Origin: Micromonospora tarapacensis | GTDB lineage: Bacteria > Actinomycetota > Actinomycetes > Mycobacteriales > Micromonosporaceae | DNA length: 64,000 bases | Direction of reading: 5' to 3' | NCBI RefSeq assembly: GCF_019697375.1 | Contig: NZ_JAHCDI010000004.1 | Location: forward strand, 3,459,324 to 3,523,323 | Shown here: piece by piece, positions 1 to 64,000 of the stretch | How the letters are laid out: each line of letters opens with the position of its first letter | How positions within the stretch are numbered: position 1 is the stretch's first letter | Position numbers and translations under genes: made by a program | Notes under the pieces: generated by a model | What the model was told of the DNA's origin: nothing | The model's database searches: none | The model's input: only the letters and a program-made list of their open reading frames with translations

Positions 1-74
1 CGGTGACGGCGGTTCGCCGGCCGGGATCCGGGGCGCGGCAGGGTAGCATCGACGACTGGAGGGCCGCTGACACC

Positions 75-764
75 ATGAAGTCACACGACCTGGTCGACAC
101 GACCGAAATGTACCTGCGCACCATCCTCGAACTCGAGGAGGAGGGCGTGCCGCCGTTGCGCGCCCGGATCGCCGAACGGTTGCGCCAGAGTGGCCCCACC
201 GTCAGCCAGACCGTCGCCCGGATGGAACGCGACGGCCTGCTGACCGTCGAGGGCGACCGGCACCTGACCCTCACCGAACAGGGGCGCAACAGCGCCGTCT
301 CGGTGATGCGCAAGCACCGGCTCGCCGAGCTGCTGCTGGTCAACGTGATCGGGATGCCCTACGAGGAGGCCCACGAAGAGGCCTGCCGCTGGGAGCACGT
401 GATGAGCGACGCGGTGGAGAAGCGGGTCTACGACCTGCTCAACCGGCCGACCCGGTCGCCGTACGGCAACCCGATCCCCGGGCTGGAGCAGCTGGGTTCC
501 CCCGGCCAGGCCGAGCCGGAGTCGGCCGACGGTGAGCGCAACCTGGCATTCCCCGGCCTCACCGGCAAGGTGATCGTCCGGCGGATCTGCGAGAGCGTGC
601 AGACCGACGGGGAGGTGCTCCGGCAGTTGCATGCCGCCGGCGTCGACCCGGGTGCGACGGTGACGGTGGCGCAGGAACGCGACGGCGTGGCGGTCGACCG
701 TTCCGGCGAGAGCGTACGGCTGCCCCGCGAGGTGGCGTCCCGGGTCTTCGTCGCCGCCGTCTGA
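75..764 (+). CDS. DtxR/IdeR-family metal-dependent transcriptional regulator
   Basis: 229 aa. An N-terminal winged helix (about residues 5-65) contains the segment SGPTVSQTVARMERDGL, the recognition helix of DtxR/IdeR repressors. A metal-binding and dimerisation domain follows (HRLAELLL and CRWEHVMSD region, about 75-140). An FeoA/SH3-like C-terminal domain is at about 150-225. The family senses Fe2+ or Mn2+ and represses metal uptake and siderophore genes. The ATG at 75 is preferred over upstream in-frame codons because a GGAGGG ribosome site lies about 11 nt upstream and the protein begins like family members (MKSHDLVDTTEMYLRTI). It is convergent with the next gene, with a 7-nt gap. Whether iron or manganese is the effector cannot be told. 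Confidence 0.93.
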   Translation: MKSHDLVDTTEMYLRTILELEEEGVPPLRARIAERLRQSGPTVSQTVARMERDGLLTVEGDRHLTLTEQGRNSAVSVMRKHRLAELLLVNVIGMPYEEAHEEACRWEHVMSDAVEKRVYDLLNRPTRSPYGNPIPGLEQLGSPGQAEPESADGERNLAFPGLTGKVIVRRICESVQTDGEVLRQLHAAGVDPGATVTVAQERDGVAVDRSGESVRLPREVASRVFVAAV

Positions 765-771
765 GGCGGAG

Positions 772-1011
772 TCAGTCCACGTACGGGCAGTGCCGGCAAC
801 CCCGGCCGCAGCAGGTGCCCCGGCGGGCCAGGAAACCCGCGGTGAGCACGAACAGCCCGCTGTCGGGGTCGGGATAGCCGGCGTCCCCGGCGGCCAGCGC
901 GACGGCGTGGGCGCTCAGGATCCGCTCCCGCCCGGGGTGCTCGGGCGACAGCCGGGACGGGTGCGGCTCGGTCAGGGGCCGCGCCGCCAGGGGCCGTCGC
1001 TCTCCGCTCAT
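772..1011 (-). CDS. DUF5522 family small cysteine-rich protein
   Basis: 79 aa. The start at 1011 gives MSGERRPLAARPLTEPHP; the frame upstream of it has no family-like sequence. The C-terminus carries GTCCGRGCRHCPY, a clustered-cysteine motif typical of DUF5522, which suggests metal or Fe-S binding. The function of the family is unknown. It is divergent from the YCII/ECF42 pair and convergent with the DtxR gene. Confidence 0.8.
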   Translation of the reverse strand: MSGERRPLAARPLTEPHPSRLSPEHPGRERILSAHAVALAAGDAGYPDPDSGLFVLTAGFLARRGTCCGRGCRHCPYVD

Positions 1012-1102
1012 CCGGACGCAGTCTAGTGCGGTTCCCGGAAAGCCGGCGAGGTCCGGGGGCCGTCCGGGCGGCACTCCGGCTGGACCCGTGCGGTCCGCTG
1101 CC

Positions 1103-1175
1103 TGTCGAGCTGAGAGCGCAACCGAGTCCACCGGCGGACGTTCTCCGCCCGCTGTCGATTCGGGCTGGCCTCGTC
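1103..1175 (+). promoter_or_regulatory. Candidate ECF42-type promoter elements
   Basis: Two TGTCGA hexamers lie at 1103-1108 and 1153-1158, upstream of the DGPF gene at 1220. TGTCGA is the reported -35 element of ECF42 sigma factors, which autoregulate their own operon. CGAGTC starts at 1123 and CGTC at 1172-1175, resembling the CGA/TC -10 element, but the spacers (about 14 nt) are shorter than usual. It is therefore uncertain which copy, if either, is used. Confidence 0.35.
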
Positions 1176-1219
1176 CGCCGGTGGAACAGAGGATGGGACA
1201 CCGACCGAGGGAGAACACC

Positions 1220-1561
1220 ATGGCCCAGTACGCAGTCCTGATCTACTCGCCGGCGCCGGCCGACCCGATGGACCTGACGCCCGACTACGCGGCGCTGCTG
1301 GAACGGTACCCGGCGCAGGTGGCCGAGTTGGGCGGGCAGATCCTGACCGGCTTCGCGCTCCAGCCGAGCACCACGGCCACGGCCGTGCGCGGCGACCTCG
1401 TCACCGACGGCCCGTTCGTCGAGGCCAAGGAGGTCGTCGCCGGGTTCTTCATCCTGGAGGCGCCCGACCTGGACGTCGCCCTGAAGATCGCCAGGCTCAA
1501 CCCGGCCACCATCGACGGCGGGGTGGAGGTCCGGCCACTGTTCGTGCCGCCGGCCGAGTGA
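1220..1561 (+). CDS. YCII/DGPF domain protein, partner of ECF42 sigma factor
   Basis: 113 aa. Begins MAQYAVLIYSPAPADPMDL and carries the diagnostic DGPF tetrapeptide in LVTDGPFVEAKEVVAGFF, followed by an ARLNPAT segment, so it is a single YCII-related ferredoxin-like domain. The start at 1220 is preceded by GAGGGAG. Its stop TGA (1559-1561) overlaps the GTG start of the sigma factor (1558), implying translational coupling. DGPF proteins are the usual genomic and co-regulated partners of ECF42 sigma factors. Their biochemical role is unproven, although YCII relatives have been linked to small-molecule turnover. Confidence 0.9.
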   Translation: MAQYAVLIYSPAPADPMDLTPDYAALLERYPAQVAELGGQILTGFALQPSTTATAVRGDLVTDGPFVEAKEVVAGFFILEAPDLDVALKIARLNPATIDGGVEVRPLFVPPAE

Positions 1562-2811
1562 GCAGCGCTCCACACCGCGTCGCGGCGGAACGCGCGGTGG
1601 CCGACGCGCACCGTCGCGAGTGGGCTTTCGTGCTCGCCGCGACGGCGCGCGTCGCCGGTGACTTCGATCTCGCCGAGGAGTGCGTCCAGGAGGCGTACGT
1701 CGCCGCGTTGGGTGCGTGGGGGCGCGACGGCGTACCGCAGAAGCCCGGTGCGTGGCTCACCGCGACCGCCCGGCGCAAGGCCCTCGACGTGCTGCGCCGG
1801 CGGCAGGTCTTCCGCACCAAGCTGCCCCTGCTCGTGGAACCGGACGAGGCGGAGATCGACATCCCCGACGAGGTCGCCGTGCCGGACGACCGGTTGCGCC
1901 TGGTCTTCACCTGCTGCCATCCGGCGATCGCCCGCGAGGCGCAGGTGGCGCTCACCCTGCGCCTGGTCTGCGGGGTGAGCACGGCCGACATCGCCCGCGC
2001 CTTCCTGGTCACCGAGCCGACGATGGCGGCCCGGATCACCCGGGCCAAGAAGAAGATCTCCGCCGCCCGGATCCCCTACCGGGTGCCCGAGGCCGCCGAG
2101 CTGCCCGAGCGACTGGACGCGGTGCTCACCGTCGTGCACCTGCTCTACACCACCGGGCACACCGCGCCCACCGGCGACGAGCTGATCCGCGCCGACCTGG
2201 TGCAGCGCGCGTTGCACCTGAACCGGATGCTGCTGGCCCTGATGCCCGACGAACCGGAGGTACGCGGGCTGCTCGCGCTGCTGCTGCTCACCGACGCCCG
2301 CCGGGACACCCGCGTCGACGCGCACGGCCGGCTGCTGCGGCTGGCGGAGCAGGACCGCGCCGCCTGGGACCGGACCGCCATCGGCGAGGGTCACCACCTG
2401 GTGGTCGACGCGTTCCGCACCGGACGGGCCGGCCGGCACGCGCTCCAGGCCGCCATAGCCGCCCTGCACGCCCTGGCGCCCAGCTACGCCGCGACCGACT
2501 GGCCACAGATCATCACCCTCTACGACGCGCTGGGCCGGTCCTGGCCCTCGCCGGTCGTCGCGCTGAACCGGGCGGTGGCCGTGTCGATGGTGGACGGACC
2601 TGCCACGGCGCTCGCCGAGGTCGACGCGCTCGCCCGGGACACCCGCCTCACCGGCTACCACTACCTCCCGGCGATCCGCGCCGACCTGCTGCGCCGGCTC
2701 GACCGGAACGCGGAGGCGGCCCGGGCGTACCGGGCCGCACTGGACCTGGTCGACAACGACGCCGAACGGGAGTTCCTCACCGCCCGCCTCGCCGAGACGA
2801 CCGAGTCGTGA
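1558..2811 (+). CDS. ECF42-group RNA polymerase sigma factor with C-terminal TPR-like domain
   Basis: 417 aa, GTG start overlapping the upstream stop. Sigma region 2 occupies about residues 10-80 (FDLAEECVQEAYVAAL). Region 4 is at about 115-165 (LTLRLVCGVSTADIARAFLV ... AARITRAKKKI). The remaining 250 residues are a DUF6596/TPR-like helical extension (YHYLPAIRADLLRRLDRNAEAARAYRAAL), the hallmark of ECF42. No anti-sigma factor lies next to it, which fits a group thought to be controlled by its C-terminal extension and by expression. It probably transcribes its own operon with the DGPF gene. Confidence 0.93.
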   Translation: MSSAPHRVAAERAVADAHRREWAFVLAATARVAGDFDLAEECVQEAYVAALGAWGRDGVPQKPGAWLTATARRKALDVLRRRQVFRTKLPLLVEPDEAEIDIPDEVAVPDDRLRLVFTCCHPAIAREAQVALTLRLVCGVSTADIARAFLVTEPTMAARITRAKKKISAARIPYRVPEAAELPERLDAVLTVVHLLYTTGHTAPTGDELIRADLVQRALHLNRMLLALMPDEPEVRGLLALLLLTDARRDTRVDAHGRLLRLAEQDRAAWDRTAIGEGHHLVVDAFRTGRAGRHALQAAIAALHALAPSYAATDWPQIITLYDALGRSWPSPVVALNRAVAVSMVDGPATALAEVDALARDTRLTGYHYLPAIRADLLRRLDRNAEAARAYRAALDLVDNDAEREFLTARLAETTES

Positions 2812-2869
2812 GCCGGCGGCCGGTCCCGGGTGGCAACCGAGCCGCCCCGGCCGGCCCGCCCGACGGCCG

Positions 2870-3841
2870 CTATCCGAACCAGCTGATCTCCTGGCCGTGG
2901 CCCCTGGTCCACGCGAGCGGCCGGCCGTCGAGCGCGAGCACGTTGAGGTGCGCGTCGATCGGTGGCCGCGGCAGCCCCTCGTACGGCAGCACCGTCGGCG
3001 CCTCGTTGGCGACCCAGTGCCCGGGCAGCCCGCGTACCACCTCGACGAAGGCCGCCCGGCGCGGCTGCGGCACCAGGTAGAGCACGGACGTGTGGAACAC
3101 CACCAGGGTCGCGTCGGCCGGCGCCTGTGCCGCCAGCGCCGGCAGGTCGTCCACCAGGTCGCCGCGGACCAGCAGCGGCGGGTCCGCGGCGACGACGGCC
3201 GCCGCGGCCCGCAGCCGGGCACGCCGATGCTCGTGCTCCGGCCAGATCAACGCGTCCAGCCAGGCGACATCCGCCGGATCCGTCACGTCGAGCGGGTTCA
3301 GGTCCAGCCCGGCCCGCCACACCACCTCCGGCCGGCGGGCCGGCGGCGCCAGGTTGCTGGCGATGCAGTCGAGGACCGGCTCGCCCGCGCCGAGCAGGTG
3401 GCGACCGGACCAGCTCGGCCTGGCCGCCGTCGAGCCGCCGCCGTAGCGGTAGGCGTACCGGTCGGGGAAGAGGCAGAGCCCGGCGGCGGCGCCGACCTCC
3501 AGCAGGGCGAGGGGCTGCGGCAACGCGGCGAGCACCGGCAGCAGCACGGCACAGCGACCGGCCTCGTTGGTCTGCGTCACCCGGTGACGGATCTCCGCCT
3601 CGATCGCCGGCCAGTTCCCGACGGCGTACGCGCCGAACGCCGCCGGATCCTCGACCGGGCCGTTGTGCAGACGGACCACGGCGAAGAGCAGGTTGGGCTG
3701 CTGCGCGGCCGGCGGGAGGGCGCCGAGCAGGGCGAGCAGTTCGTCGTCGCCGGACACCCAGCGCGCCAGCCGCTCGTAGGCGGGCGAAACCCCGCGCACC
3801 TCGCGCTCGGCAAACCTGGTGTACCGCTCGGCGATCGTCAT
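2870..3841 (-). CDS. DUF2332 domain-containing protein
   Basis: 323 aa. The start at 3841 (MTIAERYTRFAEREVRG) matches the DUF2332 N-terminus; codons upstream give low-complexity sequence. Recognisable family segments are SPAYERLARWV, QTNEAGRCAVLLPVLA, LLEVGAAAGLCL and a C-terminal VLALDGRPLAWTRGHGQE. The LLEVGAAAGL block resembles a methyltransferase-like Rossmann loop, but no activity is established. The upstream region contains two hairpins separating it from nrdJ, so it is probably transcribed on its own. Confidence 0.85.
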   Translation of the reverse strand: MTIAERYTRFAEREVRGVSPAYERLARWVSGDDELLALLGALPPAAQQPNLLFAVVRLHNGPVEDPAAFGAYAVGNWPAIEAEIRHRVTQTNEAGRCAVLLPVLAALPQPLALLEVGAAAGLCLFPDRYAYRYGGGSTAARPSWSGRHLLGAGEPVLDCIASNLAPPARRPEVVWRAGLDLNPLDVTDPADVAWLDALIWPEHEHRRARLRAAAAVVAADPPLLVRGDLVDDLPALAAQAPADATLVVFHTSVLYLVPQPRRAAFVEVVRGLPGHWVANEAPTVLPYEGLPRPPIDAHLNVLALDGRPLAWTRGHGQEISWFG

Positions 3842-3935
3842 CCACCGATGATGGCAGCAACCCCCACACCCCGCCTCGCGGGCGGATCGCCACGTCCGCC
3901 GTGACGGGGAACGGTTCGATGCGCTGCCGCCACGT

Positions 3936-4001
3936 GATTCTTGGGATCTTGGGACGAAAGTGCCCCTGGGAGGGCCGTTTCGTCCCAAGATCCCAAGAAT
4001 C
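3936..4001. repeat. Long perfect inverted repeat (24-bp arms, 18-nt loop)
   Basis: Arm 3936-3959 is an exact reverse complement of 3978-4001, and the loop is 3960-3977. Each arm contains the internal near-repeat CTTGGGATCTTGGGA. The element lies just downstream of the nrdJ stop and the GC-rich terminator. It would form a very stable hairpin on either strand. It shares its architecture with elements at 21496-21556 and 33793-33856. A terminator or dispersed palindromic repeat is likely. Confidence 0.85.
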
Positions 4002-4004
4002 GAG

Positions 4005-4036
4005 CGAGCCCCGGGCGGTCACCCGCCCGGGGCTCG
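4005..4036 (-). terminator. GC-rich hairpin terminator downstream of nrdJ
   Basis: A perfect 14-bp stem (arms 4005-4018 and 4023-4036, CGAGCCCCGGGCGG and its complement) closes on a 4-nt loop, 16 nt past the nrdJ stop. No U-tract follows, as is common in actinobacteria. The longer hairpin at 3936-4001 follows immediately, making a tandem arrangement. Confidence 0.75.
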
Positions 4037-4052
4037 TCGCGTATTGCGTACC

Positions 4053-8219
<4,167 letters not shown>

Positions 8220-8281
8220 CTCATCCGCCCCCTCGTCCGCGCGGCCCCCGCGCGATCCGACTGTCACTACTGCTCAAGAAA

Positions 8282-8782
8282 TCACTGCGCGTGGCCGGTG
8301 GCGCCGGCCGACTCGGCTCCGGCGCCCTCCCGGGCCCGCGCGGCGGCCCGCAGCGTCTCGATCTCCCGCTCGAAGTCGGCGAGGGAGTCGAACGACCGGT
8401 AGACGCTGGCGAACCGCAGGTAGGCGACCTCGTCCAGGTCCCGCAGGGGGCCCAGGATGGCCAGCCCGACCTCGTGGCTGGGGATCTCGGCGGCCCCCTT
8501 GGCCCGGACGGTCTCCTCGACCCGCTGCGCCAGCAGCGCGATCGAGTCCTCGTCGACCGGCCGGCCCTGGCACGCCTTGCGCACCCCGCCGATGATCTTC
8601 GTCCGGCTGAACGGCTCGGTCACCCCGCTGCGCTTGACGACGGCGAGCACCGCCTCCTCGACGGTGGTGAACCGCTTTCCGCACTCCGGGCAGGCCCGCC
8701 GCCGACGGATCAGCTGTCCGTCGTCGGCCTCCCGCGAGTCGACCACCCGGGAGTCGGCGTGCCGGCAGTACGGACACCGCAT
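8282..8782 (-). CDS. nrdR: Transcriptional repressor NrdR
   Basis: 166 aa. The start [18 protein letters not shown] has a GAGGAGG ribosome site 7 nt upstream. A zinc ribbon uses CPYC (residues 3-6) and CPECGKRF. An ATP-cone domain follows ([16 protein letters not shown] ... [10 protein letters not shown]). NrdR senses ATP/dATP and represses ribonucleotide reductase genes by binding paired NrdR boxes. It is the first gene of the nrdR-nrdJ operon and divergent from lexA. Confidence 0.95.
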
Positions 8783-8910
8783 CGCCCGACCTCCTCGATC
8801 GATCACGGGCCGGACCCCGCCCCGCTCTCCGGGCACGCCTCGCGGCGCCGGAACCATCCCGCAGGAGGGCCCGCCGTCCTGGCTGTGCTGGAGAGCGGTC
8901 GGTAGTCAAA

Positions 8911-8958
8911 CCCAACCTATGGGCAACTTACGCCCGTGTGACTACTACATCTAGGGGT
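8911..8958 (-). promoter_or_regulatory. Paired NrdR-box-like palindromes upstream of nrdR
   Basis: Two short imperfect palindromes, CTACATCTAG (8945-8954) and CCCAACCTATGGG (8911-8923), have centres about 32 bp apart. That is roughly three helical turns, the spacing typical of tandem NrdR boxes. They sit upstream of nrdR-nrdJ, consistent with autoregulation. The second copy is weak. Confidence 0.45.
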
Positions 8959-9122
8959 CGACCGTATGTCGCCGACGATCCGAGGTCAAGTTGGCGGCGT
9001 GTCCGGCGCGTCACCCGACAGGCCGCCCCCTCCCCTCGTTCCCGGCAACCGGAGAGCCCAACGCGGACCGGCGACGGCGGTTACCGGCCAACCGGCCGCG
9101 GATCGGCGACACTCCGGGCGGG

Positions 9123-9138
9123 TCGAACACCCGTTCGA
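9123..9138 (+). promoter_or_regulatory. SOS (LexA) box, perfect
   Basis: TCGAACACCCGTTCGA is a perfect actinobacterial SOS box (TCGAAC-N4-GTTCGA). It is about 210 bp upstream of the lexA start, between the divergent nrdR and lexA genes. It indicates LexA autoregulation. Confidence 0.9.
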
Positions 9139-9207
9139 CCAGACGTACCATTTACCAGAACGGGCGTACGACTGGCGCGGCTTTCCGCCCCGACACGCGG
9201 AGATAGG

Positions 9208-9223
9208 TCGTACAGATGTTTGA
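9208..9223 (+). promoter_or_regulatory. Second SOS-box-like site upstream of lexA
   Basis: TCGTACAGATGTTTGA matches TCGAAC-N4-GTTCGA with two mismatches. It lies 85 bp downstream of the perfect box and 47 bp before the leader ORF start. Tandem operators at lexA are common. Confidence 0.6.
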
Positions 9224-9269
9224 AAATGACCGATCCCACCTATACGGTCATGAACAGCCGGAGGTGACC

Positions 9270-9353
9270 ATGGTCGACCCACCGGCCGGCAGATCGACGC
9301 ACGCACCACGAGCCGCCGAGGCATCCAGCGCCGACCAGGGAGGACGGACGTGA
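9270..9353 (+). CDS. Putative 27-aa leader peptide translationally coupled to lexA
   Basis: An ATG at 9270 is preceded by GGAGGTGA (9260-9267), a full match to the anti-Shine-Dalgarno sequence. The 28-codon frame ([14 protein letters not shown]...) ends in TGA at 9351-9353, which overlaps the lexA GTG start at 9350. No domain is recognisable. The strong ribosome site plus the exact GTGA overlap suggest that ribosomes finishing the leader re-initiate on lexA. Conservation has not been tested, so this is a prediction. Confidence 0.5.
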
Positions 9354-10132
9354 CCGAGGACCGGGCCAACCGGCCGCAGAGCCCGCAGCAGAGCACCGAG
9401 GCGGGCCCACCGGCCGCCCGACGGCGCAGCGTCACCCGCGCCCGCGCCGGGCAGCCCGCCGTGCGGCCCGTGACCCCGGTGGTCAGTGCCTTCCCCGACC
9501 CGGTGACGGTGGACCTGACCGCCCGGCAGCGGCGCATCCTCGACTTCATCCGTACCTGGGTGGAGCGCCACGGTTATCCACCGAGCGTGCGCGAGATCGG
9601 CGAGGCGGTCGGCCTGGTCTCCCCGTCGAGCGTCGCCTACCAGCTCAAGGAGCTGGAGAAGAAGGGCTTCCTGCGGCGCGACCCGAACCGGCCGCGCGCT
9701 GTCGACGTCCGCTCCCCCAACGACGTCGACGACGAGCTCAGTCGCTCCCAGCGCCCCACACCGGCGTACGTGCCGATGCTCGGCCGCATCGCCGCCGGTG
9801 GGCCGATCCTCGCCGAGCAGTCGATGGAGGAGGTCTTCCCGCTGCCCCGCGAGCTGGTCGGCGAGGGCGAGGTGTTCATGCTCCAGGTCAAGGGTGACTC
9901 GATGCTCGACGCGGCGATCTGCGACGGCGACTGGGTGGTGGTCCGGCAGCAGCCGACCGCGGATTCGGGCGAGATCGTCGCCGCCATGCTCGACGGCGAG
10001 GCGACCGTGAAGACCTACCGCCGGCGCGACGGTCACGTCTGGTTGATGCCGCAGAACCCGGCCTTCGACCCGATCCCCGGCGACGACGCCACGATCATGG
10101 GTCGGGTGGTCGCGGTGCTGCGCCGGATCTGA
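9350..10132 (+). CDS. lexA: LexA repressor, SOS regulator
   Basis: 260 aa, GTG start with GGGAGGA upstream. An N-terminal disordered extension (1-50) is followed by the winged-helix DNA-binding domain ([15 protein letters not shown] ... [18 protein letters not shown], 56-120). The S24 peptidase domain contains the Ala149-Gly150 self-cleavage site (RIAAGGPIL), catalytic Ser184 (KGDSML) and Lys221 (ATVKTYRR). RecA filaments trigger self-cleavage and derepress SOS genes. Two SOS boxes upstream indicate autoregulation, and a leader ORF overlaps its start. Confidence 0.97.
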
Positions 10133-10168
10133 GCCGGTCCCCACGACCGGTGCCCACCGGCCTGGGTG

Positions 10169-11847
10169 TCAGTACCGGTCGCCCCGGTAGCCGTAGTTGC
10201 CGCCGCGCACCTGGCCGTACGGCTCGTTGCCGTCCTCGCGGTAGCGGCTGGAACGCCGCCCCCGGTAGTCGGGTTCGGCCGGGCCACTGCGCCGGGGCGG
10301 TTCGGCCCGGCCACCCGGCTGTCCCTCGCCGCGACCACCGCCGCCGTAGACGCCGCCGCCGGAACGCCCGCCCGCCGCCGGGCCAGCGCCGGGCCGCCCG
10401 CCGTAGACGGGAGCGGCGTCGCCGCCGGGCCGGCCACCGCCGCCATACACGCCACCGCCACCCGATGCCGGGCCGGCACCGTTGCCGGCAGCGGGTCGGC
10501 CGCCGCCGTAGACGGCCCCCGACCGGCCACCGTTCGGACCCTCGCCGCCGGCAGGCCCGCGGTAGACGCCACCGGACGGCGCGCCGCCGTACACGCCGCC
10601 CCGACCCTGGTCCTGCGCCGGGCCGGACCCGTCGCGCCGACGGCCCGGGTCGCCGACGTCGCGGCTCTTGCCGGTCGGCGCCGGCCGCTTACGGGCGCGC
10701 AGGATGCCGAAGATGCCGGCGCCGACGAGCAGCGCGCCGAGCACACCGACGGTGGCGATCAGGTACGTGATGTCGTTCAGCGTCAACCCGTCGAACCACG
10801 ACCGGCCGGCCGCGTCGTCCGCCGCGTCCGGGTCGGCGGCCAGGTTCTTCGGGCCCTCCTTCGAGGGGGTGTAGCCGAGGATCTCGACCGGGTCGTCATC
10901 CTCGAAGTGACCGGTGTCGGAGACGGTCAGGAACGTCTTGCCGTCGGTCGAGTAGGCGATGGCCTCACCGAACAGGTCGGCCAGGGCGGTGACCCGGGGA
11001 GTGGTCGTGGCCAGCGCGGTGACGATGTCGCCGTTCTGGACGTCGTACTCGAAGGCGTCGGCGTAGGTGCGCAGCACCACCCGCGAACCGTCCGGAGAAC
11101 GGGCTGCGCCGGTGATCGCGACCCGGCCGAAGGTGCTCAGCGGGTTCTCGGTGTCCGTCTTCGGCAGCTCGACGTCGCCGAGCTTCTTCATCGGCACCGG
11201 GTCGGTGTCGCCGCTGGGCATCGGCCCGTCCGGGGTGAAGATCTCGGCCTTTCCGGCGGTGACCTTCGTGATGATCAACGGAACGTTGTCGTCGCCGATC
11301 ACCAGCGCCTCGGCGTCGCGGGGCTTGCCGTCGGGATACGACAGCCGGTGCAGGGTCGGCGCCTTACCGCCGCCGATCGGCATGCTCCAGACCGCCACCC
11401 GCTCGCGGCGCTGCCGACTGGTGACGTTGTCGCCGGTGTCGGCGATCCACAGGGTCTTGCCGTCCGGCGAGACGGCGACATCCTCGGTGTCGAACGGACC
11501 AGCGCCGGAGTAGCGCACCTCGCGAACGACCTCGCAGTCCTTGTTGAGGTAGAAGACCCGTTTGCGGTCGTCCCGCTCGGTGCTGTCGTTGACGACGATG
11601 TAGCCGGTCTTGGTGACCGCCAGGCCGGACAACTCACGCAGCCGGGAGTCGGTGACCGTGCACTGCTTCTTGCCGGCCGCCGTGACCGGCGGCCCGACCA
11701 CGGCGGCCGGGGTGCCGCCACCACCGGCGCGGGAGACACGGCCTTCGCCGGCGCCGTGCCGGGCGCGGCGAGCACGACACCGGTGGCCGCCACGGCGGCC
11801 CCGACGAGACCGAGGGCAACCCGGACGGAGGAGGCAGTGCGGAGCAT
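10169..11847 (-). CDS. Secreted/membrane-anchored beta-propeller-like protein with Gly-rich tail (frame broken near 11709-11712)
   Basis: The signal peptide (MLRTASSVRVALGLVGAA ... APGTAPAKAV) is in one frame from 11847. The mature protein, from about VVGPPVTAAGKKQCTV onward, continues in the -1 frame. Adding one base to the four-base run at 11709-11712 joins them into 559 codons. The body has repeated strand motifs typical of propellers (VAVSPDGKTLWIADTGDN, AARSPDGSRVVL). A single transmembrane helix (ITYLIATVGVLGALLVGAGIF) precedes a Gly/Tyr-rich VYGGG-repeat C-terminus of about 170 residues. Propeller outside, tail inside is the likely topology. Function is unknown. It lies directly after hflX on the same strand. 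Confidence 0.72.
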
Positions 11848-11899
11848 GAAAGAAGTGTCGCATGCCGCAGGTTTCCGCCGGGTCACGCTGCTGGGGCGG

Positions 11900-13366
11900 T
11901 CACCAGGCGGAACGGGCCGCCTGCACCGCGTTGCCGAACGGGGCGAGTTCGGCCGCGAGTGCCTCGTTGACCCGTACGTGCAGCATCGTGCCCTCCGGCA
12001 GGTGGGCGGTGCTGAGCACCTCACCCTGCCGGTGCAGGCGGGCCACCAGGTCACCCCGGTCGTAGGGCAGCACCACCCGTACCTCGACCGGCGGTCGCGG
12101 CAGCCGCCGCTCGATCGCGTCGCGCAGGTCGGCCATGCCGCGCCCGCGGTGCGCGGAGACGAAGATCGCCTCGGGCCAGCGCCGTTTGAGCCGCAGCAGG
12201 GTCTCCTCGTCGGCCACGTCGGTCTTGTTGACCACCAGCAGCTCCGGCAACCGGTCGGCACCGACCTCGCCGAGCACCTCGCGGACGGCGCGGACCTGCT
12301 CCTCCGGGTCGGGATGCGCGCCGTCGACCACGTGCACGACCAGATCGGCCTCGGCGACCTCCTCCAGCGTCGAGCGGAACGCCTCGACGATCTGGTGCGG
12401 CAGGTGCCGGACGAAACCGACCGTGTCGGAGAGGGTGTAGACCCGTCCGTCGGACGTGGTGGACCGGCGGGTGGTCGGGTCGAGCGTGGCGAAGAGGGCG
12501 TCCTCCACCAGCACACCGGCCCCGGTGAGCCGGTTGAGCAGGCTCGACTTGCCGGCGTTGGTGTAGCCGGCGATCGCCACCGCGGGCACCGCGTTGCGGG
12601 TGCGGCGGGCTCGTTTCGTCTCGCGTACGGTGCGCATGGCCTTGCTCTCCCGGCGTAGCCGGGCGATGCGGTGGCGGATGCGCCGCCGGTCGGTCTCCAG
12701 CTTCGTCTCACCCGGGCCACGCACGCCGACGCCACCGCCGGCGCCACCGCCCCGGCCCGACCCGCCGGTCTGCCGGGACAGCGTCTCGCCCCAACCACGC
12801 AGCCGGGGCAGGAGGTATTCCAGCTGGGCCAGCTCGACCTGGGCGCGCCCCTCCCGGCTCTTGGCGTGCTGGGCGAAGATGTCGAGGATCAGCGCGGTGC
12901 GGTCGACCACCTTGACCTTGGTGCGCTGCTCCAGGTTGCGCAGCTGGGACGGGGAGAGTTCACCGTCGCAGATGACCGTGTCGGCGCCGGCGGAGCGCAC
13001 CATGGCGCCGAGGTCGTCGACCTTGCCGCGACCGATGTACGTCGCCGGGTCGGGGCGGTTGCGCCGCTGGATCAGCCCTTCGAGCACCTGCGAACCGGCG
13101 GTCTCCGCCAGCGCGGCCAGCTCGGTCAGGGAATTCTCCGCGTCGACCTGGGTGCCCTCGGTCCAGACGCCGACGAGGACCACGCGCTCCAGCCGGAGCT
13201 GGCGGTACTCGACCTCGGTGATGTCGGTCAGCTCGGTGGAGAGACCGGGGACCCGTCGCAGCGCCTGCCGTTCGGAAAGCTCGAACTCGCCGGTGGTGGC
13301 GTCCTCGCCGGTGGTGGACTCGAGCTCGTCGTCGGGGATGGAAACGTGGGTCTCCTGGTCTCGCAA
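11900..13366 (-). CDS. hflX: GTPase HflX
   Basis: 488 aa from a TTG start with AGGAGAG upstream. It has the HflX N-terminal domain (LVGVWTEGTQVDAENSLTEL, IGRGKVDDLGAMV) and a Gly-rich linker leading to GVRGPGETKLETDRR. The G domain is complete: G1 GYTNAGKSSLLN, G3 DTVGF, G4 NKTD. HflX splits stalled 70S ribosomes, particularly under heat or antibiotic stress. A promoter-like TTGACA-17-GTACAT lies just upstream. The N-terminal 40 residues are acidic and poorly conserved, so the exact start is less certain. Confidence 0.94.
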   Translation of the reverse strand: MRDQETHVSIPDDELESTTGEDATTGEFELSERQALRRVPGLSTELTDITEVEYRQLRLERVVLVGVWTEGTQVDAENSLTELAALAETAGSQVLEGLIQRRNRPDPATYIGRGKVDDLGAMVRSAGADTVICDGELSPSQLRNLEQRTKVKVVDRTALILDIFAQHAKSREGRAQVELAQLEYLLPRLRGWGETLSRQTGGSGRGGGAGGGVGVRGPGETKLETDRRRIRHRIARLRRESKAMRTVRETKRARRTRNAVPAVAIAGYTNAGKSSLLNRLTGAGVLVEDALFATLDPTTRRSTTSDGRVYTLSDTVGFVRHLPHQIVEAFRSTLEEVAEADLVVHVVDGAHPDPEEQVRAVREVLGEVGADRLPELLVVNKTDVADEETLLRLKRRWPEAIFVSAHRGRGMADLRDAIERRLPRPPVEVRVVLPYDRGDLVARLHRQGEVLSTAHLPEGTMLHVRVNEALAAELAPFGNAVQAARSAW

Positions 13367-13390
13367 GCGTCTCTCCTGTCCGTTCTGTGC

Positions 13391-13419
13391 ATGTACCGAG
13401 CAATCCTGACATGTGTCAA
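13391..13419 (-). promoter_or_regulatory. Putative hflX promoter overlapped by a palindrome
   Basis: On the minus strand a consensus -35 TTGACA (13414-13419) is followed after 17 bp by GTACAT (13391-13396) as -10, with the start codon 25 nt further on. The -35 overlaps the near-palindrome TGACACATGTCA (13407-13418), a possible operator. Confidence 0.45.
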
Positions 13420-13542
13420 CGGCCGTCGCACCTGGTATATGCCCACCGCGTAAACAGGCAAAAGCCGGGGGCGGATGCCGGGCGTCCCGGCTGGGCGAGT
13501 AGAAATGCGGACGAGCCGTTCAGCGCCGACGGAGGGACCTGC

Positions 13543-15012
<1,470 letters not shown>

Positions 15013-15033
<21 letters not shown>

Positions 15034-15857
15034 GGCGAGTCGGCCGGTGGCGACGAGCAGGGCCGGGCCGGACAGCCAGCAGGAATCGGCCGTCACGGTC
15101 ACCGTGAGGTGGCCGCCGGGGACGTCGACGGCGACCGTGCCGACCGCCCGGCCGGCATCCCGCAGGGCCACCGCGGCGACCGCGCACGCGCCGGTGCCGC
15201 AGGACAGTGTCTCGGCGGAGCCGCGCTCGTAGACCCGCATCAGCACGTGCGCGTCGGCGTCACCGACCGGCCCGCCGGGGGCGGTGAACTCGACGTTCAC
15301 CCCGGCCGGAAAGAGGGCCGGATCGAATCCGGGCGCGCGGGTGAGGTCCAAGCCGGCCAGGTCGAGCCCCGCGGGCACCGGGCAGACCAGGTGGGGGTTG
15401 CCGACGTCCACCGCCGTGCCGGGCAGCGTCAGCCCGCCCAGGGCTGCGGCGGAGGCGCCGTAGGGCCGGGGCGGCGCATCTCGACGGCGACGGCGTCGCC
15501 GTCGACCCGCGCGTGCACGATGCCCGCCCGGGTGGCCACCGGCAGCGCACCGCGCACCGGCGTGGCCAGCCCGGCCTCCAGCAGGTACCGGACGAACACC
15601 CGGGCGCCGTTGCCGCACATCTCGGCGAAGGACCCGTCGGAGTTCCAGTAGTCCATGAACCACTCGGCCTCACCGGCCAGGGCGGCGCCGTCGGGGTGCT
15701 TCGCGGCGCGGACCACCCGCAGCACACCATCCCCGCCGATCCCGCGCCGCCGGTCGCAGATCGCCGCCACCAACTCGGGAGCCAGGTCGAGCGCGCCGTC
15801 CGGGTCGGGCAGGATCACGAAGTCGTTGCCGGTGCCGTGTCCCTTGGTGAACTCCAC
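15013..15857 (-). CDS. dapF: Diaminopimelate epimerase (frame broken at 15468-15471)
   Basis: The N-terminal half (MEFTKGHGTGNDFVILPDPD, catalytic Cys81 in MCGNGARV) is in the frame starting at 15857. The C-terminal half (PYGASAAALGGLTLPGT ... SCGTGACAVAAVAL with the second catalytic Cys) is in the next frame. One extra base in the G4 run 15468-15471 restores 281 aa, the normal length. DapF converts LL- to meso-diaminopimelate for lysine and peptidoglycan synthesis and is normally essential, so a base-calling error is more likely than a pseudogene. The GTG start lies 7 nt after the miaA stop, giving a LigB-like/miaA/dapF operon. Confidence 0.9.
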
Positions 15858-15864
15858 GTCCCCA

Positions 15865-16782
15865 TCATCGCGCAGCCTCGCCGAGGATCCGCACGGCGGC
15901 CTCGACCAGCCCCGGATCTGCCGAGTCCAGCCAGTGCACCCGGGGGTCGCGCCGGAACCAGGAACGCTGGCGGCGGACGAAACGGCGGGTGGCCCGGATC
16001 GTCTCGTCGTGCGCCTCGGCCTCGGTCAGCTCGCCGGCCAGCAGGCGCAGCACCTGCTGATAGCCGAGGGCACGGCTGGCCGTACGGCCCTCGGGCAGGC
16101 CGCGCCCCACCAGCTCGCGGACCTCGGCGACCAACCCGTCGGCCCACATCCGGTCCACCCGCACGGCGATCCGCTCGTCGAGCAGGGCGGTGTCCAGCTC
16201 GACGCCGATCTGCACGGACGGGTAGTACGGCGTGGGTTCCGGCAGCGCCGCGGTGAACGGCGCGCCGGTCAGCTCGATCACCTCCAGTGCCCGGACGATG
16301 CGCCGTCCGTTGCCGGGCAGGATTCCGGCGGCGGCTGCCGGGTCCGCCGCGCGCAGTCGGGCGTGCAGCGGCGCCGGACCGAACGCGGCCAGTTCACCTT
16401 CCAGTCGCTCCCGTACCGCCGGGTCGGTGCCGGGAAACTCGAACTGCTCCAACACCGCCCGCACGTACAGCCCGGACCCGCCGACCAGCAGTGGCACCCG
16501 GCCCCGGGCCAGGATGTCGTCCACCGCGGCCCGGGCCAGCCGCTGGTACCCGGCGACGCTGGCCGGCTCGGTGACCTCCCAGATGTCGAGCAGGTGGTGC
16601 GGCACGCCCTCGCGTTCGGCGGCGGTGAGCTTCGCCGTGCCGATGTCCATCCCCCGGTAGAGCTGCATCGAGTCGGCGTTGACCACCTCGCCGTCGAGCG
16701 CGTGTGCCAGGGCGATGCTCAGCGCCGACTTGCCCGCCGCCGTCGGCCCGACCACGGCGACCACGGTCCCCCGGTCGATCAC
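15865..16782 (-). CDS. miaA: tRNA dimethylallyltransferase MiaA
   Basis: 305 aa from GTG 16782, with GGGAG upstream. The P-loop GPTAAGKSAL, DSMQLYRGMDIGTAK, DIWEVTEP and GGSGLYVRAVLE motifs are all present. So is the C-terminal RALGYQQVLRLLAGE ... TRRFVRRQRSWFRRD. MiaA prenylates A37 of tRNAs reading U-starting codons; MiaB in this window then adds the methylthio group. The start overlaps the TGA of the upstream LigB-like gene (GTGA), so translation is coupled. Confidence 0.95.
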   Translation of the reverse strand: MIDRGTVVAVVGPTAAGKSALSIALAHALDGEVVNADSMQLYRGMDIGTAKLTAAEREGVPHHLLDIWEVTEPASVAGYQRLARAAVDDILARGRVPLLVGGSGLYVRAVLEQFEFPGTDPAVRERLEGELAAFGPAPLHARLRAADPAAAAGILPGNGRRIVRALEVIELTGAPFTAALPEPTPYYPSVQIGVELDTALLDERIAVRVDRMWADGLVAEVRELVGRGLPEGRTASRALGYQQVLRLLAGELTEAEAHDETIRATRRFVRRQRSWFRRDPRVHWLDSADPGLVEAAVRILGEAAR

Positions 16783-17508
16783 CGCCGCTCCCAGCCGGCC
16801 ACGAAGTAGCCCACCCCGTAGGGGCGGCGTGGTAGCCGAGCTCGCCGCGCCAGTCGCCGCCGGCCGCCCGCACAGCACCGGCGAGCGCCTGCCACGCCGC
16901 TCGGCCGGCGACCCTCAGTTGTGCCGACCGGGCCGGGTCCAGGCCGAGCAGGGCCTCGGTGTCCGCCTGGGCCAGCGCCCGGGCGACGCCCTCGTCGTAC
17001 GCCTCGGCCCGCGGGTCGGCGTAGCCGGGCGCCCGCTCGCCCCGGCAGGCCGACCCGTCCCCATCACCAGCAGGGCCCACGGCTGGTTCCCCGCGAGCCG
17101 GGCGCCGAGGGCGGCGCACGTCTCGACCGGTTCGTCGGCGCCGACGGTCGCCATCCGCCACCCGATGCCGCCGGTCCCGGATGGGGGCACCCGACGCAGC
17201 AGCCAGGCGCCGACGAGCAGGCTGAGCGGGAGACCGTCGGTGCCGACCCTGCCGTCCGGGAGGCCGCCGAGTCGCACCTGAAGCGGCACTCCCCACGGCG
17301 CGAAGCTGCCCCGGTAGGGGAAGGTGAGGTCGGCGCTGCGGTCGGCGGCGCCGATCACCAGGACGCTGCGGGCACCGGAGGCACAGAGCCGGGCCACCGC
17401 CGCGTCGCAGGCGGCCCGGAGGTCGTCCAGCTCCGACGCGGCGGCACCGGCCACCTCGGGGACGAGCAGCGGCGGATGGGGGCAGACGGCGGCGGCGACC
17501 AGTGGCAC
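16779..17508 (-). CDS. Class III extradiol dioxygenase subunit B-like (LigB-fold) protein (two frame breaks)
   Basis: VPLVAAAVCPHPPLLVPEVAG starts at GTG 17508. The frame runs to QPWALLVMG, then shifts at the C4 run 17059-17062 (DGSACRGERAPGYADPRAEAYDEG). It shifts again at the G4 run 16821-16824 to end YGVGYFVAGWERR. Adding one base at each run gives 243 aa, ending in a TGA that overlaps the miaA GTG, which strongly supports this reading. The CPHPPLL motif is the hallmark of the LigB-like family found next to miaA in actinobacteria. Its enzymatic role is unknown. Confidence 0.8.
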
Positions 17509-17618
17509 CAGGCAACCGTAGCGGTCCGGCGTCGCCGCGTGCCGCCGTGCACCGCGTCGCCCGGTGACCCGGTCGGGGCGCCACCGGGCGACCGAGCCGG
17601 GGTGGCGCGTTGCCGGCG

Positions 17619-18068
17619 TCAGCCGGGCTGACCGCCCCAGCCGCCCTGGATCATCGTCTGGAACCGCCACTGGCCGCCGGTGCGGACCAGCAGGTCGGCG
17701 TAGTGGACCCGCTGGGTCGCCCCGTCGATGGTGAACTCGGCGTCGGTGAAGACCACCACCAGGCTCGCGGTGAGGAAATGTGGCGTGCGCCGGGACTCCA
17801 TCGTCACGTCGCCGCCCGCGCCGAGCACGCCCCCCATCATCTCGACGTACTCCGCTCGGCTGAGTTGCCGCGCCGAGCCGTCGCCCGTGGCGTCGTCGGT
17901 GACGGTGTTGAGCGGGAACAGCGCCAGCTCGGCGGTGCCCTCGACGTCGCCGGCCGCGGCGAGGGCGTCGTACCGCCGGAACCACTCGTCGAGCGCGGCC
18001 AGGTCGTCGGGGCCTGGGACGAATCCGGGATCGGCCGGTGGGGTGAGGGTGCTGCGGGACTCGGTCAT
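17619..18068 (-). CDS. NTF2-like/SnoaL-family protein (DUF4440-like)
   Basis: 149 aa. ATG at 18068 with GAGGAGG upstream. A single cone-shaped NTF2-like domain: helix LAALDEWFRRYDALAAAGDVEG, then strands MESRRTPHFLTASLVVVFTDAEF, ending WRFQTMIQGGW. No catalytic residues can be assigned. A strong -10 and a palindromic operator lie upstream, so expression is probably repressor-controlled. Confidence 0.75.
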   Translation of the reverse strand: MTESRSTLTPPADPGFVPGPDDLAALDEWFRRYDALAAAGDVEGTAELALFPLNTVTDDATGDGSARQLSRAEYVEMMGGVLGAGGDVTMESRRTPHFLTASLVVVFTDAEFTIDGATQRVHYADLLVRTGGQWRFQTMIQGGWGGQPG

Positions 18069-18112
18069 CTGTTCCTCCTCGCCGGCGCCCGGCACGGACA
18101 CCTCGCCCGTAC

Positions 18113-18131
18113 ATTGTACGGTACGCCGTAC
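18113..18131 (-). promoter_or_regulatory. Strong -10 with overlapping palindromic operator
   Basis: On the minus strand TACAAT (18113-18118) is a good -10 for the NTF2-like gene. Directly upstream, GTACGG-4-CCGTAC (18116-18131) is an inverted repeat of the kind bound by TetR-family repressors. No TetR gene is in the window, so the regulator would act in trans. Confidence 0.45.
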
Positions 18132-18315
18132 GGCAAAAAGCGGCACGCCGACCGCATGACGTAGCCGGGGGACTAGGACACCGTATGGTCACGGTCGGCG
18201 ATAGGCGCTCGACGCGGGCCGGGGCGCACCTGTGACAATGCCCGGAGAAACTTGGCTGCGCCGTGGCGGCGCCCGGGGACTGCTCCCGGGGTGCCGGGAG
18301 AACGAGGATGGGCAC

Positions 18316-19524
18316 ATGAGCGACTGGACTGCCTTCGGACGGGTGGACGCGGACGGCACCGTTTACGTGAAGACCGCCGAGGGCGAACGGGTGGTCGGAT
18401 CCTGGCAGGCAGGGGCGCCCGAGGAGGGCCTGGCCCACTTCGCCCGCCGCTTCGCCGACCTGGTGACCGAGGTGGATCTGACCGAGGCGCGGCTCAACTC
18501 GGGCGCGGCGGACGCCACCGGCTCGCTCGCCACCATCCGGCGGATCCGCGCCTCGCTGGCCGAGGCCCACGTGGTCGGCGACCTCGACGCGTTGGCCGCC
18601 CGGCTCGACAAGCTCGCCACGGTGGCCGAGGAGAAGGCCGGCGAGGCCCGGGCGGCGAAGGAGGCCGCCCGCGTCGAGGCTCTCGCCCGCAAGACCGCGC
18701 TCGTGGAGGAGGCCGAGAAGCTGGCCGCCGAGTCGACCGGCTGGAAGACCGCCGGAGACCGGCTGAAGGAGATCCTCGACGAGTGGAAGACCATTCGTGG
18801 GGTCGACAAGAAGACCGACGGCGAGTTGTGGAAGCGCTTCGCCGCCGCCCGGGACGGCTTCACCCGCCGCCGGGGCGCCCACTTCGCCTCACTGGACGCG
18901 CAGCGCAAGCAGGCGCAGACGGTCAAGGAGGAACTGGTCGCCGAGGCCGAGAAGGTCGCCGAATCCAGCGACTGGGCGACCACCGCCAACCACCTCAAGG
19001 ACCTGATGGGCCAGTGGAAGGCCGCGCCGCGCGCCTCGAAGGAAGCCGAGCAGCGGCTGTGGGAACGGTTCCGCGCCGCGCAGGATGCCTTCTTCACCCG
19101 GCGCAGCGAGGTCTTCTCCGCACGGGACAACGAGCAACGTGCCAACCTGGAGCGCAAGCAGGCGCTGCTCGCCGAGGCCGAGGCACTCGACGTCGACGGC
19201 AACCCGAAGGGCGCCCAGGCCAGGCTGCGGGAGATCCAGGCACAGTGGCACGAGGCCGGCCGGGTGCCGCGCGAGTCGGCCGCCGGGCTGGAGCGACGGC
19301 TGCGCGCCGTCGACGAGAAGGTCCGCGAGGTGATGGACTCCGCCTGGCGGCGCACCACCCGGGAGGAGAACCCGCTGCTGGCCCAGATGCGGATGCAGGT
19401 CGCGGAGGCCGAGGAGCGGCTGGCCCGGGCCCAGACCGCCGGTGACGCCCGGCGGATCAAGGAGGCCGAGCAGGCGCTCGCCTCGAAACGCCAGTTCCTC
19501 CAGTTGGCCGAGCAGGCCGGCTGA
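18316..19524 (+). CDS. DUF349 domain-containing coiled-coil protein
   Basis: 402 aa. ATG at 18316 (MSDWTAFGRVDADGTVYVKT). Three to four DUF349 repeats of about 70 residues are visible, each with a W-K/R pattern (GWKTAGDRLKEILDEWKTI, DWATTANHLKDLMGQWKAA, AQARLREIQAQWHEAGRVP). They are separated by Ala/Glu-rich coiled coil. The N-terminal 60 residues form a conserved beta segment. The family is widespread in actinobacteria and has no established function. A terminator hairpin follows the stop. Confidence 0.9.
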   Translation: MSDWTAFGRVDADGTVYVKTAEGERVVGSWQAGAPEEGLAHFARRFADLVTEVDLTEARLNSGAADATGSLATIRRIRASLAEAHVVGDLDALAARLDKLATVAEEKAGEARAAKEAARVEALARKTALVEEAEKLAAESTGWKTAGDRLKEILDEWKTIRGVDKKTDGELWKRFAAARDGFTRRRGAHFASLDAQRKQAQTVKEELVAEAEKVAESSDWATTANHLKDLMGQWKAAPRASKEAEQRLWERFRAAQDAFFTRRSEVFSARDNEQRANLERKQALLAEAEALDVDGNPKGAQARLREIQAQWHEAGRVPRESAAGLERRLRAVDEKVREVMDSAWRRTTREENPLLAQMRMQVAEAEERLARAQTAGDARRIKEAEQALASKRQFLQLAEQAG

Positions 19525-19553
19525 GCACGGCGGCCGAGCAGGCCGGCTGAGCA
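19506..19553 (+). repeat. 22-bp direct repeat duplicating the 3' end of the DUF349 gene
   Basis: GGCCGAGCAGGCCGGCTGAG plus CA occurs at 19506-19527 and again at 19532-19553 (period 26). The first copy includes the stop codon; the second is noncoding. This is a recent local duplication. Confidence 0.85.
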
Positions 19554-19560
19554 GGACGCC

Positions 19561-19599
19561 GCAGAGCCCCCGGTTCCCACCCGGAGCCGGGGGCTCTGC
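19561..19599 (+). terminator. Rho-independent-like terminator after DUF349 gene
   Basis: A perfect 13-bp stem, GCAGAGCCCCCGG (19561-19573) and its complement (19587-19599), with a 13-nt loop, starts 36 nt past the stop. There is no U-tract. Confidence 0.7.
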
Positions 19600-19624
19600 C
19601 GTCCATCCGGCCGCTGGTCCCGGC

Positions 19625-19687
19625 CGATGTTAACGTATGACATTTACATCGACGGCGATCTGTGGTTATCTGGGAAAGCGCTTGCCC
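19625..19687 (+). promoter_or_regulatory. LacI-type operator and second palindrome upstream of pectate lyase
   Basis: GGGAAAGCGCTTGCCC (19672-19687) is a 7/8 palindrome centred on GCGC, typical of LacI-family sugar regulators. About 35 bp upstream, CGATGT (19625-19630) and ACATCG (19646-19651) flank an AT-rich core (TAACGTATGACATTT) unusual for this genome. Both lie in the 484-nt gap before the pectate lyase gene. Carbon-source control is a reasonable inference. No other gene was seen in this gap. Confidence 0.5.
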
Positions 19688-19949
19688 GCAGCTGCTGGGG
19701 CGAGACGCGGGAGCCGATCCGACCAGGTCCACCCGACGGCAGGGCGCATCCAGCGACCGCCACCGCATCGCTGCCGCTGGGCACGGTAGCCACCGATGCC
19801 GAGGCGTACCCCTGCCGACCACACCGGACGACACCCTCCACGCGCGCGCCCCGGCGTCGTACCACCACCCACTCCGCCGTGGCAGCCCGCGTCGGGCGCG
19901 TCCGGGCCGGCGCCCGCCGCCGGTCCACGACGTGCCGAGGTGTCGTCGA

Positions 19950-19990
19950 CCCGTTCCAGGTACCCGAGGGATCCCGTTCCAGGTACCCGA
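19950..19990 (+). repeat. 18-bp direct repeat before the pectate lyase ribosome site
   Basis: CCCGTTCCAGGTACCCGA occurs at 19950-19967 and 19973-19990 (period 23), ending just upstream of the GAGGAG ribosome site. Copies on a transcript could influence leader structure, or simply be a slippage duplication. Confidence 0.8.
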
Positions 19991-20008
19991 AGGATGAGGA
20001 GAATGACC

Positions 20009-21448
20009 GTGCTTGCAATCGTCAAGCGTCGCCTGACGCGACGGCTGGCGGCGCTCGCCGCGACGGCGCTCGCGCTGCCCGCGGCGGCCGTCGCGGTGAC
20101 CGTCGCCCCGGCCGCCGCGGCGACCGTCGACACCGGCGCCTACTACGTGTTCGTCAACCGACACAGCGGCAAGGCGATGGACCTGTGGAACTGGTCCACC
20201 GCCGACGGCGGCGAGATCCGCCAGTTCACCCGCACCGACGGCACCAACCAGCAGTTCCAGTTCGTCGACGTGGGCAGCGGCTACTACCAACTGCGCAACC
20301 GGCACTCCGGCAAGGTCGTCACCGTGCCCAACTCGAACGACGGGGTGCAGGTCACCCAGGTCACGGCGAGCAGCGACACCAGACAGCACTGGCGGCTCGC
20401 GGACTCGGCCAACGGCGACGTGCGGTTCGTCAACCGGCACAGCAACAAGGCCCTCGACCTGTGGGCATGGTCCACGGCCGACGGTGCGATGATCTCCCAG
20501 TACGCCGACCTGGACGGCGCCAACCAGCGGTGGCAACCGGTGCGGCTGGGCGGCGGCCCCACTCCCACGCCCCCGCCCAACCCGGGCCCGCAGACCGGGC
20601 TGGTCGGCTGGGCCACCCAGAACGGCGGCACCACCGGCGGCGGCAACGCCGGCACCACCACCGTCACCAACGCCTCGGCGCTGACCAGCGCCCTGGGTTC
20701 CAGCAGCGCGGCGGTCATCCGGGTCTCCGGCACCATCAACTGCTCCGGCATGCTGCGGGTCCGCTCCAACAAGACCATCCTCGGCAACTCCGGAGCCACG
20801 ATCGCCGGCTGCGGCTTCAACATCAACGGCGACCGCAACGTCATCATCCGGAACCTGACCTTCCGGAACTGGGACGACGACGCGATAAACGTCCAGGAGT
20901 CCGCCACCAACATCTGGATCGACCACAACACCTTCACCGCCGGCTACGACGGCGCGGTCGACATCAAGCGCGGCTCCGACTTCATCACCGTGTCGTGGAA
21001 CCGCGTCTACGGCCACGACAAGTCGATGCTGCTCGGGCACAGCGACGGCAACGCCAGCCAGGACGTCGGCCACCTGCGGGTGTCGTACCACCACAACTGG
21101 TTCGACGGCAGCAACCAGCGCCACCCCCGGGTCCGCTTCGGTAACCCGGTGCACGTCTACAACAACTACTACAGCAACGTGCGCGGCTACGGCGTGGCGT
21201 CCACCATGAACGCCGGCGTGCTGGTCGAGGGCAACTACTTCGAGAACACCCCCGACCCGTACCACCTGGGTGAGGGCAGCTCCGGCCCGGGCTCCCTGGT
21301 GGCCCGCAACAACCACTTCGTCAACTCCGGCAGCGGACAGACCGGTGGCAGCGTCGCCGGCATCCCCTACTCGTACACCCTGGACACCCCGAGCACCGTC
21401 AAGTCGATCGTGACGGGCGGCGCGGGCGCCGGCCGAATCTCGGTCTGA
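20009..21448 (+). CDS. Secreted pectate lyase (PL1) with N-terminal ricin-type lectin domain
   Basis: 479 aa from GTG 20009, chosen because GAGGAG lies 7 nt upstream; ATGs at 19994 and 20003 are too close to it. A Sec signal peptide (MLAIVKRRLTRRLAALAATA ... APAAAA) precedes a beta-trefoil CBM13-like domain (about 43-165, with repeated NRHSGKAMDLW, NRHSGKVVTV and NRHSNKALDLW). A Thr/Pro linker leads to the PL1 parallel beta-helix (about 190-479). PL1 hallmarks are WIDHNTF, AVDIKRGSDFITVSWN and SNQRHPRVRFG with the catalytic Arg. It cleaves polygalacturonate by beta-elimination outside the cell. A LacI-type operator lies upstream. Confidence 0.94.
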   Translation: MLAIVKRRLTRRLAALAATALALPAAAVAVTVAPAAAATVDTGAYYVFVNRHSGKAMDLWNWSTADGGEIRQFTRTDGTNQQFQFVDVGSGYYQLRNRHSGKVVTVPNSNDGVQVTQVTASSDTRQHWRLADSANGDVRFVNRHSNKALDLWAWSTADGAMISQYADLDGANQRWQPVRLGGGPTPTPPPNPGPQTGLVGWATQNGGTTGGGNAGTTTVTNASALTSALGSSSAAVIRVSGTINCSGMLRVRSNKTILGNSGATIAGCGFNINGDRNVIIRNLTFRNWDDDAINVQESATNIWIDHNTFTAGYDGAVDIKRGSDFITVSWNRVYGHDKSMLLGHSDGNASQDVGHLRVSYHHNWFDGSNQRHPRVRFGNPVHVYNNYYSNVRGYGVASTMNAGVLVEGNYFENTPDPYHLGEGSSGPGSLVARNNHFVNSGSGQTGGSVAGIPYSYTLDTPSTVKSIVTGGAGAGRISV

Positions 21449-21495
21449 CCCATACCGGCCGGAACCCGCACTTCTTCTGGGCTCACCCGAGATGC

Positions 21496-21556
21496 GTTGA
21501 TCATGAGGTTAGCGGCCTGATAGAGATCGAAAACTGCCGCTAACCTCATGATCAAC
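21496..21556. repeat. Long perfect inverted repeat (21-bp arms, 19-nt loop)
   Basis: Arms 21496-21516 and 21536-21556 are exact reverse complements containing TTGATCATGAGGTTAGCGGC. The element sits between the convergent pectate lyase and XRE genes, where a bidirectional terminator is expected. A truncated relative of the arm (AACTCATGATCAAACC) occurs near 33590. Confidence 0.85.
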
Positions 21557-21646
21557 AAGGGCGAAGATGACCGCCGCACTACGGGTGATCATGGTCGCGA
21601 CGTCGATCGCTTTCGCGCTGTTTCTGATGTCGGCCGGTGTTGCGGG

Positions 21647-22798
21647 TCAGGGTTGACGGATCAGGCCGACGATGGTGGCCAGGCGTGCGACGTCGGCCGC
21701 TGCGGGTCCGCGCTGGATGACCTGGGCGAGGAGGGTACGGGCGGCAGGGCGGCTGCGAACCTCGGCGGGGGCGATGCGGTCGGCGTGCAGCAGGGCTTGC
21801 CCAGCCTGGGCGGGGTCACCGGTGTCGAGGTAGGCGCGGGCGGCGTCGATGAGGTGGGCGGCGCGGTGTTCGGGGGGTAGGCGTCCCCAGCCGTCGCTGC
21901 GGACGGTGTGCACGTGGCGGTGGATGGCTTCGGTGGTGTCGCCGAGGTGATGGGCGGCGAGGAAGCGGGCCACCTGGACAGCGGCAGGTCCGAAGCCGGT
22001 GTGGTGCGGGTCGGTGTCGCTGATCTGTTGGTCGGCGAGGGCGACGGCGTGGTCGAGCAGGTCGTGGACGTTGCGGCGGTCACCGCTGCCGGCGGCGGCG
22101 AGTCCGGCTTGGAGGTGCAGGGTTCCGCGTACGGCAGGGTCGTCTGCGGTGTCCGCTGCGCTGAGGGCGGTGGACAGCGCGAGGTGGTGGTGGCCGAGGG
22201 CGCGCAGCGCCTGGGTGACGGCGATCGTGGCGGTGGCGGTGAGGGTGGGACCACCGACGGCGGTGGTGACGGCGCGGTCGGCGGCGAGCCAGGCGAGGTG
22301 GGGGTGGTCGAGTTTGATCAGGACGGCGGCGGTGATCCGGTAGGTGGATACCAGCAGGCTCCGGGTGCCGTGGGTGGCGTCGAGCAGGGCGGGTAGGGCG
22401 TCGAGGAGTTGCGGGTAGCGGGCGTGCTGGTAGGCCATCCAGGCGTACGCGACCTGCCGGCTGGCCTGCTGCGCCGTGACGGTGCGCCGGGGTCGGTCGT
22501 GGTAGCGGGCGAGAGCGGCGCGAACCCCGTCGATGCCGTCGAGGCCGGGTGCGGCTGGTGGGGGTTGGCGTGGGCCGAGGAGCAGATCCGGGTCGAGGCG
22601 CAGCACGTCGGCGATCTCCCGGATGACCGAGTAGCGGTCGAGCCGCCGTACGCCGCGTTCGATCTTGTCGACCCAGCTTTTCGACTTGCCGAGCCGGTCG
22701 GCGAACGCCTGCTGGCTCATCCCCCGGCGGGCCCGCAGTTCGGCGACCCGCCGCCCGATGGGTACGGAGTTGTGGTCACGCCGGTGGGGACGGCTCAT
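21647..22798 (-). CDS. XRE-family transcriptional regulator with TPR-like C-terminal domain
   Basis: 383 aa. ATG at 22798 with GGAGGGGG upstream. A helix-turn-helix lies at about 12-70 (VAELRARRGMSQQAFADRLGKSKSWVDKIERG). It is followed by about 300 residues of Ala-rich helical repeats with TPR-like spacing (ARYPQLLDALPALLDATHGT, LRALGHHHLALSTAL, RAYLDTGDPAQAGQALLHAD). This architecture is common in actinomycete regulators that may sense peptides or metabolites. The start overlaps the stop of the small zinc-ribbon membrane protein gene (ATGA). Confidence 0.9.
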   Translation of the reverse strand: MSRPHRRDHNSVPIGRRVAELRARRGMSQQAFADRLGKSKSWVDKIERGVRRLDRYSVIREIADVLRLDPDLLLGPRQPPPAAPGLDGIDGVRAALARYHDRPRRTVTAQQASRQVAYAWMAYQHARYPQLLDALPALLDATHGTRSLLVSTYRITAAVLIKLDHPHLAWLAADRAVTTAVGGPTLTATATIAVTQALRALGHHHLALSTALSAADTADDPAVRGTLHLQAGLAAAGSGDRRNVHDLLDHAVALADQQISDTDPHHTGFGPAAVQVARFLAAHHLGDTTEAIHRHVHTVRSDGWGRLPPEHRAAHLIDAARAYLDTGDPAQAGQALLHADRIAPAEVRSRPAARTLLAQVIQRGPAAADVARLATIVGLIRQP

Positions 22799-22992
22799 CG
22801 GTCCCCCTCCACCGGCGGCATGGCGTGGGTGGCTGCCCCGCAGCGCGGACACCACCGCGACTTCACCCGAAACGCGAACAGCCCGGCCAGGAACCCCAGC
22901 AGCACTCCACTGAGCACCATCATCACCACCGCGACACCCACGAGCCCGGAGCTTCCGTCGAACCAGAGAGCCGGGACAATACCCACAGCCAT
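22795..22992 (-). CDS. Small membrane protein with C-terminal zinc-ribbon-like motif
   Basis: 65 aa from ATG 22992. A hydrophobic stretch (LVGVAVVMMVLSGVLLGFLAG) forms one transmembrane helix. A basic segment with WCPRCGAATHAM, half of a zinc ribbon, follows. The stop overlaps the XRE regulator start by ATGA, so the two are translationally coupled and may act together at the membrane. No family name is recognised, and the role is unknown. Confidence 0.65.
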   Translation of the reverse strand: MAVGIVPALWFDGSSGLVGVAVVMMVLSGVLLGFLAGLFAFRVKSRWCPRCGAATHAMPPVEGDR

Positions 22993-23168
22993 GGACACAT
23001 CGGATGAAGGTGGCCAGCGGCACGAGCCGCAGCCGCGCCCGTACAACGTAGTGTCAGGGAAGTAGCCTGCATCTCAGATCCCTTCGGGCTTCTGGCAAGC
23101 CCTCACGCCGGAGCGTCTTGGTCGACCCGGGGTGGGGGCCTTCTCCTGTCTCCGCTCGACAAAAGTTA

Positions 23169-23210
23169 GCGCACCAACTCCACGGTTTGAAGAGTTTGGG
23201 CGCACGAACT
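23169..23210 (+). promoter_or_regulatory. Paired GCGCACSAACT direct repeats upstream of GntR gene
   Basis: GCGCACCAACT (23169-23179) and GCGCACGAACT (23200-23210) are 31 bp apart, about three helical turns. They lie in the 310-nt region between the divergent small membrane protein gene and the GntR gene. They are plausible binding sites for the adjacent regulator. Nothing else was recognised in this region. Confidence 0.4.
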
Positions 23211-23302
23211 ATCCTCTCATCGCGATGGTGGCCTCGTTGCTACAGCCCTGGGAGCATGGTCGACTTGACGCGAACACCTGCACCAAGCCGGAAAGGCTGT
23301 CC

Positions 23303-24094
23303 ATGACCAACAAGGAACCGCCGAACTACCAGCGCGTGGTGGACGACCTGCGCTCGCGGATCCTCTCTGGTGAACTGGCTCCGGGCGACAAGCTCCCCAC
23401 CGAGAAGGAGCTACAACAGCGGTGGGGCTACTCCACCACGATCGTCAAGCACGCCCTCACCCTGCTGCGCAGCGAGGGGCTCATCGAGGGTCGACGCGGC
23501 TCCGGCAACTACGTACGCGACCGGAGTCAGCTCGTGCGTCGGTCCCACTCCCGAGACATGCGCAAGCGCCTCGGCAGCACATCGCCATTTGCGCGAGACA
23601 GCGAGGCAGCCGGGAGGCAACCGGGCTGGGAGTCGGAAAGCGAGAAGATCCTCGCGATGCCGCAAATCGCGGAACGACTCGGCATCCGACCTGGCGACAC
23701 GGTGATGCACACCAGGTACCGATACCTCGCGGACGGCAATCCCATCCAGCTTGCCGACTCGTACGAGCCGATCGCCGTCACCGGCGGCACCCAGGTCGAG
23801 TACCCCGAGCAGGGGCCGATCATCGGCGTCGTCGCCCGGATGGACTTCATCGGCGTGACCATCGACCGGTTCATCGAAGAAGTGACCACGCGGCCGGCAA
23901 CGCCTGCGGAGATCACCGCCCTCGACCTCGACCAGCGCGGCGGCCGATGGGTCATCGCGATCGAACGCACCTACTACGCCGGGCCGACCGCAGTCGAGAC
24001 CGCCGACATCGTCTTCCCCGGTGACCGATACCGCCTCGTCTACGAGATACCCGTCGACCCCTGGTCGCCAGACGAGGAGACCGACCTGCCCTGA
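23303..24094 (+). CDS. GntR-family transcriptional regulator with UTRA domain
   Basis: 263 aa. ATG at 23303 with GGAAAGG upstream. The winged helix ([29 protein letters not shown] ... [23 protein letters not shown] in broken form, residues 8-75) is typical of the HutC subfamily. The UTRA effector domain (about 110-250: [35 protein letters not shown]) binds a small ligand. It is divergent from the XRE pair and lies inside an accessory stretch interrupting the otherwise conserved miaB-DUF349 neighbourhood. The regulated genes are not evident. Confidence 0.92.
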
Positions 24095-24236
24095 CACACG
24101 AGGTCGCGGGCCCCGTGGTGACGTGGCGGCCGTGGCGGGTTCGACCACCGCAGCTACCGGCGGATCCAGTCGAGGATGACCGCCTGCCTGCGGGCGGGCG
24201 GGCGGGCGCTCAAGCCTGGGGAAAGCCCGACCTAGC

Positions 24237-25738
24237 TCAGGGCGAGACGGCGCAGCCGGTCGTGGGCTCGGGCGCCGGGGCCGGCGCGCCGATCGTGGGC
24301 AGCCCCAGCAGCACCCCGGGATACGCGGCGAACGTCCCGCCTCGGCCGCGTCGCCGGCCCGGGTGCGGCGGTGCGACAGCGGCGCACCGTCGGCGTTGAG
24401 GTGGTGCGGCGCGGCGTAGGTGATCGTGGTGTGCACGATGTCGCCGGGCCGGATCGCGCCGGCGAGGGAACCGGCGTCGAAGTGCACGAGCCGCCCGTCG
24501 CGGGCCCGACCCGACATCCGGCCGGTCCGCTCGTCCTTGCGGCCCTCGCCGACGGCGACAAGCACCTCGACGGTCTCGCCGACCAGCTTCCGGTTCTCCG
24601 CCCAGGTGATCTCCTCGACGCAGGCGATCAGCCGCTCGTACCGCTCCTGCACGACCTGCTTGGGCAGCTGGCCGTCCATGGTTGCGGCCGGCGTGCCGGG
24701 GCGCTTGGAGTACTGGAAGGTGAAGGCGGAGGAGAACCGGGCCTCGCGGACCACGTCCAGGGTCCGCTCGAAGTCCGCCTCGGTCTCGCCGGGGAAGCCG
24801 ACGATGATGTCGGTGGTGATCGCCGCGTCGGGCATGGCGGCGCGGACCTTGGAGATGATCCCCAGGTACTTCTCGGACCGGTACGACCGGCGCATCGCGC
24901 GCAGCACGTCGTCCGAGCCGGACTGCAACGGCATGTGCAGCGAGGGGCAGACGTTCGGCGTCTCGGCCATCGCCGCGATCACGTCGTCGGTGAAGTCCTT
25001 CGGGTGCGGGCTGGTGAACCGCACCCGCTCCAGCCCGTCGATCTCGCCGCAGGCCCGCAGCAGCTTGCCGAAGGCGTACCGATCGCCGAACTCCACCCCG
25101 TAGGAGTTGACGTTCTGCCCGAGCAGGGTCACCTCCAGCACACCCTCGTCGACCAGGGCGCGCACCTCGCTCAGGATGTCGCCGGGGCGGCGGTCCTTCT
25201 CCTTGCCACGCAGCGCCGGCACGATGCAGAAGGTGCAGGTGTTGTTGCAGCCCACCGAGATCGACACCCAGCCGGCGTAGGTGGACTCCCGGCGGGTCGG
25301 CAGCGTCGAGGGGAAGACGTCGAGGGATTCGAGGATCTCCACCTCGGCGGCGGCGTTGTGCCGGGCGCGCTCCAGCAGCACCGGCAGCGACCCGATGTTG
25401 TGGGTGCCGAAGACCACGTCGACCCAGGGCGCCCGGCGGACGATGTCGCCGCGGTCCTTCTGGGCCAGGCAGCCACCCACCGCGATCTGCATCCCGGGGT
25501 GCCGGTCCTTGACCGGACGCAGCTGACCGAGGTTGCCGTAGAGACGGTTGTCGGCATTTTCCCGGACCGCGCAGGTGTTGAACACCATCACGTCCGGGGT
25601 GTCGTCGGCCCCGCCCGCACGGACGTAGCCGGCCTGCTCCAGCAGGCCGGAGATGCGCTCGGAGTCGTGCACGTTCATCTGGCAGCCGTAGGTGCGCACC
25701 TGGTAGGTGCGCGGGCCGCCCGCCGCTGCGGTAGTCAT
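24237..25738 (-). CDS. miaB: tRNA-2-methylthio-N6-dimethylallyladenosine synthase MiaB (frame broken at 24313-24316)
   Basis: 500 aa after adding one base at the C4 run 24313-24316, which joins ...[14 protein letters not shown] to [20 protein letters not shown] and ends at TGA 24237. Uncorrected, the frame would run more than 800 nt into unrelated sequence. The N-terminal Fe-S cysteines are in [19 protein letters not shown] and GGCLAQ. The radical SAM motif is [13 protein letters not shown] domain follows ([20 protein letters not shown]). It methylthiolates i6A37 made by MiaA. Only the C-terminal tail is affected by the break, so activity may survive either way. Confidence 0.93.
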
Positions 25739-25791
25739 GACGTGCACAGCGTAGCCGGGTCCGAGGAATCGGACGCAAACGAGGAGAAGCC

Positions 25792-26028
25792 ATGTGCCGC
25801 AGCATCAAGACCCTGCGTGAGCCGTACACCCCCGAGGTCACCGACGCGGACGTGCGGGCCGCGGCGTTGCAGTACGTCCGGAAGATCTCCGGTTTCCGGG
25901 CACCGGCGGCCCACAACGCCGAGGCGTTCGACGCGGCGGTGGCCACGATCGCCGCTGCCACCCGCACCCTGCTCGACGAGCTGGTGGTGCGCGGCGGCAG
26001 CCGACCCGCCGCCCCGGCCGGCAACTGA
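25792..26028 (+). CDS. DUF2277 domain-containing protein
   Basis: 78 aa. ATG at 25792 with GAGGAG upstream. [21 protein letters not shown] and [16 protein letters not shown] are the conserved DUF2277 core. The conserved N-terminal Cys-Arg pair is suggestive of a functional site, but none is known. It is divergent from miaB with a 53-nt gap. Confidence 0.9.
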
Positions 26029-26031
26029 GGC

Positions 26032-26511
26032 TCAGGCCGCGGCCAGGGCCGGGTTCACCGAGTCGGGCGTCCAGCGCGAGCGGTGGCAGCGCGACCAGCC
26101 CCGGCAGCGGGAATCCGCCTCGGTGCACAGGCGCCGCTCGCTCAGCACCTCACCGTCGTCGGTCTCCCGCACGTCGAAGTGGACCGGGCGGATGCTGCCG
26201 TCGGGGGCGACCAGCAGGTGCCGGGTGTCGTCGAGGGTGTCGTCGCGCAGCAGGCAGCTGCGGTCGAGCAGCCGGGCCAACGCCGCGATGCTGGGCAGCT
26301 CGGGCAGACCCTCCGGCACGCCGTAGCAGTCGACGATCGTGGCGAACTCGCCCGGTGCCTGCCAGACGTCGCAAACCACCGCGTACGTCGGCAGCCGGAC
26401 CGGGTCCGCCACCGCCAGGGGCATCACCACCCGACCGAGCGCGTCGGCCAGCGCCGGATAGACCTCCACCGGTCGCACCTGGTCGATTCTCCAGTTCCAC
26501 AGCTCGGTCAT
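26032..26511 (-). CDS. Conserved hypothetical protein
   Basis: 159 aa. ATG at 26511 with GAGGAGG upstream. Begins MTELWNWRIDQVRPVEVYPALADALG. A compact alpha/beta protein with no recognised domain. The C-terminus is basic and Cys-containing (CTEADSRCRGWSRCHRSRW). Its stop is 3 nt from the convergent DUF2277 stop. A GTTAC-N6-GTGAC direct repeat lies about 90 nt upstream, the same element as before gluA. Confidence 0.65.
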   Translation of the reverse strand: MTELWNWRIDQVRPVEVYPALADALGRVVMPLAVADPVRLPTYAVVCDVWQAPGEFATIVDCYGVPEGLPELPSIAALARLLDRSCLLRDDTLDDTRHLLVAPDGSIRPVHFDVRETDDGEVLSERRLCTEADSRCRGWSRCHRSRWTPDSVNPALAAA

Positions 26512-26599
26512 GCCGCCTCCTCGCTGTGCTCGTCCCACCGGCCTCCGGATCGGGCCTTACTGACGATGGTGGGGGGCATTTGCCCCCAGGAAGGGGCAA

Positions 26600-26618
26600 G
26601 TTACCGGTCTGTGACCAT
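26600..26618. promoter_or_regulatory. GTTAC-N6-GTGAC direct repeat (GlnR/MtrA-like), copy 1
   Basis: GTTACCGGTCTGTGACCAT is identical at 17 of 19 positions to the element at 27820-27838. The 11-bp periodic GTNAC repeat fits sites of the OmpR-type regulators GlnR and MtrA. It lies in the gap between the hypothetical gene (26511) and selD, next to a GGGGGCA-TT-TGCCCCC palindrome (26572-26587). Confidence 0.45.
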
Positions 26619-26749
26619 TCTGGGCAAAATTTCCCTGAGCCTCATCGCTCCGAGTAGCGGGAAGATGACAGTTTATCGGGTATGGTGCGCGTGCCGTACC
26701 GCGGCTCGCCGCGCGGTTCGGCCCGTTCCGGCGCCGCGAGCGGTTCCCG

Positions 26750-27739
26750 TCAGCGCAGCACGATCCGGTGCTCACCCCGGGGCAACAGCTCACCGATCAC
26801 CGGGGCGCCCGGCATCTCGCCGGCCACCAGCAACCCCCCGGAGGTCTGCGCGTCGGCCAGCAGCAGCCGGTCCGCCTCGCCGGCCGCGCCGAAGTCGGTC
26901 CACGGGGTCACCCACTCCAGGTTGCGGCGGGAACCACCGCTGACGTACCCGTCACGGACCGCCTCCCGGGCGCCCGCCAGGTACGGCACCCGGGCGACGT
27001 CGATCGCCACGGTCAACCCGCTGGCCCGGGCCAGTTTCGAGGCGTGGCCCAGCAGGCCGAAGCCGGTCACGTCGGTGCCGCAACGCACCCCCGCCGCCAC
27101 CGCCGCCCGCGCGGCGTCCCGGTTCAGCGTGGTCATCGCCGTCACCGCCTGCGGAAAGCTCTCACCGGTGTTCTTGTGCCGGGTGTTGAGCACCCCGACC
27201 CCGAGCGGCTTGGTCAGCGACAGCGGCAGCCCGGCCCGCCCGGCGTCGAGCGTGATCAGCTCGTCCGGCCGGACCAGCCCGGTCACGGCCAGGCCGTACT
27301 TCGGGCCGTCGTCGTCGACACTGTGCCCGCCGGCCAGGTGGCAACCGGCGGCACGGGCCACGTCCAGGCCGCCGCGCAGCACCTCCCGGGCAAGCTCCAG
27401 CGGCAGTGTCTCCCGGGGCCAGCAGAGCAGGTTGAGCGCGACCAGCGGGCTACCGCCCATCGCGTACACATCGGACAGGGCGTTGGTGGCGGCGATCCGC
27501 CCCCAGTCGTACGCGTCGTCCACCACCGGGGTGAAGAAGTCCGCAGTGGCCACCACGCCGGTGCGCTCGTCCAGCCGGACCACCGCCGCGTCGTCGCCGT
27601 GGTCGAGCCCGACCAGCAGGTCGGCGACGCCGCCGGCGGGCCCGAGCCCGGCCACCATCGCCTCCAGCTCGCCCGGCGGAATCTTGCAGGCACAGCCGCC
27701 ACCGCGGGCGTACCGGGTCAGCCGCACCGGCTCGGTCAT
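26750..27739 (-). CDS. selD: Selenide, water dikinase (Cys form)
   Basis: 329 aa. ATG at 27739. The N-terminal active-site motif is GGGCACKIPPGELE, with Cys where some homologues have Sec. Family blocks are DDAAVVRLDERTGVVATADFF, NALSDVYAMGGSPLVALNLL and GGHSVDDDGPKYGLAVTG. It makes selenophosphate from selenide and ATP. No selA, selB, tRNA-Sec or selenouridine synthase gene is visible in the window, so its partner pathway must lie elsewhere. Confidence 0.94.
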   Translation of the reverse strand: MTEPVRLTRYARGGGCACKIPPGELEAMVAGLGPAGGVADLLVGLDHGDDAAVVRLDERTGVVATADFFTPVVDDAYDWGRIAATNALSDVYAMGGSPLVALNLLCWPRETLPLELAREVLRGGLDVARAAGCHLAGGHSVDDDGPKYGLAVTGLVRPDELITLDAGRAGLPLSLTKPLGVGVLNTRHKNTGESFPQAVTAMTTLNRDAARAAVAAGVRCGTDVTGFGLLGHASKLARASGLTVAIDVARVPYLAGAREAVRDGYVSGGSRRNLEWVTPWTDFGAAGEADRLLLADAQTSGGLLVAGEMPGAPVIGELLPRGEHRIVLR

Positions 27740-27819
27740 CCCCTCATGATCGCCGTCACCCCGTCCCGGCGCCACCCGCCGCGGGCAATTTCGGACTCCC
27801 GGCCCCGATCCGCCACGGT

Positions 27820-27838
27820 GTTACCGCTCCGTGACCAT
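27820..27838 (+). promoter_or_regulatory. GTTAC-N6-GTGAC direct repeat upstream of gluA, copy 2
   Basis: GTTACCGCTCCGTGACCAT lies 84 nt before the gluA start and between divergent selD and gluA. GlnR, the actinobacterial nitrogen regulator, binds GTNAC-N6 half-site arrays, so nitrogen control of glutamate uptake is plausible. MtrA has a similar site. Confidence 0.5.
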
Positions 27839-27921
27839 CTGAGTTGTGTTCCGCCACGTCGCCCCGCCTACAGTGGCCGCTACCGGGGGTCGACCGACCC
27901 CCGAGGACGACGAGGGGGACG

Positions 27922-28677
27922 GTGGACGACGTGACGACGGGCGAACCGCTCATCGTGCTGGACTCGGTCAACAAGTGGTTCGGGCCGCTGCACGTGCTGG
28001 ACGACGTCTCACTGTCGGTGGGTCGGGGCGAGGTGGTCGTGGTGATCGGCCCGTCCGGTTCCGGCAAGTCGACCCTGTGTCGCGCGATCAACCGGCTCGA
28101 GCCGATCAACTCCGGCACCATCACCTTCGACGGGCAGGCGCTGCCGGCCGAGGGTAAGGCCCTGGCCAGGCTGCGCAGCGAGGTCGGCATGGTGTTCCAG
28201 TCGTTCAACCTCTTCGCGCACAAGACGATCCTGGAGAACGTCAGCCTCGGCCCGATCAAGGTGCGCCGGGAGAAGTCGGCGGCGGCCCGCGAACGGGGCC
28301 TCGCCCTGCTCGACCGGGTCGGCATCGCCAACCAGGCCGACAAGTTCCCGGCCCAGCTCTCCGGCGGTCAGCAGCAGCGTGCCGCGATCGCCCGAGCGCT
28401 GGCCATGCAGCCCAAGGCGATGCTCTTCGACGAGCCCACCAGCGCGCTGGACCCGGAGATGGTCGGCGAGGTGCTGGACGTGATGACCTCGCTGGCCCGC
28501 GACGGCATGACCATGGTCGTGGTCACCCACGAGATGGGCTTCGCCCGGCACGCCGCCAACCGGGTCATCTTCATGGCCGACGGCAAGCTCGTCGAGGATG
28601 CCGCCCCGGCGGAGTTCTTCGCGAACCCGCGCAGCGAGCGCGCCAAGGACTTCCTTTCCAAGATCCTCACGCACTAG
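27922..28677 (+). CDS. gluA: Glutamate/amino-acid ABC transporter ATP-binding protein
   Basis: 251 aa. GTG 27922 follows GAGGGGG; an alternative in-frame GTG is at 27931. Walker [11 protein letters not shown]-loop [12 protein letters not shown], signature [16 protein letters not shown], Walker [12 protein letters not shown] and H-loop VVTHEMG are complete, of the polar amino-acid uptake subfamily. It powers the GluC/GluD permease. First gene of gluABCD, with a GlnR/MtrA-like repeat upstream. Confidence 0.94.
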
Positions 28678-28736
28678 GCATCCGTAGCGGAGCGCGCCGT
28701 GACCCGGCAGGCTCCAGTCGAAGAAGGAGAACAGGT

Positions 28737-29603
28737 ATGCGAATGAAGCGCATGGCGGCGGTCGCCGCGGTTGCCGGCCTCGCGGTCGCGATGGCCGCTT
28801 GTGGCGGGGACAGCGACGAGGGCGGCTCCGGCACGGGCGCCAGCGGCATCGTGGGCAAGGCCGAGAGCCAGAACAAGCTGGTCATCGGCGTCAAGGCCGA
28901 CCAGCCGGGCCTGGGCCTGCAGACCGGTAGCCAGTACGAGGGCTTCGACATCGAGATCGCGAAGATCATCGCGAAGGGTCTCGGCGTCGAGGAGAGCGGC
29001 ATCGAGTGGAAGACCACCGTGTCGGCCAACCGGGAGCCCTTCATCGAGCAGGGCACCGTCGACCTCGTGGTGGCCACCTACACCATCAACGACGAGCGCA
29101 AGCAGAAGGTCAACTTCGCCGGACCGTACTACGTCGCCGGCCAGGACCTGCTTGTCAAGTCGGACTCCACGCTCACCGGCCCGGACCAGCTGGCGGGTAA
29201 GACGGTCTGCTCGGTGACCGGCTCGACGCCGGCCAAGCGGATCACCGAGAACTACCCGGACGCCAAGCTGCAGCAGTTCGACGCGTACTCGAAGTGCCTG
29301 CCGCTGCTGGAGAACGGCCAGGTCGACGCGGTGACCACCGACGACATCATCCTCGCCGGCTACGCCGCGCAGGACCAGTACGCCGGCAAGTTCAAGGTGG
29401 TCGGCAGCACCTTCTCCGACGAGCCGTACGGCATCGGCCTGAAGAAGGACGACACCACCGGCTGCGAGAAGGTCAACGAGATCCTCACGGCCGCCGCCGA
29501 GGACGGCAGCTACAAGGCCGCCTGGGACGCCACCCTGGGCAAGAGCGGCACCGCCGCGCCCGAGCTGGACACCACCAAGCTGACCCACTGCGGCGCTGTC
29601 TGA
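28737..29603 (+). CDS. gluB: Glutamate ABC transporter substrate-binding lipoprotein
   Basis: 288 aa. ATG with AAGGAG upstream. A lipoprotein signal peptide ends VAMAAC, with lipidated Cys22 followed by a Gly/Ser/Asp tether. The type II periplasmic-binding fold (about 45-288) has family-3 signatures GFDIEIAKIIAKGLG and TVDLVVATYTINDERKQKVNF. It delivers substrate, probably glutamate, to the GluC/GluD channel at the membrane surface. The hairpin after its stop likely keeps its mRNA more abundant than the permease mRNA. Confidence 0.94.
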   Translation: MRMKRMAAVAAVAGLAVAMAACGGDSDEGGSGTGASGIVGKAESQNKLVIGVKADQPGLGLQTGSQYEGFDIEIAKIIAKGLGVEESGIEWKTTVSANREPFIEQGTVDLVVATYTINDERKQKVNFAGPYYVAGQDLLVKSDSTLTGPDQLAGKTVCSVTGSTPAKRITENYPDAKLQQFDAYSKCLPLLENGQVDAVTTDDIILAGYAAQDQYAGKFKVVGSTFSDEPYGIGLKKDDTTGCEKVNEILTAAAEDGSYKAAWDATLGKSGTAAPELDTTKLTHCGAV

Positions 29604-29609
29604 CCGGTA

Positions 29610-29644
29610 CCGGAGCCGGCACCCCGTGCGGGTGCCGGCTCCGG
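29610..29644 (+). terminator. Intercistronic hairpin between gluB and gluC
   Basis: A perfect 15-bp stem (arms 29610-29624 and 29630-29644, CCGGAGCCGGCACCC and its complement) with a 5-nt loop starts 6 nt after the gluB stop. It probably acts as a partial terminator or 3' stabiliser, as is common after binding-protein genes. Confidence 0.75.
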
Positions 29645-29684
29645 CCTGTCACCGGCCGTCATCACGTGCCCCGGGAGCCGAAGC

Positions 29685-30359
29685 ATGGACGTATTCACCG
29701 ATCCGGAGAACTTCGACGCGTTCGTGTCGGGCTTCGTCTGGATCCTCAAGCTGACCGGCGCGTCCGCGGTCTGCGCGCTGGTGCTCGGCGTGCTGCTGGC
29801 CGCGATGCGGGTCTCCCCCGTACCCGTGCTGCGCGGCTTCGGCGCGGCCTGGGTCAACATCTTCCGCAACACCCCGCTGACCCTTGTCGTCTTCTTCTGC
29901 TACTTCGGGCTGTACGCCACCCTCGGGCTGAGCCTGTCGCAGGAGCTCGACGTCAACATCTACTGGCTCGGTGTGATCGGCCTGTCGACCTACACCGCCG
30001 CCTTCGTCTGCGAGGCGGTGCGCTCCGGCATCAACACCGTGCCGACCGGCCAGGCCGAGGCGGCCCGGGCGATCGGGCTGTCGTTCGCGCAGACGCTGCG
30101 GATCGTGGTGCTGCCGCAGGCCGCCCGCTCGGTGATCGCGCCGCTCGGCAGCATCCTGATCGCGCTCTGCAAGAACGCCACAATCGTCGGCACCATCGGG
30201 CTCATCGAGGCCTCCAGCGTCATGAAGGACCTGCTCAACAGCTACGGTAACGCCGTCATTGTGATCTTCCTGGTCTTCGCCGGCACGTTCGCCGCGCTCC
30301 TGATCCCCACCGGCTACTTCTTCGGCTGGCTGGCCAACCGTCTGGCGGTGAAGCGCTGA
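29685..30359 (+). CDS. gluC: Glutamate ABC transporter permease
   Basis: 224 aa integral membrane protein with about five helices. The HisM/GlnP family signature is FRNTPLTLVVFFCYFGLY near the N-terminus. The cytoplasmic EAA loop that docks on the ATPase is AARAIGLSFAQTLRIVVLPQAAR. Its TGA overlaps the gluD ATG (ATGA at 30357-30361), so the two permeases are co-translated and should form a heterodimeric channel. Confidence 0.94.
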   Translation: MDVFTDPENFDAFVSGFVWILKLTGASAVCALVLGVLLAAMRVSPVPVLRGFGAAWVNIFRNTPLTLVVFFCYFGLYATLGLSLSQELDVNIYWLGVIGLSTYTAAFVCEAVRSGINTVPTGQAEAARAIGLSFAQTLRIVVLPQAARSVIAPLGSILIALCKNATIVGTIGLIEASSVMKDLLNSYGNAVIVIFLVFAGTFAALLIPTGYFFGWLANRLAVKR

Positions 30360-31249
30360 TGAGCACCAGCGTCCTCTACGACCACCCGGGACCACGGGCC
30401 AGGATCCGCAACGCGGTGCTGAGCGTCGTCTTCGGCGTCGTACTGCTCGGGCTGCTCTACTGGATCTACACGAAGTTCGACCAGGCCAACCAGTGGGAAC
30501 CCCGACTGTGGGAGCCGTTCACCCGGTCGGCCACCTGGACCCAGTTCATCCTGCCCGGCCTCTGGGCCACCCTGAAGGCGGCCGGGGTCGGCATGGCGCT
30601 GTCGCTCGCCTTCGGCATCGTCTTCTCCTTCGGCCGGCTCTCCGACCACTGGTGGATCAGCGTCCCGGCCGGCGCGGTGGTGGAGTTCTTCCGGGCCGTA
30701 CCACTGCTGCTGATGATCTTCTTCATCTTCTACGGCGTGCCGTTCCTCATCAAGGGTCCGGTGACCGCCTTCTGGGCCGTGGTGATCGGCCTGACCCTCT
30801 ACAACGGGTCGGTACTGGCCGAGGCGTTCCGGGCCGGCATCAAGTCCGTGCCCGGCGGGCAGTCCGAGGCCGCCTACGCGGTCGGCATGCGCAAGAACCA
30901 GGTGATGCGCATCATCCTGCTCCCACAGGCCGCCCGGGCCATGCTGCCGATCATCGTCAGCCAGCTGGTGGTGCTGCTCAAGGACACCGCGCTCGGCTAC
31001 ATCGTGGCCTACCCCGAGCTGCTCCAGCGCGGTGTCAACGACCTCTCCGCCAACTACGGCAACATCATCGCCGCGGCGATGGTGATCGCGGTCATCTACA
31101 TCGTCATCAACTCGCTGCTCACCTGGTTCGCCGGCTGGCTGGACCGGCGCAGCCGCGTCCGGGCCTTCCGGATGCCGAGGCAGACCGGGCCGGTCGCCGC
31201 CGCCGACTCCGCCCCGGGCGACGGCACGGTGGTCGAGCCGCAGGGCTGA
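30359..31249 (+). CDS. gluD: Glutamate ABC transporter permease
   Basis: 296 aa, the second permease half. It has an N-terminal helix (LSVVFGVVLLGLLYWIYTKF), the core FFRAVPLLLMIFFIFYGVPF and the EAA loop EAAYAVGMRKNQVMRIILLPQA. The longer N- and C-terminal tails compared with GluC are usual for GluD. The operon ends at the hairpin 31266-31295. Confidence 0.94.
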   Translation: MSTSVLYDHPGPRARIRNAVLSVVFGVVLLGLLYWIYTKFDQANQWEPRLWEPFTRSATWTQFILPGLWATLKAAGVGMALSLAFGIVFSFGRLSDHWWISVPAGAVVEFFRAVPLLLMIFFIFYGVPFLIKGPVTAFWAVVIGLTLYNGSVLAEAFRAGIKSVPGGQSEAAYAVGMRKNQVMRIILLPQAARAMLPIIVSQLVVLLKDTALGYIVAYPELLQRGVNDLSANYGNIIAAAMVIAVIYIVINSLLTWFAGWLDRRSRVRAFRMPRQTGPVAAADSAPGDGTVVEPQG

Positions 31250-31265
31250 GCGGGCCGTACCCAGC

Positions 31266-31295
31266 GCGGCGCCGGCCTGGTCTGGCCGGCGCCGC
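31266..31295. terminator. Bidirectional hairpin between convergent gluD and rny
   Basis: A perfect 12-bp stem, GCGGCGCCGGCC (31266-31277) and its complement (31284-31295), with loop TGGTCT. It lies 16 nt past the gluD stop and 28 nt past the rny stop, so it can terminate both. Confidence 0.75.
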
Positions 31296-31323
31296 AGCAC
31301 GTTCCGGAGGCTCTCCCGGCACC

Positions 31324-33086
<1,763 letters not shown>

Positions 33087-33090
<4 letters not shown>

Positions 33091-33167
33091 GCCGCCGCTC
33101 CAGCCGCTGAAGCCTGCTCACCGTCCGCGGAGGGCCCGGACTCGCCGGCACCCGACCCCCCGCTCAC
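33087..33167 (-). CDS. Possible 26-codon upstream ORF coupled to rny
   Basis: GTG 33167 (VSGGSGAGESGPSADGEQAS...) ends in a TGA that overlaps the rny ATG in ATGA, with CGGAG 6 nt before the GTG. The peptide is low-complexity Gly/Ala/Ser with no domain. It may be a translational coupler, or chance in GC-rich DNA. Confidence 0.3.
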
Positions 33168-33909
33168 GCCGGCGCTCCGCTTCGCCGCGGGCCGTCATGT
33201 GGCAGCACCGCGTCGAGCCTGATGCTCCGCTCGCTCATACCGGCCACCCGGTGGACCTGTATCGCCTCGCCATGGCGCGCCTCCCCTGAACCGTCGCGCC
33301 GCAACAGCCTGCCGGTGGGCACGCTCCTGCGGCTCTGGACGCCCGACCGGAGCGCATGGCCGTGGGTTGGCTTTCTCCCGCCGACCGTGTCCCTGGGACC
33401 GTCGGCGGGCCGGGTGCAGTGTCACGTGAGCACCGGACCGGCCTGTCCGGAGCTGACGTACGCGGCCGATGGTGCCGGCCAAAGTGATGCTGTTCCGTTA
33501 CGGGATCTATGTTGTGCGCTTAGCCTGCGCTTGGTCGGGCAATGTGAGCCTTTATGGCGAGGCTAGGTCTCAAGTGGCGTCCGGTCAAGAACTCATGATC
33601 AAACCACCCGGACGGAGAGAAGTTGCTCCATCACGCTGCGCTAATGAAGACTCGGACTCCAGCGGGCAAAAAAGACGAACAGTCGGCCCGGCGACCACTC
33701 ATCCTGGCTGGTCACCCCCCCCACCCCGCCACCCGGCACCCGGACAACCCGGCCGGGCCGACAAGCGCCGAGCGTGAGCGCAGCCGGAATCAGGCTCGAT
33801 CCTGGATCGAGTGGGCCGTCAGGTACCCGGGACGCCACTCGATCAATGATCGAGCCCGATCCGGCGGGCCGGCGGGCGGCGGGCCGAGGGCGGCCGGGTG
33901 GCCGCGGGG
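33168..33909. other. 742-nt region without a recognised gene between rny and recX
   Basis: Contents seen: an imperfect hairpin at 33377-33409 (9-bp outer stem CCCGCCGAC, with an inner palindromic GTCCCTGGGAC), a relic of the 21496 repeat arm near 33590, and the long hairpin at 33793-33856. Short open frames lack family features. Part of it is probably the rny promoter and 5' leader, possibly holding an RNA element. Confidence 0.5.
33793..33856. repeat. Long near-perfect inverted repeat (22-bp arms, 20-nt loop)
   Basis: Arms 33793-33814 and 33835-33856 pair with only two mismatches, and each arm itself contains CGATC...GATCG. Located about 54 nt past the recX stop. Same design as the elements at 3936-4001 and 21496-21556. 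Probable terminator of recA-recX. Confidence 0.8.
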
Positions 33910-34599
33910 TCAGCGGTCGATCTCGCCCTCGGCGTCGGCGAGGGCGTCGGCATCGATCTGCTCGGCGAACTCGGCCGCCTCGGCACTCTGCGCGGCGATC
34001 GCGTCCTTCACCGCCCGGATGGCCACACCCGCCGGGTAGCCCTTGCGGGCCAGCATGCCGACCAGCCGCCGGAACACCGCGTCCGGCTCGCCCCGGGCGG
34101 TGCGCAGCTTTCGCTCCACCAGGACGCGGGCGGTCTCCGCCTCGGTGGTCTCGTCCAACTCGCCGAGCGCCTCGCCGGCGGTGTCACCGTCGACGCCGCG
34201 CTGTCGCAACTCGTTGGCGAGCGCCCGACGGGCCAGCCCGCGACCGGTGTGCCGACTGGTCACCCAGGCCCGGGCGAAGGCGGCGTCGTCGATGATGCCG
34301 ACCTCGTCGTACCGGTCCAGGACCCCGGCGGCGGTCTCCTCGGAGATGCCGCGTCGGGCCAGCGCGGTGGCCAGTTCCGCGCGGGTGCGGGGGCGGACCG
34401 CCAGCTGCCGCAGGCAGATCTCCCGGGCCAGCTCGGCCTCGTCGCGAGGCGCGACCAAGGTGCCTGTGTCGTCTCCGTTGCCGGTGTCGTCTCCGTTGCC
34501 GGTGTCGCGACGGCCTCGGCGGGGACGCGGCGTAGCGTCACCCGTACGAGGCGGGCTGGCATCCCAGCCCCGCCCCGTACGAGCACGTCGTCCTGCCAC
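33910..34599 (-). CDS. recX: Regulatory protein RecX
   Basis: 229 aa. GTG 34599, only 10 nt after the recA stop. The RecX three-helix repeats are visible (AREICLRQLAVRPRTRAELA, ILDRYDEVGIIDDAAFARAW in near form, and FRRLVGMLARKGYPAGVAIR). It inhibits RecA filament growth. The N-terminal 45 residues are Arg-rich and contain a tandem NGDDTG repeat encoded by an 18-bp duplication (about 34467-34503). The exact start is uncertain since no good ribosome site is seen. Confidence 0.92.
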   Translation of the reverse strand: MAGRRARTGRGWDASPPRTGDATPRPRRGRRDTGNGDDTGNGDDTGTLVAPRDEAELAREICLRQLAVRPRTRAELATALARRGISEETAAGVLDRYDEVGIIDDAAFARAWVTSRHTGRGLARRALANELRQRGVDGDTAGEALGELDETTEAETARVLVERKLRTARGEPDAVFRRLVGMLARKGYPAGVAIRAVKDAIAAQSAEAAEFAEQIDADALADAEGEIDR

Positions 34600-34609
34600 G
34601 GCTTAAGGA

Positions 34610-37600
34610 TCAGAAGTCGACCGGCGGCAACTCCGGGCCGCCGGTGGCGTCGCCGGCGCCGATCCCGACGCCGAGCTTCTCCAGGATCTTCTTCTCGATC
34701 TCGGCGGCCACGTCCGGGTTCTCCCGGAGGAACTCGCGGGCCTTCTCCTTGCCCTGGCCGAGCTGGTCACCGTCGTAGGTGTACCACGCGCCGGACTTGC
34801 GGATGATCGACTGCTCGACACCGACGTCGATCAGCGAGCCCTCGCGGGAGATGCCCTTGCCGTACATGATGTCGAACTCGGCCTGCTTGAACGGGGATGC
34901 AACCTTGTTCTTCACGACCTTCACCCGGGTGCGGTTACCGACCACGTCGGTGCCGTCCTTGAGGCTCTCGATGCGCCGCACGTCGAGCCGGACCGAGGCG
35001 TAGAACTTCAACGCCCGACCACCCGTGGTCGTCTCCGGGCTGTTGTGCACCATGACGCCGTCGACGAAGTAGTTGTGATTGCCCTCGACCTCGATGTCGA
35101 ACCGGTTCATCGAGCGGGTCTTCGGCTTGACCCGGACATCGATGATCCGAGCGGGCACCGGAGTGAGCTCCGTCGGGACGAACTGCGGCTCAACGATGCA
35201 CTGACCACGGAAGCGCGGAAGCAGCTTGGACTCCATCGCAGCCGGCACGTAGGGAGCAGTCAGCTCCTGGAACCTCGCCGACGACTCAGTGGTAAAGATG
35301 ATCGACGCCGTACCCCGGGTGCCCCGAGAGGCCAGCTTCACGTCCATGCCGTACGCGTCACGCAGATGCTCCACCAGACGGTCGCGGCTGCCCTCCGCCA
35401 TCGCCTCGACGCAGATCTCGATTCGGCCGGAACCGCCGGCCGTACGCTCCTGCACGCCCTTGGACCGGAGCGTGAAGCATCCGTCGTCCATGTACCAGAC
35501 GGCGAGGGCCAACGGGGTCAGCGCCTTGAGGTAGTCCCAGCTGAGGTGCTTCTTGCCGTCGCCCAGGTAGACCGCACGGCGCAACTCGTCCAGCTCAGGC
35601 AGCGGAGTGAAGTCGACGAACCCGGCCCCCCGAGCGTCGGTACGCCGGGAGTGGTCGACGTTGCCGAGCAGCGAGACCTTCCAGTCGAGGTAGTCGATCT
35701 GCTGTGCACCGTGGCCGAGACGGAAGCGGACACCGGAGCGATCCTGACGGTTCGGCGACAGGGCACCGTCGCCCATCAGCGAGCCGAGCACGACCTGCCA
35801 CTGCTGCTCACTGAGGCGGCGTGACTCGGCGAGCATTACCCGGTCACCGGCGATCAACTCGCCCGCCTCCCGCCAGCCACCCGGAGTGCGCACCAGGTGG
35901 TTGGCGGTGGCGGCGAACTGCGCCCGCCCGTTGCCGCTCGACTTGGCGACGGTGAACTGGAGGAACTGCTCCGCCGGACCGTTGTTGAACCAGTTGGTGA
36001 TCCGCTTCGGCTCCACCCGGTCGGTATCCGGGTTGTAGGAGAGAACCTCCACGTCCATCCGCTGGTTGACGATCTTGCCGATCTTCTCCTGCGTGCCGTC
36101 GGCCAGGGTGACCCGGGTCGAGTACGACATGCAGCCGAACATCACGCCGATCTTCTCGCGGAGCTGGTTGATGAAGATCGCGGTGGTGCCGGTGTTGTTG
36201 AGCACACCGGTGATCTTCCGCAGCGCCTGGCTCATCAGCCGGGCCTGCAGGCCGACGTGGCTGTCGCCCATCTCGCCCTCGATCTCGGCGCGCGGCACCA
36301 GGGCCGCCACCGAGTCGATCACGATGACGTCGATCGCGCCGGAGCGGACCAGCATGTCGACGATCTCCAGCGCCTGCTCGCCGGTGTCCGGCTGGGAGAC
36401 CAGCAGGGCGTCGGTGTCGACGCCGAGCGCCTTGGCGTAATCCGGGTCGAGCGCGTGCTCGGCGTCGATGAAGGCGGCGATGCCGCCGGCCCGCTGCGCG
36501 TTGGCCACGGCGTGCAGCGCGACCGTGGTGTTGTGGGAGAGCATTCCGTTGGCAAGGAAGCTATGCGTTCCCGGAAGCATCACATCGAAGGTGGGTTGGC
36601 TGCCCGCGTCAGCGGCCTCGACGACTTCCTCGTAGGTGTAGGAGGAGGTGGCCAGGTGCTTGAGATGCGTCACGATCGCCTGGCCCGACACCGACAGGCG
36701 CTCCCAGCGCCGTTCGCCCCACTCAACGATCTTCGCCAGACGACTACGGGAGCAGGCCAACTCGATGTCCGCGCGGAAAAGATCTCCGGCGGCCCGGTCG
36801 AATGCCCGATCACCACCACAGTCGTCGCGCAGGTCTCGGATGAGGCCGCTCAGGTGAGGGATGTTTTCGAACTGGGCATCCCGCTCGCTGATGCGGAAAC
36901 AACGCTCGACCTGCGCACCACGCCGGGCCGAGCGGAACCCGACCTCGCTGACGAACCGGTGCGCCACCGACGGGTTGACCGTCACGGTCCAGTAGTTGCG
37001 CTCGTACTTCTCATTCCACTTCGAGGAGACGGTGTTCGGAATGCTGAGCCCGTAGAGCAGCAGCTGGACCTCGCGGGCCAGTTGCTCGGACGCGGTGCCG
37101 AGCCCGATGGTCGAACTTTCGTCGATCCATCCGTCACCCTCGAACAGTGCCGACAGAAAGGCGCGCTGGATCTTGTGACCGGCGGTACGCACTCGGTAGG
37201 GAACACTCTTGCCATGTGCGGTGACGTACCCGAGTCCGTACTCCTCGGCGAGGCGCTTACGGAACGCGCCACCCGAGACGACGAACTCCTTGTTGTCGTA
37301 GTCGCGAACCTCGACGCCGAACACCTGCTCCATGAGGCGGCGGTACTCGCCGCTCACCTCGGGGTCCCAGTTGGTGAATCGGACGCTGTGCTGGTAGCCG
37401 AGCGATCCCTCGGCGACGAGGTAGCCCAGGAGCACGGCCTCGTCCTCGGAAAGACCGTCGCCGTGGGCGGCCTCCGGTGCGCCAAAGGTGGCCGACACCA
37501 CGAAGTCGCCAGGGCGAATGTTTCCGACCTTCCGCCAGGCGATGAACCCACGATCGGTGATCACTCGTAGTGGATGGTTCTTCGTAGCGGTCACAGTCCG

Positions 37601-38038
37601 CCCGGAGCGCAGCTGGAGCTTGATCACCGGCTTACGGTTGTTGTGGGTCAACGCCGCGACGGGTTCGAGCTCACCCCGCTCGTTGACCATCCGCAAACCC
37701 AGCTCGCGGATGTCGGTGACCCGGCCGGTGCAGCTAGCGGGCTGACCGCATCGCGCGAAAAGCTCCTCGACGGTCTCGAGGCCCCGATCCGTCCAGAGAT
37801 GCGTGTCGGCCGTCAGGCACTTCCCGCTGCTCTCCGGGCCGTACACCTCGACGACCCGGCCACGGGGCAGACCGCCCACCCCGAGCGCCACGTCGAGTGC
37901 GATGGAACCGGTGGGAATGACCGAGGTCTGGATGACCGGCCGCTCCCCCAGCCGCATCACCGAACCCTTGCCGAATTGCTTGTCGATCTGAGCGAGAGCA
38001 AGGTCGAGCGCCTTCTCCCGGTCAGGACCTGCCGCCAT
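34610..38038 (-). CDS. recA: Recombinase RecA, interrupted by two inteins
   Basis: 1142 aa, or 348 aa after removal of both inteins, the normal RecA length. ATG 38038 ([20 protein letters not shown]) with CAGGGGTGG upstream. Intein 1 (residues 74-503) splits the Walker A motif GPESSGK/TTVAL. Intein 2 (636-999) splits [17 protein letters not shown]. The M. tuberculosis RecA intein site (KNK/CSPPF) is uninterrupted here ([10 protein letters not shown]). RecA drives strand exchange and LexA cleavage. A SOS box lies about 135 bp upstream. DUF3046 upstream and recX downstream match the actinobacterial order. Confidence 0.97.
35042..36133 (-). other. RecA intein 2 (364 aa, LAGLIDADG type)
   Basis: Starts [20 protein letters not shown] and ends VDGVMVHN followed by Ser +1. 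Block B is [19 protein letters not shown]-like helices are [12 protein letters not shown] and [12 protein letters not shown]. Insertion is between MFG and SPETTTGG, in the RecA L2-loop region. Terminal splicing residues are intact. Confidence 0.93.
36530..37819 (-). other. RecA intein 1 (430 aa, LAGLIDADG type)
   Basis: Starts [20 protein letters not shown] and ends ANGMLSHN, with Thr +1 completing the Walker A threonine. Block B is [19 protein letters not shown]-like helices are [11 protein letters not shown] and [12 protein letters not shown]. Because it disrupts the ATP-binding loop, RecA is inactive until it splices. Confidence 0.94.
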
Positions 38039-38169
38039 CGTTGCCACCCCTGCCTTCGCCGGCGTCTTTCCTGAGCTTCGCGTCACGCGGGACACGCTAG
38101 GCGCTGGGTCCGACAGAAAACCAGCCGACGGGCCGCAGCCTGTGGACGAGCACCCGCTGTGGACAATAG

Positions 38170-38185
38170 CCGAACACGTGTACGA
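38170..38185 (-). promoter_or_regulatory. SOS (LexA) box upstream of recA
   Basis: On the minus strand, TCGTACACGTGTTCGG matches TCGAAC-N4-GTTCGA with two mismatches. It lies about 130 bp before the recA start, within AT-richer promoter-like sequence (TTGCCG ... TATTGT). It predicts LexA control of recA-recX. Confidence 0.85.
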
Positions 38186-38222
38186 GTCGGCAAGTGACAC
38201 GCGGAAGTAACGAATCGGATGC

Positions 38223-38423
38223 TCACCGTAGCCGGGCGGGCACCCGGTCGGGATAGGCGGCGACCACGGCACGCCACACCACGTGTGTCTGCTCACCGGC
38301 GGCGAGGGCCTGCTCGATGGTCCGCCCGTCGAGTTCCGGCAACACCTGGTCGCTGGCGATGCTGGCCGCGTACGCCGGGCCGAACGCCTCCTCCAGCCGC
38401 GCCCAGAAGTCGGTCAGCCGCAC
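38223..38423 (-). CDS. DUF3046 domain-containing protein
   Basis: 66 aa. GTG 38423 ([21 protein letters not shown]) with GAGGAGG upstream, overlapping the stop region of the MFS gene. Includes [21 protein letters not shown] and the C-terminal [20 protein letters not shown]. Invariably found just upstream of recA in actinobacteria. Function unknown. Confidence 0.93.
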
Positions 38424-38427
38424 GTGA

Positions 38428-39792
38428 TCATCCCTCCTCGTCCGCCGCACCCACCGGCACCGGCCGCAACGCTAACGCCAGCAGGGGTGCCACCGCGACC
38501 GCGGCGAGCAGGGTCAGCACCGGATAGCCCGCCACCTGCATGACAAACCCGCTGGCCGCGCCGGCCACCGCCCCGGCCAGCCCCATCACCAGGTCGGACA
38601 GGCCCTGTGCGCTGGGGCGGACCGCGTCCGGCACCGACTCCGACAGCAGGGTGGAACCGGCCACCATGGTCGCCGACCAGCCCAGCCCGAGCAGGATCAG
38701 ACCGATGGTGAGCCGGAGGGTGTCGTGCCCGGCGGTGCCGGCGACCGCGCAGGCCGCCAGCAGCGTGCCGATCCCACCGAGGATGACCGGGCGTCGACCG
38801 GCCCGGTCGGTGAGCCAGCCGACCACCGGCGCCAGTGCGTACATGCCGGCGATGTGCAGGCTCAGCACGAGCCCGACCACCGGCAGCACCTCCTCGACGG
38901 CGTAGTACTCCCGCAGGTGCACCGGAGTCATCGCCATCACCGCCACCATCACCAGGTGGCCCACTGCCACGGCGGCGACGCCGAGCCGGGCCGCCGGTCG
39001 GGCGCGTACCACCGACCAGGCGGCACGCATGCCCGGACCGCGCCGGGCCGGCGGTGCCGGCACGGCGACCGGCTCGGCCGCCACCGGGGCGACGCCGGGC
39101 GCCGGGGCGGGCGCCTCACCCGGCACCGGGTCGCCGGGGTGGGCCGCCGCGAGCCGGCGGGCGGTGAGCAGCGGGTCCGGCCGCAACCACACCAGCAGTA
39201 CGCCGGCGGCGACCACGAACGCGACGGCGCTGAACGCGAACGGGCCGGACAGTGCCGGCAGCCCCCAGCCGCGGGTGGTGCGGTCGGCGAGGGCGGCGAA
39301 GTTCGGGGCGGCGACCGCGCCGAGGGTGGTGGCCCAGACGATCAGCGACAGTTGCCGGGCCCGGCGATGCGGCTCGGCGAGGTCCACCGCGGCGTAGCGG
39401 GCCTGGAGGTTGGCCGCGGCCCCACCGCCGAAGAGCAGCATCCCGAGGAAGAGCAGCGGCACCCACCGGGTCGCCGCGGCCAGCACGACCAGCACGCCGC
39501 CCAGCGCGCCGACGCCGTACGCGAAGGCCAGACCCGGGCGGCGGCCGTGCCCGGTGATGATCCGGGTGACCGGGACGGCGAGCAGCGCGCCGCCGACCAC
39601 GGCGGCGCTCTGCGCCAGGCCGGCCACCGCGGTACCGGCGATCTCGGCGGCCAGCAGCGCGCCGACGGCGATGCCGATGGTCACCCCGATCCCGCCGACG
39701 ACCTGGGTGGTGAAGAGCAGGCGCAGGGTACGCCGCTGGATCGGCGCGGCAGCCGGGTGCGCCGGCAGCGGTGTGGTCAGGTCGGTGGCCAA
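38428..39792 (-). CDS. MFS transporter
   Basis: 454 aa from a TTG at 39792, with GAGGAG 8 nt upstream; a GTG at 39831 is an alternative without a ribosome site. Twelve hydrophobic helices are arranged 6+6 with a Pro/Ala-rich central loop (PVPGEAPAPAPGVAPV). The MFS motif A-like segment is GWLTDRAGRRPVILGG in the second half, with a weaker GHGRRPGLAF in the first. Drug or small-molecule efflux is likely; the substrate is not inferable. The stop lies 5 nt before the DUF3046 start. Confidence 0.88.
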   Translation of the reverse strand: MATDLTTPLPAHPAAAPIQRRTLRLLFTTQVVGGIGVTIGIAVGALLAAEIAGTAVAGLAQSAAVVGGALLAVPVTRIITGHGRRPGLAFAYGVGALGGVLVVLAAATRWVPLLFLGMLLFGGGAAANLQARYAAVDLAEPHRRARQLSLIVWATTLGAVAAPNFAALADRTTRGWGLPALSGPFAFSAVAFVVAAGVLLVWLRPDPLLTARRLAAAHPGDPVPGEAPAPAPGVAPVAAEPVAVPAPPARRGPGMRAAWSVVRARPAARLGVAAVAVGHLVMVAVMAMTPVHLREYYAVEEVLPVVGLVLSLHIAGMYALAPVVGWLTDRAGRRPVILGGIGTLLAACAVAGTAGHDTLRLTIGLILLGLGWSATMVAGSTLLSESVPDAVRPSAQGLSDLVMGLAGAVAGAASGFVMQVAGYPVLTLLAAVAVAPLLALALRPVPVGAADEEG

Positions 39793-39860
39793 CGGGCTGC
39801 TCCTCGGTAAGGGGTCACCATCCTTTCGCACCAGACCGACGGTCGGCAGCCCGGTTTTCG

Positions 39861-41000
39861 TCACAGTCCCAGGCCGCGTCCGATGATCTCCTTCATGATC
39901 TCGGTGGTGCCGCCGTAGATGGTCTGCACCCGGCTGTCCAGCCAGGCCCGCGCCACCGGGTGCTCCAGCATGAAGCCGTAGCCGCCGTGCAGTTGCAGGC
40001 ACCGGTCGGCGACCCGGTTCTGTAGCTCGGTGGTCCACCACTTGGCCTTGGCCGCGTCGGTCACCGACAGCCGGCCGGCGTTGAACTCGGTTATGCAGTG
40101 GTTGAGGAAGGTCCGCGCGATGGTGACCTCGGTGTCCAGCTCGGCCAGCAGGAACCGGTTGTGCTGGAACTTCCCGATCGGCCGGCCGAACGCCTCCCGG
40201 GTACGCGCGTAGTCGAGGGTCAGCGCGAGCAGCCGTTCCGCGGCGGCGACCGCGGCGACCGCGATGCTGATCCGTTCCCGGGGCAGGTTGGCCATCAGGT
40301 GGTAGAAGCCGTGGTTCTCGGTGCCGACGAGGTTCTCCGCCGGCACCCGGCAGTCGTCGAAGAAGAGTTCGGCGGTGTCGTTGGCCTTCAGGCCGACCTT
40401 GGCCAGCCGGCGGCCCCGGGTGAAGCCGGCGGTCCCGGTCTCCACCGCGATCAGGCTCACCCCGTGCGCGCCCTCGTCGGCGGTGCGGGCGACCACGATC
40501 ACCAGGTCGGCCAGTTCACCGTTGGTGATGAACGTCTTCTGCCCGTTGAGCACGATGGTGTCGCCGTCGCGCACGGCGGTGGTGCGGACGCCGGCCAGAT
40601 CGGACCCGGCGCCCGGTTCGCTCATCGCGATGGCGGTGACCAGGTCTCCGGAGCAGAATCCCGGCAGCCAGCGCTTGCGCTGCTCGTCGGTGGTCAGCTC
40701 GGTGAGGTACGGCGCCACCACGTCGTTGTGCAGGCCGAAGCCGAGCCCGGAGCAGCCGGCGGCGACGATCTCCTCGACCAGCACCGCGTTGTACCGGAAG
40801 TCGCGCTGCCCGCCGCCGCCGTACGCCTCGTCGACGTCCGGGCCGAGCAGCCCGGCGGCGCCCGCGGAGCGCCACACCGCGCGGTCGACGATCCCGTCGG
40901 ACTCCCACCGTTCGTGGTGCGGCACCGCCTCGCGGGCCAGGAACGTCCGGCACAGCTCGCGGAACTCGTCGTGATCGCGGTCGTAGAGGTGCTGCTGCAT
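39861..41000 (-). CDS. Acyl-CoA dehydrogenase
   Basis: 379 aa. ATG 41000 (MQQHLYDRDHDEFRELCRTFL). The three-domain ACAD fold is complete: helical N-domain, beta-domain with AMSEPGAGSDLAGVRT, and C-domain with RVADRCLQLHGGYGFMLEHP and the closing IYGGTTEIMKEIIGRGLG. FAD-dependent oxidation of an acyl-CoA thioester. Chain-length specificity is unknown. It lies 68 nt upstream of the MFS gene and could be co-transcribed. Confidence 0.93.
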   Translation of the reverse strand: MQQHLYDRDHDEFRELCRTFLAREAVPHHERWESDGIVDRAVWRSAGAAGLLGPDVDEAYGGGGQRDFRYNAVLVEEIVAAGCSGLGFGLHNDVVAPYLTELTTDEQRKRWLPGFCSGDLVTAIAMSEPGAGSDLAGVRTTAVRDGDTIVLNGQKTFITNGELADLVIVVARTADEGAHGVSLIAVETGTAGFTRGRRLAKVGLKANDTAELFFDDCRVPAENLVGTENHGFYHLMANLPRERISIAVAAVAAAERLLALTLDYARTREAFGRPIGKFQHNRFLLAELDTEVTIARTFLNHCITEFNAGRLSVTDAAKAKWWTTELQNRVADRCLQLHGGYGFMLEHPVARAWLDSRVQTIYGGTTEIMKEIIGRGLGL

Positions 41001-41049
41001 GGCGGCAAGTGTGGCACCGCCGGCGGACTCGACGGTCGCGCACGCGAGG

Positions 41050-41751
41050 TCAGCCGGCGAGGGCGCGGGCGGCGACGGTGAGGTCGGCGACCAGCCCGTC
41101 GTACGCGATGTCCTGGTTGTCGGCGCGGAGCACCGCGGACGGGTGGATGGTCGCCAGCACCCGGGCCGGCGGCGCGTCGGCCGTGTGCCCGGCGCTGTCC
41201 ACCGGCACCCGCTGGAAGTCCTCCGGGTGCTGTGCGGCGGCCGGCCAGGGCAGCAGTTCGCCGCGCTGGCGGGTGACCCGGAACGCCGGGCCGAGCAGCG
41301 ACTTCGCGGCGGTCGCCCCGAGCGCCACCACGACCTCCGGGTTCAGCTGGGCGAATTCGGCGACCAGCCAGGGCCGGCAGGCGATGATGTGCACCCGGTC
41401 CGGCGTCTGGTGGATGCGTCGCTTGCCGCGCAGCTCGAAACGGAAGTGCTTCACGGCGTTGGTGAGGTAGATGTGTCCCGGGTCCAGGCCCGCGTCGTCG
41501 ACCGCCTTGCGCAGCAGCCGTCCGGCCGGGCCGACGAAGGGCAGTCCCTTCTGGTCTTCGATGTCGCCGGGCTGCTCGCCGACGAAGACCACCCGGGCGG
41601 TGGCGTCGCCCCGACCGAAGACGGTCTGCGAGGCGTCCCGGTACAGCTCGCAGCCCCGGCAGCCGGTGGCGGCGGCGCGCAGGGCGTCGAGGGTGTCGGC
41701 CCGCGGTGGGATGAAGCGTTGGGCGCCGGGCGCGGTGTCGGTGTCGGCCAT
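41050..41751 (-). CDS. udgX: UdgX-type uracil-DNA binding/glycosylase protein
   Basis: 233 aa from ATG 41751. Family-4-like uracil-DNA glycosylase with Cys31/Cys34 (CRGCELY) and Cys125 (ACRPWL) as expected Fe-S ligands. GEQPG (58-62) replaces the usual family-4 motif, and the insertion GKRRIHQTP carries His114. GEQPG plus KRRIH is diagnostic of UdgX, which forms a suicidal covalent His-DNA bond at uracil. The C-terminal motif is ATIHPSAVLRA. It stands between acyl-CoA dehydrogenase and the MocR-type gene. Confidence 0.92.
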   Translation of the reverse strand: MADTDTAPGAQRFIPPRADTLDALRAAATGCRGCELYRDASQTVFGRGDATARVVFVGEQPGDIEDQKGLPFVGPAGRLLRKAVDDAGLDPGHIYLTNAVKHFRFELRGKRRIHQTPDRVHIIACRPWLVAEFAQLNPEVVVALGATAAKSLLGPAFRVTRQRGELLPWPAAAQHPEDFQRVPVDSAGHTADAPPARVLATIHPSAVLRADNQDIAYDGLVADLTVAARALAG

Positions 41752-41793
41752 GGCGACTGTTCTACCCGGTGTGGCGCGGACCACGCGAGCAGG

Positions 41794-43138
41794 TCAGGCG
41801 CTGAACCCGTCGGATGGGACCGGGCGGGCGGCCCGGGCGAGCGCGTCGGCCAGTGCCGGCAGGTCCGCCTCGTCCAGCGAACTGATGGTGATCCGCAGCG
41901 CGGGCGGGCCGGCGATGCGGTACAGGGCGCCGGGCGCGGCCAGCCAGCCGGCGTCCCGCAGCACGGTGCAGGCGACGGTCTCGTCGGTCACCGGCAGCCA
42001 GACGTTGATCCCGCTGCGACCGTGCGCCGGCAGGCCCCGGTCGGCCAGGGCGGCGACCAGCCCGGCTCGCCGCCGCTCGTAGCTGGCCGCCGCCCGGTCG
42101 ACGAGAGCTGTCACCGTCGGGTCGCGCCAGAGGGAGAGGACGAGCCGTTGCAGCACGGTAGAGACCCAGCCGGCACCGACCCGCGCCCGGCCGGCCACCC
42201 GGGCCACCGTGGTCTCGTCCCCGGCCAGCACGGCCAGGCGCAGGTCGGGGCCGAAGGGCTTGCTCACCGAGCGGAGGAAGGCCCAGTTGGCGGTGGCGCC
42301 GGCGAGCGGATGCAGCGGTACGCGGGCCAGTTCGGCGGCGTGGTCGTCCTCGATCAGCAACAGGTCGGCGCGACCGGCGAGCAGGGTGCGCAGGGCGCCG
42401 GCCCGGTCGGCGCGGACGGCGGCGCCGGTGGGGTTCTGCGCCCGGCTGGTCACGATCAGCGCCCGTGCCCCGGCCGCGAGGGCGGCGGCCACTCCCGCGA
42501 CGACCGGTCCGTCGTCGTCGACCGGCACACCGATCGGCCGCAGCCCGAGCGCGGCGAGCAGATCGAGCAGGGCGGCCCAGCCCGGATCCTCCACGGCGAC
42601 CGCGTCGCCGGGGCGGAGATGAGCGCCGAGCAGGCGCTCCATGCCGTCCAGCGCACCGCCGGTGAGGGTCACCTCGGCGGCGGGAATCCCGTCGGCGGCC
42701 AGGCGCGCCCGGGCGGCCTCGGCCAGCTCGGGCAGCACGGCGAGGTCCGGGTAGCCCACCTGGTCGCCGATGAGGTCGGCGAGGGCGGCGAGGTGCGGGC
42801 GCAGCGGCGGCAGCAGCCGTGGATCGGGTTCGCCCCGGGACAGGTCACGTATCCCGGGGCGGGTGGTGGGCGCAGCGCCGCGCGGCGGGCGGCGACCGGT
42901 GGCCGGGAGCGTATCCGGGTGCCGTGCCGACCGGCGGTGACCACGAGGCCACGGCGGCGCAGCTCGGCGTAGGCGCGGGAGACGGTGGCCGGGCTGACGG
43001 CCAGGTCGGCGGCGAGCGCGCGGACCGGGGCAGCGGGTCACCGGGGGCGAGGTCGGCGCGGCGGATGCCCGACTCGATGCTGGCCGAGATCTCGACGGCC
43101 GTCGCACCGGTCACCTGATAGCGTGCTGACACAAACAC
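41794..43138 (-). CDS. MocR-type GntR/aminotransferase-fusion transcriptional regulator (two frame breaks)
   Basis: The winged helix starts at GTG 43138 (MFVSARYQVTGATAVEIS ... APGDPLP). It continues in a second frame after 43027-43030 (ALAADLAVSPATVSRAYAEL), then in a third after 42856-42859 (GIRDLSRGEPDPRLLPPLRP). One base at each run gives 448 aa. The C-terminal class I aminotransferase-like domain keeps SRAQNPTGAAV and the PLP-Lys region RSVSKPFGPDLR. MocR proteins sense PLP and often control the divergent gene, here the FMN-barrel/GNAT fusion 28 nt away. Confidence 0.85.
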
Positions 43139-43142
43139 AGGA

Positions 43143-43156
43143 TTGTACTAGAACAA
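43143..43156. promoter_or_regulatory. Palindromic operator in the MocR/fusion intergenic gap
   Basis: TTGTACTAGAACAA is a 6-of-7-pair palindrome occupying half of the 28-nt gap between the two divergent start codons. It is AT-rich in a GC-rich genome and is the best candidate operator for the MocR regulator. Confidence 0.5.
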
Positions 43157-43166
43157 AGGTGGGAGC

Positions 43167-44411
43167 ATGTACGCGCAGACCGCCCGCACCACCGCCAGCC
43201 GCTCCCCGGACCGGATGAGCTACGACCGCGACGCCGCCCACGCCGTGATCGACGAGGCGTACCACTGCGTGTTGGGGTTCACCGTGGACGGCGAACCCCG
43301 GCTGCTGCCCACCCTGCACGTCCGCGTCGGCGACACGCTCTACCTGCACGGCTCGACCGGCAGCCGGCCGTTGCTGGCCGCCCGCGGCGGCGGCCTGCCG
43401 GTCTGCGTGGCGGTCACCCTGCTCGACGGGCTGGTCCTCGCCCGCTCGCAGTTCCACCACAGCGCCAACTACCGGTCGGTGATCGCGCACGGCACCGCTT
43501 ACCTGGTCACCGATCCGGGCGAGCGGGCCGCGGTGTTCACCGCCCTGGTGGAAAAGGTCGCCGCCGGTCGCGCGGCGGACAGCCGCCCGCCGGCCCGGCG
43601 GGAACTCGCCGCGACCGCCGTGCTGGCGCTGCCGCTGGTGGAGGTCTCGGTGCGCGCCCGCGGCGGCGGGGTGAACGACGAGCCAGCCGACCTCGACCTG
43701 CCGTACTGGGCCGGGGTGGTGCCGCTACGGTTGGCCGCCGGGCCGCCCGAGCCCGACGTCGGGGTGGCCACGCCGGTGCCGGCCTACCTGCGGCCGGCTC
43801 ACTCACCGTGGCACGAGCCGGTGGTGCTGCGCGGTGGGCAGGTGCTGCTGGAGCCGCTCGACCTGTCGCACGCCGACGAACTGTTCGCCGCCACCGCCGA
43901 CCCGGAGGTCTGGCGGCACCTCGGCGGACGCCAGCCGGCGGACGCCGCCCAACTGGCGGCTGTCATCCGGGCCTACCTGTCCGCGTGGCACCGGGGCGAG
44001 CAGGTGCCGTGGGTGCAGCGGTGCGCGGTCACCGGCGCGGTGCTCGGCACCACCTCGTACTACGAGATCGACCCCGAACGGCGGTCGGTGGCGATCGGGC
44101 ACACCTTCCTCGGCCGGCCGTGGTGGCGCACCGGGGTCAACACCGAGGCGAAGCTGCTGCTGCTCACCCGCGCCTTCGAGGAGTTGGGCGCGGTGCGGGT
44201 GGTCTGGCACACCGACATCCGCAACGAGCGCTCCCAGCGCGCCATCGAGCGGCTCGGCGCGCACCGGGAGGGGGTGCTGCGGATGCACCGGTTGCGCCCG
44301 GACGGCTCGTGGCGGGACACCGTGCAGTATTCGATGACCGTCGACGAGTGGCCGAACGCACAGGTCCGGCTGTGGGAAAGGCTTCGCGCGCCGGCCCCGG
44401 TGGACCGATGA
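43167..44411 (+). CDS. Fusion: FMN-binding split-barrel (pyridoxamine-phosphate-oxidase-like) plus GNAT N-acetyltransferase
   Basis: 414 aa. ATG with GGTGGGAG upstream. Residues about 15-150 form a Nim/PPOX-like flavin barrel (AYHCVLGFTVDGEPRLLPTL, YLHGSTGSRPLLAA, FHHSANYRSVIAHG). Residues about 215-405 form a RimJ/RimL-type GNAT domain (DLSHADELFAATADPEVWRH, GHTFLGRPWWRTGVNTEAK, WHTDIRNERSQRAIERLGA). The fusion suggests sequential reduction and acetylation of a small amine. Its stop overlaps the LysE-family exporter start (ATGA) and a MocR regulator is divergent, implying a detoxification or amino-compound module. Confidence 0.9.
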   Translation: MYAQTARTTASRSPDRMSYDRDAAHAVIDEAYHCVLGFTVDGEPRLLPTLHVRVGDTLYLHGSTGSRPLLAARGGGLPVCVAVTLLDGLVLARSQFHHSANYRSVIAHGTAYLVTDPGERAAVFTALVEKVAAGRAADSRPPARRELAATAVLALPLVEVSVRARGGGVNDEPADLDLPYWAGVVPLRLAAGPPEPDVGVATPVPAYLRPAHSPWHEPVVLRGGQVLLEPLDLSHADELFAATADPEVWRHLGGRQPADAAQLAAVIRAYLSAWHRGEQVPWVQRCAVTGAVLGTTSYYEIDPERRSVAIGHTFLGRPWWRTGVNTEAKLLLLTRAFEELGAVRVVWHTDIRNERSQRAIERLGAHREGVLRMHRLRPDGSWRDTVQYSMTVDEWPNAQVRLWERLRAPAPVDR

Positions 44412-45070
44412 TGTCGAGCGTGCTGGGGATCACCGACATCTGGACCTACGTGCTGGGCACCGTGGCCATCGTGCTGCTGCCCGGGCCCAACTCGCTGTTC
44501 GTCCTCTCCGCCGCCGCCCGACGGGGGGTGGGCGTCGGTTACCGGGCGGCGAGCGGGGTGTGGGTCGGCGACGCGGTGCTCATGTTCCTCTCCGCCGCCG
44601 GAGTGGCGTCGCTGCTCCAGGCGTACCCACCGGTCTTCCTAGTGATCAAGTACGCGGGCGCCGGGTACCTGGGCTACGTGGGGCTGACCATGCTGCGCGG
44701 GGCCTGGCGGCGCTGGCGGGACCGCAACGACCCGAGCACCCCGCGACTGATCGACGCGGCGGAGCCGGCGGCGGTGCGCAGCCCGTTCCGCAAGGCGCTG
44801 GTGGTCAGCCTGCTCAACCCGAAGGCGATCCTGTTCTTCGTCTCGTTCTTCATCCAGTTCGTCGACCCGACCTACCCCTGGCCGGCGCTGTCGTTCCTGC
44901 TGCTCGGGCTGATCGCGCAGGTGGCCAGCGTGCTCTACCTCACTGCGCTGATCTTCGCGGGCACGTTCCTGGCCGCCCAGTTCCGCCGGCGCCGCCGGCT
45001 GGCGGCCGGCGCGACCACCGCCGTCGGCGCGCTCTTCCTCGGCTTCGGCCTCAAGCTCGCCCAGGGGTGA
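44408..45070 (+). CDS. LysE/RhtB/LeuE family amino-acid exporter
   Basis: 220 aa, start ATG 44408 overlapping the upstream TGA. Six hydrophobic helices. The family motif is LLPGPNSLFVLSAAARRGVGVG in part, with GASGVWVGD-like RAASGVWVGDAVLMFLSAAG and the central SLLNPKAILFFVSFFIQFV. It exports amino acids or derivatives, closest in look to LeuE. Translational coupling suggests it exports the product or substrate of the fusion enzyme. Confidence 0.9.
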   Translation: MMSSVLGITDIWTYVLGTVAIVLLPGPNSLFVLSAAARRGVGVGYRAASGVWVGDAVLMFLSAAGVASLLQAYPPVFLVIKYAGAGYLGYVGLTMLRGAWRRWRDRNDPSTPRLIDAAEPAAVRSPFRKALVVSLLNPKAILFFVSFFIQFVDPTYPWPALSFLLLGLIAQVASVLYLTALIFAGTFLAAQFRRRRRLAAGATTAVGALFLGFGLKLAQG

Positions 45071-45088
45071 GATCGGCGGGCGGCCCGC

Positions 45089-46021
45089 TCAGGTGCCGTC
45101 GCCACCGCCACCGCCGCCACCGCCGACACCGGCGCCGCCCGCCGTGCCGCCCAGCCCGAAACCCGGCGGAACCGGCTCGTCGGGCCGCCGGCTGACGTGG
45201 GCCGACTCGCTGATGTTGGCCGACCAGTGCGCGTGGGCCGCGGCGGCGGCGTGCCGGTTGATCGTGTGGCGCAGCCAGCCGTTCACGGTGGCCGCCCAGT
45301 CCCGCTGGTCGGCACCCGCGTGCCAGACCCGGAACCGGCTGATGCTGGTGTGGGTGATCCCGGCCAGCGCCAACCGCCGGTCGCACCAGAGGATCACCTC
45401 GAGCCCCGCGGGGTTGGCCACGAAGATCACCTCCAGCTCGGTGATCGGCCCGGCGTAGAGCGGCCCCACCCAGAAACCCCACCGCTGGTGCACCGGCAGG
45501 GTCTGCTCCACCCCCGGCAGCCGGCCGTCCACCAGCCCCGACTGCCGGACGCGGAAACCGAGCGCGGCCAGCGCGGCCAGCACGTGCTGCTGGGTGGGCA
45601 GCGGGTGGACGAAGACCGGCACCATCGCGCCCTGGTCCACCGCGGGCTCGATCGCCACCTCCGTCCGCAGTCCCATCCGCAGGCTGAGCAACGGCACCCC
45701 GCCCAGCGTGGTCACCGGCGTCTCCCACGGCAACGGGAACTCGAAGGGAATCGACCGGGCCCGCCCGGCCCGCAGCACCAACGCGCCGGCCACCTGCGCC
45801 TGGTGGAACTGCACCAGCCCGCGGGGAGCCTCCGGATCGTCCGGCTCGACCGTGCTGACCAGGCCGAGCCGGACGTGGAAGACCGGCACGTCGACGGAGC
45901 CGGCGACGAGGTTGACCCGCCCCGGCAGCCGCAGGCCGGGGCGGGTGCTCGGGTTGGCCAGCACGGTCTGCACCGTCAGGCCCGTTCCGCCCGACTCCGG
46001 TGACACCCCCGTCAGCCGCAC
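45089..46021 (-). CDS. Spo0M-like sporulation-control protein
   Basis: 310 aa. GTG 46021 with AGGTAGGGCGG upstream. Arrestin-like Spo0M core: LTVQTVLANPSTRPGLRLPG, HVRLGLVSTVEPDD, FHQAQVAGALVLRAG and LPWETPVTTLGG. The usual MVFKK-type N-terminus is missing (about 10 residues). The C-terminus ends in a long Gly tract, seen in actinobacterial members. It may scaffold envelope or developmental processes. The substrate-binding residues are unknown. Confidence 0.85.
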   Translation of the reverse strand: MRLTGVSPESGGTGLTVQTVLANPSTRPGLRLPGRVNLVAGSVDVPVFHVRLGLVSTVEPDDPEAPRGLVQFHQAQVAGALVLRAGRARSIPFEFPLPWETPVTTLGGVPLLSLRMGLRTEVAIEPAVDQGAMVPVFVHPLPTQQHVLAALAALGFRVRQSGLVDGRLPGVEQTLPVHQRWGFWVGPLYAGPITELEVIFVANPAGLEVILWCDRRLALAGITHTSISRFRVWHAGADQRDWAATVNGWLRHTINRHAAAAAHAHWSANISESAHVSRRPDEPVPPGFGLGGTAGGAGVGGGGGGGGDGT

Positions 46022-46032
46022 TCGTGTCCGCC

Positions 46033-47099
46033 CTACCTGAGCCGGCGCACCGCGCGCGGAATCGGGTCGGTCTCGTCGTCGAACTCCCCGATGACCTCTT
46101 CGAGCAGGTCCTCCAGGGCGACGAAGCCGACGGGCCGGGCCGGGCCGCCACCGTTGCGGACCAGGGCGAGTTGGGACTGGCGGCCCCGCATCACGGCCAC
46201 GGCCTCGGTCACCGTGGCCGTGGCCGGCAGGGTGATCGCCTCGTTCAACATCTCCGCCGCGGTGGCATCGGGGCGGCTGGCGGTGGCCCGCACCGCCTCC
46301 CGTACGTGCACCAGGCCGCAGACGTCACCGGCGGCATCCAGCACCGCCAACCGGGAACGGCCGCTGTCCCGGCTGACCTGCTCGATGCGGTCCGCCGAAT
46401 CGGTGCGGCGCACCGTGACCATCCGCTCGAACGGCTCCATCACCTGGGCGACGGTGGTCTCCTGCAGTTCGAGCATGCTGGTGAGCAGCTCGTGCTGGGC
46501 GGCGCCGAGCAGCCCGTGCTCGCGGGACTGCTCCAGCAGCATCCGCAGCTCGTCGGGGCCGTGCACCTGGGCCAGCTGATCCTGCGGGTTGACCTTCACC
46601 AGCCGCAGCAGCGCGTTGGCCACCGCGTTGAGGGCCGACAGCACCGGCCGGGACACCCGGGCGAACGCCCGGAACGGCAGGGCCAGCAGCAGCGCGGAGC
46701 GCTCCGGGTGCGTGATCGCCCACGACTTGGGCGCCATCTCGCCGACCACCAGGTGCAGGAAGGTGACCAGGCTCAGCGCGAAGATCAGCGCGATTGCGTG
46801 GCTGGCGCCGTACGGCAGTCCGACGGCGTGCAGCACCGGGCTGAGCAGATGCTCGATCGCCGGCTCGGCCAGCGCACCGAGGCCCAGCGTGCACAGGGTG
46901 ATGCCGAGCTGCGCACCGGCCAGCATCAGGGACAGCTCGCGTACGCCGTCGAGCGCGGCGCGGGCGGCCCGCCCCCGCCGGCAGCCGCCTGTTCCAGCCG
47001 GTACCGCTTGCTCGCCACCAGGGCGAACTCGGCGGCGACGAAGAAGCCGTTGAGCGCCAGCAGGACCACGGAGGTCAGCAGCGCGAACCCGGCACTCAC
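46033..47099 (-). CDS. HlyC/CorC (CNNM)-family membrane protein with CBS domains (frame broken at 46972-46976)
   Basis: GTG 47099 overlaps the stop of the paralogous upstream gene. The first helix (FALLTSVVLLALNGFFVAAEF) is in one frame. After the C5 run 46972-46976 the frame changes to RELSLMLAGAQLGITLCTLG. One added base gives 355 aa. Domains: DUF21/CNNM transmembrane (1-190), then two CBS domains (about 215-330: VMEPFERMVTVRRTDSADR, LAVLDAAGDVCGLVHVREAV). The CorC_HlyC C-terminal domain is absent, as in short paralogues. Mg2+/Co2+ or general cation transport is the family role. Confidence 0.87.
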
Positions 47100-48448
47100 G
47101 CGGTCACCTCCGCGCGCCCGCCGGCCACCTGGAGGCGGACCGAGTCGGCGACGTGCCGGTCGACCGCGAGCACCTCGACCAGGGCACGCCCCGCGGTCTC
47201 GCCGTGGTCCCCGTCGGCCGGCAGGCTGATCTCCAGCCGGTCACCGACCTCCGGTACCCGGCCCAGTTCCCGCATGACCAGCCCGGAGAGGGTGTCGTAC
47301 TCGGGGTGTTCGGGCAGTGCGATGCCGGTGCTGTCGGCGACCTCGTCGATGCGCCAGCGTGCGGGAACCACCCACGACCCGTCGTCCTGCCGTGCCGGGG
47401 CCCGCTCCGGCGGATCGTCCTCGTCACGGATCGGGCCGACCAGTTCCTCGGCGATGTCCTCCAGCGTGATGACGCCGGCGAAGCCGCCGTACTCGTCGAC
47501 CACGCAGGCGAGCTGCCGATGCCCCGAGCGGAGCCGGTCCAGCACCGTGGGCAGTGGCAGCGTCTCGGGCACCAGCAGTGGCGCGCCGGCCACCGCACCG
47601 ACCTGGGTGGTGGCCCGCTCGGCCGGGGGCACCTGGAGCACGTCGGCGATGCCGACCACGCCGACCAGGTCGTCGACGCCCTCCGCACCCCGGACCGGGA
47701 AGCGGGAGCGGCCGGTGTCCAGCAGCTCGACGACCCGGCTGACCGGCTCGTCGGCCCGGACGGTGTGCACGTCGACCCGGGGCACCATCGCCTCGCCCGC
47801 GGTCAGCTGGCGGAAGTCGAGCCCGCGGTCCAGCAGTTCCGACATCTCGGCGTCGAGGTGGCCGCCCAGCCGGGACTCGGCGATGATCTGCTCCAGGTCC
47901 TCCGGGGTGGCGCCGCTGGGCAGTTCCTCGATCGGCTCGATGCCGATCCGGCGCAGCAGGCGTACCGCGGCCCGGTCGAACAGCTTGATCACCGGCCCGG
48001 CGACCGCCAGGTAGACCAGGGTGGACCGGGACAGCGCCCGGGTGACCGCCTCGGGGCGGGCGATGGCCAGGTTCTTCGGGGCCAGCTCACCCACCACCAT
48101 CTGCACGACGGTGGCGATGAACAGGGCGAGTGCGATCGACAGCGGCATGGTGACCCCGGCGGAGACGCCGGCCACGCCGAGCAGCTCGGCCAGGCCGGCG
48201 CCGAGGTAGGGCTCCGCGACGTAGCCGACCAGCAGGGCGGTGACGGTGATGCCGAGCTGGGCGCCGGAGAGCATGAACGACAGCCGGCCGCTGACCTCCA
48301 GGGCGCGGGCGGATGCCTGGTCGCCCTCGGCGGCGCGTTGCTTGAGCTTGCCCCGGTCGACCGCGACGTAGCCGAACTCCTGCGCGACGAAGTAGCCCGT
48401 CGCGACGGTCAAGAAAACGATCAGAAGAAGACCGACGAGGATCAACAC
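47096..48448 (-). CDS. HlyC/CorC (CNNM)-family membrane protein, full length
   Basis: 450 aa. GTG 48448. DUF21 transmembrane domain (ILVGLLLIVFLTVATGYFVA, LMLSGAQLGITVTALLVGYV in near form). CBS pair (VPRVDVHTVRADEPVSRVVEL, LACVVDEYGGFAGVITLEDI) and the CorC_HlyC C-terminal domain. Overlaps its shorter paralogue downstream by 4 nt, a tandem pair common in actinobacteria. Probably cation (Mg2+) efflux or regulation. Confidence 0.93.
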   Translation of the reverse strand: MLILVGLLLIVFLTVATGYFVAQEFGYVAVDRGKLKQRAAEGDQASARALEVSGRLSFMLSGAQLGITVTALLVGYVAEPYLGAGLAELLGVAGVSAGVTMPLSIALALFIATVVQMVVGELAPKNLAIARPEAVTRALSRSTLVYLAVAGPVIKLFDRAAVRLLRRIGIEPIEELPSGATPEDLEQIIAESRLGGHLDAEMSELLDRGLDFRQLTAGEAMVPRVDVHTVRADEPVSRVVELLDTGRSRFPVRGAEGVDDLVGVVGIADVLQVPPAERATTQVGAVAGAPLLVPETLPLPTVLDRLRSGHRQLACVVDEYGGFAGVITLEDIAEELVGPIRDEDDPPERAPARQDDGSWVVPARWRIDEVADSTGIALPEHPEYDTLSGLVMRELGRVPEVGDRLEISLPADGDHGETAGRALVEVLAVDRHVADSVRLQVAGGRAEVTA

Positions 48449-48635
48449 GGGAGGTTCAGGGCTCCCGGGGCCGTCGGTGCGTGGGTATGCCGGGGCTTAC
48501 CCGGCTGGCTACTGCTGCCCTCCTGGGCAGAAGAGTCGATCATGCCGTTATTCTACCGGCGTCGGTGGCCGGAGCAGGTAGCTGTGCGGACTCCGGCCGG
48601 CCGCGCCGGCCGGCTCACCGCCGGGCGGGCGGGCC

Positions 48636-49040
48636 TCAGCTCTCGGCCAGCTCGTCGACGTCGACCAGGTCCCGCTTCACCCGCCCGCTGCGGTACGCCG
48701 CCCGGCCGATCATCTGCGCGGCGACCGGAGCGGTGGCCAGCTGAAACACCCCGACAAGGACGACCATGCCCAGGTCGGCGGGGCTGCGCAGCCGCAGGCC
48801 CACCCCCAGCAGCAGGAGCAGCACGCCCAGCACCTGCGGCTTGGTTGCCGCGTGCATCCGGCTCAGCGTGTCCGGAAAGCGCAGCACCCCGATCGCGGCG
48901 GCCAGGCTCAGCAGCGCACCGGCGACCAGGCAGACGGCGGCCAGCCAGTCGGCGACGGCACCGGGCGACACGGTCACGCCCGGCCAGTCGCCCACGGCCA
49001 GCCGTTCGGCCAGACCCGACCGGCTGCCGGCCGGGGTCAC
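48636..49040 (-). CDS. mnhG: Na+/H+ antiporter subunit G
   Basis: 134 aa from GTG 49040, which overlaps the mnhF TGA. MnhG/PhaG family: three helices (LAAVCLVAGALLSLAAAIGVL, VLGVLLLLLGVGLRL and a third), with FPDTLSRMHAATKPQ. Last gene of the antiporter operon. Confidence 0.92.
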   Translation of the reverse strand: MTPAGSRSGLAERLAVGDWPGVTVSPGAVADWLAAVCLVAGALLSLAAAIGVLRFPDTLSRMHAATKPQVLGVLLLLLGVGLRLRSPADLGMVVLVGVFQLATAPVAAQMIGRAAYRSGRVKRDLVDVDELAES

Positions 49041-49300
49041 GGCCGGTCCCGCACGGCGAATCGGACCAGGGAGACCGAACCGACGAAGCCGAGCAGGGCG
49101 AGCACCACGAGCACCGGCAGCGTGGTGGCGTGCCGGTTGATCGCCGCCTCCGCGCCGACGGCGCCGACCATGGTGGCGAGCAGCATGTCGGCGGCGATCA
49201 CCCGGTCCAGCAGCGACGGGCCCCGGTAGAGCCGGACGAGGGCGAGCAGTGCGGCCACCGACAGCAGGCCGGTGAGGACGACGGCGACGACAGCGGTCAC
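49037..49300 (-). CDS. mnhF: Na+/H+ antiporter subunit F
   Basis: 87 aa. GTG 49300, overlapping the mnhE stop by 4 nt. Three short helices and the MnhF signature YRGPSLLDRVIAADML. It is a small structural subunit of the Mrp complex. Confidence 0.93.
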   Translation of the reverse strand: MTAVVAVVLTGLLSVAALLALVRLYRGPSLLDRVIAADMLLATMVGAVGAEAAINRHATTLPVLVVLALLGFVGSVSLVRFAVRDRP

Positions 49301-49905
49301 GAGAACTCCTTGTCAACTCGATCGGAACGGACCCGGCGCAGCTCGGCGTCCGAGCCGACCGCCGCGACGATCCGGCGCTCCACGGCCCGGATCCGGTCGC
49401 GGCTCGCGGCGAGGTCGGCCGGGCCGCGTACGTCGAGCACGTGCACGTAGAGGGTGCCGTGGTCCCGGTCCACCTCCACGATCAACGTGCCCGGCACCAG
49501 GGAGAGCACCTCGGCGGTGAGGGCCAGGTTGAGATCGGTGGGCACCCGCAGCCGCACCGCGATGATGGCCGAACGCGGGGTGAAGCCGGGCTGCACCGCG
49601 ATCCGGGCCACGTGTGCGCTGGCCCGGACCAGCTCGACGACGAACCACCCGCCGAACACCAGCACCCCGCGCAGCCTCAGCCGGCCGCAGAAGGTCACCG
49701 GCGGGAGCGGGAAGAACACCAGCACCGCGGCGGCCACCAGCAGGCCGCCCAGCAGGTTGCCCCAGCTGAAGTCCCCCCAGAGCAGGTTCCAGACCAGCAC
49801 CAGCCAGCCGTACGCGATCAGCTGGTCGCGCCGCCGGCCCGCCCGGCCCCCGGGCCCGCGGCCGGGTCCGGACGGTGCTGCCGCGCCGGTGCCGGGCGCG
49901 GTCAC
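49297..49905 (-). CDS. mnhE: Na+/H+ antiporter subunit E
   Basis: 202 aa from GTG 49905, overlapping the mnhD stop. A Gly/Arg-rich N-terminal extension of about 30 residues precedes hydrophobic segments (LIAYGWLVLVWNLLWG, GGLLVAAAVLVFFPL). The soluble MnhE domain follows (TDLNLALTAEVLSLVPGTLI, VHVLDVRGPADL). Confidence 0.92.
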   Translation of the reverse strand: MTAPGTGAAAPSGPGRGPGGRAGRRRDQLIAYGWLVLVWNLLWGDFSWGNLLGGLLVAAAVLVFFPLPPVTFCGRLRLRGVLVFGGWFVVELVRASAHVARIAVQPGFTPRSAIIAVRLRVPTDLNLALTAEVLSLVPGTLIVEVDRDHGTLYVHVLDVRGPADLAASRDRIRAVERRIVAAVGSDAELRRVRSDRVDKEFS

Positions 49906-51404
49906 GACGCCCCGCCGGGCAGGACGGCACGCACGTACGGGGTCCGCTCGATCAGGTCCGTCGCGGCGCCCGCGGTCACCTCGAACAGCGGGCCCGCCAC
50001 CACGGTCAGGCCGACGCCGAGGACGACCAGGGCCACCGTGGCGCCGACCATCAGCGCCGGAAGCGGTGCGCTCGGTGCGACGGTCTGGCAGGGCGACCGC
50101 CAGAAGGCGATGTTCCACACCCGGCTCGCCACGTAGAGGGTGAGCAGGCTGGTCGCGGTGCAGACGGCCACCAGCGTCCAGGGCAACGGGCCACCGGCGG
50201 CGACACCGGCCTGGAGCAGGCCGAGCTTGCCGAGGAAACCGGAGAACGGCGGGATGCCCGCGAGGTTCATCGCCGAGACGAAGAAGAGCACGCCGAGCAG
50301 TGGCGCCAGCCGGGCCAGCCCGCCGAGCCGGCGTAGGTCGGTGCTGCCGGCGCGCTGCTCGACCAGCCCGGCGATCAGGAACAGGGTGGTCTGGATGGTG
50401 ATGTGGTGCACCACGTAGAAGATCGCCCCGACCAGTCCGGCGACCGTGCTCAGCCCCACCCCGAAGATCATGTAGCCGATGTGGCTGACCAGCGTGAACG
50501 ACAGCAGCCGCTTCATGTCCGACTGGGCCACCGCGCCGAGGATGCCGACCACCATGGTCAGTGCGGCGGCCACCATCAGCAGCTCGCCGGCCTGCTGGCC
50601 GGGGAAGAGGAGGGTCTGCGTCCGGATGATCGCGTACACGCCGACCTTTGTGAGCAGGCCGGCGAAGACCGCGGTGACCGGTGCCGGCGCCGTCGGGTAG
50701 CTGTCGGGCAGCCAGGCCGACAGCGGGAAGACCGCCGCCTTGATGCCGAAGGCCACCAGCAGCATCAGCTGAAGGCTCAGCCGTACGCCGTCCGGCAGCG
50801 CGTCCAGCCGCGCGGTGAGCTGGGCCAGGTTGAGCGTGCCGGTGGCCGCGTAGATCAGGCCCACCGAGATCAGGAAGATCATCGAGGCCAGCACGTTGAC
50901 CACGACGTACGTGGAGCCGGTGCGGATGCGCGGTCCGGTGCTGTTGAGGGTGATCAGGACGAAGCTCGCGGCGAGCAGCATCTCGAAGCCGACGTAGAGG
51001 TTGAACAGGTCACCGGCCAGGAAGGCGTTGCACACGCCGGCGGTCAGCACCAGGTAGGTCGGGTGGAAGATGGACACCGGTGCGGTCTCGCCGATCTCCG
51101 CCTGGCCCTGCCCGATCGAGTAGAGCAGCACGCAGAGGGTCACCGCCGAGGAGACCACCAGCATCAGCGCGGCCAACTGGTCGGCGACCAGCACGATGCC
51201 GACCGGCGCCGGCCAGGCGCCGATCTGGACCACCAGCGGCCCGTGCCGGTACGCCTGCACCAGCAGCAGCACCGCCACCACCAGACTGGTGGTCAGGCAG
51301 CCCACGCTGACCGCCCGCTGCGGCCACGGCCGGTTGGCCAGCAGCAGCGTCAGCGCGGCGCCCAGCAGCGGCAGCACCACCGGCAGCGGCACGAGCGCGG
51401 TCAT
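49902..51404 (-). CDS. mnhD: Na+/H+ antiporter subunit D
   Basis: 500 aa, 14 helices, NuoM/NuoN-like proton-translocating fold. Signatures: LYVGFEMLLAASFVLI, AAVFPLSAWLPDSYPTAPAP, GVYAIIRTQTLLFPG and the helix-breaking SDMKRLLSFTLVSHIGYMIF. Conserved Lys and Glu for proton movement are present. Confidence 0.94.
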   Translation of the reverse strand: MTALVPLPVVLPLLGAALTLLLANRPWPQRAVSVGCLTTSLVVAVLLLVQAYRHGPLVVQIGAWPAPVGIVLVADQLAALMLVVSSAVTLCVLLYSIGQGQAEIGETAPVSIFHPTYLVLTAGVCNAFLAGDLFNLYVGFEMLLAASFVLITLNSTGPRIRTGSTYVVVNVLASMIFLISVGLIYAATGTLNLAQLTARLDALPDGVRLSLQLMLLVAFGIKAAVFPLSAWLPDSYPTAPAPVTAVFAGLLTKVGVYAIIRTQTLLFPGQQAGELLMVAAALTMVVGILGAVAQSDMKRLLSFTLVSHIGYMIFGVGLSTVAGLVGAIFYVVHHITIQTTLFLIAGLVEQRAGSTDLRRLGGLARLAPLLGVLFFVSAMNLAGIPPFSGFLGKLGLLQAGVAAGGPLPWTLVAVCTATSLLTLYVASRVWNIAFWRSPCQTVAPSAPLPALMVGATVALVVLGVGLTVVAGPLFEVTAGAATDLIERTPYVRAVLPGGAS

Positions 51405-51435
51405 CGCCGCCCCCGGCGGGTTCGCGCGTGCCGGC

Positions 51436-51900
51436 TCATCCCGGTCCCTCTTCCCGGCGGGGTGCCGGCGCGTCGATCTGCTGGGGATCGGCCGCCGGTG
51501 GCTCGCCGCCGACGTCGGCGGTCGAGACCTCCTTGCGCGCGGCCCGGCGCACCACCTGCCGGTCCTCGATGTCGTCGGGCACCTCGTCGTCTCCGGTGAG
51601 GTACCAGCTGCGATAGCTGATCGCCAGCAGGAAGGCGGTGAACCCGAAGGTGATCACGATGGCGGTGAGCACCATCGCCTGGGGCAGCGCGTCGCTCATC
51701 GCCGCCTCGTCGGCGACCCCGACCACCGGCGCCTCCCCGGACCGGCCACCGAAGACGATCAGAAGGTTGACCCCGTTGCCGATCAGGATCACGCCGAGCA
51801 GCACCCGGCTCAGGCTGCGTTCCAGCAGCAGCGTCACGCCGCAGCCGACGAGCACGCCGATCGCGATGAAGGACAGCAGGTTCGCCCCGGCACCGCTCAC
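51436..51900 (-). CDS. mnhC: Na+/H+ antiporter subunit C
   Basis: 154 aa. GTG 51900 overlaps the mnhA stop. NuoK-like, three helices (LSFIAIGVLVGCGVTLLLE, VLLGVILIGNGVNLLIVFGG, MVLTAIVITFGFTAFLLAI). An additional hydrophilic tail of about 45 residues (DDEVPDDIEDRQVVRRAARK) is longer than the minimal subunit. Confidence 0.92.
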   Translation of the reverse strand: MSGAGANLLSFIAIGVLVGCGVTLLLERSLSRVLLGVILIGNGVNLLIVFGGRSGEAPVVGVADEAAMSDALPQAMVLTAIVITFGFTAFLLAISYRSWYLTGDDEVPDDIEDRQVVRRAARKEVSTADVGGEPPAADPQQIDAPAPRREEGPG

Positions 51901-54734
51901 CGTGCCTCCCTCTGGCCCTCGCCGGCCAGCCGACCGCCGGCCCGGCCGGTCGCCTCGATGTGCCGGTCCACCTCGGCGCCGAGACTGCGCAGCACGTCCA
52001 GCGTCAGCCCGATCACCACCAGGTAGACGCCGATGTCGAAGAAGAGCGAGGTGACCAGGTAGAAGTGCCCGATCAACGGGAGCCAGAGCTCGATGGTCGT
52101 GCTCTGCAGGACGGCGCCGCCGGCGAGCAGGGAGACCACCGCGCTGCCGACCGCGAGGAACAGCCCGGCGCCGAGCACCATGCCGGCGCCGATCGGCGCG
52201 GCCTCGACCAACTCGTACCGGCCACCGGCGAGGTAGCGCATGGTCAACGCCAGGCTGGCCACCAGCCCACCGGCGAAGCCGCCGCCGGGGGCGTTGTGTC
52301 CGGAGAACAGCAGGTAGAGCGAGAAGAGCACCGCGGTGTGGGAGATCAGCCGGGTGACCACCTCCAGCACGATCGAGCGCTGCCGCTCGTCCAACGTGGC
52401 CCCGCCGCGCAGCCAGACCGGCCGGCCGGCGGTGGTCTCCGCACCGTCGTTCTCCCGCCGACGGGGTCGCGGCCCGGTGCGGGACCGCTGGAAGATCAGG
52501 CTCGCCACCCCCGTGGCCGCCACCACCAGCACCGCCACCTCGCCCAGGGTGTCCCAGGCGCGGATGTCCACCAGCGTCACGTTGACCACGTTGCGACCGT
52601 GCCCCCGCTCGACCGCCAGGTGCGGGAACTCCTCGGAGATGGAGCGCGTTCGCCGGGCCGCCGCGGCGCCGAGGGCCAGTCCGGCCACGGTCGTACCGAC
52701 GATCACGCCGATCGTCCGCCGGATCCAGCGGCTGCGGCGCAGCGGTCGCACCGAGAAGCGCTCCGGCAGCCGGCGCAGCACCAGCACGAAGATCGCGATG
52801 GTCATCGTCTCCACGAGGAACTGGGTCAGGGCCAGATCCGGCGCGCCGTAGAGCACGAACAGCATGGCGGTGCCGTAGCCGGTCATCCCGACCAGCAGCA
52901 TCGCGGTCAACCGCCGCTTGGCGCCCACGGCGAGCATGGCGGCGACACCGATCACCAGCAGCACCACCGGTTGCACGGGAGTCGCCCAGAGCGCCAGCGG
53001 CTGCTCCCAGGGCCGGGTGAGGAACAACGCCCCGCCGGGCACGGCGGCCAGCACGATCAGGATGAGCCCGAGATACTGCGGCAGCGATCCCCGCTGGGTG
53101 ACGCTTGTGACGTCCACGGCGATCCGGTCGAAGCGGTGGGTGATCCACTCGTATCCCCGCTGGCCGGTGACCGGCGAGCGCAACCGGGCCAGCACCGGGG
53201 TCAGCGGGCCACGCAGCGCGAACAGCGCCGCCCCGCCCGCCACGGCCAGGGCGGACAGCCCGAGCGCCGGGGTGAGGCCGTGCCACAGCGCCAGGTGTTC
53301 CTCGACGGCGCCGAACAGTTCCGGGTACGGCCGGAGCAGGTGATCCAGCACCCCCGCCGCCGGGCCGGCGACGAGTCCGAGCCCGGCGAGCAGCAACGGT
53401 GGCACCAGCAGCGGCATCCCGATCGGCCCCAGCTGCGTCGGGGCCGTCCCGGCGCGGGTGGCGAAGGCACCCCAGATGAACCTGATGCTGTACGCCACGG
53501 TGAGCCCGGTGCCGGCGACCAGTGCCGCCAGCACCAGCGGCTGGTCGCTGAAGGCGGCGAAGACGGCCTCCTTCGCGACGAATCCGAGCAGCGGCGGCAG
53601 GCCGGCCATCGACGCGGCGGCGAGCACCGCCACGCCGGTCAGGATCGGCGCGCTCCGGCGCAGGCCGGACAGCTGGCGCAGGTCCCGGGTGCCGGCACCG
53701 TGGTCGATCACGCCGACGACGAGGAACAGCGCCGACTTGAACAGGGCGTGGGCGAGCAGCATCGCGACGCCGGCCAGCGCGGCGTCCGCGGTGCCCACCC
53801 CGATTACCACCACCAGCAGGCCGAGTTGGCTGACCGTCCCGTGCGCCAACAGCAGCTTCAGATCGGTCTGGCGCAGCGCCGCCCAACCGCCCAGCAGCAT
53901 GGTGGCCAGGCCGGCGACCAGAACCACCGGACGCCACGGTCCGACCACGGCGAGCACCGGGGCGAGCAGGCCGAGCAGGTAGACGCCGGCCTTCACCATC
54001 GCCGCCGCGTGCAGGTACGCGCTGACCGGCGTCGGCGCCGCCATCGCCACCGGTAGCCACGAGGTGAAGGGCAGCACCGCCGATTTCGACAGCGCCCCGA
54101 GCAGGATCAGCAGCGCGGCGACGACCAGGTACGCCCCGCCGGGCAGCGGGCCCTCGGCCACCTCCGACCAGCGGTAGGTGCCGGCGTGGTGGCCGAGCAT
54201 GATGAACCCGACCAGCATCGCCAGGCCGCCGAGGGTGGTCACGGTCAACGCCTGGGCCGCCGCCCAGCGGCTGGACCTCCGTTCGGTGCTGTGCCCGATC
54301 AGCAGGTAGGAGAAGACCGTGGTGAGCTCCCAGCAGACGTAGAGCAGCAGCAGGTCGTCGGCGAGGACCAGCCCGAGCATCGCCCCGGCGAAGGCGACCA
54401 TCACCCCGGCGAACCGGCCGTTGCCGACCGCACCGGGCGGGAAGTACCGGGCGCTGTAGACCAGCACCAGCGCGCCCACGCCACCGACCAGCAGCGTCAT
54501 CAGCCAGGACAGGGTGGTCATCCGCAGGGCGAGGTCCAGCCCCAGTTCCGGCACCCACGGGTATGTCTCGGTCACCGCGCCGCCGTCGGCCACGTCGGAC
54601 GTGCGTACCAGCGCCCAGCCGAAGGCGGCGCCGGGCGCGAGCGCCAGCGGATAGCAGGCACGCGGACCCCACCAGCGGACCAGCAGCGGTGCCACGAGGG
54701 CCGCCACGAGGTGCAGGATCAGCAGTACGAGCAC
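51897..54734 (-). CDS. mnhA: Na+/H+ antiporter subunit A fused to subunit B domain
   Basis: 945 aa. GTG 54734 with GGGAG upstream. The N-terminal NuoL-like part (about 1-600) contains YVCWELTTVFSYLLIGHSTE, LPFTSWLPVAMAAPTPVSAY and HAAAMVKAGVYLL. An MbhD/MbhE-like segment (about 620-770, LALTQFLVETMTIAIFVLVLR) follows. A complete MnhB domain (about 790-920: LISHTAVLFSLYLLFSGHNA, GGGFAGGLVASLAL) ends the protein. A+B fusion is usual in actinobacteria. Mrp complexes exchange Na+ for H+ and aid pH and salt homeostasis. The operon is A(B)-C-D-E-F-G with five overlapping or close junctions. Confidence 0.94.
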   Translation of the reverse strand: MLVLLILHLVAALVAPLLVRWWGPRACYPLALAPGAAFGWALVRTSDVADGGAVTETYPWVPELGLDLALRMTTLSWLMTLLVGGVGALVLVYSARYFPPGAVGNGRFAGVMVAFAGAMLGLVLADDLLLLYVCWELTTVFSYLLIGHSTERRSSRWAAAQALTVTTLGGLAMLVGFIMLGHHAGTYRWSEVAEGPLPGGAYLVVAALLILLGALSKSAVLPFTSWLPVAMAAPTPVSAYLHAAAMVKAGVYLLGLLAPVLAVVGPWRPVVLVAGLATMLLGGWAALRQTDLKLLLAHGTVSQLGLLVVVIGVGTADAALAGVAMLLAHALFKSALFLVVGVIDHGAGTRDLRQLSGLRRSAPILTGVAVLAAASMAGLPPLLGFVAKEAVFAAFSDQPLVLAALVAGTGLTVAYSIRFIWGAFATRAGTAPTQLGPIGMPLLVPPLLLAGLGLVAGPAAGVLDHLLRPYPELFGAVEEHLALWHGLTPALGLSALAVAGGAALFALRGPLTPVLARLRSPVTGQRGYEWITHRFDRIAVDVTSVTQRGSLPQYLGLILIVLAAVPGGALFLTRPWEQPLALWATPVQPVVLLVIGVAAMLAVGAKRRLTAMLLVGMTGYGTAMLFVLYGAPDLALTQFLVETMTIAIFVLVLRRLPERFSVRPLRRSRWIRRTIGVIVGTTVAGLALGAAAARRTRSISEEFPHLAVERGHGRNVVNVTLVDIRAWDTLGEVAVLVVAATGVASLIFQRSRTGPRPRRRENDGAETTAGRPVWLRGGATLDERQRSIVLEVVTRLISHTAVLFSLYLLFSGHNAPGGGFAGGLVASLALTMRYLAGGRYELVEAAPIGAGMVLGAGLFLAVGSAVVSLLAGGAVLQSTTIELWLPLIGHFYLVTSLFFDIGVYLVVIGLTLDVLRSLGAEVDRHIEATGRAGGRLAGEGQREAR

Positions 54735-54882
54735 GCGCGCTCCCGGTCGAGGTGGCCGTGGCGCCGCTCGGCGTGGAAGGGCGCCTAGCAGCGATCAGAC
54801 GACAGTTCCATGCGCGGTGGGTGGTTTTCCCGAAATAGGCCCATTTTCGCCGTCAATGCGGCAGCGACCCCGACGACCGGGT

Positions 54883-55263
54883 TCAGGAACGCGCGGTGCG
54901 GTCCGGCGGGGCGTCCACCGCGCCGCGAGCGGGCCGGCCGTCGACCACCAGGTCCGGCCGGCCGAGCTGCGACGCCGCCTTGTTGACCAGCCGCTGGGCG
55001 GCGGCCAGGGAACGCACCGACAGCAGTCGGCCGCGACTCTCCCGGCGCAGGACGAAGTAGTGCACGGCGGCCCGCACCTGCGCGCGGTCGGCCGCGCTCG
55101 CCTGCGCGGTGGAGACGACCAGCTCCCGCAGGCAGTCGGCGAGCCGCTCGGCGAGTTCCAGTTCCGGGCCGTGCAGCCCGCCACGGAGGGTGGTGACATG
55201 ACTGTCGACCTTGCGGATCAGAATGTCGGTGCCGGATCCGGAACTCCGCTCCTCGACGGCCAT
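54883..55263 (-). CDS. Hypothetical protein
   Basis: 126 aa. ATG 55263 with GGAGGGGG upstream. Helical and charged: ELAERLADCLRELVVSTAQAS, AQVRAAVHYFVLRRESRGRLL. The C-terminus is disordered. No family recognised. It sits between the antiporter operon and lhr. Confidence 0.6.
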   Translation of the reverse strand: MAVEERSSGSGTDILIRKVDSHVTTLRGGLHGPELELAERLADCLRELVVSTAQASAADRAQVRAAVHYFVLRRESRGRLLSVRSLAAAQRLVNKAASQLGRPDLVVDGRPARGAVDAPPDRTARS

Positions 55264-55443
55264 CCGACCCCCTCCGCCGCTCGCCACATCGCGGGTGAAA
55301 GTTACTTTATGTGCCCCCCTGCATGCAAGCAGTTAGAGGAGACTTAACGGATTCAACACCCAAGTCGCCTGTAACGCCTTAACGAGACATAGCCCGTCAG
55401 GCCGGCGGCGACGGATGTCGGTCCCCGGGGGCAGGATGGGGTC

Positions 55444-58400
55444 GTGGCGGATTCCAGCGCGGCGGCGACCGGCGAGCGGGCGCTCTCCCGGTTCGGCCCG
55501 GCGACCCGGGAGTGGTTCGGTGCGGCGTTCGCCACGCCGACGACGGCGCAGGTGGGTGCCTGGGACGCGGTCGCCGCCGGGCGCCACGCCCTGGTCGTGG
55601 CACCCACCGGTTCCGGCAAGACCCTCGCCGCGTTCCTGTGGTCGCTCGACCGGCTGTCCCGCGAGCCCGCGCCGGCCGACCCCCGCCACCGGTGCCGGGT
55701 GCTCTACGTCAGCCCACTCAAGGCGCTCGCCGTCGACGTCGAGCGGAACCTGCGAGCCCCCCTCGTGGGCATCCGCCACGCCGCCACCCGGCTCGCGCTC
55801 ACCCCGCCGGAGATCACCGTCGGGATGCGTACCGGTGACACCCCCGCCGACGAGCGCCGGGCTTTCGCCCGCACCCCGCCGGACATCCTGATCACCACCC
55901 CGGAGTCGCTGTTCCTGCTGCTCACCTCGGCCGCCCGGGATTCGCTGCGCGGCGTCGAGACAGTGATCGTCGACGAGGTGCACGCGGTCGCCGGGACCAA
56001 GCGCGGCGCCCACCTCGCGCTCTCGCTGGAGCGCCTCGACGAGTTGCTGCCCACCCCGGCACAACGAATCGGCCTCTCCGCCACGGTCCGGCCGCTGGAC
56101 GAGTGCGCCCGCTTCCTCGGCGGCGCCCGCCCGGTCGAGGTGGTCGCCCCGGTCACCGCCAAGACGATCGAGGTCAGCGTCCAGGTCCCGGTCGAGGACA
56201 TGACCCGCCTGGACGAGCGGGAGGCACCGGAGGACGGCCTCGCCGGTGCCCGGTCGGCGTCGATCTGGCCCGCTCTGGAGGAGCGAGTCCTCGCGCTGAT
56301 CCGGGCGCACCGCTCGACCATCGTCTTCACCAACTCCCGGCGCAGCGCGGAACGGCTCTGCGCCCGGCTCAACGAACTCGCCGCGGCGGAGACGCCCGAC
56401 CACGCGCCGGGCGCGACCGACCGTCCGGCCCGGACACCGGCGGAGATGATGGCCCAGGCCGGCGCGGTGACCGGCGCCCCACCGGTGATCGCCCGGGCAC
56501 ACCACGGCAGCGTCTCCCGGGAGGAGCGCCGGCACATCGAGGAGTCGCTCAAGGCCGGCCAGCTGCCGGCCGTGGTCGCCACCTCCAGCCTCGAACTCGG
56601 CATCGACATGGGCGCGGTCGACCTGGTCGTGCAGATCGAGGCACCACCGAGCGTGGCGGCCGGGCTGCAACGGGTCGGGCGCGCCGGGCACCAGGTCGGC
56701 GCGGTGTCGCGGGGAGTGGTCCTGCCCAAGCACCGGGGCGACCTGCTCTCCTGCGCCGTGGTCGCCGAGCGGATGGCCGACGCCGCGATCGAGGAGCTGC
56801 ACCACCCCCGCAACCCGCTGGACGTCCTCGCCCAGCAGATCGTCGCGATGGTCTCGCTCGACCAGTGGCCGGTCGGCGACCTGGCGGCGGTGGTGCGCCG
56901 GGCCGCACCCTTCGCCGAGCTGCCCGACTCCGCGCTGCACGCCGTGCTGGACATGCTCTCCGGCCGCTACCCGTCGACCGCCTTTGCCGAGCTGCGTCCC
57001 CGGCTGGTCTGGGACCGCGCCACCGATGTGCTGACCGGCCGGCCGGGCGCCCAGCGGCTCGCGGTGACCAGCGGCGGCACCATCCCCGACCGAGGGCTGT
57101 TCGGCGTCTTCCTGGCCGGGGCGCAGCGCGCCGCCCGGGTCGGCGAGCTGGACGAGGAGATGGTCTACGAGTCCCGGGTCGGCGACGTGTTCCTGCTCGG
57201 CTCCTCGTCCTGGCGGATCGAGGAGATCACGCCGGACCGGGTGCTGGTCTCCCCCGCCCCCGGGCAGGCGGCCAAGATGCCCTTCTGGAAGGGCGACCAG
57301 CCGGGCCGGCCGGTGGAACTGGGCCGGGCGATCGGCGCCCGGGTCCGGGCCCTGCTCCGCCAGGGCGACGACGAGGCGACCGGCGGGCTGCACGCCGCCG
57401 GGCTGGACGACTGGGCCGCCGGCAACCTGATGGCGTACCTGCGCGAGCAGCAGGCCGCGACCCGCGCGTTGCCCGACGACCGGACGGTGGTGGTCGAGCG
57501 GTTCCGCGACGAGTTGGGCGACTGGCGTCTCGCCGTGCACAGCGTCCTCGGGGCGCGGGTGAACGCACCGTGGGCACTGGCCATCGGTCGCCGACTCGCC
57601 GAACGCTACGGCGTGGACGCACAGGTGCTGCCCGCCGACGACGGCATCGTGGTGCGCCTGCCGGACACCGCCGACACCCCACCCGGTGCCGACGTGGTGG
57701 CCTTCGACCCCGAGGAGATCACCCAGCTCGTCGAGGAGTCGGTCGGCACCTCGGCGCTGTTCGCGTCCCGGTTCCGGGAGTGCGCCGCACGGTCGCTGCT
57801 GCTGCCCCGCCGCGACCCCCGCCGCCGCCAGCCACTGTGGCAGCAGCGGCAACGCGCCGCCCAACTACTCGACGTGGCCCGCGAGTACGCCGACTTCCCG
57901 GTCACCCTGGAGGCGGCCCGGGAATGCCTGCAGGACGTCTTCGACCTGCCCGCCCTGACCCAGCTGATGCGCGAGCTGGCCGGCCGCCGGGTGCGGCTGG
58001 TCGAGGTGGAGAGCGCCCGGCCGTCGCCGTTCGCCCGCTCGCTGCTCTTCGGTTACGTCGGCGCCTTCCTCTACGAGGGCGACGCGCCGCTGGCGGAACG
58101 CCGGGCCGCGGCACTCGCGCTGGATTCCGCCCTGCTCGGCGAGTTGCTCGGCCGGGTCGACCTGCGCGAGCTGCTCGACCCAGCGGTGCTCGGCGAGACC
58201 GAACGGCAGCTGCGCTGGCTCACCGCCCAGCGTCGCCCCCGCGACGCCGAGGACGTGGTCGAGCTGCTGCGGCAGCTCGGCGACCTGGGCACCGACGAGC
58301 TGGCCGCGCGCGGTGTGCCCGTCGACTGGCTGACCGACCTGGCCGCCGCCCGGCGGGTACTCCCGGTCCGCGTCGCCGGGCAGGACCGCTGGGTGGGCGT

Positions 58401-60018
58401 CGAGGACGCCGGCCGGTTGCGGGACGCGCTCGGTGTCGCCCTGCCGGTCGGTGTCGCCGAGGCATACCTCGAACCCGTCGCCGACCCGCTCGGCGACCTG
58501 GTCGCCCGCTACGCCCGCACCCACGCCCCGTTCGCCGCCGCCACCTGCGCGGCGCGGTTCGGGTTGGGTGTCTTCGTGGTGGAGCAGACGCTGCGCCGCC
58601 TGGCCGCGGCCGGTCGGCTGGTCTCCGGTGAGTTCACTGCGGGCACGGTCGGCACCCAGTGGTGCGACGCGGAGGTGCTGCGCCTGCTGCGGCGCCGGTC
58701 CCTCGCGGCGCTGCGCCGGGAGATCGAGCCGGTGCCGCCCCGGGCGCTGGCCACCTTCCTGCCCCGCTGGCAGCAGGTCGGCTCGTCGGCGCGCGGGCTG
58801 GAGGCGGTGGCCGCTGCCCTGGAGCAGTTGCAGGGCGCCACGGTGCCCGCGTCGGCGCTGGAGCGGCTGGTGTTGCCCGCCCGGGTCGCGGACTACTCCC
58901 CCGCGCAGCTGGACGAGCTGTGTGCCAGCGGTGAGGTGCTGTGGGCCGGCGCGGGTGCGATCTCCGGCGGGGACGGCTGGGTCAGCCTGGCCTACGCCGA
59001 CGCCGCCCCGCTGCTGTTTCCGCCGCCGGACGACACGCTCACCAGCCTCCCCCTGCACGACGCGGTCCTGGACGCCCTCGGCGACGGGCAGGCGCTGTTC
59101 TTCCGCCCGCTGGCCGACCGGGTCGGTGCCACCGACGACGCCGAACTGACCGCCGCCATCTGGGATCTGGTCTGGGCCGGTCACGTCACCAACGACACCC
59201 TGTCGCCGCTGCGGGCGGTGCTCGGTGCGGGCGGTGCGCACCGCTCCCGCCCGGCCGCGGCGCGCGGCCGTTACCGGCGCCCGGGGCGGGTGTCCCTGCC
59301 GAGCCGCGGCGGGCCGCCGACGGTGGCCGGCCGGTGGTCGCTGCTGCCGGAACGCGACACCGACCCGACCCGCCGCGCCGCCGCGCTGGCGGACGTCCTG
59401 CTGGAACGGCACGGCGTGCTCACCCGGGGCGCGGTCGTGGCCGAGCAGGTGCCCGGCGGCTTCGCCGCGGTCTATCCGGTGCTGGCCGCGCTGGAGGAGC
59501 GCGGTGCGGCCCGGCGGGGATACTTCGTCGACGGACTGGGGGCGGCCCAGTTCGCGGTGCCCGGCGCGGTGGACCGGATCCGCGCCCTGGCCGACCCGCT
59601 CGACGGTGGGCGGGCCCGGGTCGGCGCCACCGTGGTGTTGGCGGCCACCGATCCGGCCAACCCGTACGGTGCGGCGCTGCCCTGGCCGGAACGGGCCGTC
59701 GACTCCGGCGACGCGGCACCGGCGCCGGCCACCGGCCACCGGGCCGGTCGCAAGGCCGGGGCGCTGGTCGTGCTGGTCGCGGGCGGCCTGGTGCTCTACG
59801 TGGAGCGGGGCGGGCGCACCGTCCTCTCCTTCACCGACGACGAGGACGCGCTGGCCACGGCCGGAAAGGCGCTGGCCGACGCCGTGCACAGCGGCGCGTT
59901 GGGCCCGATCTCGGTGGAACGCGCCGACGGTGAGTCCGTCCGCTCGTCGCCGCTGCGCGACGCCCTCACCGCCGCCGGATTCCGCACCACCCCGCGCGGT
60001 CTCCGCCTGCGCCCATAG
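55444..60018 (+). CDS. lhr: Lhr-type ATP-dependent helicase
   Basis: 1524 aa, GTG 55444. SF2 motifs: I APTGSGKTLAAF, Ia YVSPLKALAVDVERNL, II VDEVHAVAGTKRG, III SATVRPLDECARF, IV VFTNSRRSAERLC, V ATSSLELGIDMGAVDLV, VI QRVGRAGHQVG. The Lhr-core winged helix and beta-barrel follow (to about 870). The C-terminal extension of some 600 residues matches full-length actinobacterial Lhr. Lhr is a 3'-5' translocase implicated in DNA crosslink and oxidative damage repair. Mycobacterial lhr neighbours nei2; here a nei2 remnant lies 3.3 kb downstream. Confidence 0.96.
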   Translation: MADSSAAATGERALSRFGPATREWFGAAFATPTTAQVGAWDAVAAGRHALVVAPTGSGKTLAAFLWSLDRLSREPAPADPRHRCRVLYVSPLKALAVDVERNLRAPLVGIRHAATRLALTPPEITVGMRTGDTPADERRAFARTPPDILITTPESLFLLLTSAARDSLRGVETVIVDEVHAVAGTKRGAHLALSLERLDELLPTPAQRIGLSATVRPLDECARFLGGARPVEVVAPVTAKTIEVSVQVPVEDMTRLDEREAPEDGLAGARSASIWPALEERVLALIRAHRSTIVFTNSRRSAERLCARLNELAAAETPDHAPGATDRPARTPAEMMAQAGAVTGAPPVIARAHHGSVSREERRHIEESLKAGQLPAVVATSSLELGIDMGAVDLVVQIEAPPSVAAGLQRVGRAGHQVGAVSRGVVLPKHRGDLLSCAVVAERMADAAIEELHHPRNPLDVLAQQIVAMVSLDQWPVGDLAAVVRRAAPFAELPDSALHAVLDMLSGRYPSTAFAELRPRLVWDRATDVLTGRPGAQRLAVTSGGTIPDRGLFGVFLAGAQRAARVGELDEEMVYESRVGDVFLLGSSSWRIEEITPDRVLVSPAPGQAAKMPFWKGDQPGRPVELGRAIGARVRALLRQGDDEATGGLHAAGLDDWAAGNLMAYLREQQAATRALPDDRTVVVERFRDELGDWRLAVHSVLGARVNAPWALAIGRRLAERYGVDAQVLPADDGIVVRLPDTADTPPGADVVAFDPEEITQLVEESVGTSALFASRFRECAARSLLLPRRDPRRRQPLWQQRQRAAQLLDVAREYADFPVTLEAARECLQDVFDLPALTQLMRELAGRRVRLVEVESARPSPFARSLLFGYVGAFLYEGDAPLAERRAAALALDSALLGELLGRVDLRELLDPAVLGETERQLRWLTAQRRPRDAEDVVELLRQLGDLGTDELAARGVPVDWLTDLAAARRVLPVRVAGQDRWVGVEDAGRLRDALGVALPVGVAEAYLEPVADPLGDLVARYARTHAPFAAATCAARFGLGVFVVEQTLRRLAAAGRLVSGEFTAGTVGTQWCDAEVLRLLRRRSLAALRREIEPVPPRALATFLPRWQQVGSSARGLEAVAAALEQLQGATVPASALERLVLPARVADYSPAQLDELCASGEVLWAGAGAISGGDGWVSLAYADAAPLLFPPPDDTLTSLPLHDAVLDALGDGQALFFRPLADRVGATDDAELTAAIWDLVWAGHVTNDTLSPLRAVLGAGGAHRSRPAAARGRYRRPGRVSLPSRGGPPTVAGRWSLLPERDTDPTRRAAALADVLLERHGVLTRGAVVAEQVPGGFAAVYPVLAALEERGAARRGYFVDGLGAAQFAVPGAVDRIRALADPLDGGRARVGATVVLAATDPANPYGAALPWPERAVDSGDAAPAPATGHRAGRKAGALVVLVAGGLVLYVERGGRTVLSFTDDEDALATAGKALADAVHSGALGPISVERADGESVRSSPLRDALTAAGFRTTPRGLRLRP

Positions 60019-60034
60019 GGCCGGCGGCGACGGG

Positions 60035-60654
60035 TCAGTCGAGGGCGTCGAGGGCCCGTTCGTAGCGGGAGCGGTCGGTGGGTGGGGTCGACGCCTCCAG
60101 ATAGTTGAGCACCACGGTGCCCCTGCGATAGGCGGCTCCTGCCCACACGTCGGCCAGGTCACCGGCGCTGCTCTGGTCGGGGAAGACGTACACGGCCAGG
60201 TGGTCGGTGACGACCAGTTCCGAGCAGCCCAGCCCCAGCCCGTCCGGTCCGCACTCGGCGGACCTGTCCCGCGGGTTGGCCGCCTTCAGCCCGGCGGCCC
60301 GAAAGGCCGCGACGACCTCCCGGGCCGTGGGCGCACCGTCCTGGCGCGGTGGCAGCACCACCGGCGGTGGGCTGGGCGGGCGCCGTGGCGCGCTGCCGTC
60401 GGCGTTCGGGCCGGCCGACGCCGACCGGGTGGCCGGCGTGGCCGCGGCACCGGCCGGCCCTCGGCGGCGCCCGGCGTGGCGGGGCTCGTCCCACCGCCCG
60501 GCGCGATCGGGCCGGTCGGCCGGGATGGTTGCGCCATCGAGGTGGTGTCGGGCGGCGCCGGTCCCACGGCGGGTGGCCCGGCCGGGTCGCCACCACAGGC
60601 GGCCAGCACGATCGTGACCGTGAGGACGACGGCTGGCAGGATCCGGTGGCTCAC
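60035..60654 (-). CDS. Putative lipoprotein (frame broken at 60458-60460)
   Basis: A GTG at 60654 (VSHRILPAVVLTVTIVLAAC) gives a type II signal peptide with lipobox LAAC (Cys20) and a Pro/Thr/Ser linker. At the CCC run 60458-60460 the frame moves by one base to reach the conserved part (QDGAPTAREVVAAFRAAGLK, GLGCSELVVTDHLAVYVF, YRRGTVVLNYLEAST). Adding one base gives 206 aa. The C-terminal domain is conserved-looking but unnamed. It is convergent with lhr, so it was probably inserted between lhr and the downstream genes. Confidence 0.7.
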
Positions 60655-60838
60655 CTCACGCAGTCTGCCCAACCCGGCCCCGGTGCAGGCAGTGGCCGGT
60701 CGGCCAGCCGCGTTGTCGGCTATCCGGCAGCCCGGCCGGCCACCGGCCGGGACCGCCCGCCACCGGCGACCCAATGGACACCGCACCGCGCCGGACACGG
60801 CGGGCGGACCCGGGCGTCCGGGCGTACGATCCGGTGCC

Positions 60839-61765
60839 GTGAGCAGCAGCGCCGACAGCGAACTCCGGACATCGGCCGGGGTCGTCTCGCTGACCACCGA
60901 CTACGGCCTCGCCGACGGGTTCGTGGCGGCCTGCCACGGGGTGATCGCGCGAGTCGCCCCCGCGCTCCGGGTCATCGACGTGACCCACCTGGTGCCGCCG
61001 GGCGACATCCGCCGGGGCTCGGCGGTCCTCGCGCAGACCGTTCCGCACCTGCCCGACGGGGTACACGTGGCGGTGGTCGACCCCGGGGTGGGTACCACCC
61101 GGCGGGGGGTCGCCCTGGGCACGCCCGGAGGCTTCCTGGTCGGGCCGGACAACGGCCTGCTGGTCGACGCCGCCGACGCCCTCGGCGGGGTGACCGGCGC
61201 GGTGGAGCTGACCAACCCGCGATGGCTCGCGCCGCGGATCTCTGCCACCTTCCACGGGCGGGACGTCTTCGCACCGGTCGCGGCCCGGCTGGCGCTCGGC
61301 GCACCGCTGGCCGAGGCCGGCCCGGCGGTCGACCCGGCGACGCTGGTCCGGCTGCCCGAACCGCTGGTGGAGCGGCGGCCGGACGGTTTCGTCGCCGAGG
61401 TGCTGACGGTGGACCACTTCGGCAACGTCCAGCTCGCCGCCCCGGCCGACCTGCTGGCGCCGCTGCCGGACCGGCTTCGGGTGCACCCGGTGACCGACCG
61501 GCCGGAGCCGCCCGCGGCGGGTGGCGGAGACCAGGGGCTGGCGGCCGTGCACGGGCGTACGTTCGGCGACGCTCCCCTCGGCGCGCTGGTGGCGCACGTC
61601 GACTCCGCCGGCCGGGTCGCGCTCTCGGTCAACGGTGGGCACGCCGCCAACCTGCTCGCGGTGATCCCGGGTACGCTGCTGCGGGTCCGGGTTCCGGCCT
61701 CGGCCGAGGCGCACCCGCGCCACACGGACGAAATGTCTATTGTGGAAAGCTGTCAAGGTGGATGA
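60839..61765 (+). CDS. S-adenosyl-L-methionine hydroxide adenosyltransferase (DUF62)
   Basis: 308 aa, GTG 60839. Family blocks: SLTTDYGLADGFVAACHGVI, VIDVTHLVPPGDIRRGSAVL, VVDPGVGTTRRGVAL, GPDNGLL and FHGRDVFAPVAARLA. A C-terminal beta domain has DHFGNVQL. Hydrolyses SAM to adenosine and methionine; related to fluorinase and chlorinase but without the halogen-site loop being assignable here. Overlaps the CPCC gene by 8 nt. Confidence 0.93.
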   Translation: MSSSADSELRTSAGVVSLTTDYGLADGFVAACHGVIARVAPALRVIDVTHLVPPGDIRRGSAVLAQTVPHLPDGVHVAVVDPGVGTTRRGVALGTPGGFLVGPDNGLLVDAADALGGVTGAVELTNPRWLAPRISATFHGRDVFAPVAARLALGAPLAEAGPAVDPATLVRLPEPLVERRPDGFVAEVLTVDHFGNVQLAAPADLLAPLPDRLRVHPVTDRPEPPAAGGGDQGLAAVHGRTFGDAPLGALVAHVDSAGRVALSVNGGHAANLLAVIPGTLLRVRVPASAEAHPRHTDEMSIVESCQGG

Positions 61766-62000
61766 TCGCTGGGTACCCGCTGCCTGCCCCTGCTGCGCGT
61801 TCCGGACCGGCGGCGGCACCTGTCCCGTCTGCTTCTGGACCGACGACGGCCAGACCGACGCCGACGCCGACGCCGTGCGCGGCGGACCCAACGGGGATCT
61901 GAGCCTGTCCCACGCCCGCCTCAACTTCGCCGTCTACGGCGCCTGCCACCCCCGCTACCAGGAGCTGGTCCGTGCGCCGCGGCCCGAGGAAGTGCCCTGA
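61758..62000 (+). CDS. CPCC-family cysteine-rich small protein
   Basis: 80 aa from GTG 61758, preceded by GGAAAG; a TTG at 61740 is an alternative. Cys pairs ACPCCAFR and TCPVCFW form a zinc-ribbon-like knuckle, then SLSHARLNFAVYGACHPRY. CPCC-domain proteins are small, widespread and of unknown function. Overlap with the SAM hydroxide adenosyltransferase gene suggests co-translation. Confidence 0.85.
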   Translation: MDDRWVPAACPCCAFRTGGGTCPVCFWTDDGQTDADADAVRGGPNGDLSLSHARLNFAVYGACHPRYQELVRAPRPEEVP

Positions 62001-62029
62001 CCCGGTCGCGGCGAGGCCCGGGCGACGGT

Positions 62030-63226
62030 TCAGCAGGGCGGCACCGACCCGCCCCACACCACCGAGATGTACGCGTGGCTGACGAACTGGCCGGCGGCCA
62101 GGCGATTCCAGCGGCTTGTGGTGCGGTACGGCCCGGCGATCGTCTGCCCGGTCACATGGCACTGGATCGGCACGTTGGCGTGCTGGGCGGCCAGTCCGCG
62201 CGTCGGGTAGCCGGTGCCGGGGCCGGTGCGCACGTTGAGCGGGCCGTCGCCGACCACGCCCCGCGGGCCGCTACCCGTCCACAGGTAGGCCACGTCGACC
62301 CAGGCGTTCGTGGTCAGTCGCAGGCCGTCCCAGAACGTCCCGTCGGCGAGGTCGACGCCGGCCGGGTTCAGCACCACCCGGCCGAACTGGTCCCGCCCGC
62401 CGTTGTGGCCGGTCTGGTATGCGGCCTGCGCCTGCGGCCGGCCCCGGGGCAGATCCTTCCAGTTCTCCCGTACCGAGCTGGGATTCCAGTAGTCGTCCCG
62501 GGTGTTCCACGGGCCGACGTCCCAGACCGGGGCGTACTCGCAGCGGCTGCCGGTGGTGGTACAGACCCGCAGGGTGTAGTCGCCGGTGTTGCGCGGGGAG
62601 AGGCCACGGCGTGACGGCAGCGCCACGAAGTGGTCCCGGTTGCGGACGGTGTGCCCGTTCGCGGTCAACTCGCCGACCAGGCCGATCCGGGTCGCGTACA
62701 CCCGGTAGGTGAGGCCGGGGGTGGCGGCGGCGATGGCGGCGGCGTCGGCGGTGAGCCGGACGGCCCGGACCTCGGTGGTGGCGCCGGCCGTGCTGCCGGT
62801 CAGCACCACCCGGGCCTGAACCCGCCGGACCGGCTGGTCGAAGACGGCCCCCGGAACGGCGTCTCGCCACTCGGTCCAGCCGATCGCCCGCCAGCCGCGA
62901 ACCTGGACGGTGGCGGTGGCGCCGGGTCCGGCGGCGGCGGTGACCTCGGCCCGGACCCGCGTCGCCGGACGGCTGAGGGTGTGCGGCGCGGTCACCAGCA
63001 TGCCCTCGGCGACGGCGCTACGCCGGGCCGGTACCCGGGGCGGGCGGGCGTCGGCCAGCCGGAGGCCGGCGCGGGTGTGCCGCACGTTGACGTCGTCGGC
63101 GTCGACGGCCGACAGGTCGGCGTTCCACCGGTCGGCGGGGGCGGCCGACGCGGCCGTGGGATGCAGGGAGATGGTCAGAACGGTGATCAGGCCGAGAGCC
63201 AGGACCCGAGTACGAGGATGATTCAC
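62030..63226 (-). CDS. Secreted protein with C-terminal SH3-like domain
   Basis: 398 aa. GTG 63226 with TAGGAGA 7 nt upstream. A Sec signal peptide (VLALGLITVLTISLHPTAAS) is followed by Ala cleavage. The middle part has beta-rich repeats (VQVRGWRAIGWTEWRDAVPG, RAVRLTADAAAIAAATPG). A domain with ATRIGLVGELTANGHTVRNRD-type sequence is followed by CEYAPVWDVGPWNTRDDYWN. The C-terminus is SH3_3-like (GDGPLNVRTGPGTGYPTRGL). Cell-wall binding is suggested. No catalytic motif was recognised, and the enzyme activity, if any, is unknown. Confidence 0.85.
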   Translation of the reverse strand: MNHPRTRVLALGLITVLTISLHPTAASAAPADRWNADLSAVDADDVNVRHTRAGLRLADARPPRVPARRSAVAEGMLVTAPHTLSRPATRVRAEVTAAAGPGATATVQVRGWRAIGWTEWRDAVPGAVFDQPVRRVQARVVLTGSTAGATTEVRAVRLTADAAAIAAATPGLTYRVYATRIGLVGELTANGHTVRNRDHFVALPSRRGLSPRNTGDYTLRVCTTTGSRCEYAPVWDVGPWNTRDDYWNPSSVRENWKDLPRGRPQAQAAYQTGHNGGRDQFGRVVLNPAGVDLADGTFWDGLRLTTNAWVDVAYLWTGSGPRGVVGDGPLNVRTGPGTGYPTRGLAAQHANVPIQCHVTGQTIAGPYRTTSRWNRLAAGQFVSHAYISVVWGGSVPPC

Positions 63227-63333
63227 AGCATTCTCCTAAGAACCCCTCGATAATGCCTATATCCGTAGATCGAAGAGAAGCGCGATACAAATAGCGATAC
63301 ACGTGAATTGGCTTCGAATGGAAGAATGACGCG

Positions 63334-63447
63334 GTGCCCGAAGGCGACACCGTCTGGAACACCGCCCGCGTCCTGGAACGCGCGCTCGCCGGGACCCGAC
63401 TGACCGGCAGCGACTTCCGGGTGCCCGCGCTGGCCAGCCCGGACTGA
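63334..63447 (+). pseudogene. nei2: Nei2/Fpg-type DNA glycosylase remnant (N-terminal 37 codons)
   Basis: VPEGDTVWNTARVLERALAG ... RVPALASPD then a stop at 63445-63447. PEGD with catalytic Pro2/Glu3 and the first 35 residues match the N-terminus of the Nei2/endonuclease VIII family. After this, neither the current frame nor the +1 frame (LTAGAWIFHG) shows family residues such as the expected RGKHLL block. The helix-two-turn-helix and zinc finger are absent, so this is a real truncation rather than a single base error. Too short to be an active enzyme. Confidence 0.75.
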
Positions 63448-63696
63448 CCGCCGGGGCGTGGATCTTCCACGGGACCGTCCGGGCAGGTCGGAGCCCGGTG
63501 GACGGCCGGCCATCCGACCGCGTCGGAGTGGCGCGGCCGACACGCCGGCAGATCGGCAGATCGGCACGATTGGGCACTTCCTAACCGGCCGGCACGCGTC
63601 GCATGCTGCCGTTGAGGGCTCACGGAACGTCAACACCGCGCGTCCGCGCCGCCACGTCGGGGTGGTGGCCGCCGCGCCCCGATCACCGGGAGAGCC

Positions 63697-64000
63697 ATGG
63701 CCGTGTTCCGCAGACTCCGGTCGACCTGGCTGGACCGCACCGCCCGCGCCGACCAGCAGCAGGGCGCGCCGTCCGCCGTGCCCACCGCCCGGACCGGCCC
63801 GGACCCGGCGTCACCCCTGGCACCGGCGAGCCTGGATCCGGCGGCCACGCCCCACTGCTTCGGCCCGGTGCCGAACCACGCGTACAGCCCACTACCGGTC
63901 GTCGACGCCGACGCAGCGGTGCTGACCGGCACGGGGCTGCGGAAGTTCGTCGACCCGCTGCCCGGCCTGGGCACCCTGGGGCGCACCCCGCTCGGCGCCC
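63697..64000 (+). CDS. Probable multicopper oxidase domain protein, N-terminal part (runs off the window)
   Basis: ATG 63697 with GGGAGAG upstream, open to the window edge (101 codons). MAVFRRLRSTWLDRTARAD is a basic start; a Pro/Ala/Asp-rich region follows. TGTGLRKFVDPLPGLGTL resembles the KFVDPLPGLG lead-in of multicopper oxidases. No copper-binding motif is visible in the part shown, so identity is inferred from this motif only. Confidence 0.5.
   Translation, partial: MAVFRRLRSTWLDRTARADQQQGAPSAVPTARTGPDPASPLAPASLDPAATPHCFGPVPNHAYSPLPVVDADAAVLTGTGLRKFVDPLPGLGTLGRTPLGA

Follow-up and report, generated by a model that had tools for sequence, protein, structure and literature searches.

Bacterial genomes assembled from long reads alone, which are the targets of Homopolish, Kastor and Polypolish, provide the closest described counterpart of the pattern considered here, given that most of their errors are presented as the deletion of a single homopolymer base, above all where the run has four to five bases, and that the genes broken by these errors are intact in related genomes, as is also the case here (PMC12007338, PMC8011154, PMC8812927). 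The residual systematic errors of such assemblies are described as mainly homopolymer indels, which shift the reading frames (PMC8011154), and deletion errors are reported to follow runs of two to eight bases, being commonest at four to five (PMC12007338). In the account given in the Kastor paper, A/T runs dominated (PMC12007338), whereas the genome analyzed here has few A/T runs of at least three bases, and the test of base losses covered the G/C runs. As for frame errors specific to Micromonospora assemblies, nothing was found among the literature matches listed, as represented by their titles and the beginnings of their abstracts.

The recent pseudogenes of actinomycetes are a second system for comparison, in that they are also coding genes with single-base frame breaks, and the present case differs from them in the breakage of housekeeping genes, in the lack of any visible relaxation of selection, and in breaks that are not shared with the aligned relatives.

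Frame breaks in seven genes

The window, i.e., the whole stretch of 64,000 nucleotides of Micromonospora tarapacensis that was analyzed, lies on the 5.64 Mb contig C4 of a 6.9 Mb assembly of four contigs, and the closest named relatives of its miaA gene in the scanned collection belong to Verrucosispora/Micromonospora. An earlier note, made from the letters, had placed nine frame breaks at short G/C runs in seven of its genes, and all nine are present when the letters are read at these coordinates. The genes are the following:

10169 to 11863, minus strand: propeller or phytase-like gene; broken near 11709-11712, where the N-terminal part is variable; ends from the earlier note and the ORF list.
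15013 to 15857, minus strand: dapF, diaminopimelate epimerase; two open frames, with the break near 15463-15471; PF01678 matched by both halves.
16779 to 17584, minus strand: LigB-like gene, directly upstream of miaA; broken near 16821-16824 and again near 17059-17062; 5' end approximate.
24235 to 25747, minus strand: miaB; broken in its C-terminal tail, near 24313-24321; 5' end approximate.
41794 to 43107, minus strand: MocR-type regulator with an aminotransferase-like domain; broken twice, near 42850-42859 and near 43027-43030; the long fragment carries PF00155.
46033 to 47100, minus strand: HlyC/CorC-type membrane protein with CNNM and CBS domains; break near 46969-46976; PF01595 and PF00571 in the long fragment; 5' end approximate.
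60031 to 60654, minus strand: lipoprotein gene; break at about 60458-60461, in a linker; ends approximate, the upper one from the earlier note.

At one of these positions, 24313-24316, the four-C run exists, but it begins one base later, after an initial A. Some of the names are also to be read with care, as the Pfam Phytase-like match of the propeller gene is weak (E 0.001, under the cut-off), the MocR-like models match the orthologue in G007, the relative most used here (nucleotide identity of about 89.6%), under their cut-offs, and the LigB label is that of the earlier note, no NCBIfam match at 1e-10 having been found for the G007 orthologue. The homologues of the CorC-type protein, with 354-355 residues, span the fragment, and the lipoprotein presents an LAAC lipobox, recognized by eye, and a linker rich in Pro, Ala and Gly.

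The direction of the shift, which had been given as the same throughout, is indeed shared by all nine breaks, the window being one base short in frame at each. When the window was compared with the proteins that four relatives encode in open frames, in an alignment that allows and counts frame steps, eight of the nine breaks were recovered, with two to four relatives per site. The step corresponds to one missing base with all four relatives in dapF, miaB, both MocR sites and CorC, while it was seen with three in the propeller gene (G003, G007 and G002, placed at 11711 to 11756) and at LigB-like 16821-16824 (G003, G007 and G012), and with two at LigB-like 17063 (G007 and G012); against the G007 protein, the two LigB-like steps fall at 16824 and 17063. 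The lipoprotein site, which lies in a variable linker, failed the flank filter, as 9 of the 22 residues on one of its sides are identical, and a -1 step is placed at 60461 when the intact protein of G007 is aligned separately, the two frames found here corresponding to a single G007 frame (170113-170901 of the joined stretch). The scan with the four relatives also returned steps elsewhere in the window, which often lie close to an ORF start or form close pairs, and similar steps occur in relative-to-relative pairs.

Similar results were obtained at the nucleotide level, where the window is net one base short against 21 of 21 subjects in dapF, 21 of 21 at 16821-16824, 17 of 17 in miaB, and four of four at each MocR site and in CorC. 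Only 6 of 16 subjects present a clean gap of one base at 17059-17062, with more gaps nearby in the remaining 10, and the variability of the propeller and lipoprotein regions precludes a clean nucleotide alignment. The G007 open frames of dapF, MocR, CorC and the propeller gene have 285, 446, 355 and 567 residues, which is close to the 282, 449, 356 and 560 that the repair of the frames had been said to yield, and the TGA at the end of the G007 LigB-like gene likewise overlaps a GTG, in agreement with the exact LigB/miaA overlap proposed for the window.

The comparison of each locus with close relatives, which had been put forward as a check, found the relatives intact at the sites that could be aligned. 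No break at the same site was found in any alignable subject among 17 named loci and three further genomes, against which the proteins were aligned singly, given that no step appears at the site in the protein alignments of dapF (20 of 20 subjects), the LigB-like gene (20 of 20), the propeller gene (17 of 17 aligned), MocR (3 of 3), CorC (3 of 3) and miaB (16 of 16 aligned, of which some are short and may stop short of the site, while the 17 of 17 nucleotide alignments do span it). The steps that miaB presents at residues 64-69 in L008, L017, G012 and the window alike precede the MiaB family match, which begins at residue 88, and they therefore lie in over-long ORF starts. The counterpart of the lipoprotein is a single open frame in G007, which is the only informative relative in this case, as the G012 gene was aligned without a reported step, yet the same filter gave none in the window either, and the G003 gene has two steps close to its ORF start.

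In dapF, the two PF01678 pieces occupy here two open frames, with 198 and 218 residues, whereas the gene is unbroken in all 37 other genomes with a match, both pieces being in open frames of equal length, with at least 278 residues (among the 37, G032 matches weakly and in an odd frame of 1,908 residues, and three genomes have no match). The G007 orthologue passes the TIGR00652 DapF model. A single copy was found in the genome, with no second dapF and no PF16654 (meso-DAP dehydrogenase domain). In the case of miaB, the break corresponds to residue 549 of the 576 of the G007 orthologue, beyond the TIGR01574 MiaB match at 88-523, which means that the tail alone is affected. No second isolate of the same species appeared among the matches listed for the dapF and CorC fragments (the best 120 of 244 and the best 120 of 302, in clusters at 90%), the best listed being 86% over 69% for dapF and 94% for CorC, although a database clustered at 90% could mask such an isolate.

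Base losses across the assembly and their dependence on run length

The breaks of the window form part of a wider pattern. Three stretches of contigs C4 and C3 were sampled, one of 400 kb that surrounds the window and two others of 200 kb and 140 kb, which amount to 740 kb of the 6.9 Mb, with 100 kb of C4 at 5.0 Mb and 20 kb of C1 outside all counts, and the isolated one-base events relative to G007 comprise 43 losses and 6 gains among the 396,721 coding bases that could be aligned. The losses occur in all three stretches (34, 4 and 5, with 5, 1 and 0 gains, in 260,875, 56,796 and 79,050 coding bases, respectively) and in genes of varied function. In the controls, six relative-versus-relative comparisons yielded 7 losses, without any gain, over 283,854 bases, so that the density is one loss per 9.2 kb of coding DNA here against one per 40 kb (p = 1.2e-5), a contrast in which two effects of the controls are combined, as five of the six pairs have 82-83% identity and were filtered at 70% flank identity, which lets more events pass, while the isolation rule drops more of them at that divergence. 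In the opposite direction, with the ORFs of this assembly as the frame, G007 is short by one base at 7 places in 369,769 bases.

Several observations count against the reading of these losses as errors, among which are the dominance of A/T runs in the Kastor paper and, as given below, the noise of the protein-level scan, the losses that probably lie outside genes, the scarce non-coding runs and the undepleted spectrum of run lengths. Against more distant relatives, 6 losses were found in 61,874 bases (G003), 5 in 40,846 (G002) and 2 in 48,687 (G012), and the rate obtained with G012 only is no higher than that of the controls at the same divergence. The rate is also uneven, with 34 losses per 261 kb close to the window, while the samples taken far from it have 9 per 136 kb (p = 0.044).

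The 34 losses and 5 gains near the window are those retained by the nucleotide scan, which kept isolated events with 80% flank identity, and at least three of these losses lie upstream of the recA and amt family matches, probably outside the real genes and upstream of their true starts. A scan of the same region at the protein level returned 77 events in 266 genes (56 losses and 21 gains), with 58 (46 and 12) under a strict filter and 59 (48 and 11) under a looser one from which compensated clusters were removed. This method is noisy, as its reversal gave 76 events, 50 of them strict (18 losses and 32 gains in G007).

The share of G/C runs with a loss rises with the length of the run. On the presumption that the lost base was part of the run, and counting the gap-free coding G/C runs together with the 43 losses, the coding runs with a presumed true length of one, two and three have 2 losses in 136,649, 3 in 61,126 and 6 in 13,719, and those of four, five and six have 9 in 2,687, 20 in 504 and 3 in 71. 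The share thus passes from approximately 0.001% in runs of one to 0.04% in runs of three, 0.3% in runs of four and 4% in runs of five and six, and, up to a length of five, each further base multiplies the loss three to twelve times. Among the non-coding runs, 9 have one base fewer and 7 have one base more, and these are too few to show a bias.

It had been claimed that the addition of one G or C to the run repairs each break, and the shortage of one base stands at all nine, although the extension of the run is weak as evidence, given that 38 of the losses are in contact with a G/C run of two to five bases, and the base of the relative lengthens this run in 17 of them but not in the other 21. 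For runs of two, three, four and five, in this order, the extension was observed in 5 of 6, 4 of 9, 8 of 20 and 0 of 3 cases, against the 0.746, 0.578, 0.457 and 0.294 expected from divergence, so that the 8 of 20 for runs of four are to be compared with the 0.457 expected for real runs of five. As the mismatch between the run and the relative matches the expectation from divergence, it is no argument against under-calling.

A global collapse of the homopolymers was also considered and is rejected. Runs of five number 131.5 per 100 kb here, 129.5 in G007 and 142 to 264 in three other relatives, i.e., the spectrum of run lengths is similar to that of G007, though at the low end among the four relatives. 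Such a spectrum is the one to be expected from a loss of 4% at length five, and thus only approximately 4% of the runs of five are affected.

Selection on the broken genes and the competing explanations

The broken genes include, by family, those of DapF, SMC, DnaX, RecG, GlnD, ribonuclease D, YloV and allophanate hydrolase, based on a scan of 36 of the 38 affected genes, the remaining two of which cross the borders of the stretches. In MiaB and an FtsK-like gene, the break is outside the matched stretch, and one of the two DnaX breaks is in the tail. The median dN/dS relative to G007 is 0.199 in 37 broken genes, which may contain a few probable false positives, and 0.204 in 362 intact ones (p = 0.87), while it is 0.217 before the break and 0.198 after it (36 genes downstream), so that dN/dS against G007 gives no sign of the relaxed selection past the break that is typical of pseudogenes.

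Gene loss fits these data badly, because housekeeping genes are broken, dapF is present in a single copy, the break is not shared at the alignable sites, and dN/dS is unchanged. The main rival of an error is a series of real and very recent frameshifts, produced by slippage in vivo in the G/C runs, which would have left many young pseudogenes. Slippage is likewise expected to climb with run length. The NucS repair system of actinobacteria cannot correct indels, as a review presents it (PMC8228993), and would thus have left such frameshifts in place. The unchanged dN/dS also fits very recent biological breaks. All of this notwithstanding, the losses exceed the gains by 43 to 6, the breaks are common to no relative at the alignable sites, and 43 losses per 397 kb of coding DNA would translate into hundreds of lesions genome-wide, whose simultaneous occurrence is not credible. 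The genes struck include dapF, smc, dnaX and recG, which a cell should need, and this explanation is considered very improbable. Breaks that are real in the DNA may otherwise be bypassed, through -1 ribosomal frameshifting or transcriptional slippage on GGGG or CCCC, and 20 of the 43 losses do touch a run of four G or C, with purifying selection persisting past the break. In programmed frameshifting, however, the break would be conserved in the orthologues, and the same genes are unbroken and in frame in the aligned relatives, which present no step, while 2,678 other runs of four in the gap-free aligned coding DNA are read with no need of a frameshift, all of which leaves recoding next to no chance.

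An error of another kind, specific to a modified base in a CCCCGG-like motif rather than a general homopolymer effect, is unlikely. The earlier note placed five of the nine breaks in CCCCGG or its complement, which is true by the letters, and the context of four C followed by GG recurs at 9 of the 20 run-of-four losses; in addition, the 12-mer CGTATCCCGGGG is common to two break sites, which are its sole two copies in the 740 kb searched. The same context is found in 853 of 2,678 coding runs of four and in 142 of 484 runs of five, however, and the preference is not significant either in the window (p = 0.12) or in the larger sample (p = 0.10), so that CCCCGG was rejected as an error motif. The context is also present at only one of the nine run-of-three losses, and the loss tracks run length.

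What is biased toward loss, dependent on run length, present in every sampled region, blind to gene function and not found in the relatives has the profile of residual homopolymer errors, and the proposal of systematic homopolymer under-calling, rather than gene loss, is supported by the bias, the run-length dependence and the spread over the assembly. On this indirect evidence, the nine breaks are almost certainly residual consensus errors, in which the sequencing and assembly of this genome lost one base in a small share of the short G/C runs, and the assembly was left incompletely corrected; the likely cause is homopolymer under-calling by long reads, as the few contigs of the 6.9 Mb assembly and the fit to the published error profiles suggest.

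Consequences for the reading of the genome

With a false frame break in approximately every 9 kb of the coding DNA sampled, the extrapolation to the assembly is of hundreds of such breaks. Gene absence, pseudogene counts, protein lengths and any claimed lack of dapF, smc or comparable genes should thus be distrusted until they are checked against accurate reads. Were the breaks real, through a natural indel mutator or the routine bypass of -1 shifts on short G/C runs, which is extremely doubtful, hundreds of genes, housekeeping genes included, would carry one-base losses simultaneously and yet work. The seven genes are most likely intact in the living cell, and their breaks bear on the quality of the data, not on the biology of the organism.

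A 12-mer common to the miaB and MocR break sites

Among the sites of single-base frame loss in the window, that of miaB and the first of the two in the MocR gene present the same 12-mer, CGTATCCCGGGG, of which these were the only two copies found in the 740 kb of the assembly searched:

24313-24325, minus strand, CGTATCCCGGGG at the miaB break
42850-42866, plus strand, CGTATCCCGGGG at the first MocR break

At both sites, the base that precedes CCC is also mismatched to G007, the relative genome compared most, which may reflect either clusters of errors or natural substitutions.

Compensated frame steps and the start of miaA

Two frame steps relative to G007 cancel each other out at 8244-8281, within a relative protein of 1,162 residues: a brief segment is read in another frame, and the original frame is then regained. 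This pair could have originated through natural divergence.

The true start of miaA is likely the GTG at 16782, which overlaps the TGA of the LigB-like gene and lies approximately 32 codons into the listed ORF, counting from that ORF's first start.

Regional rate of losses

Isolated one-base coding deletions relative to G007 numbered 34 per 261 kb near the window (contig C4, 3.28-3.68 Mb), versus nine per 136 kb in the far samples (C4, 0.6-0.8 Mb, and contig C3, 0-140 kb; p = 0.044), and differences in coverage are a possible cause of this unevenness between regions.
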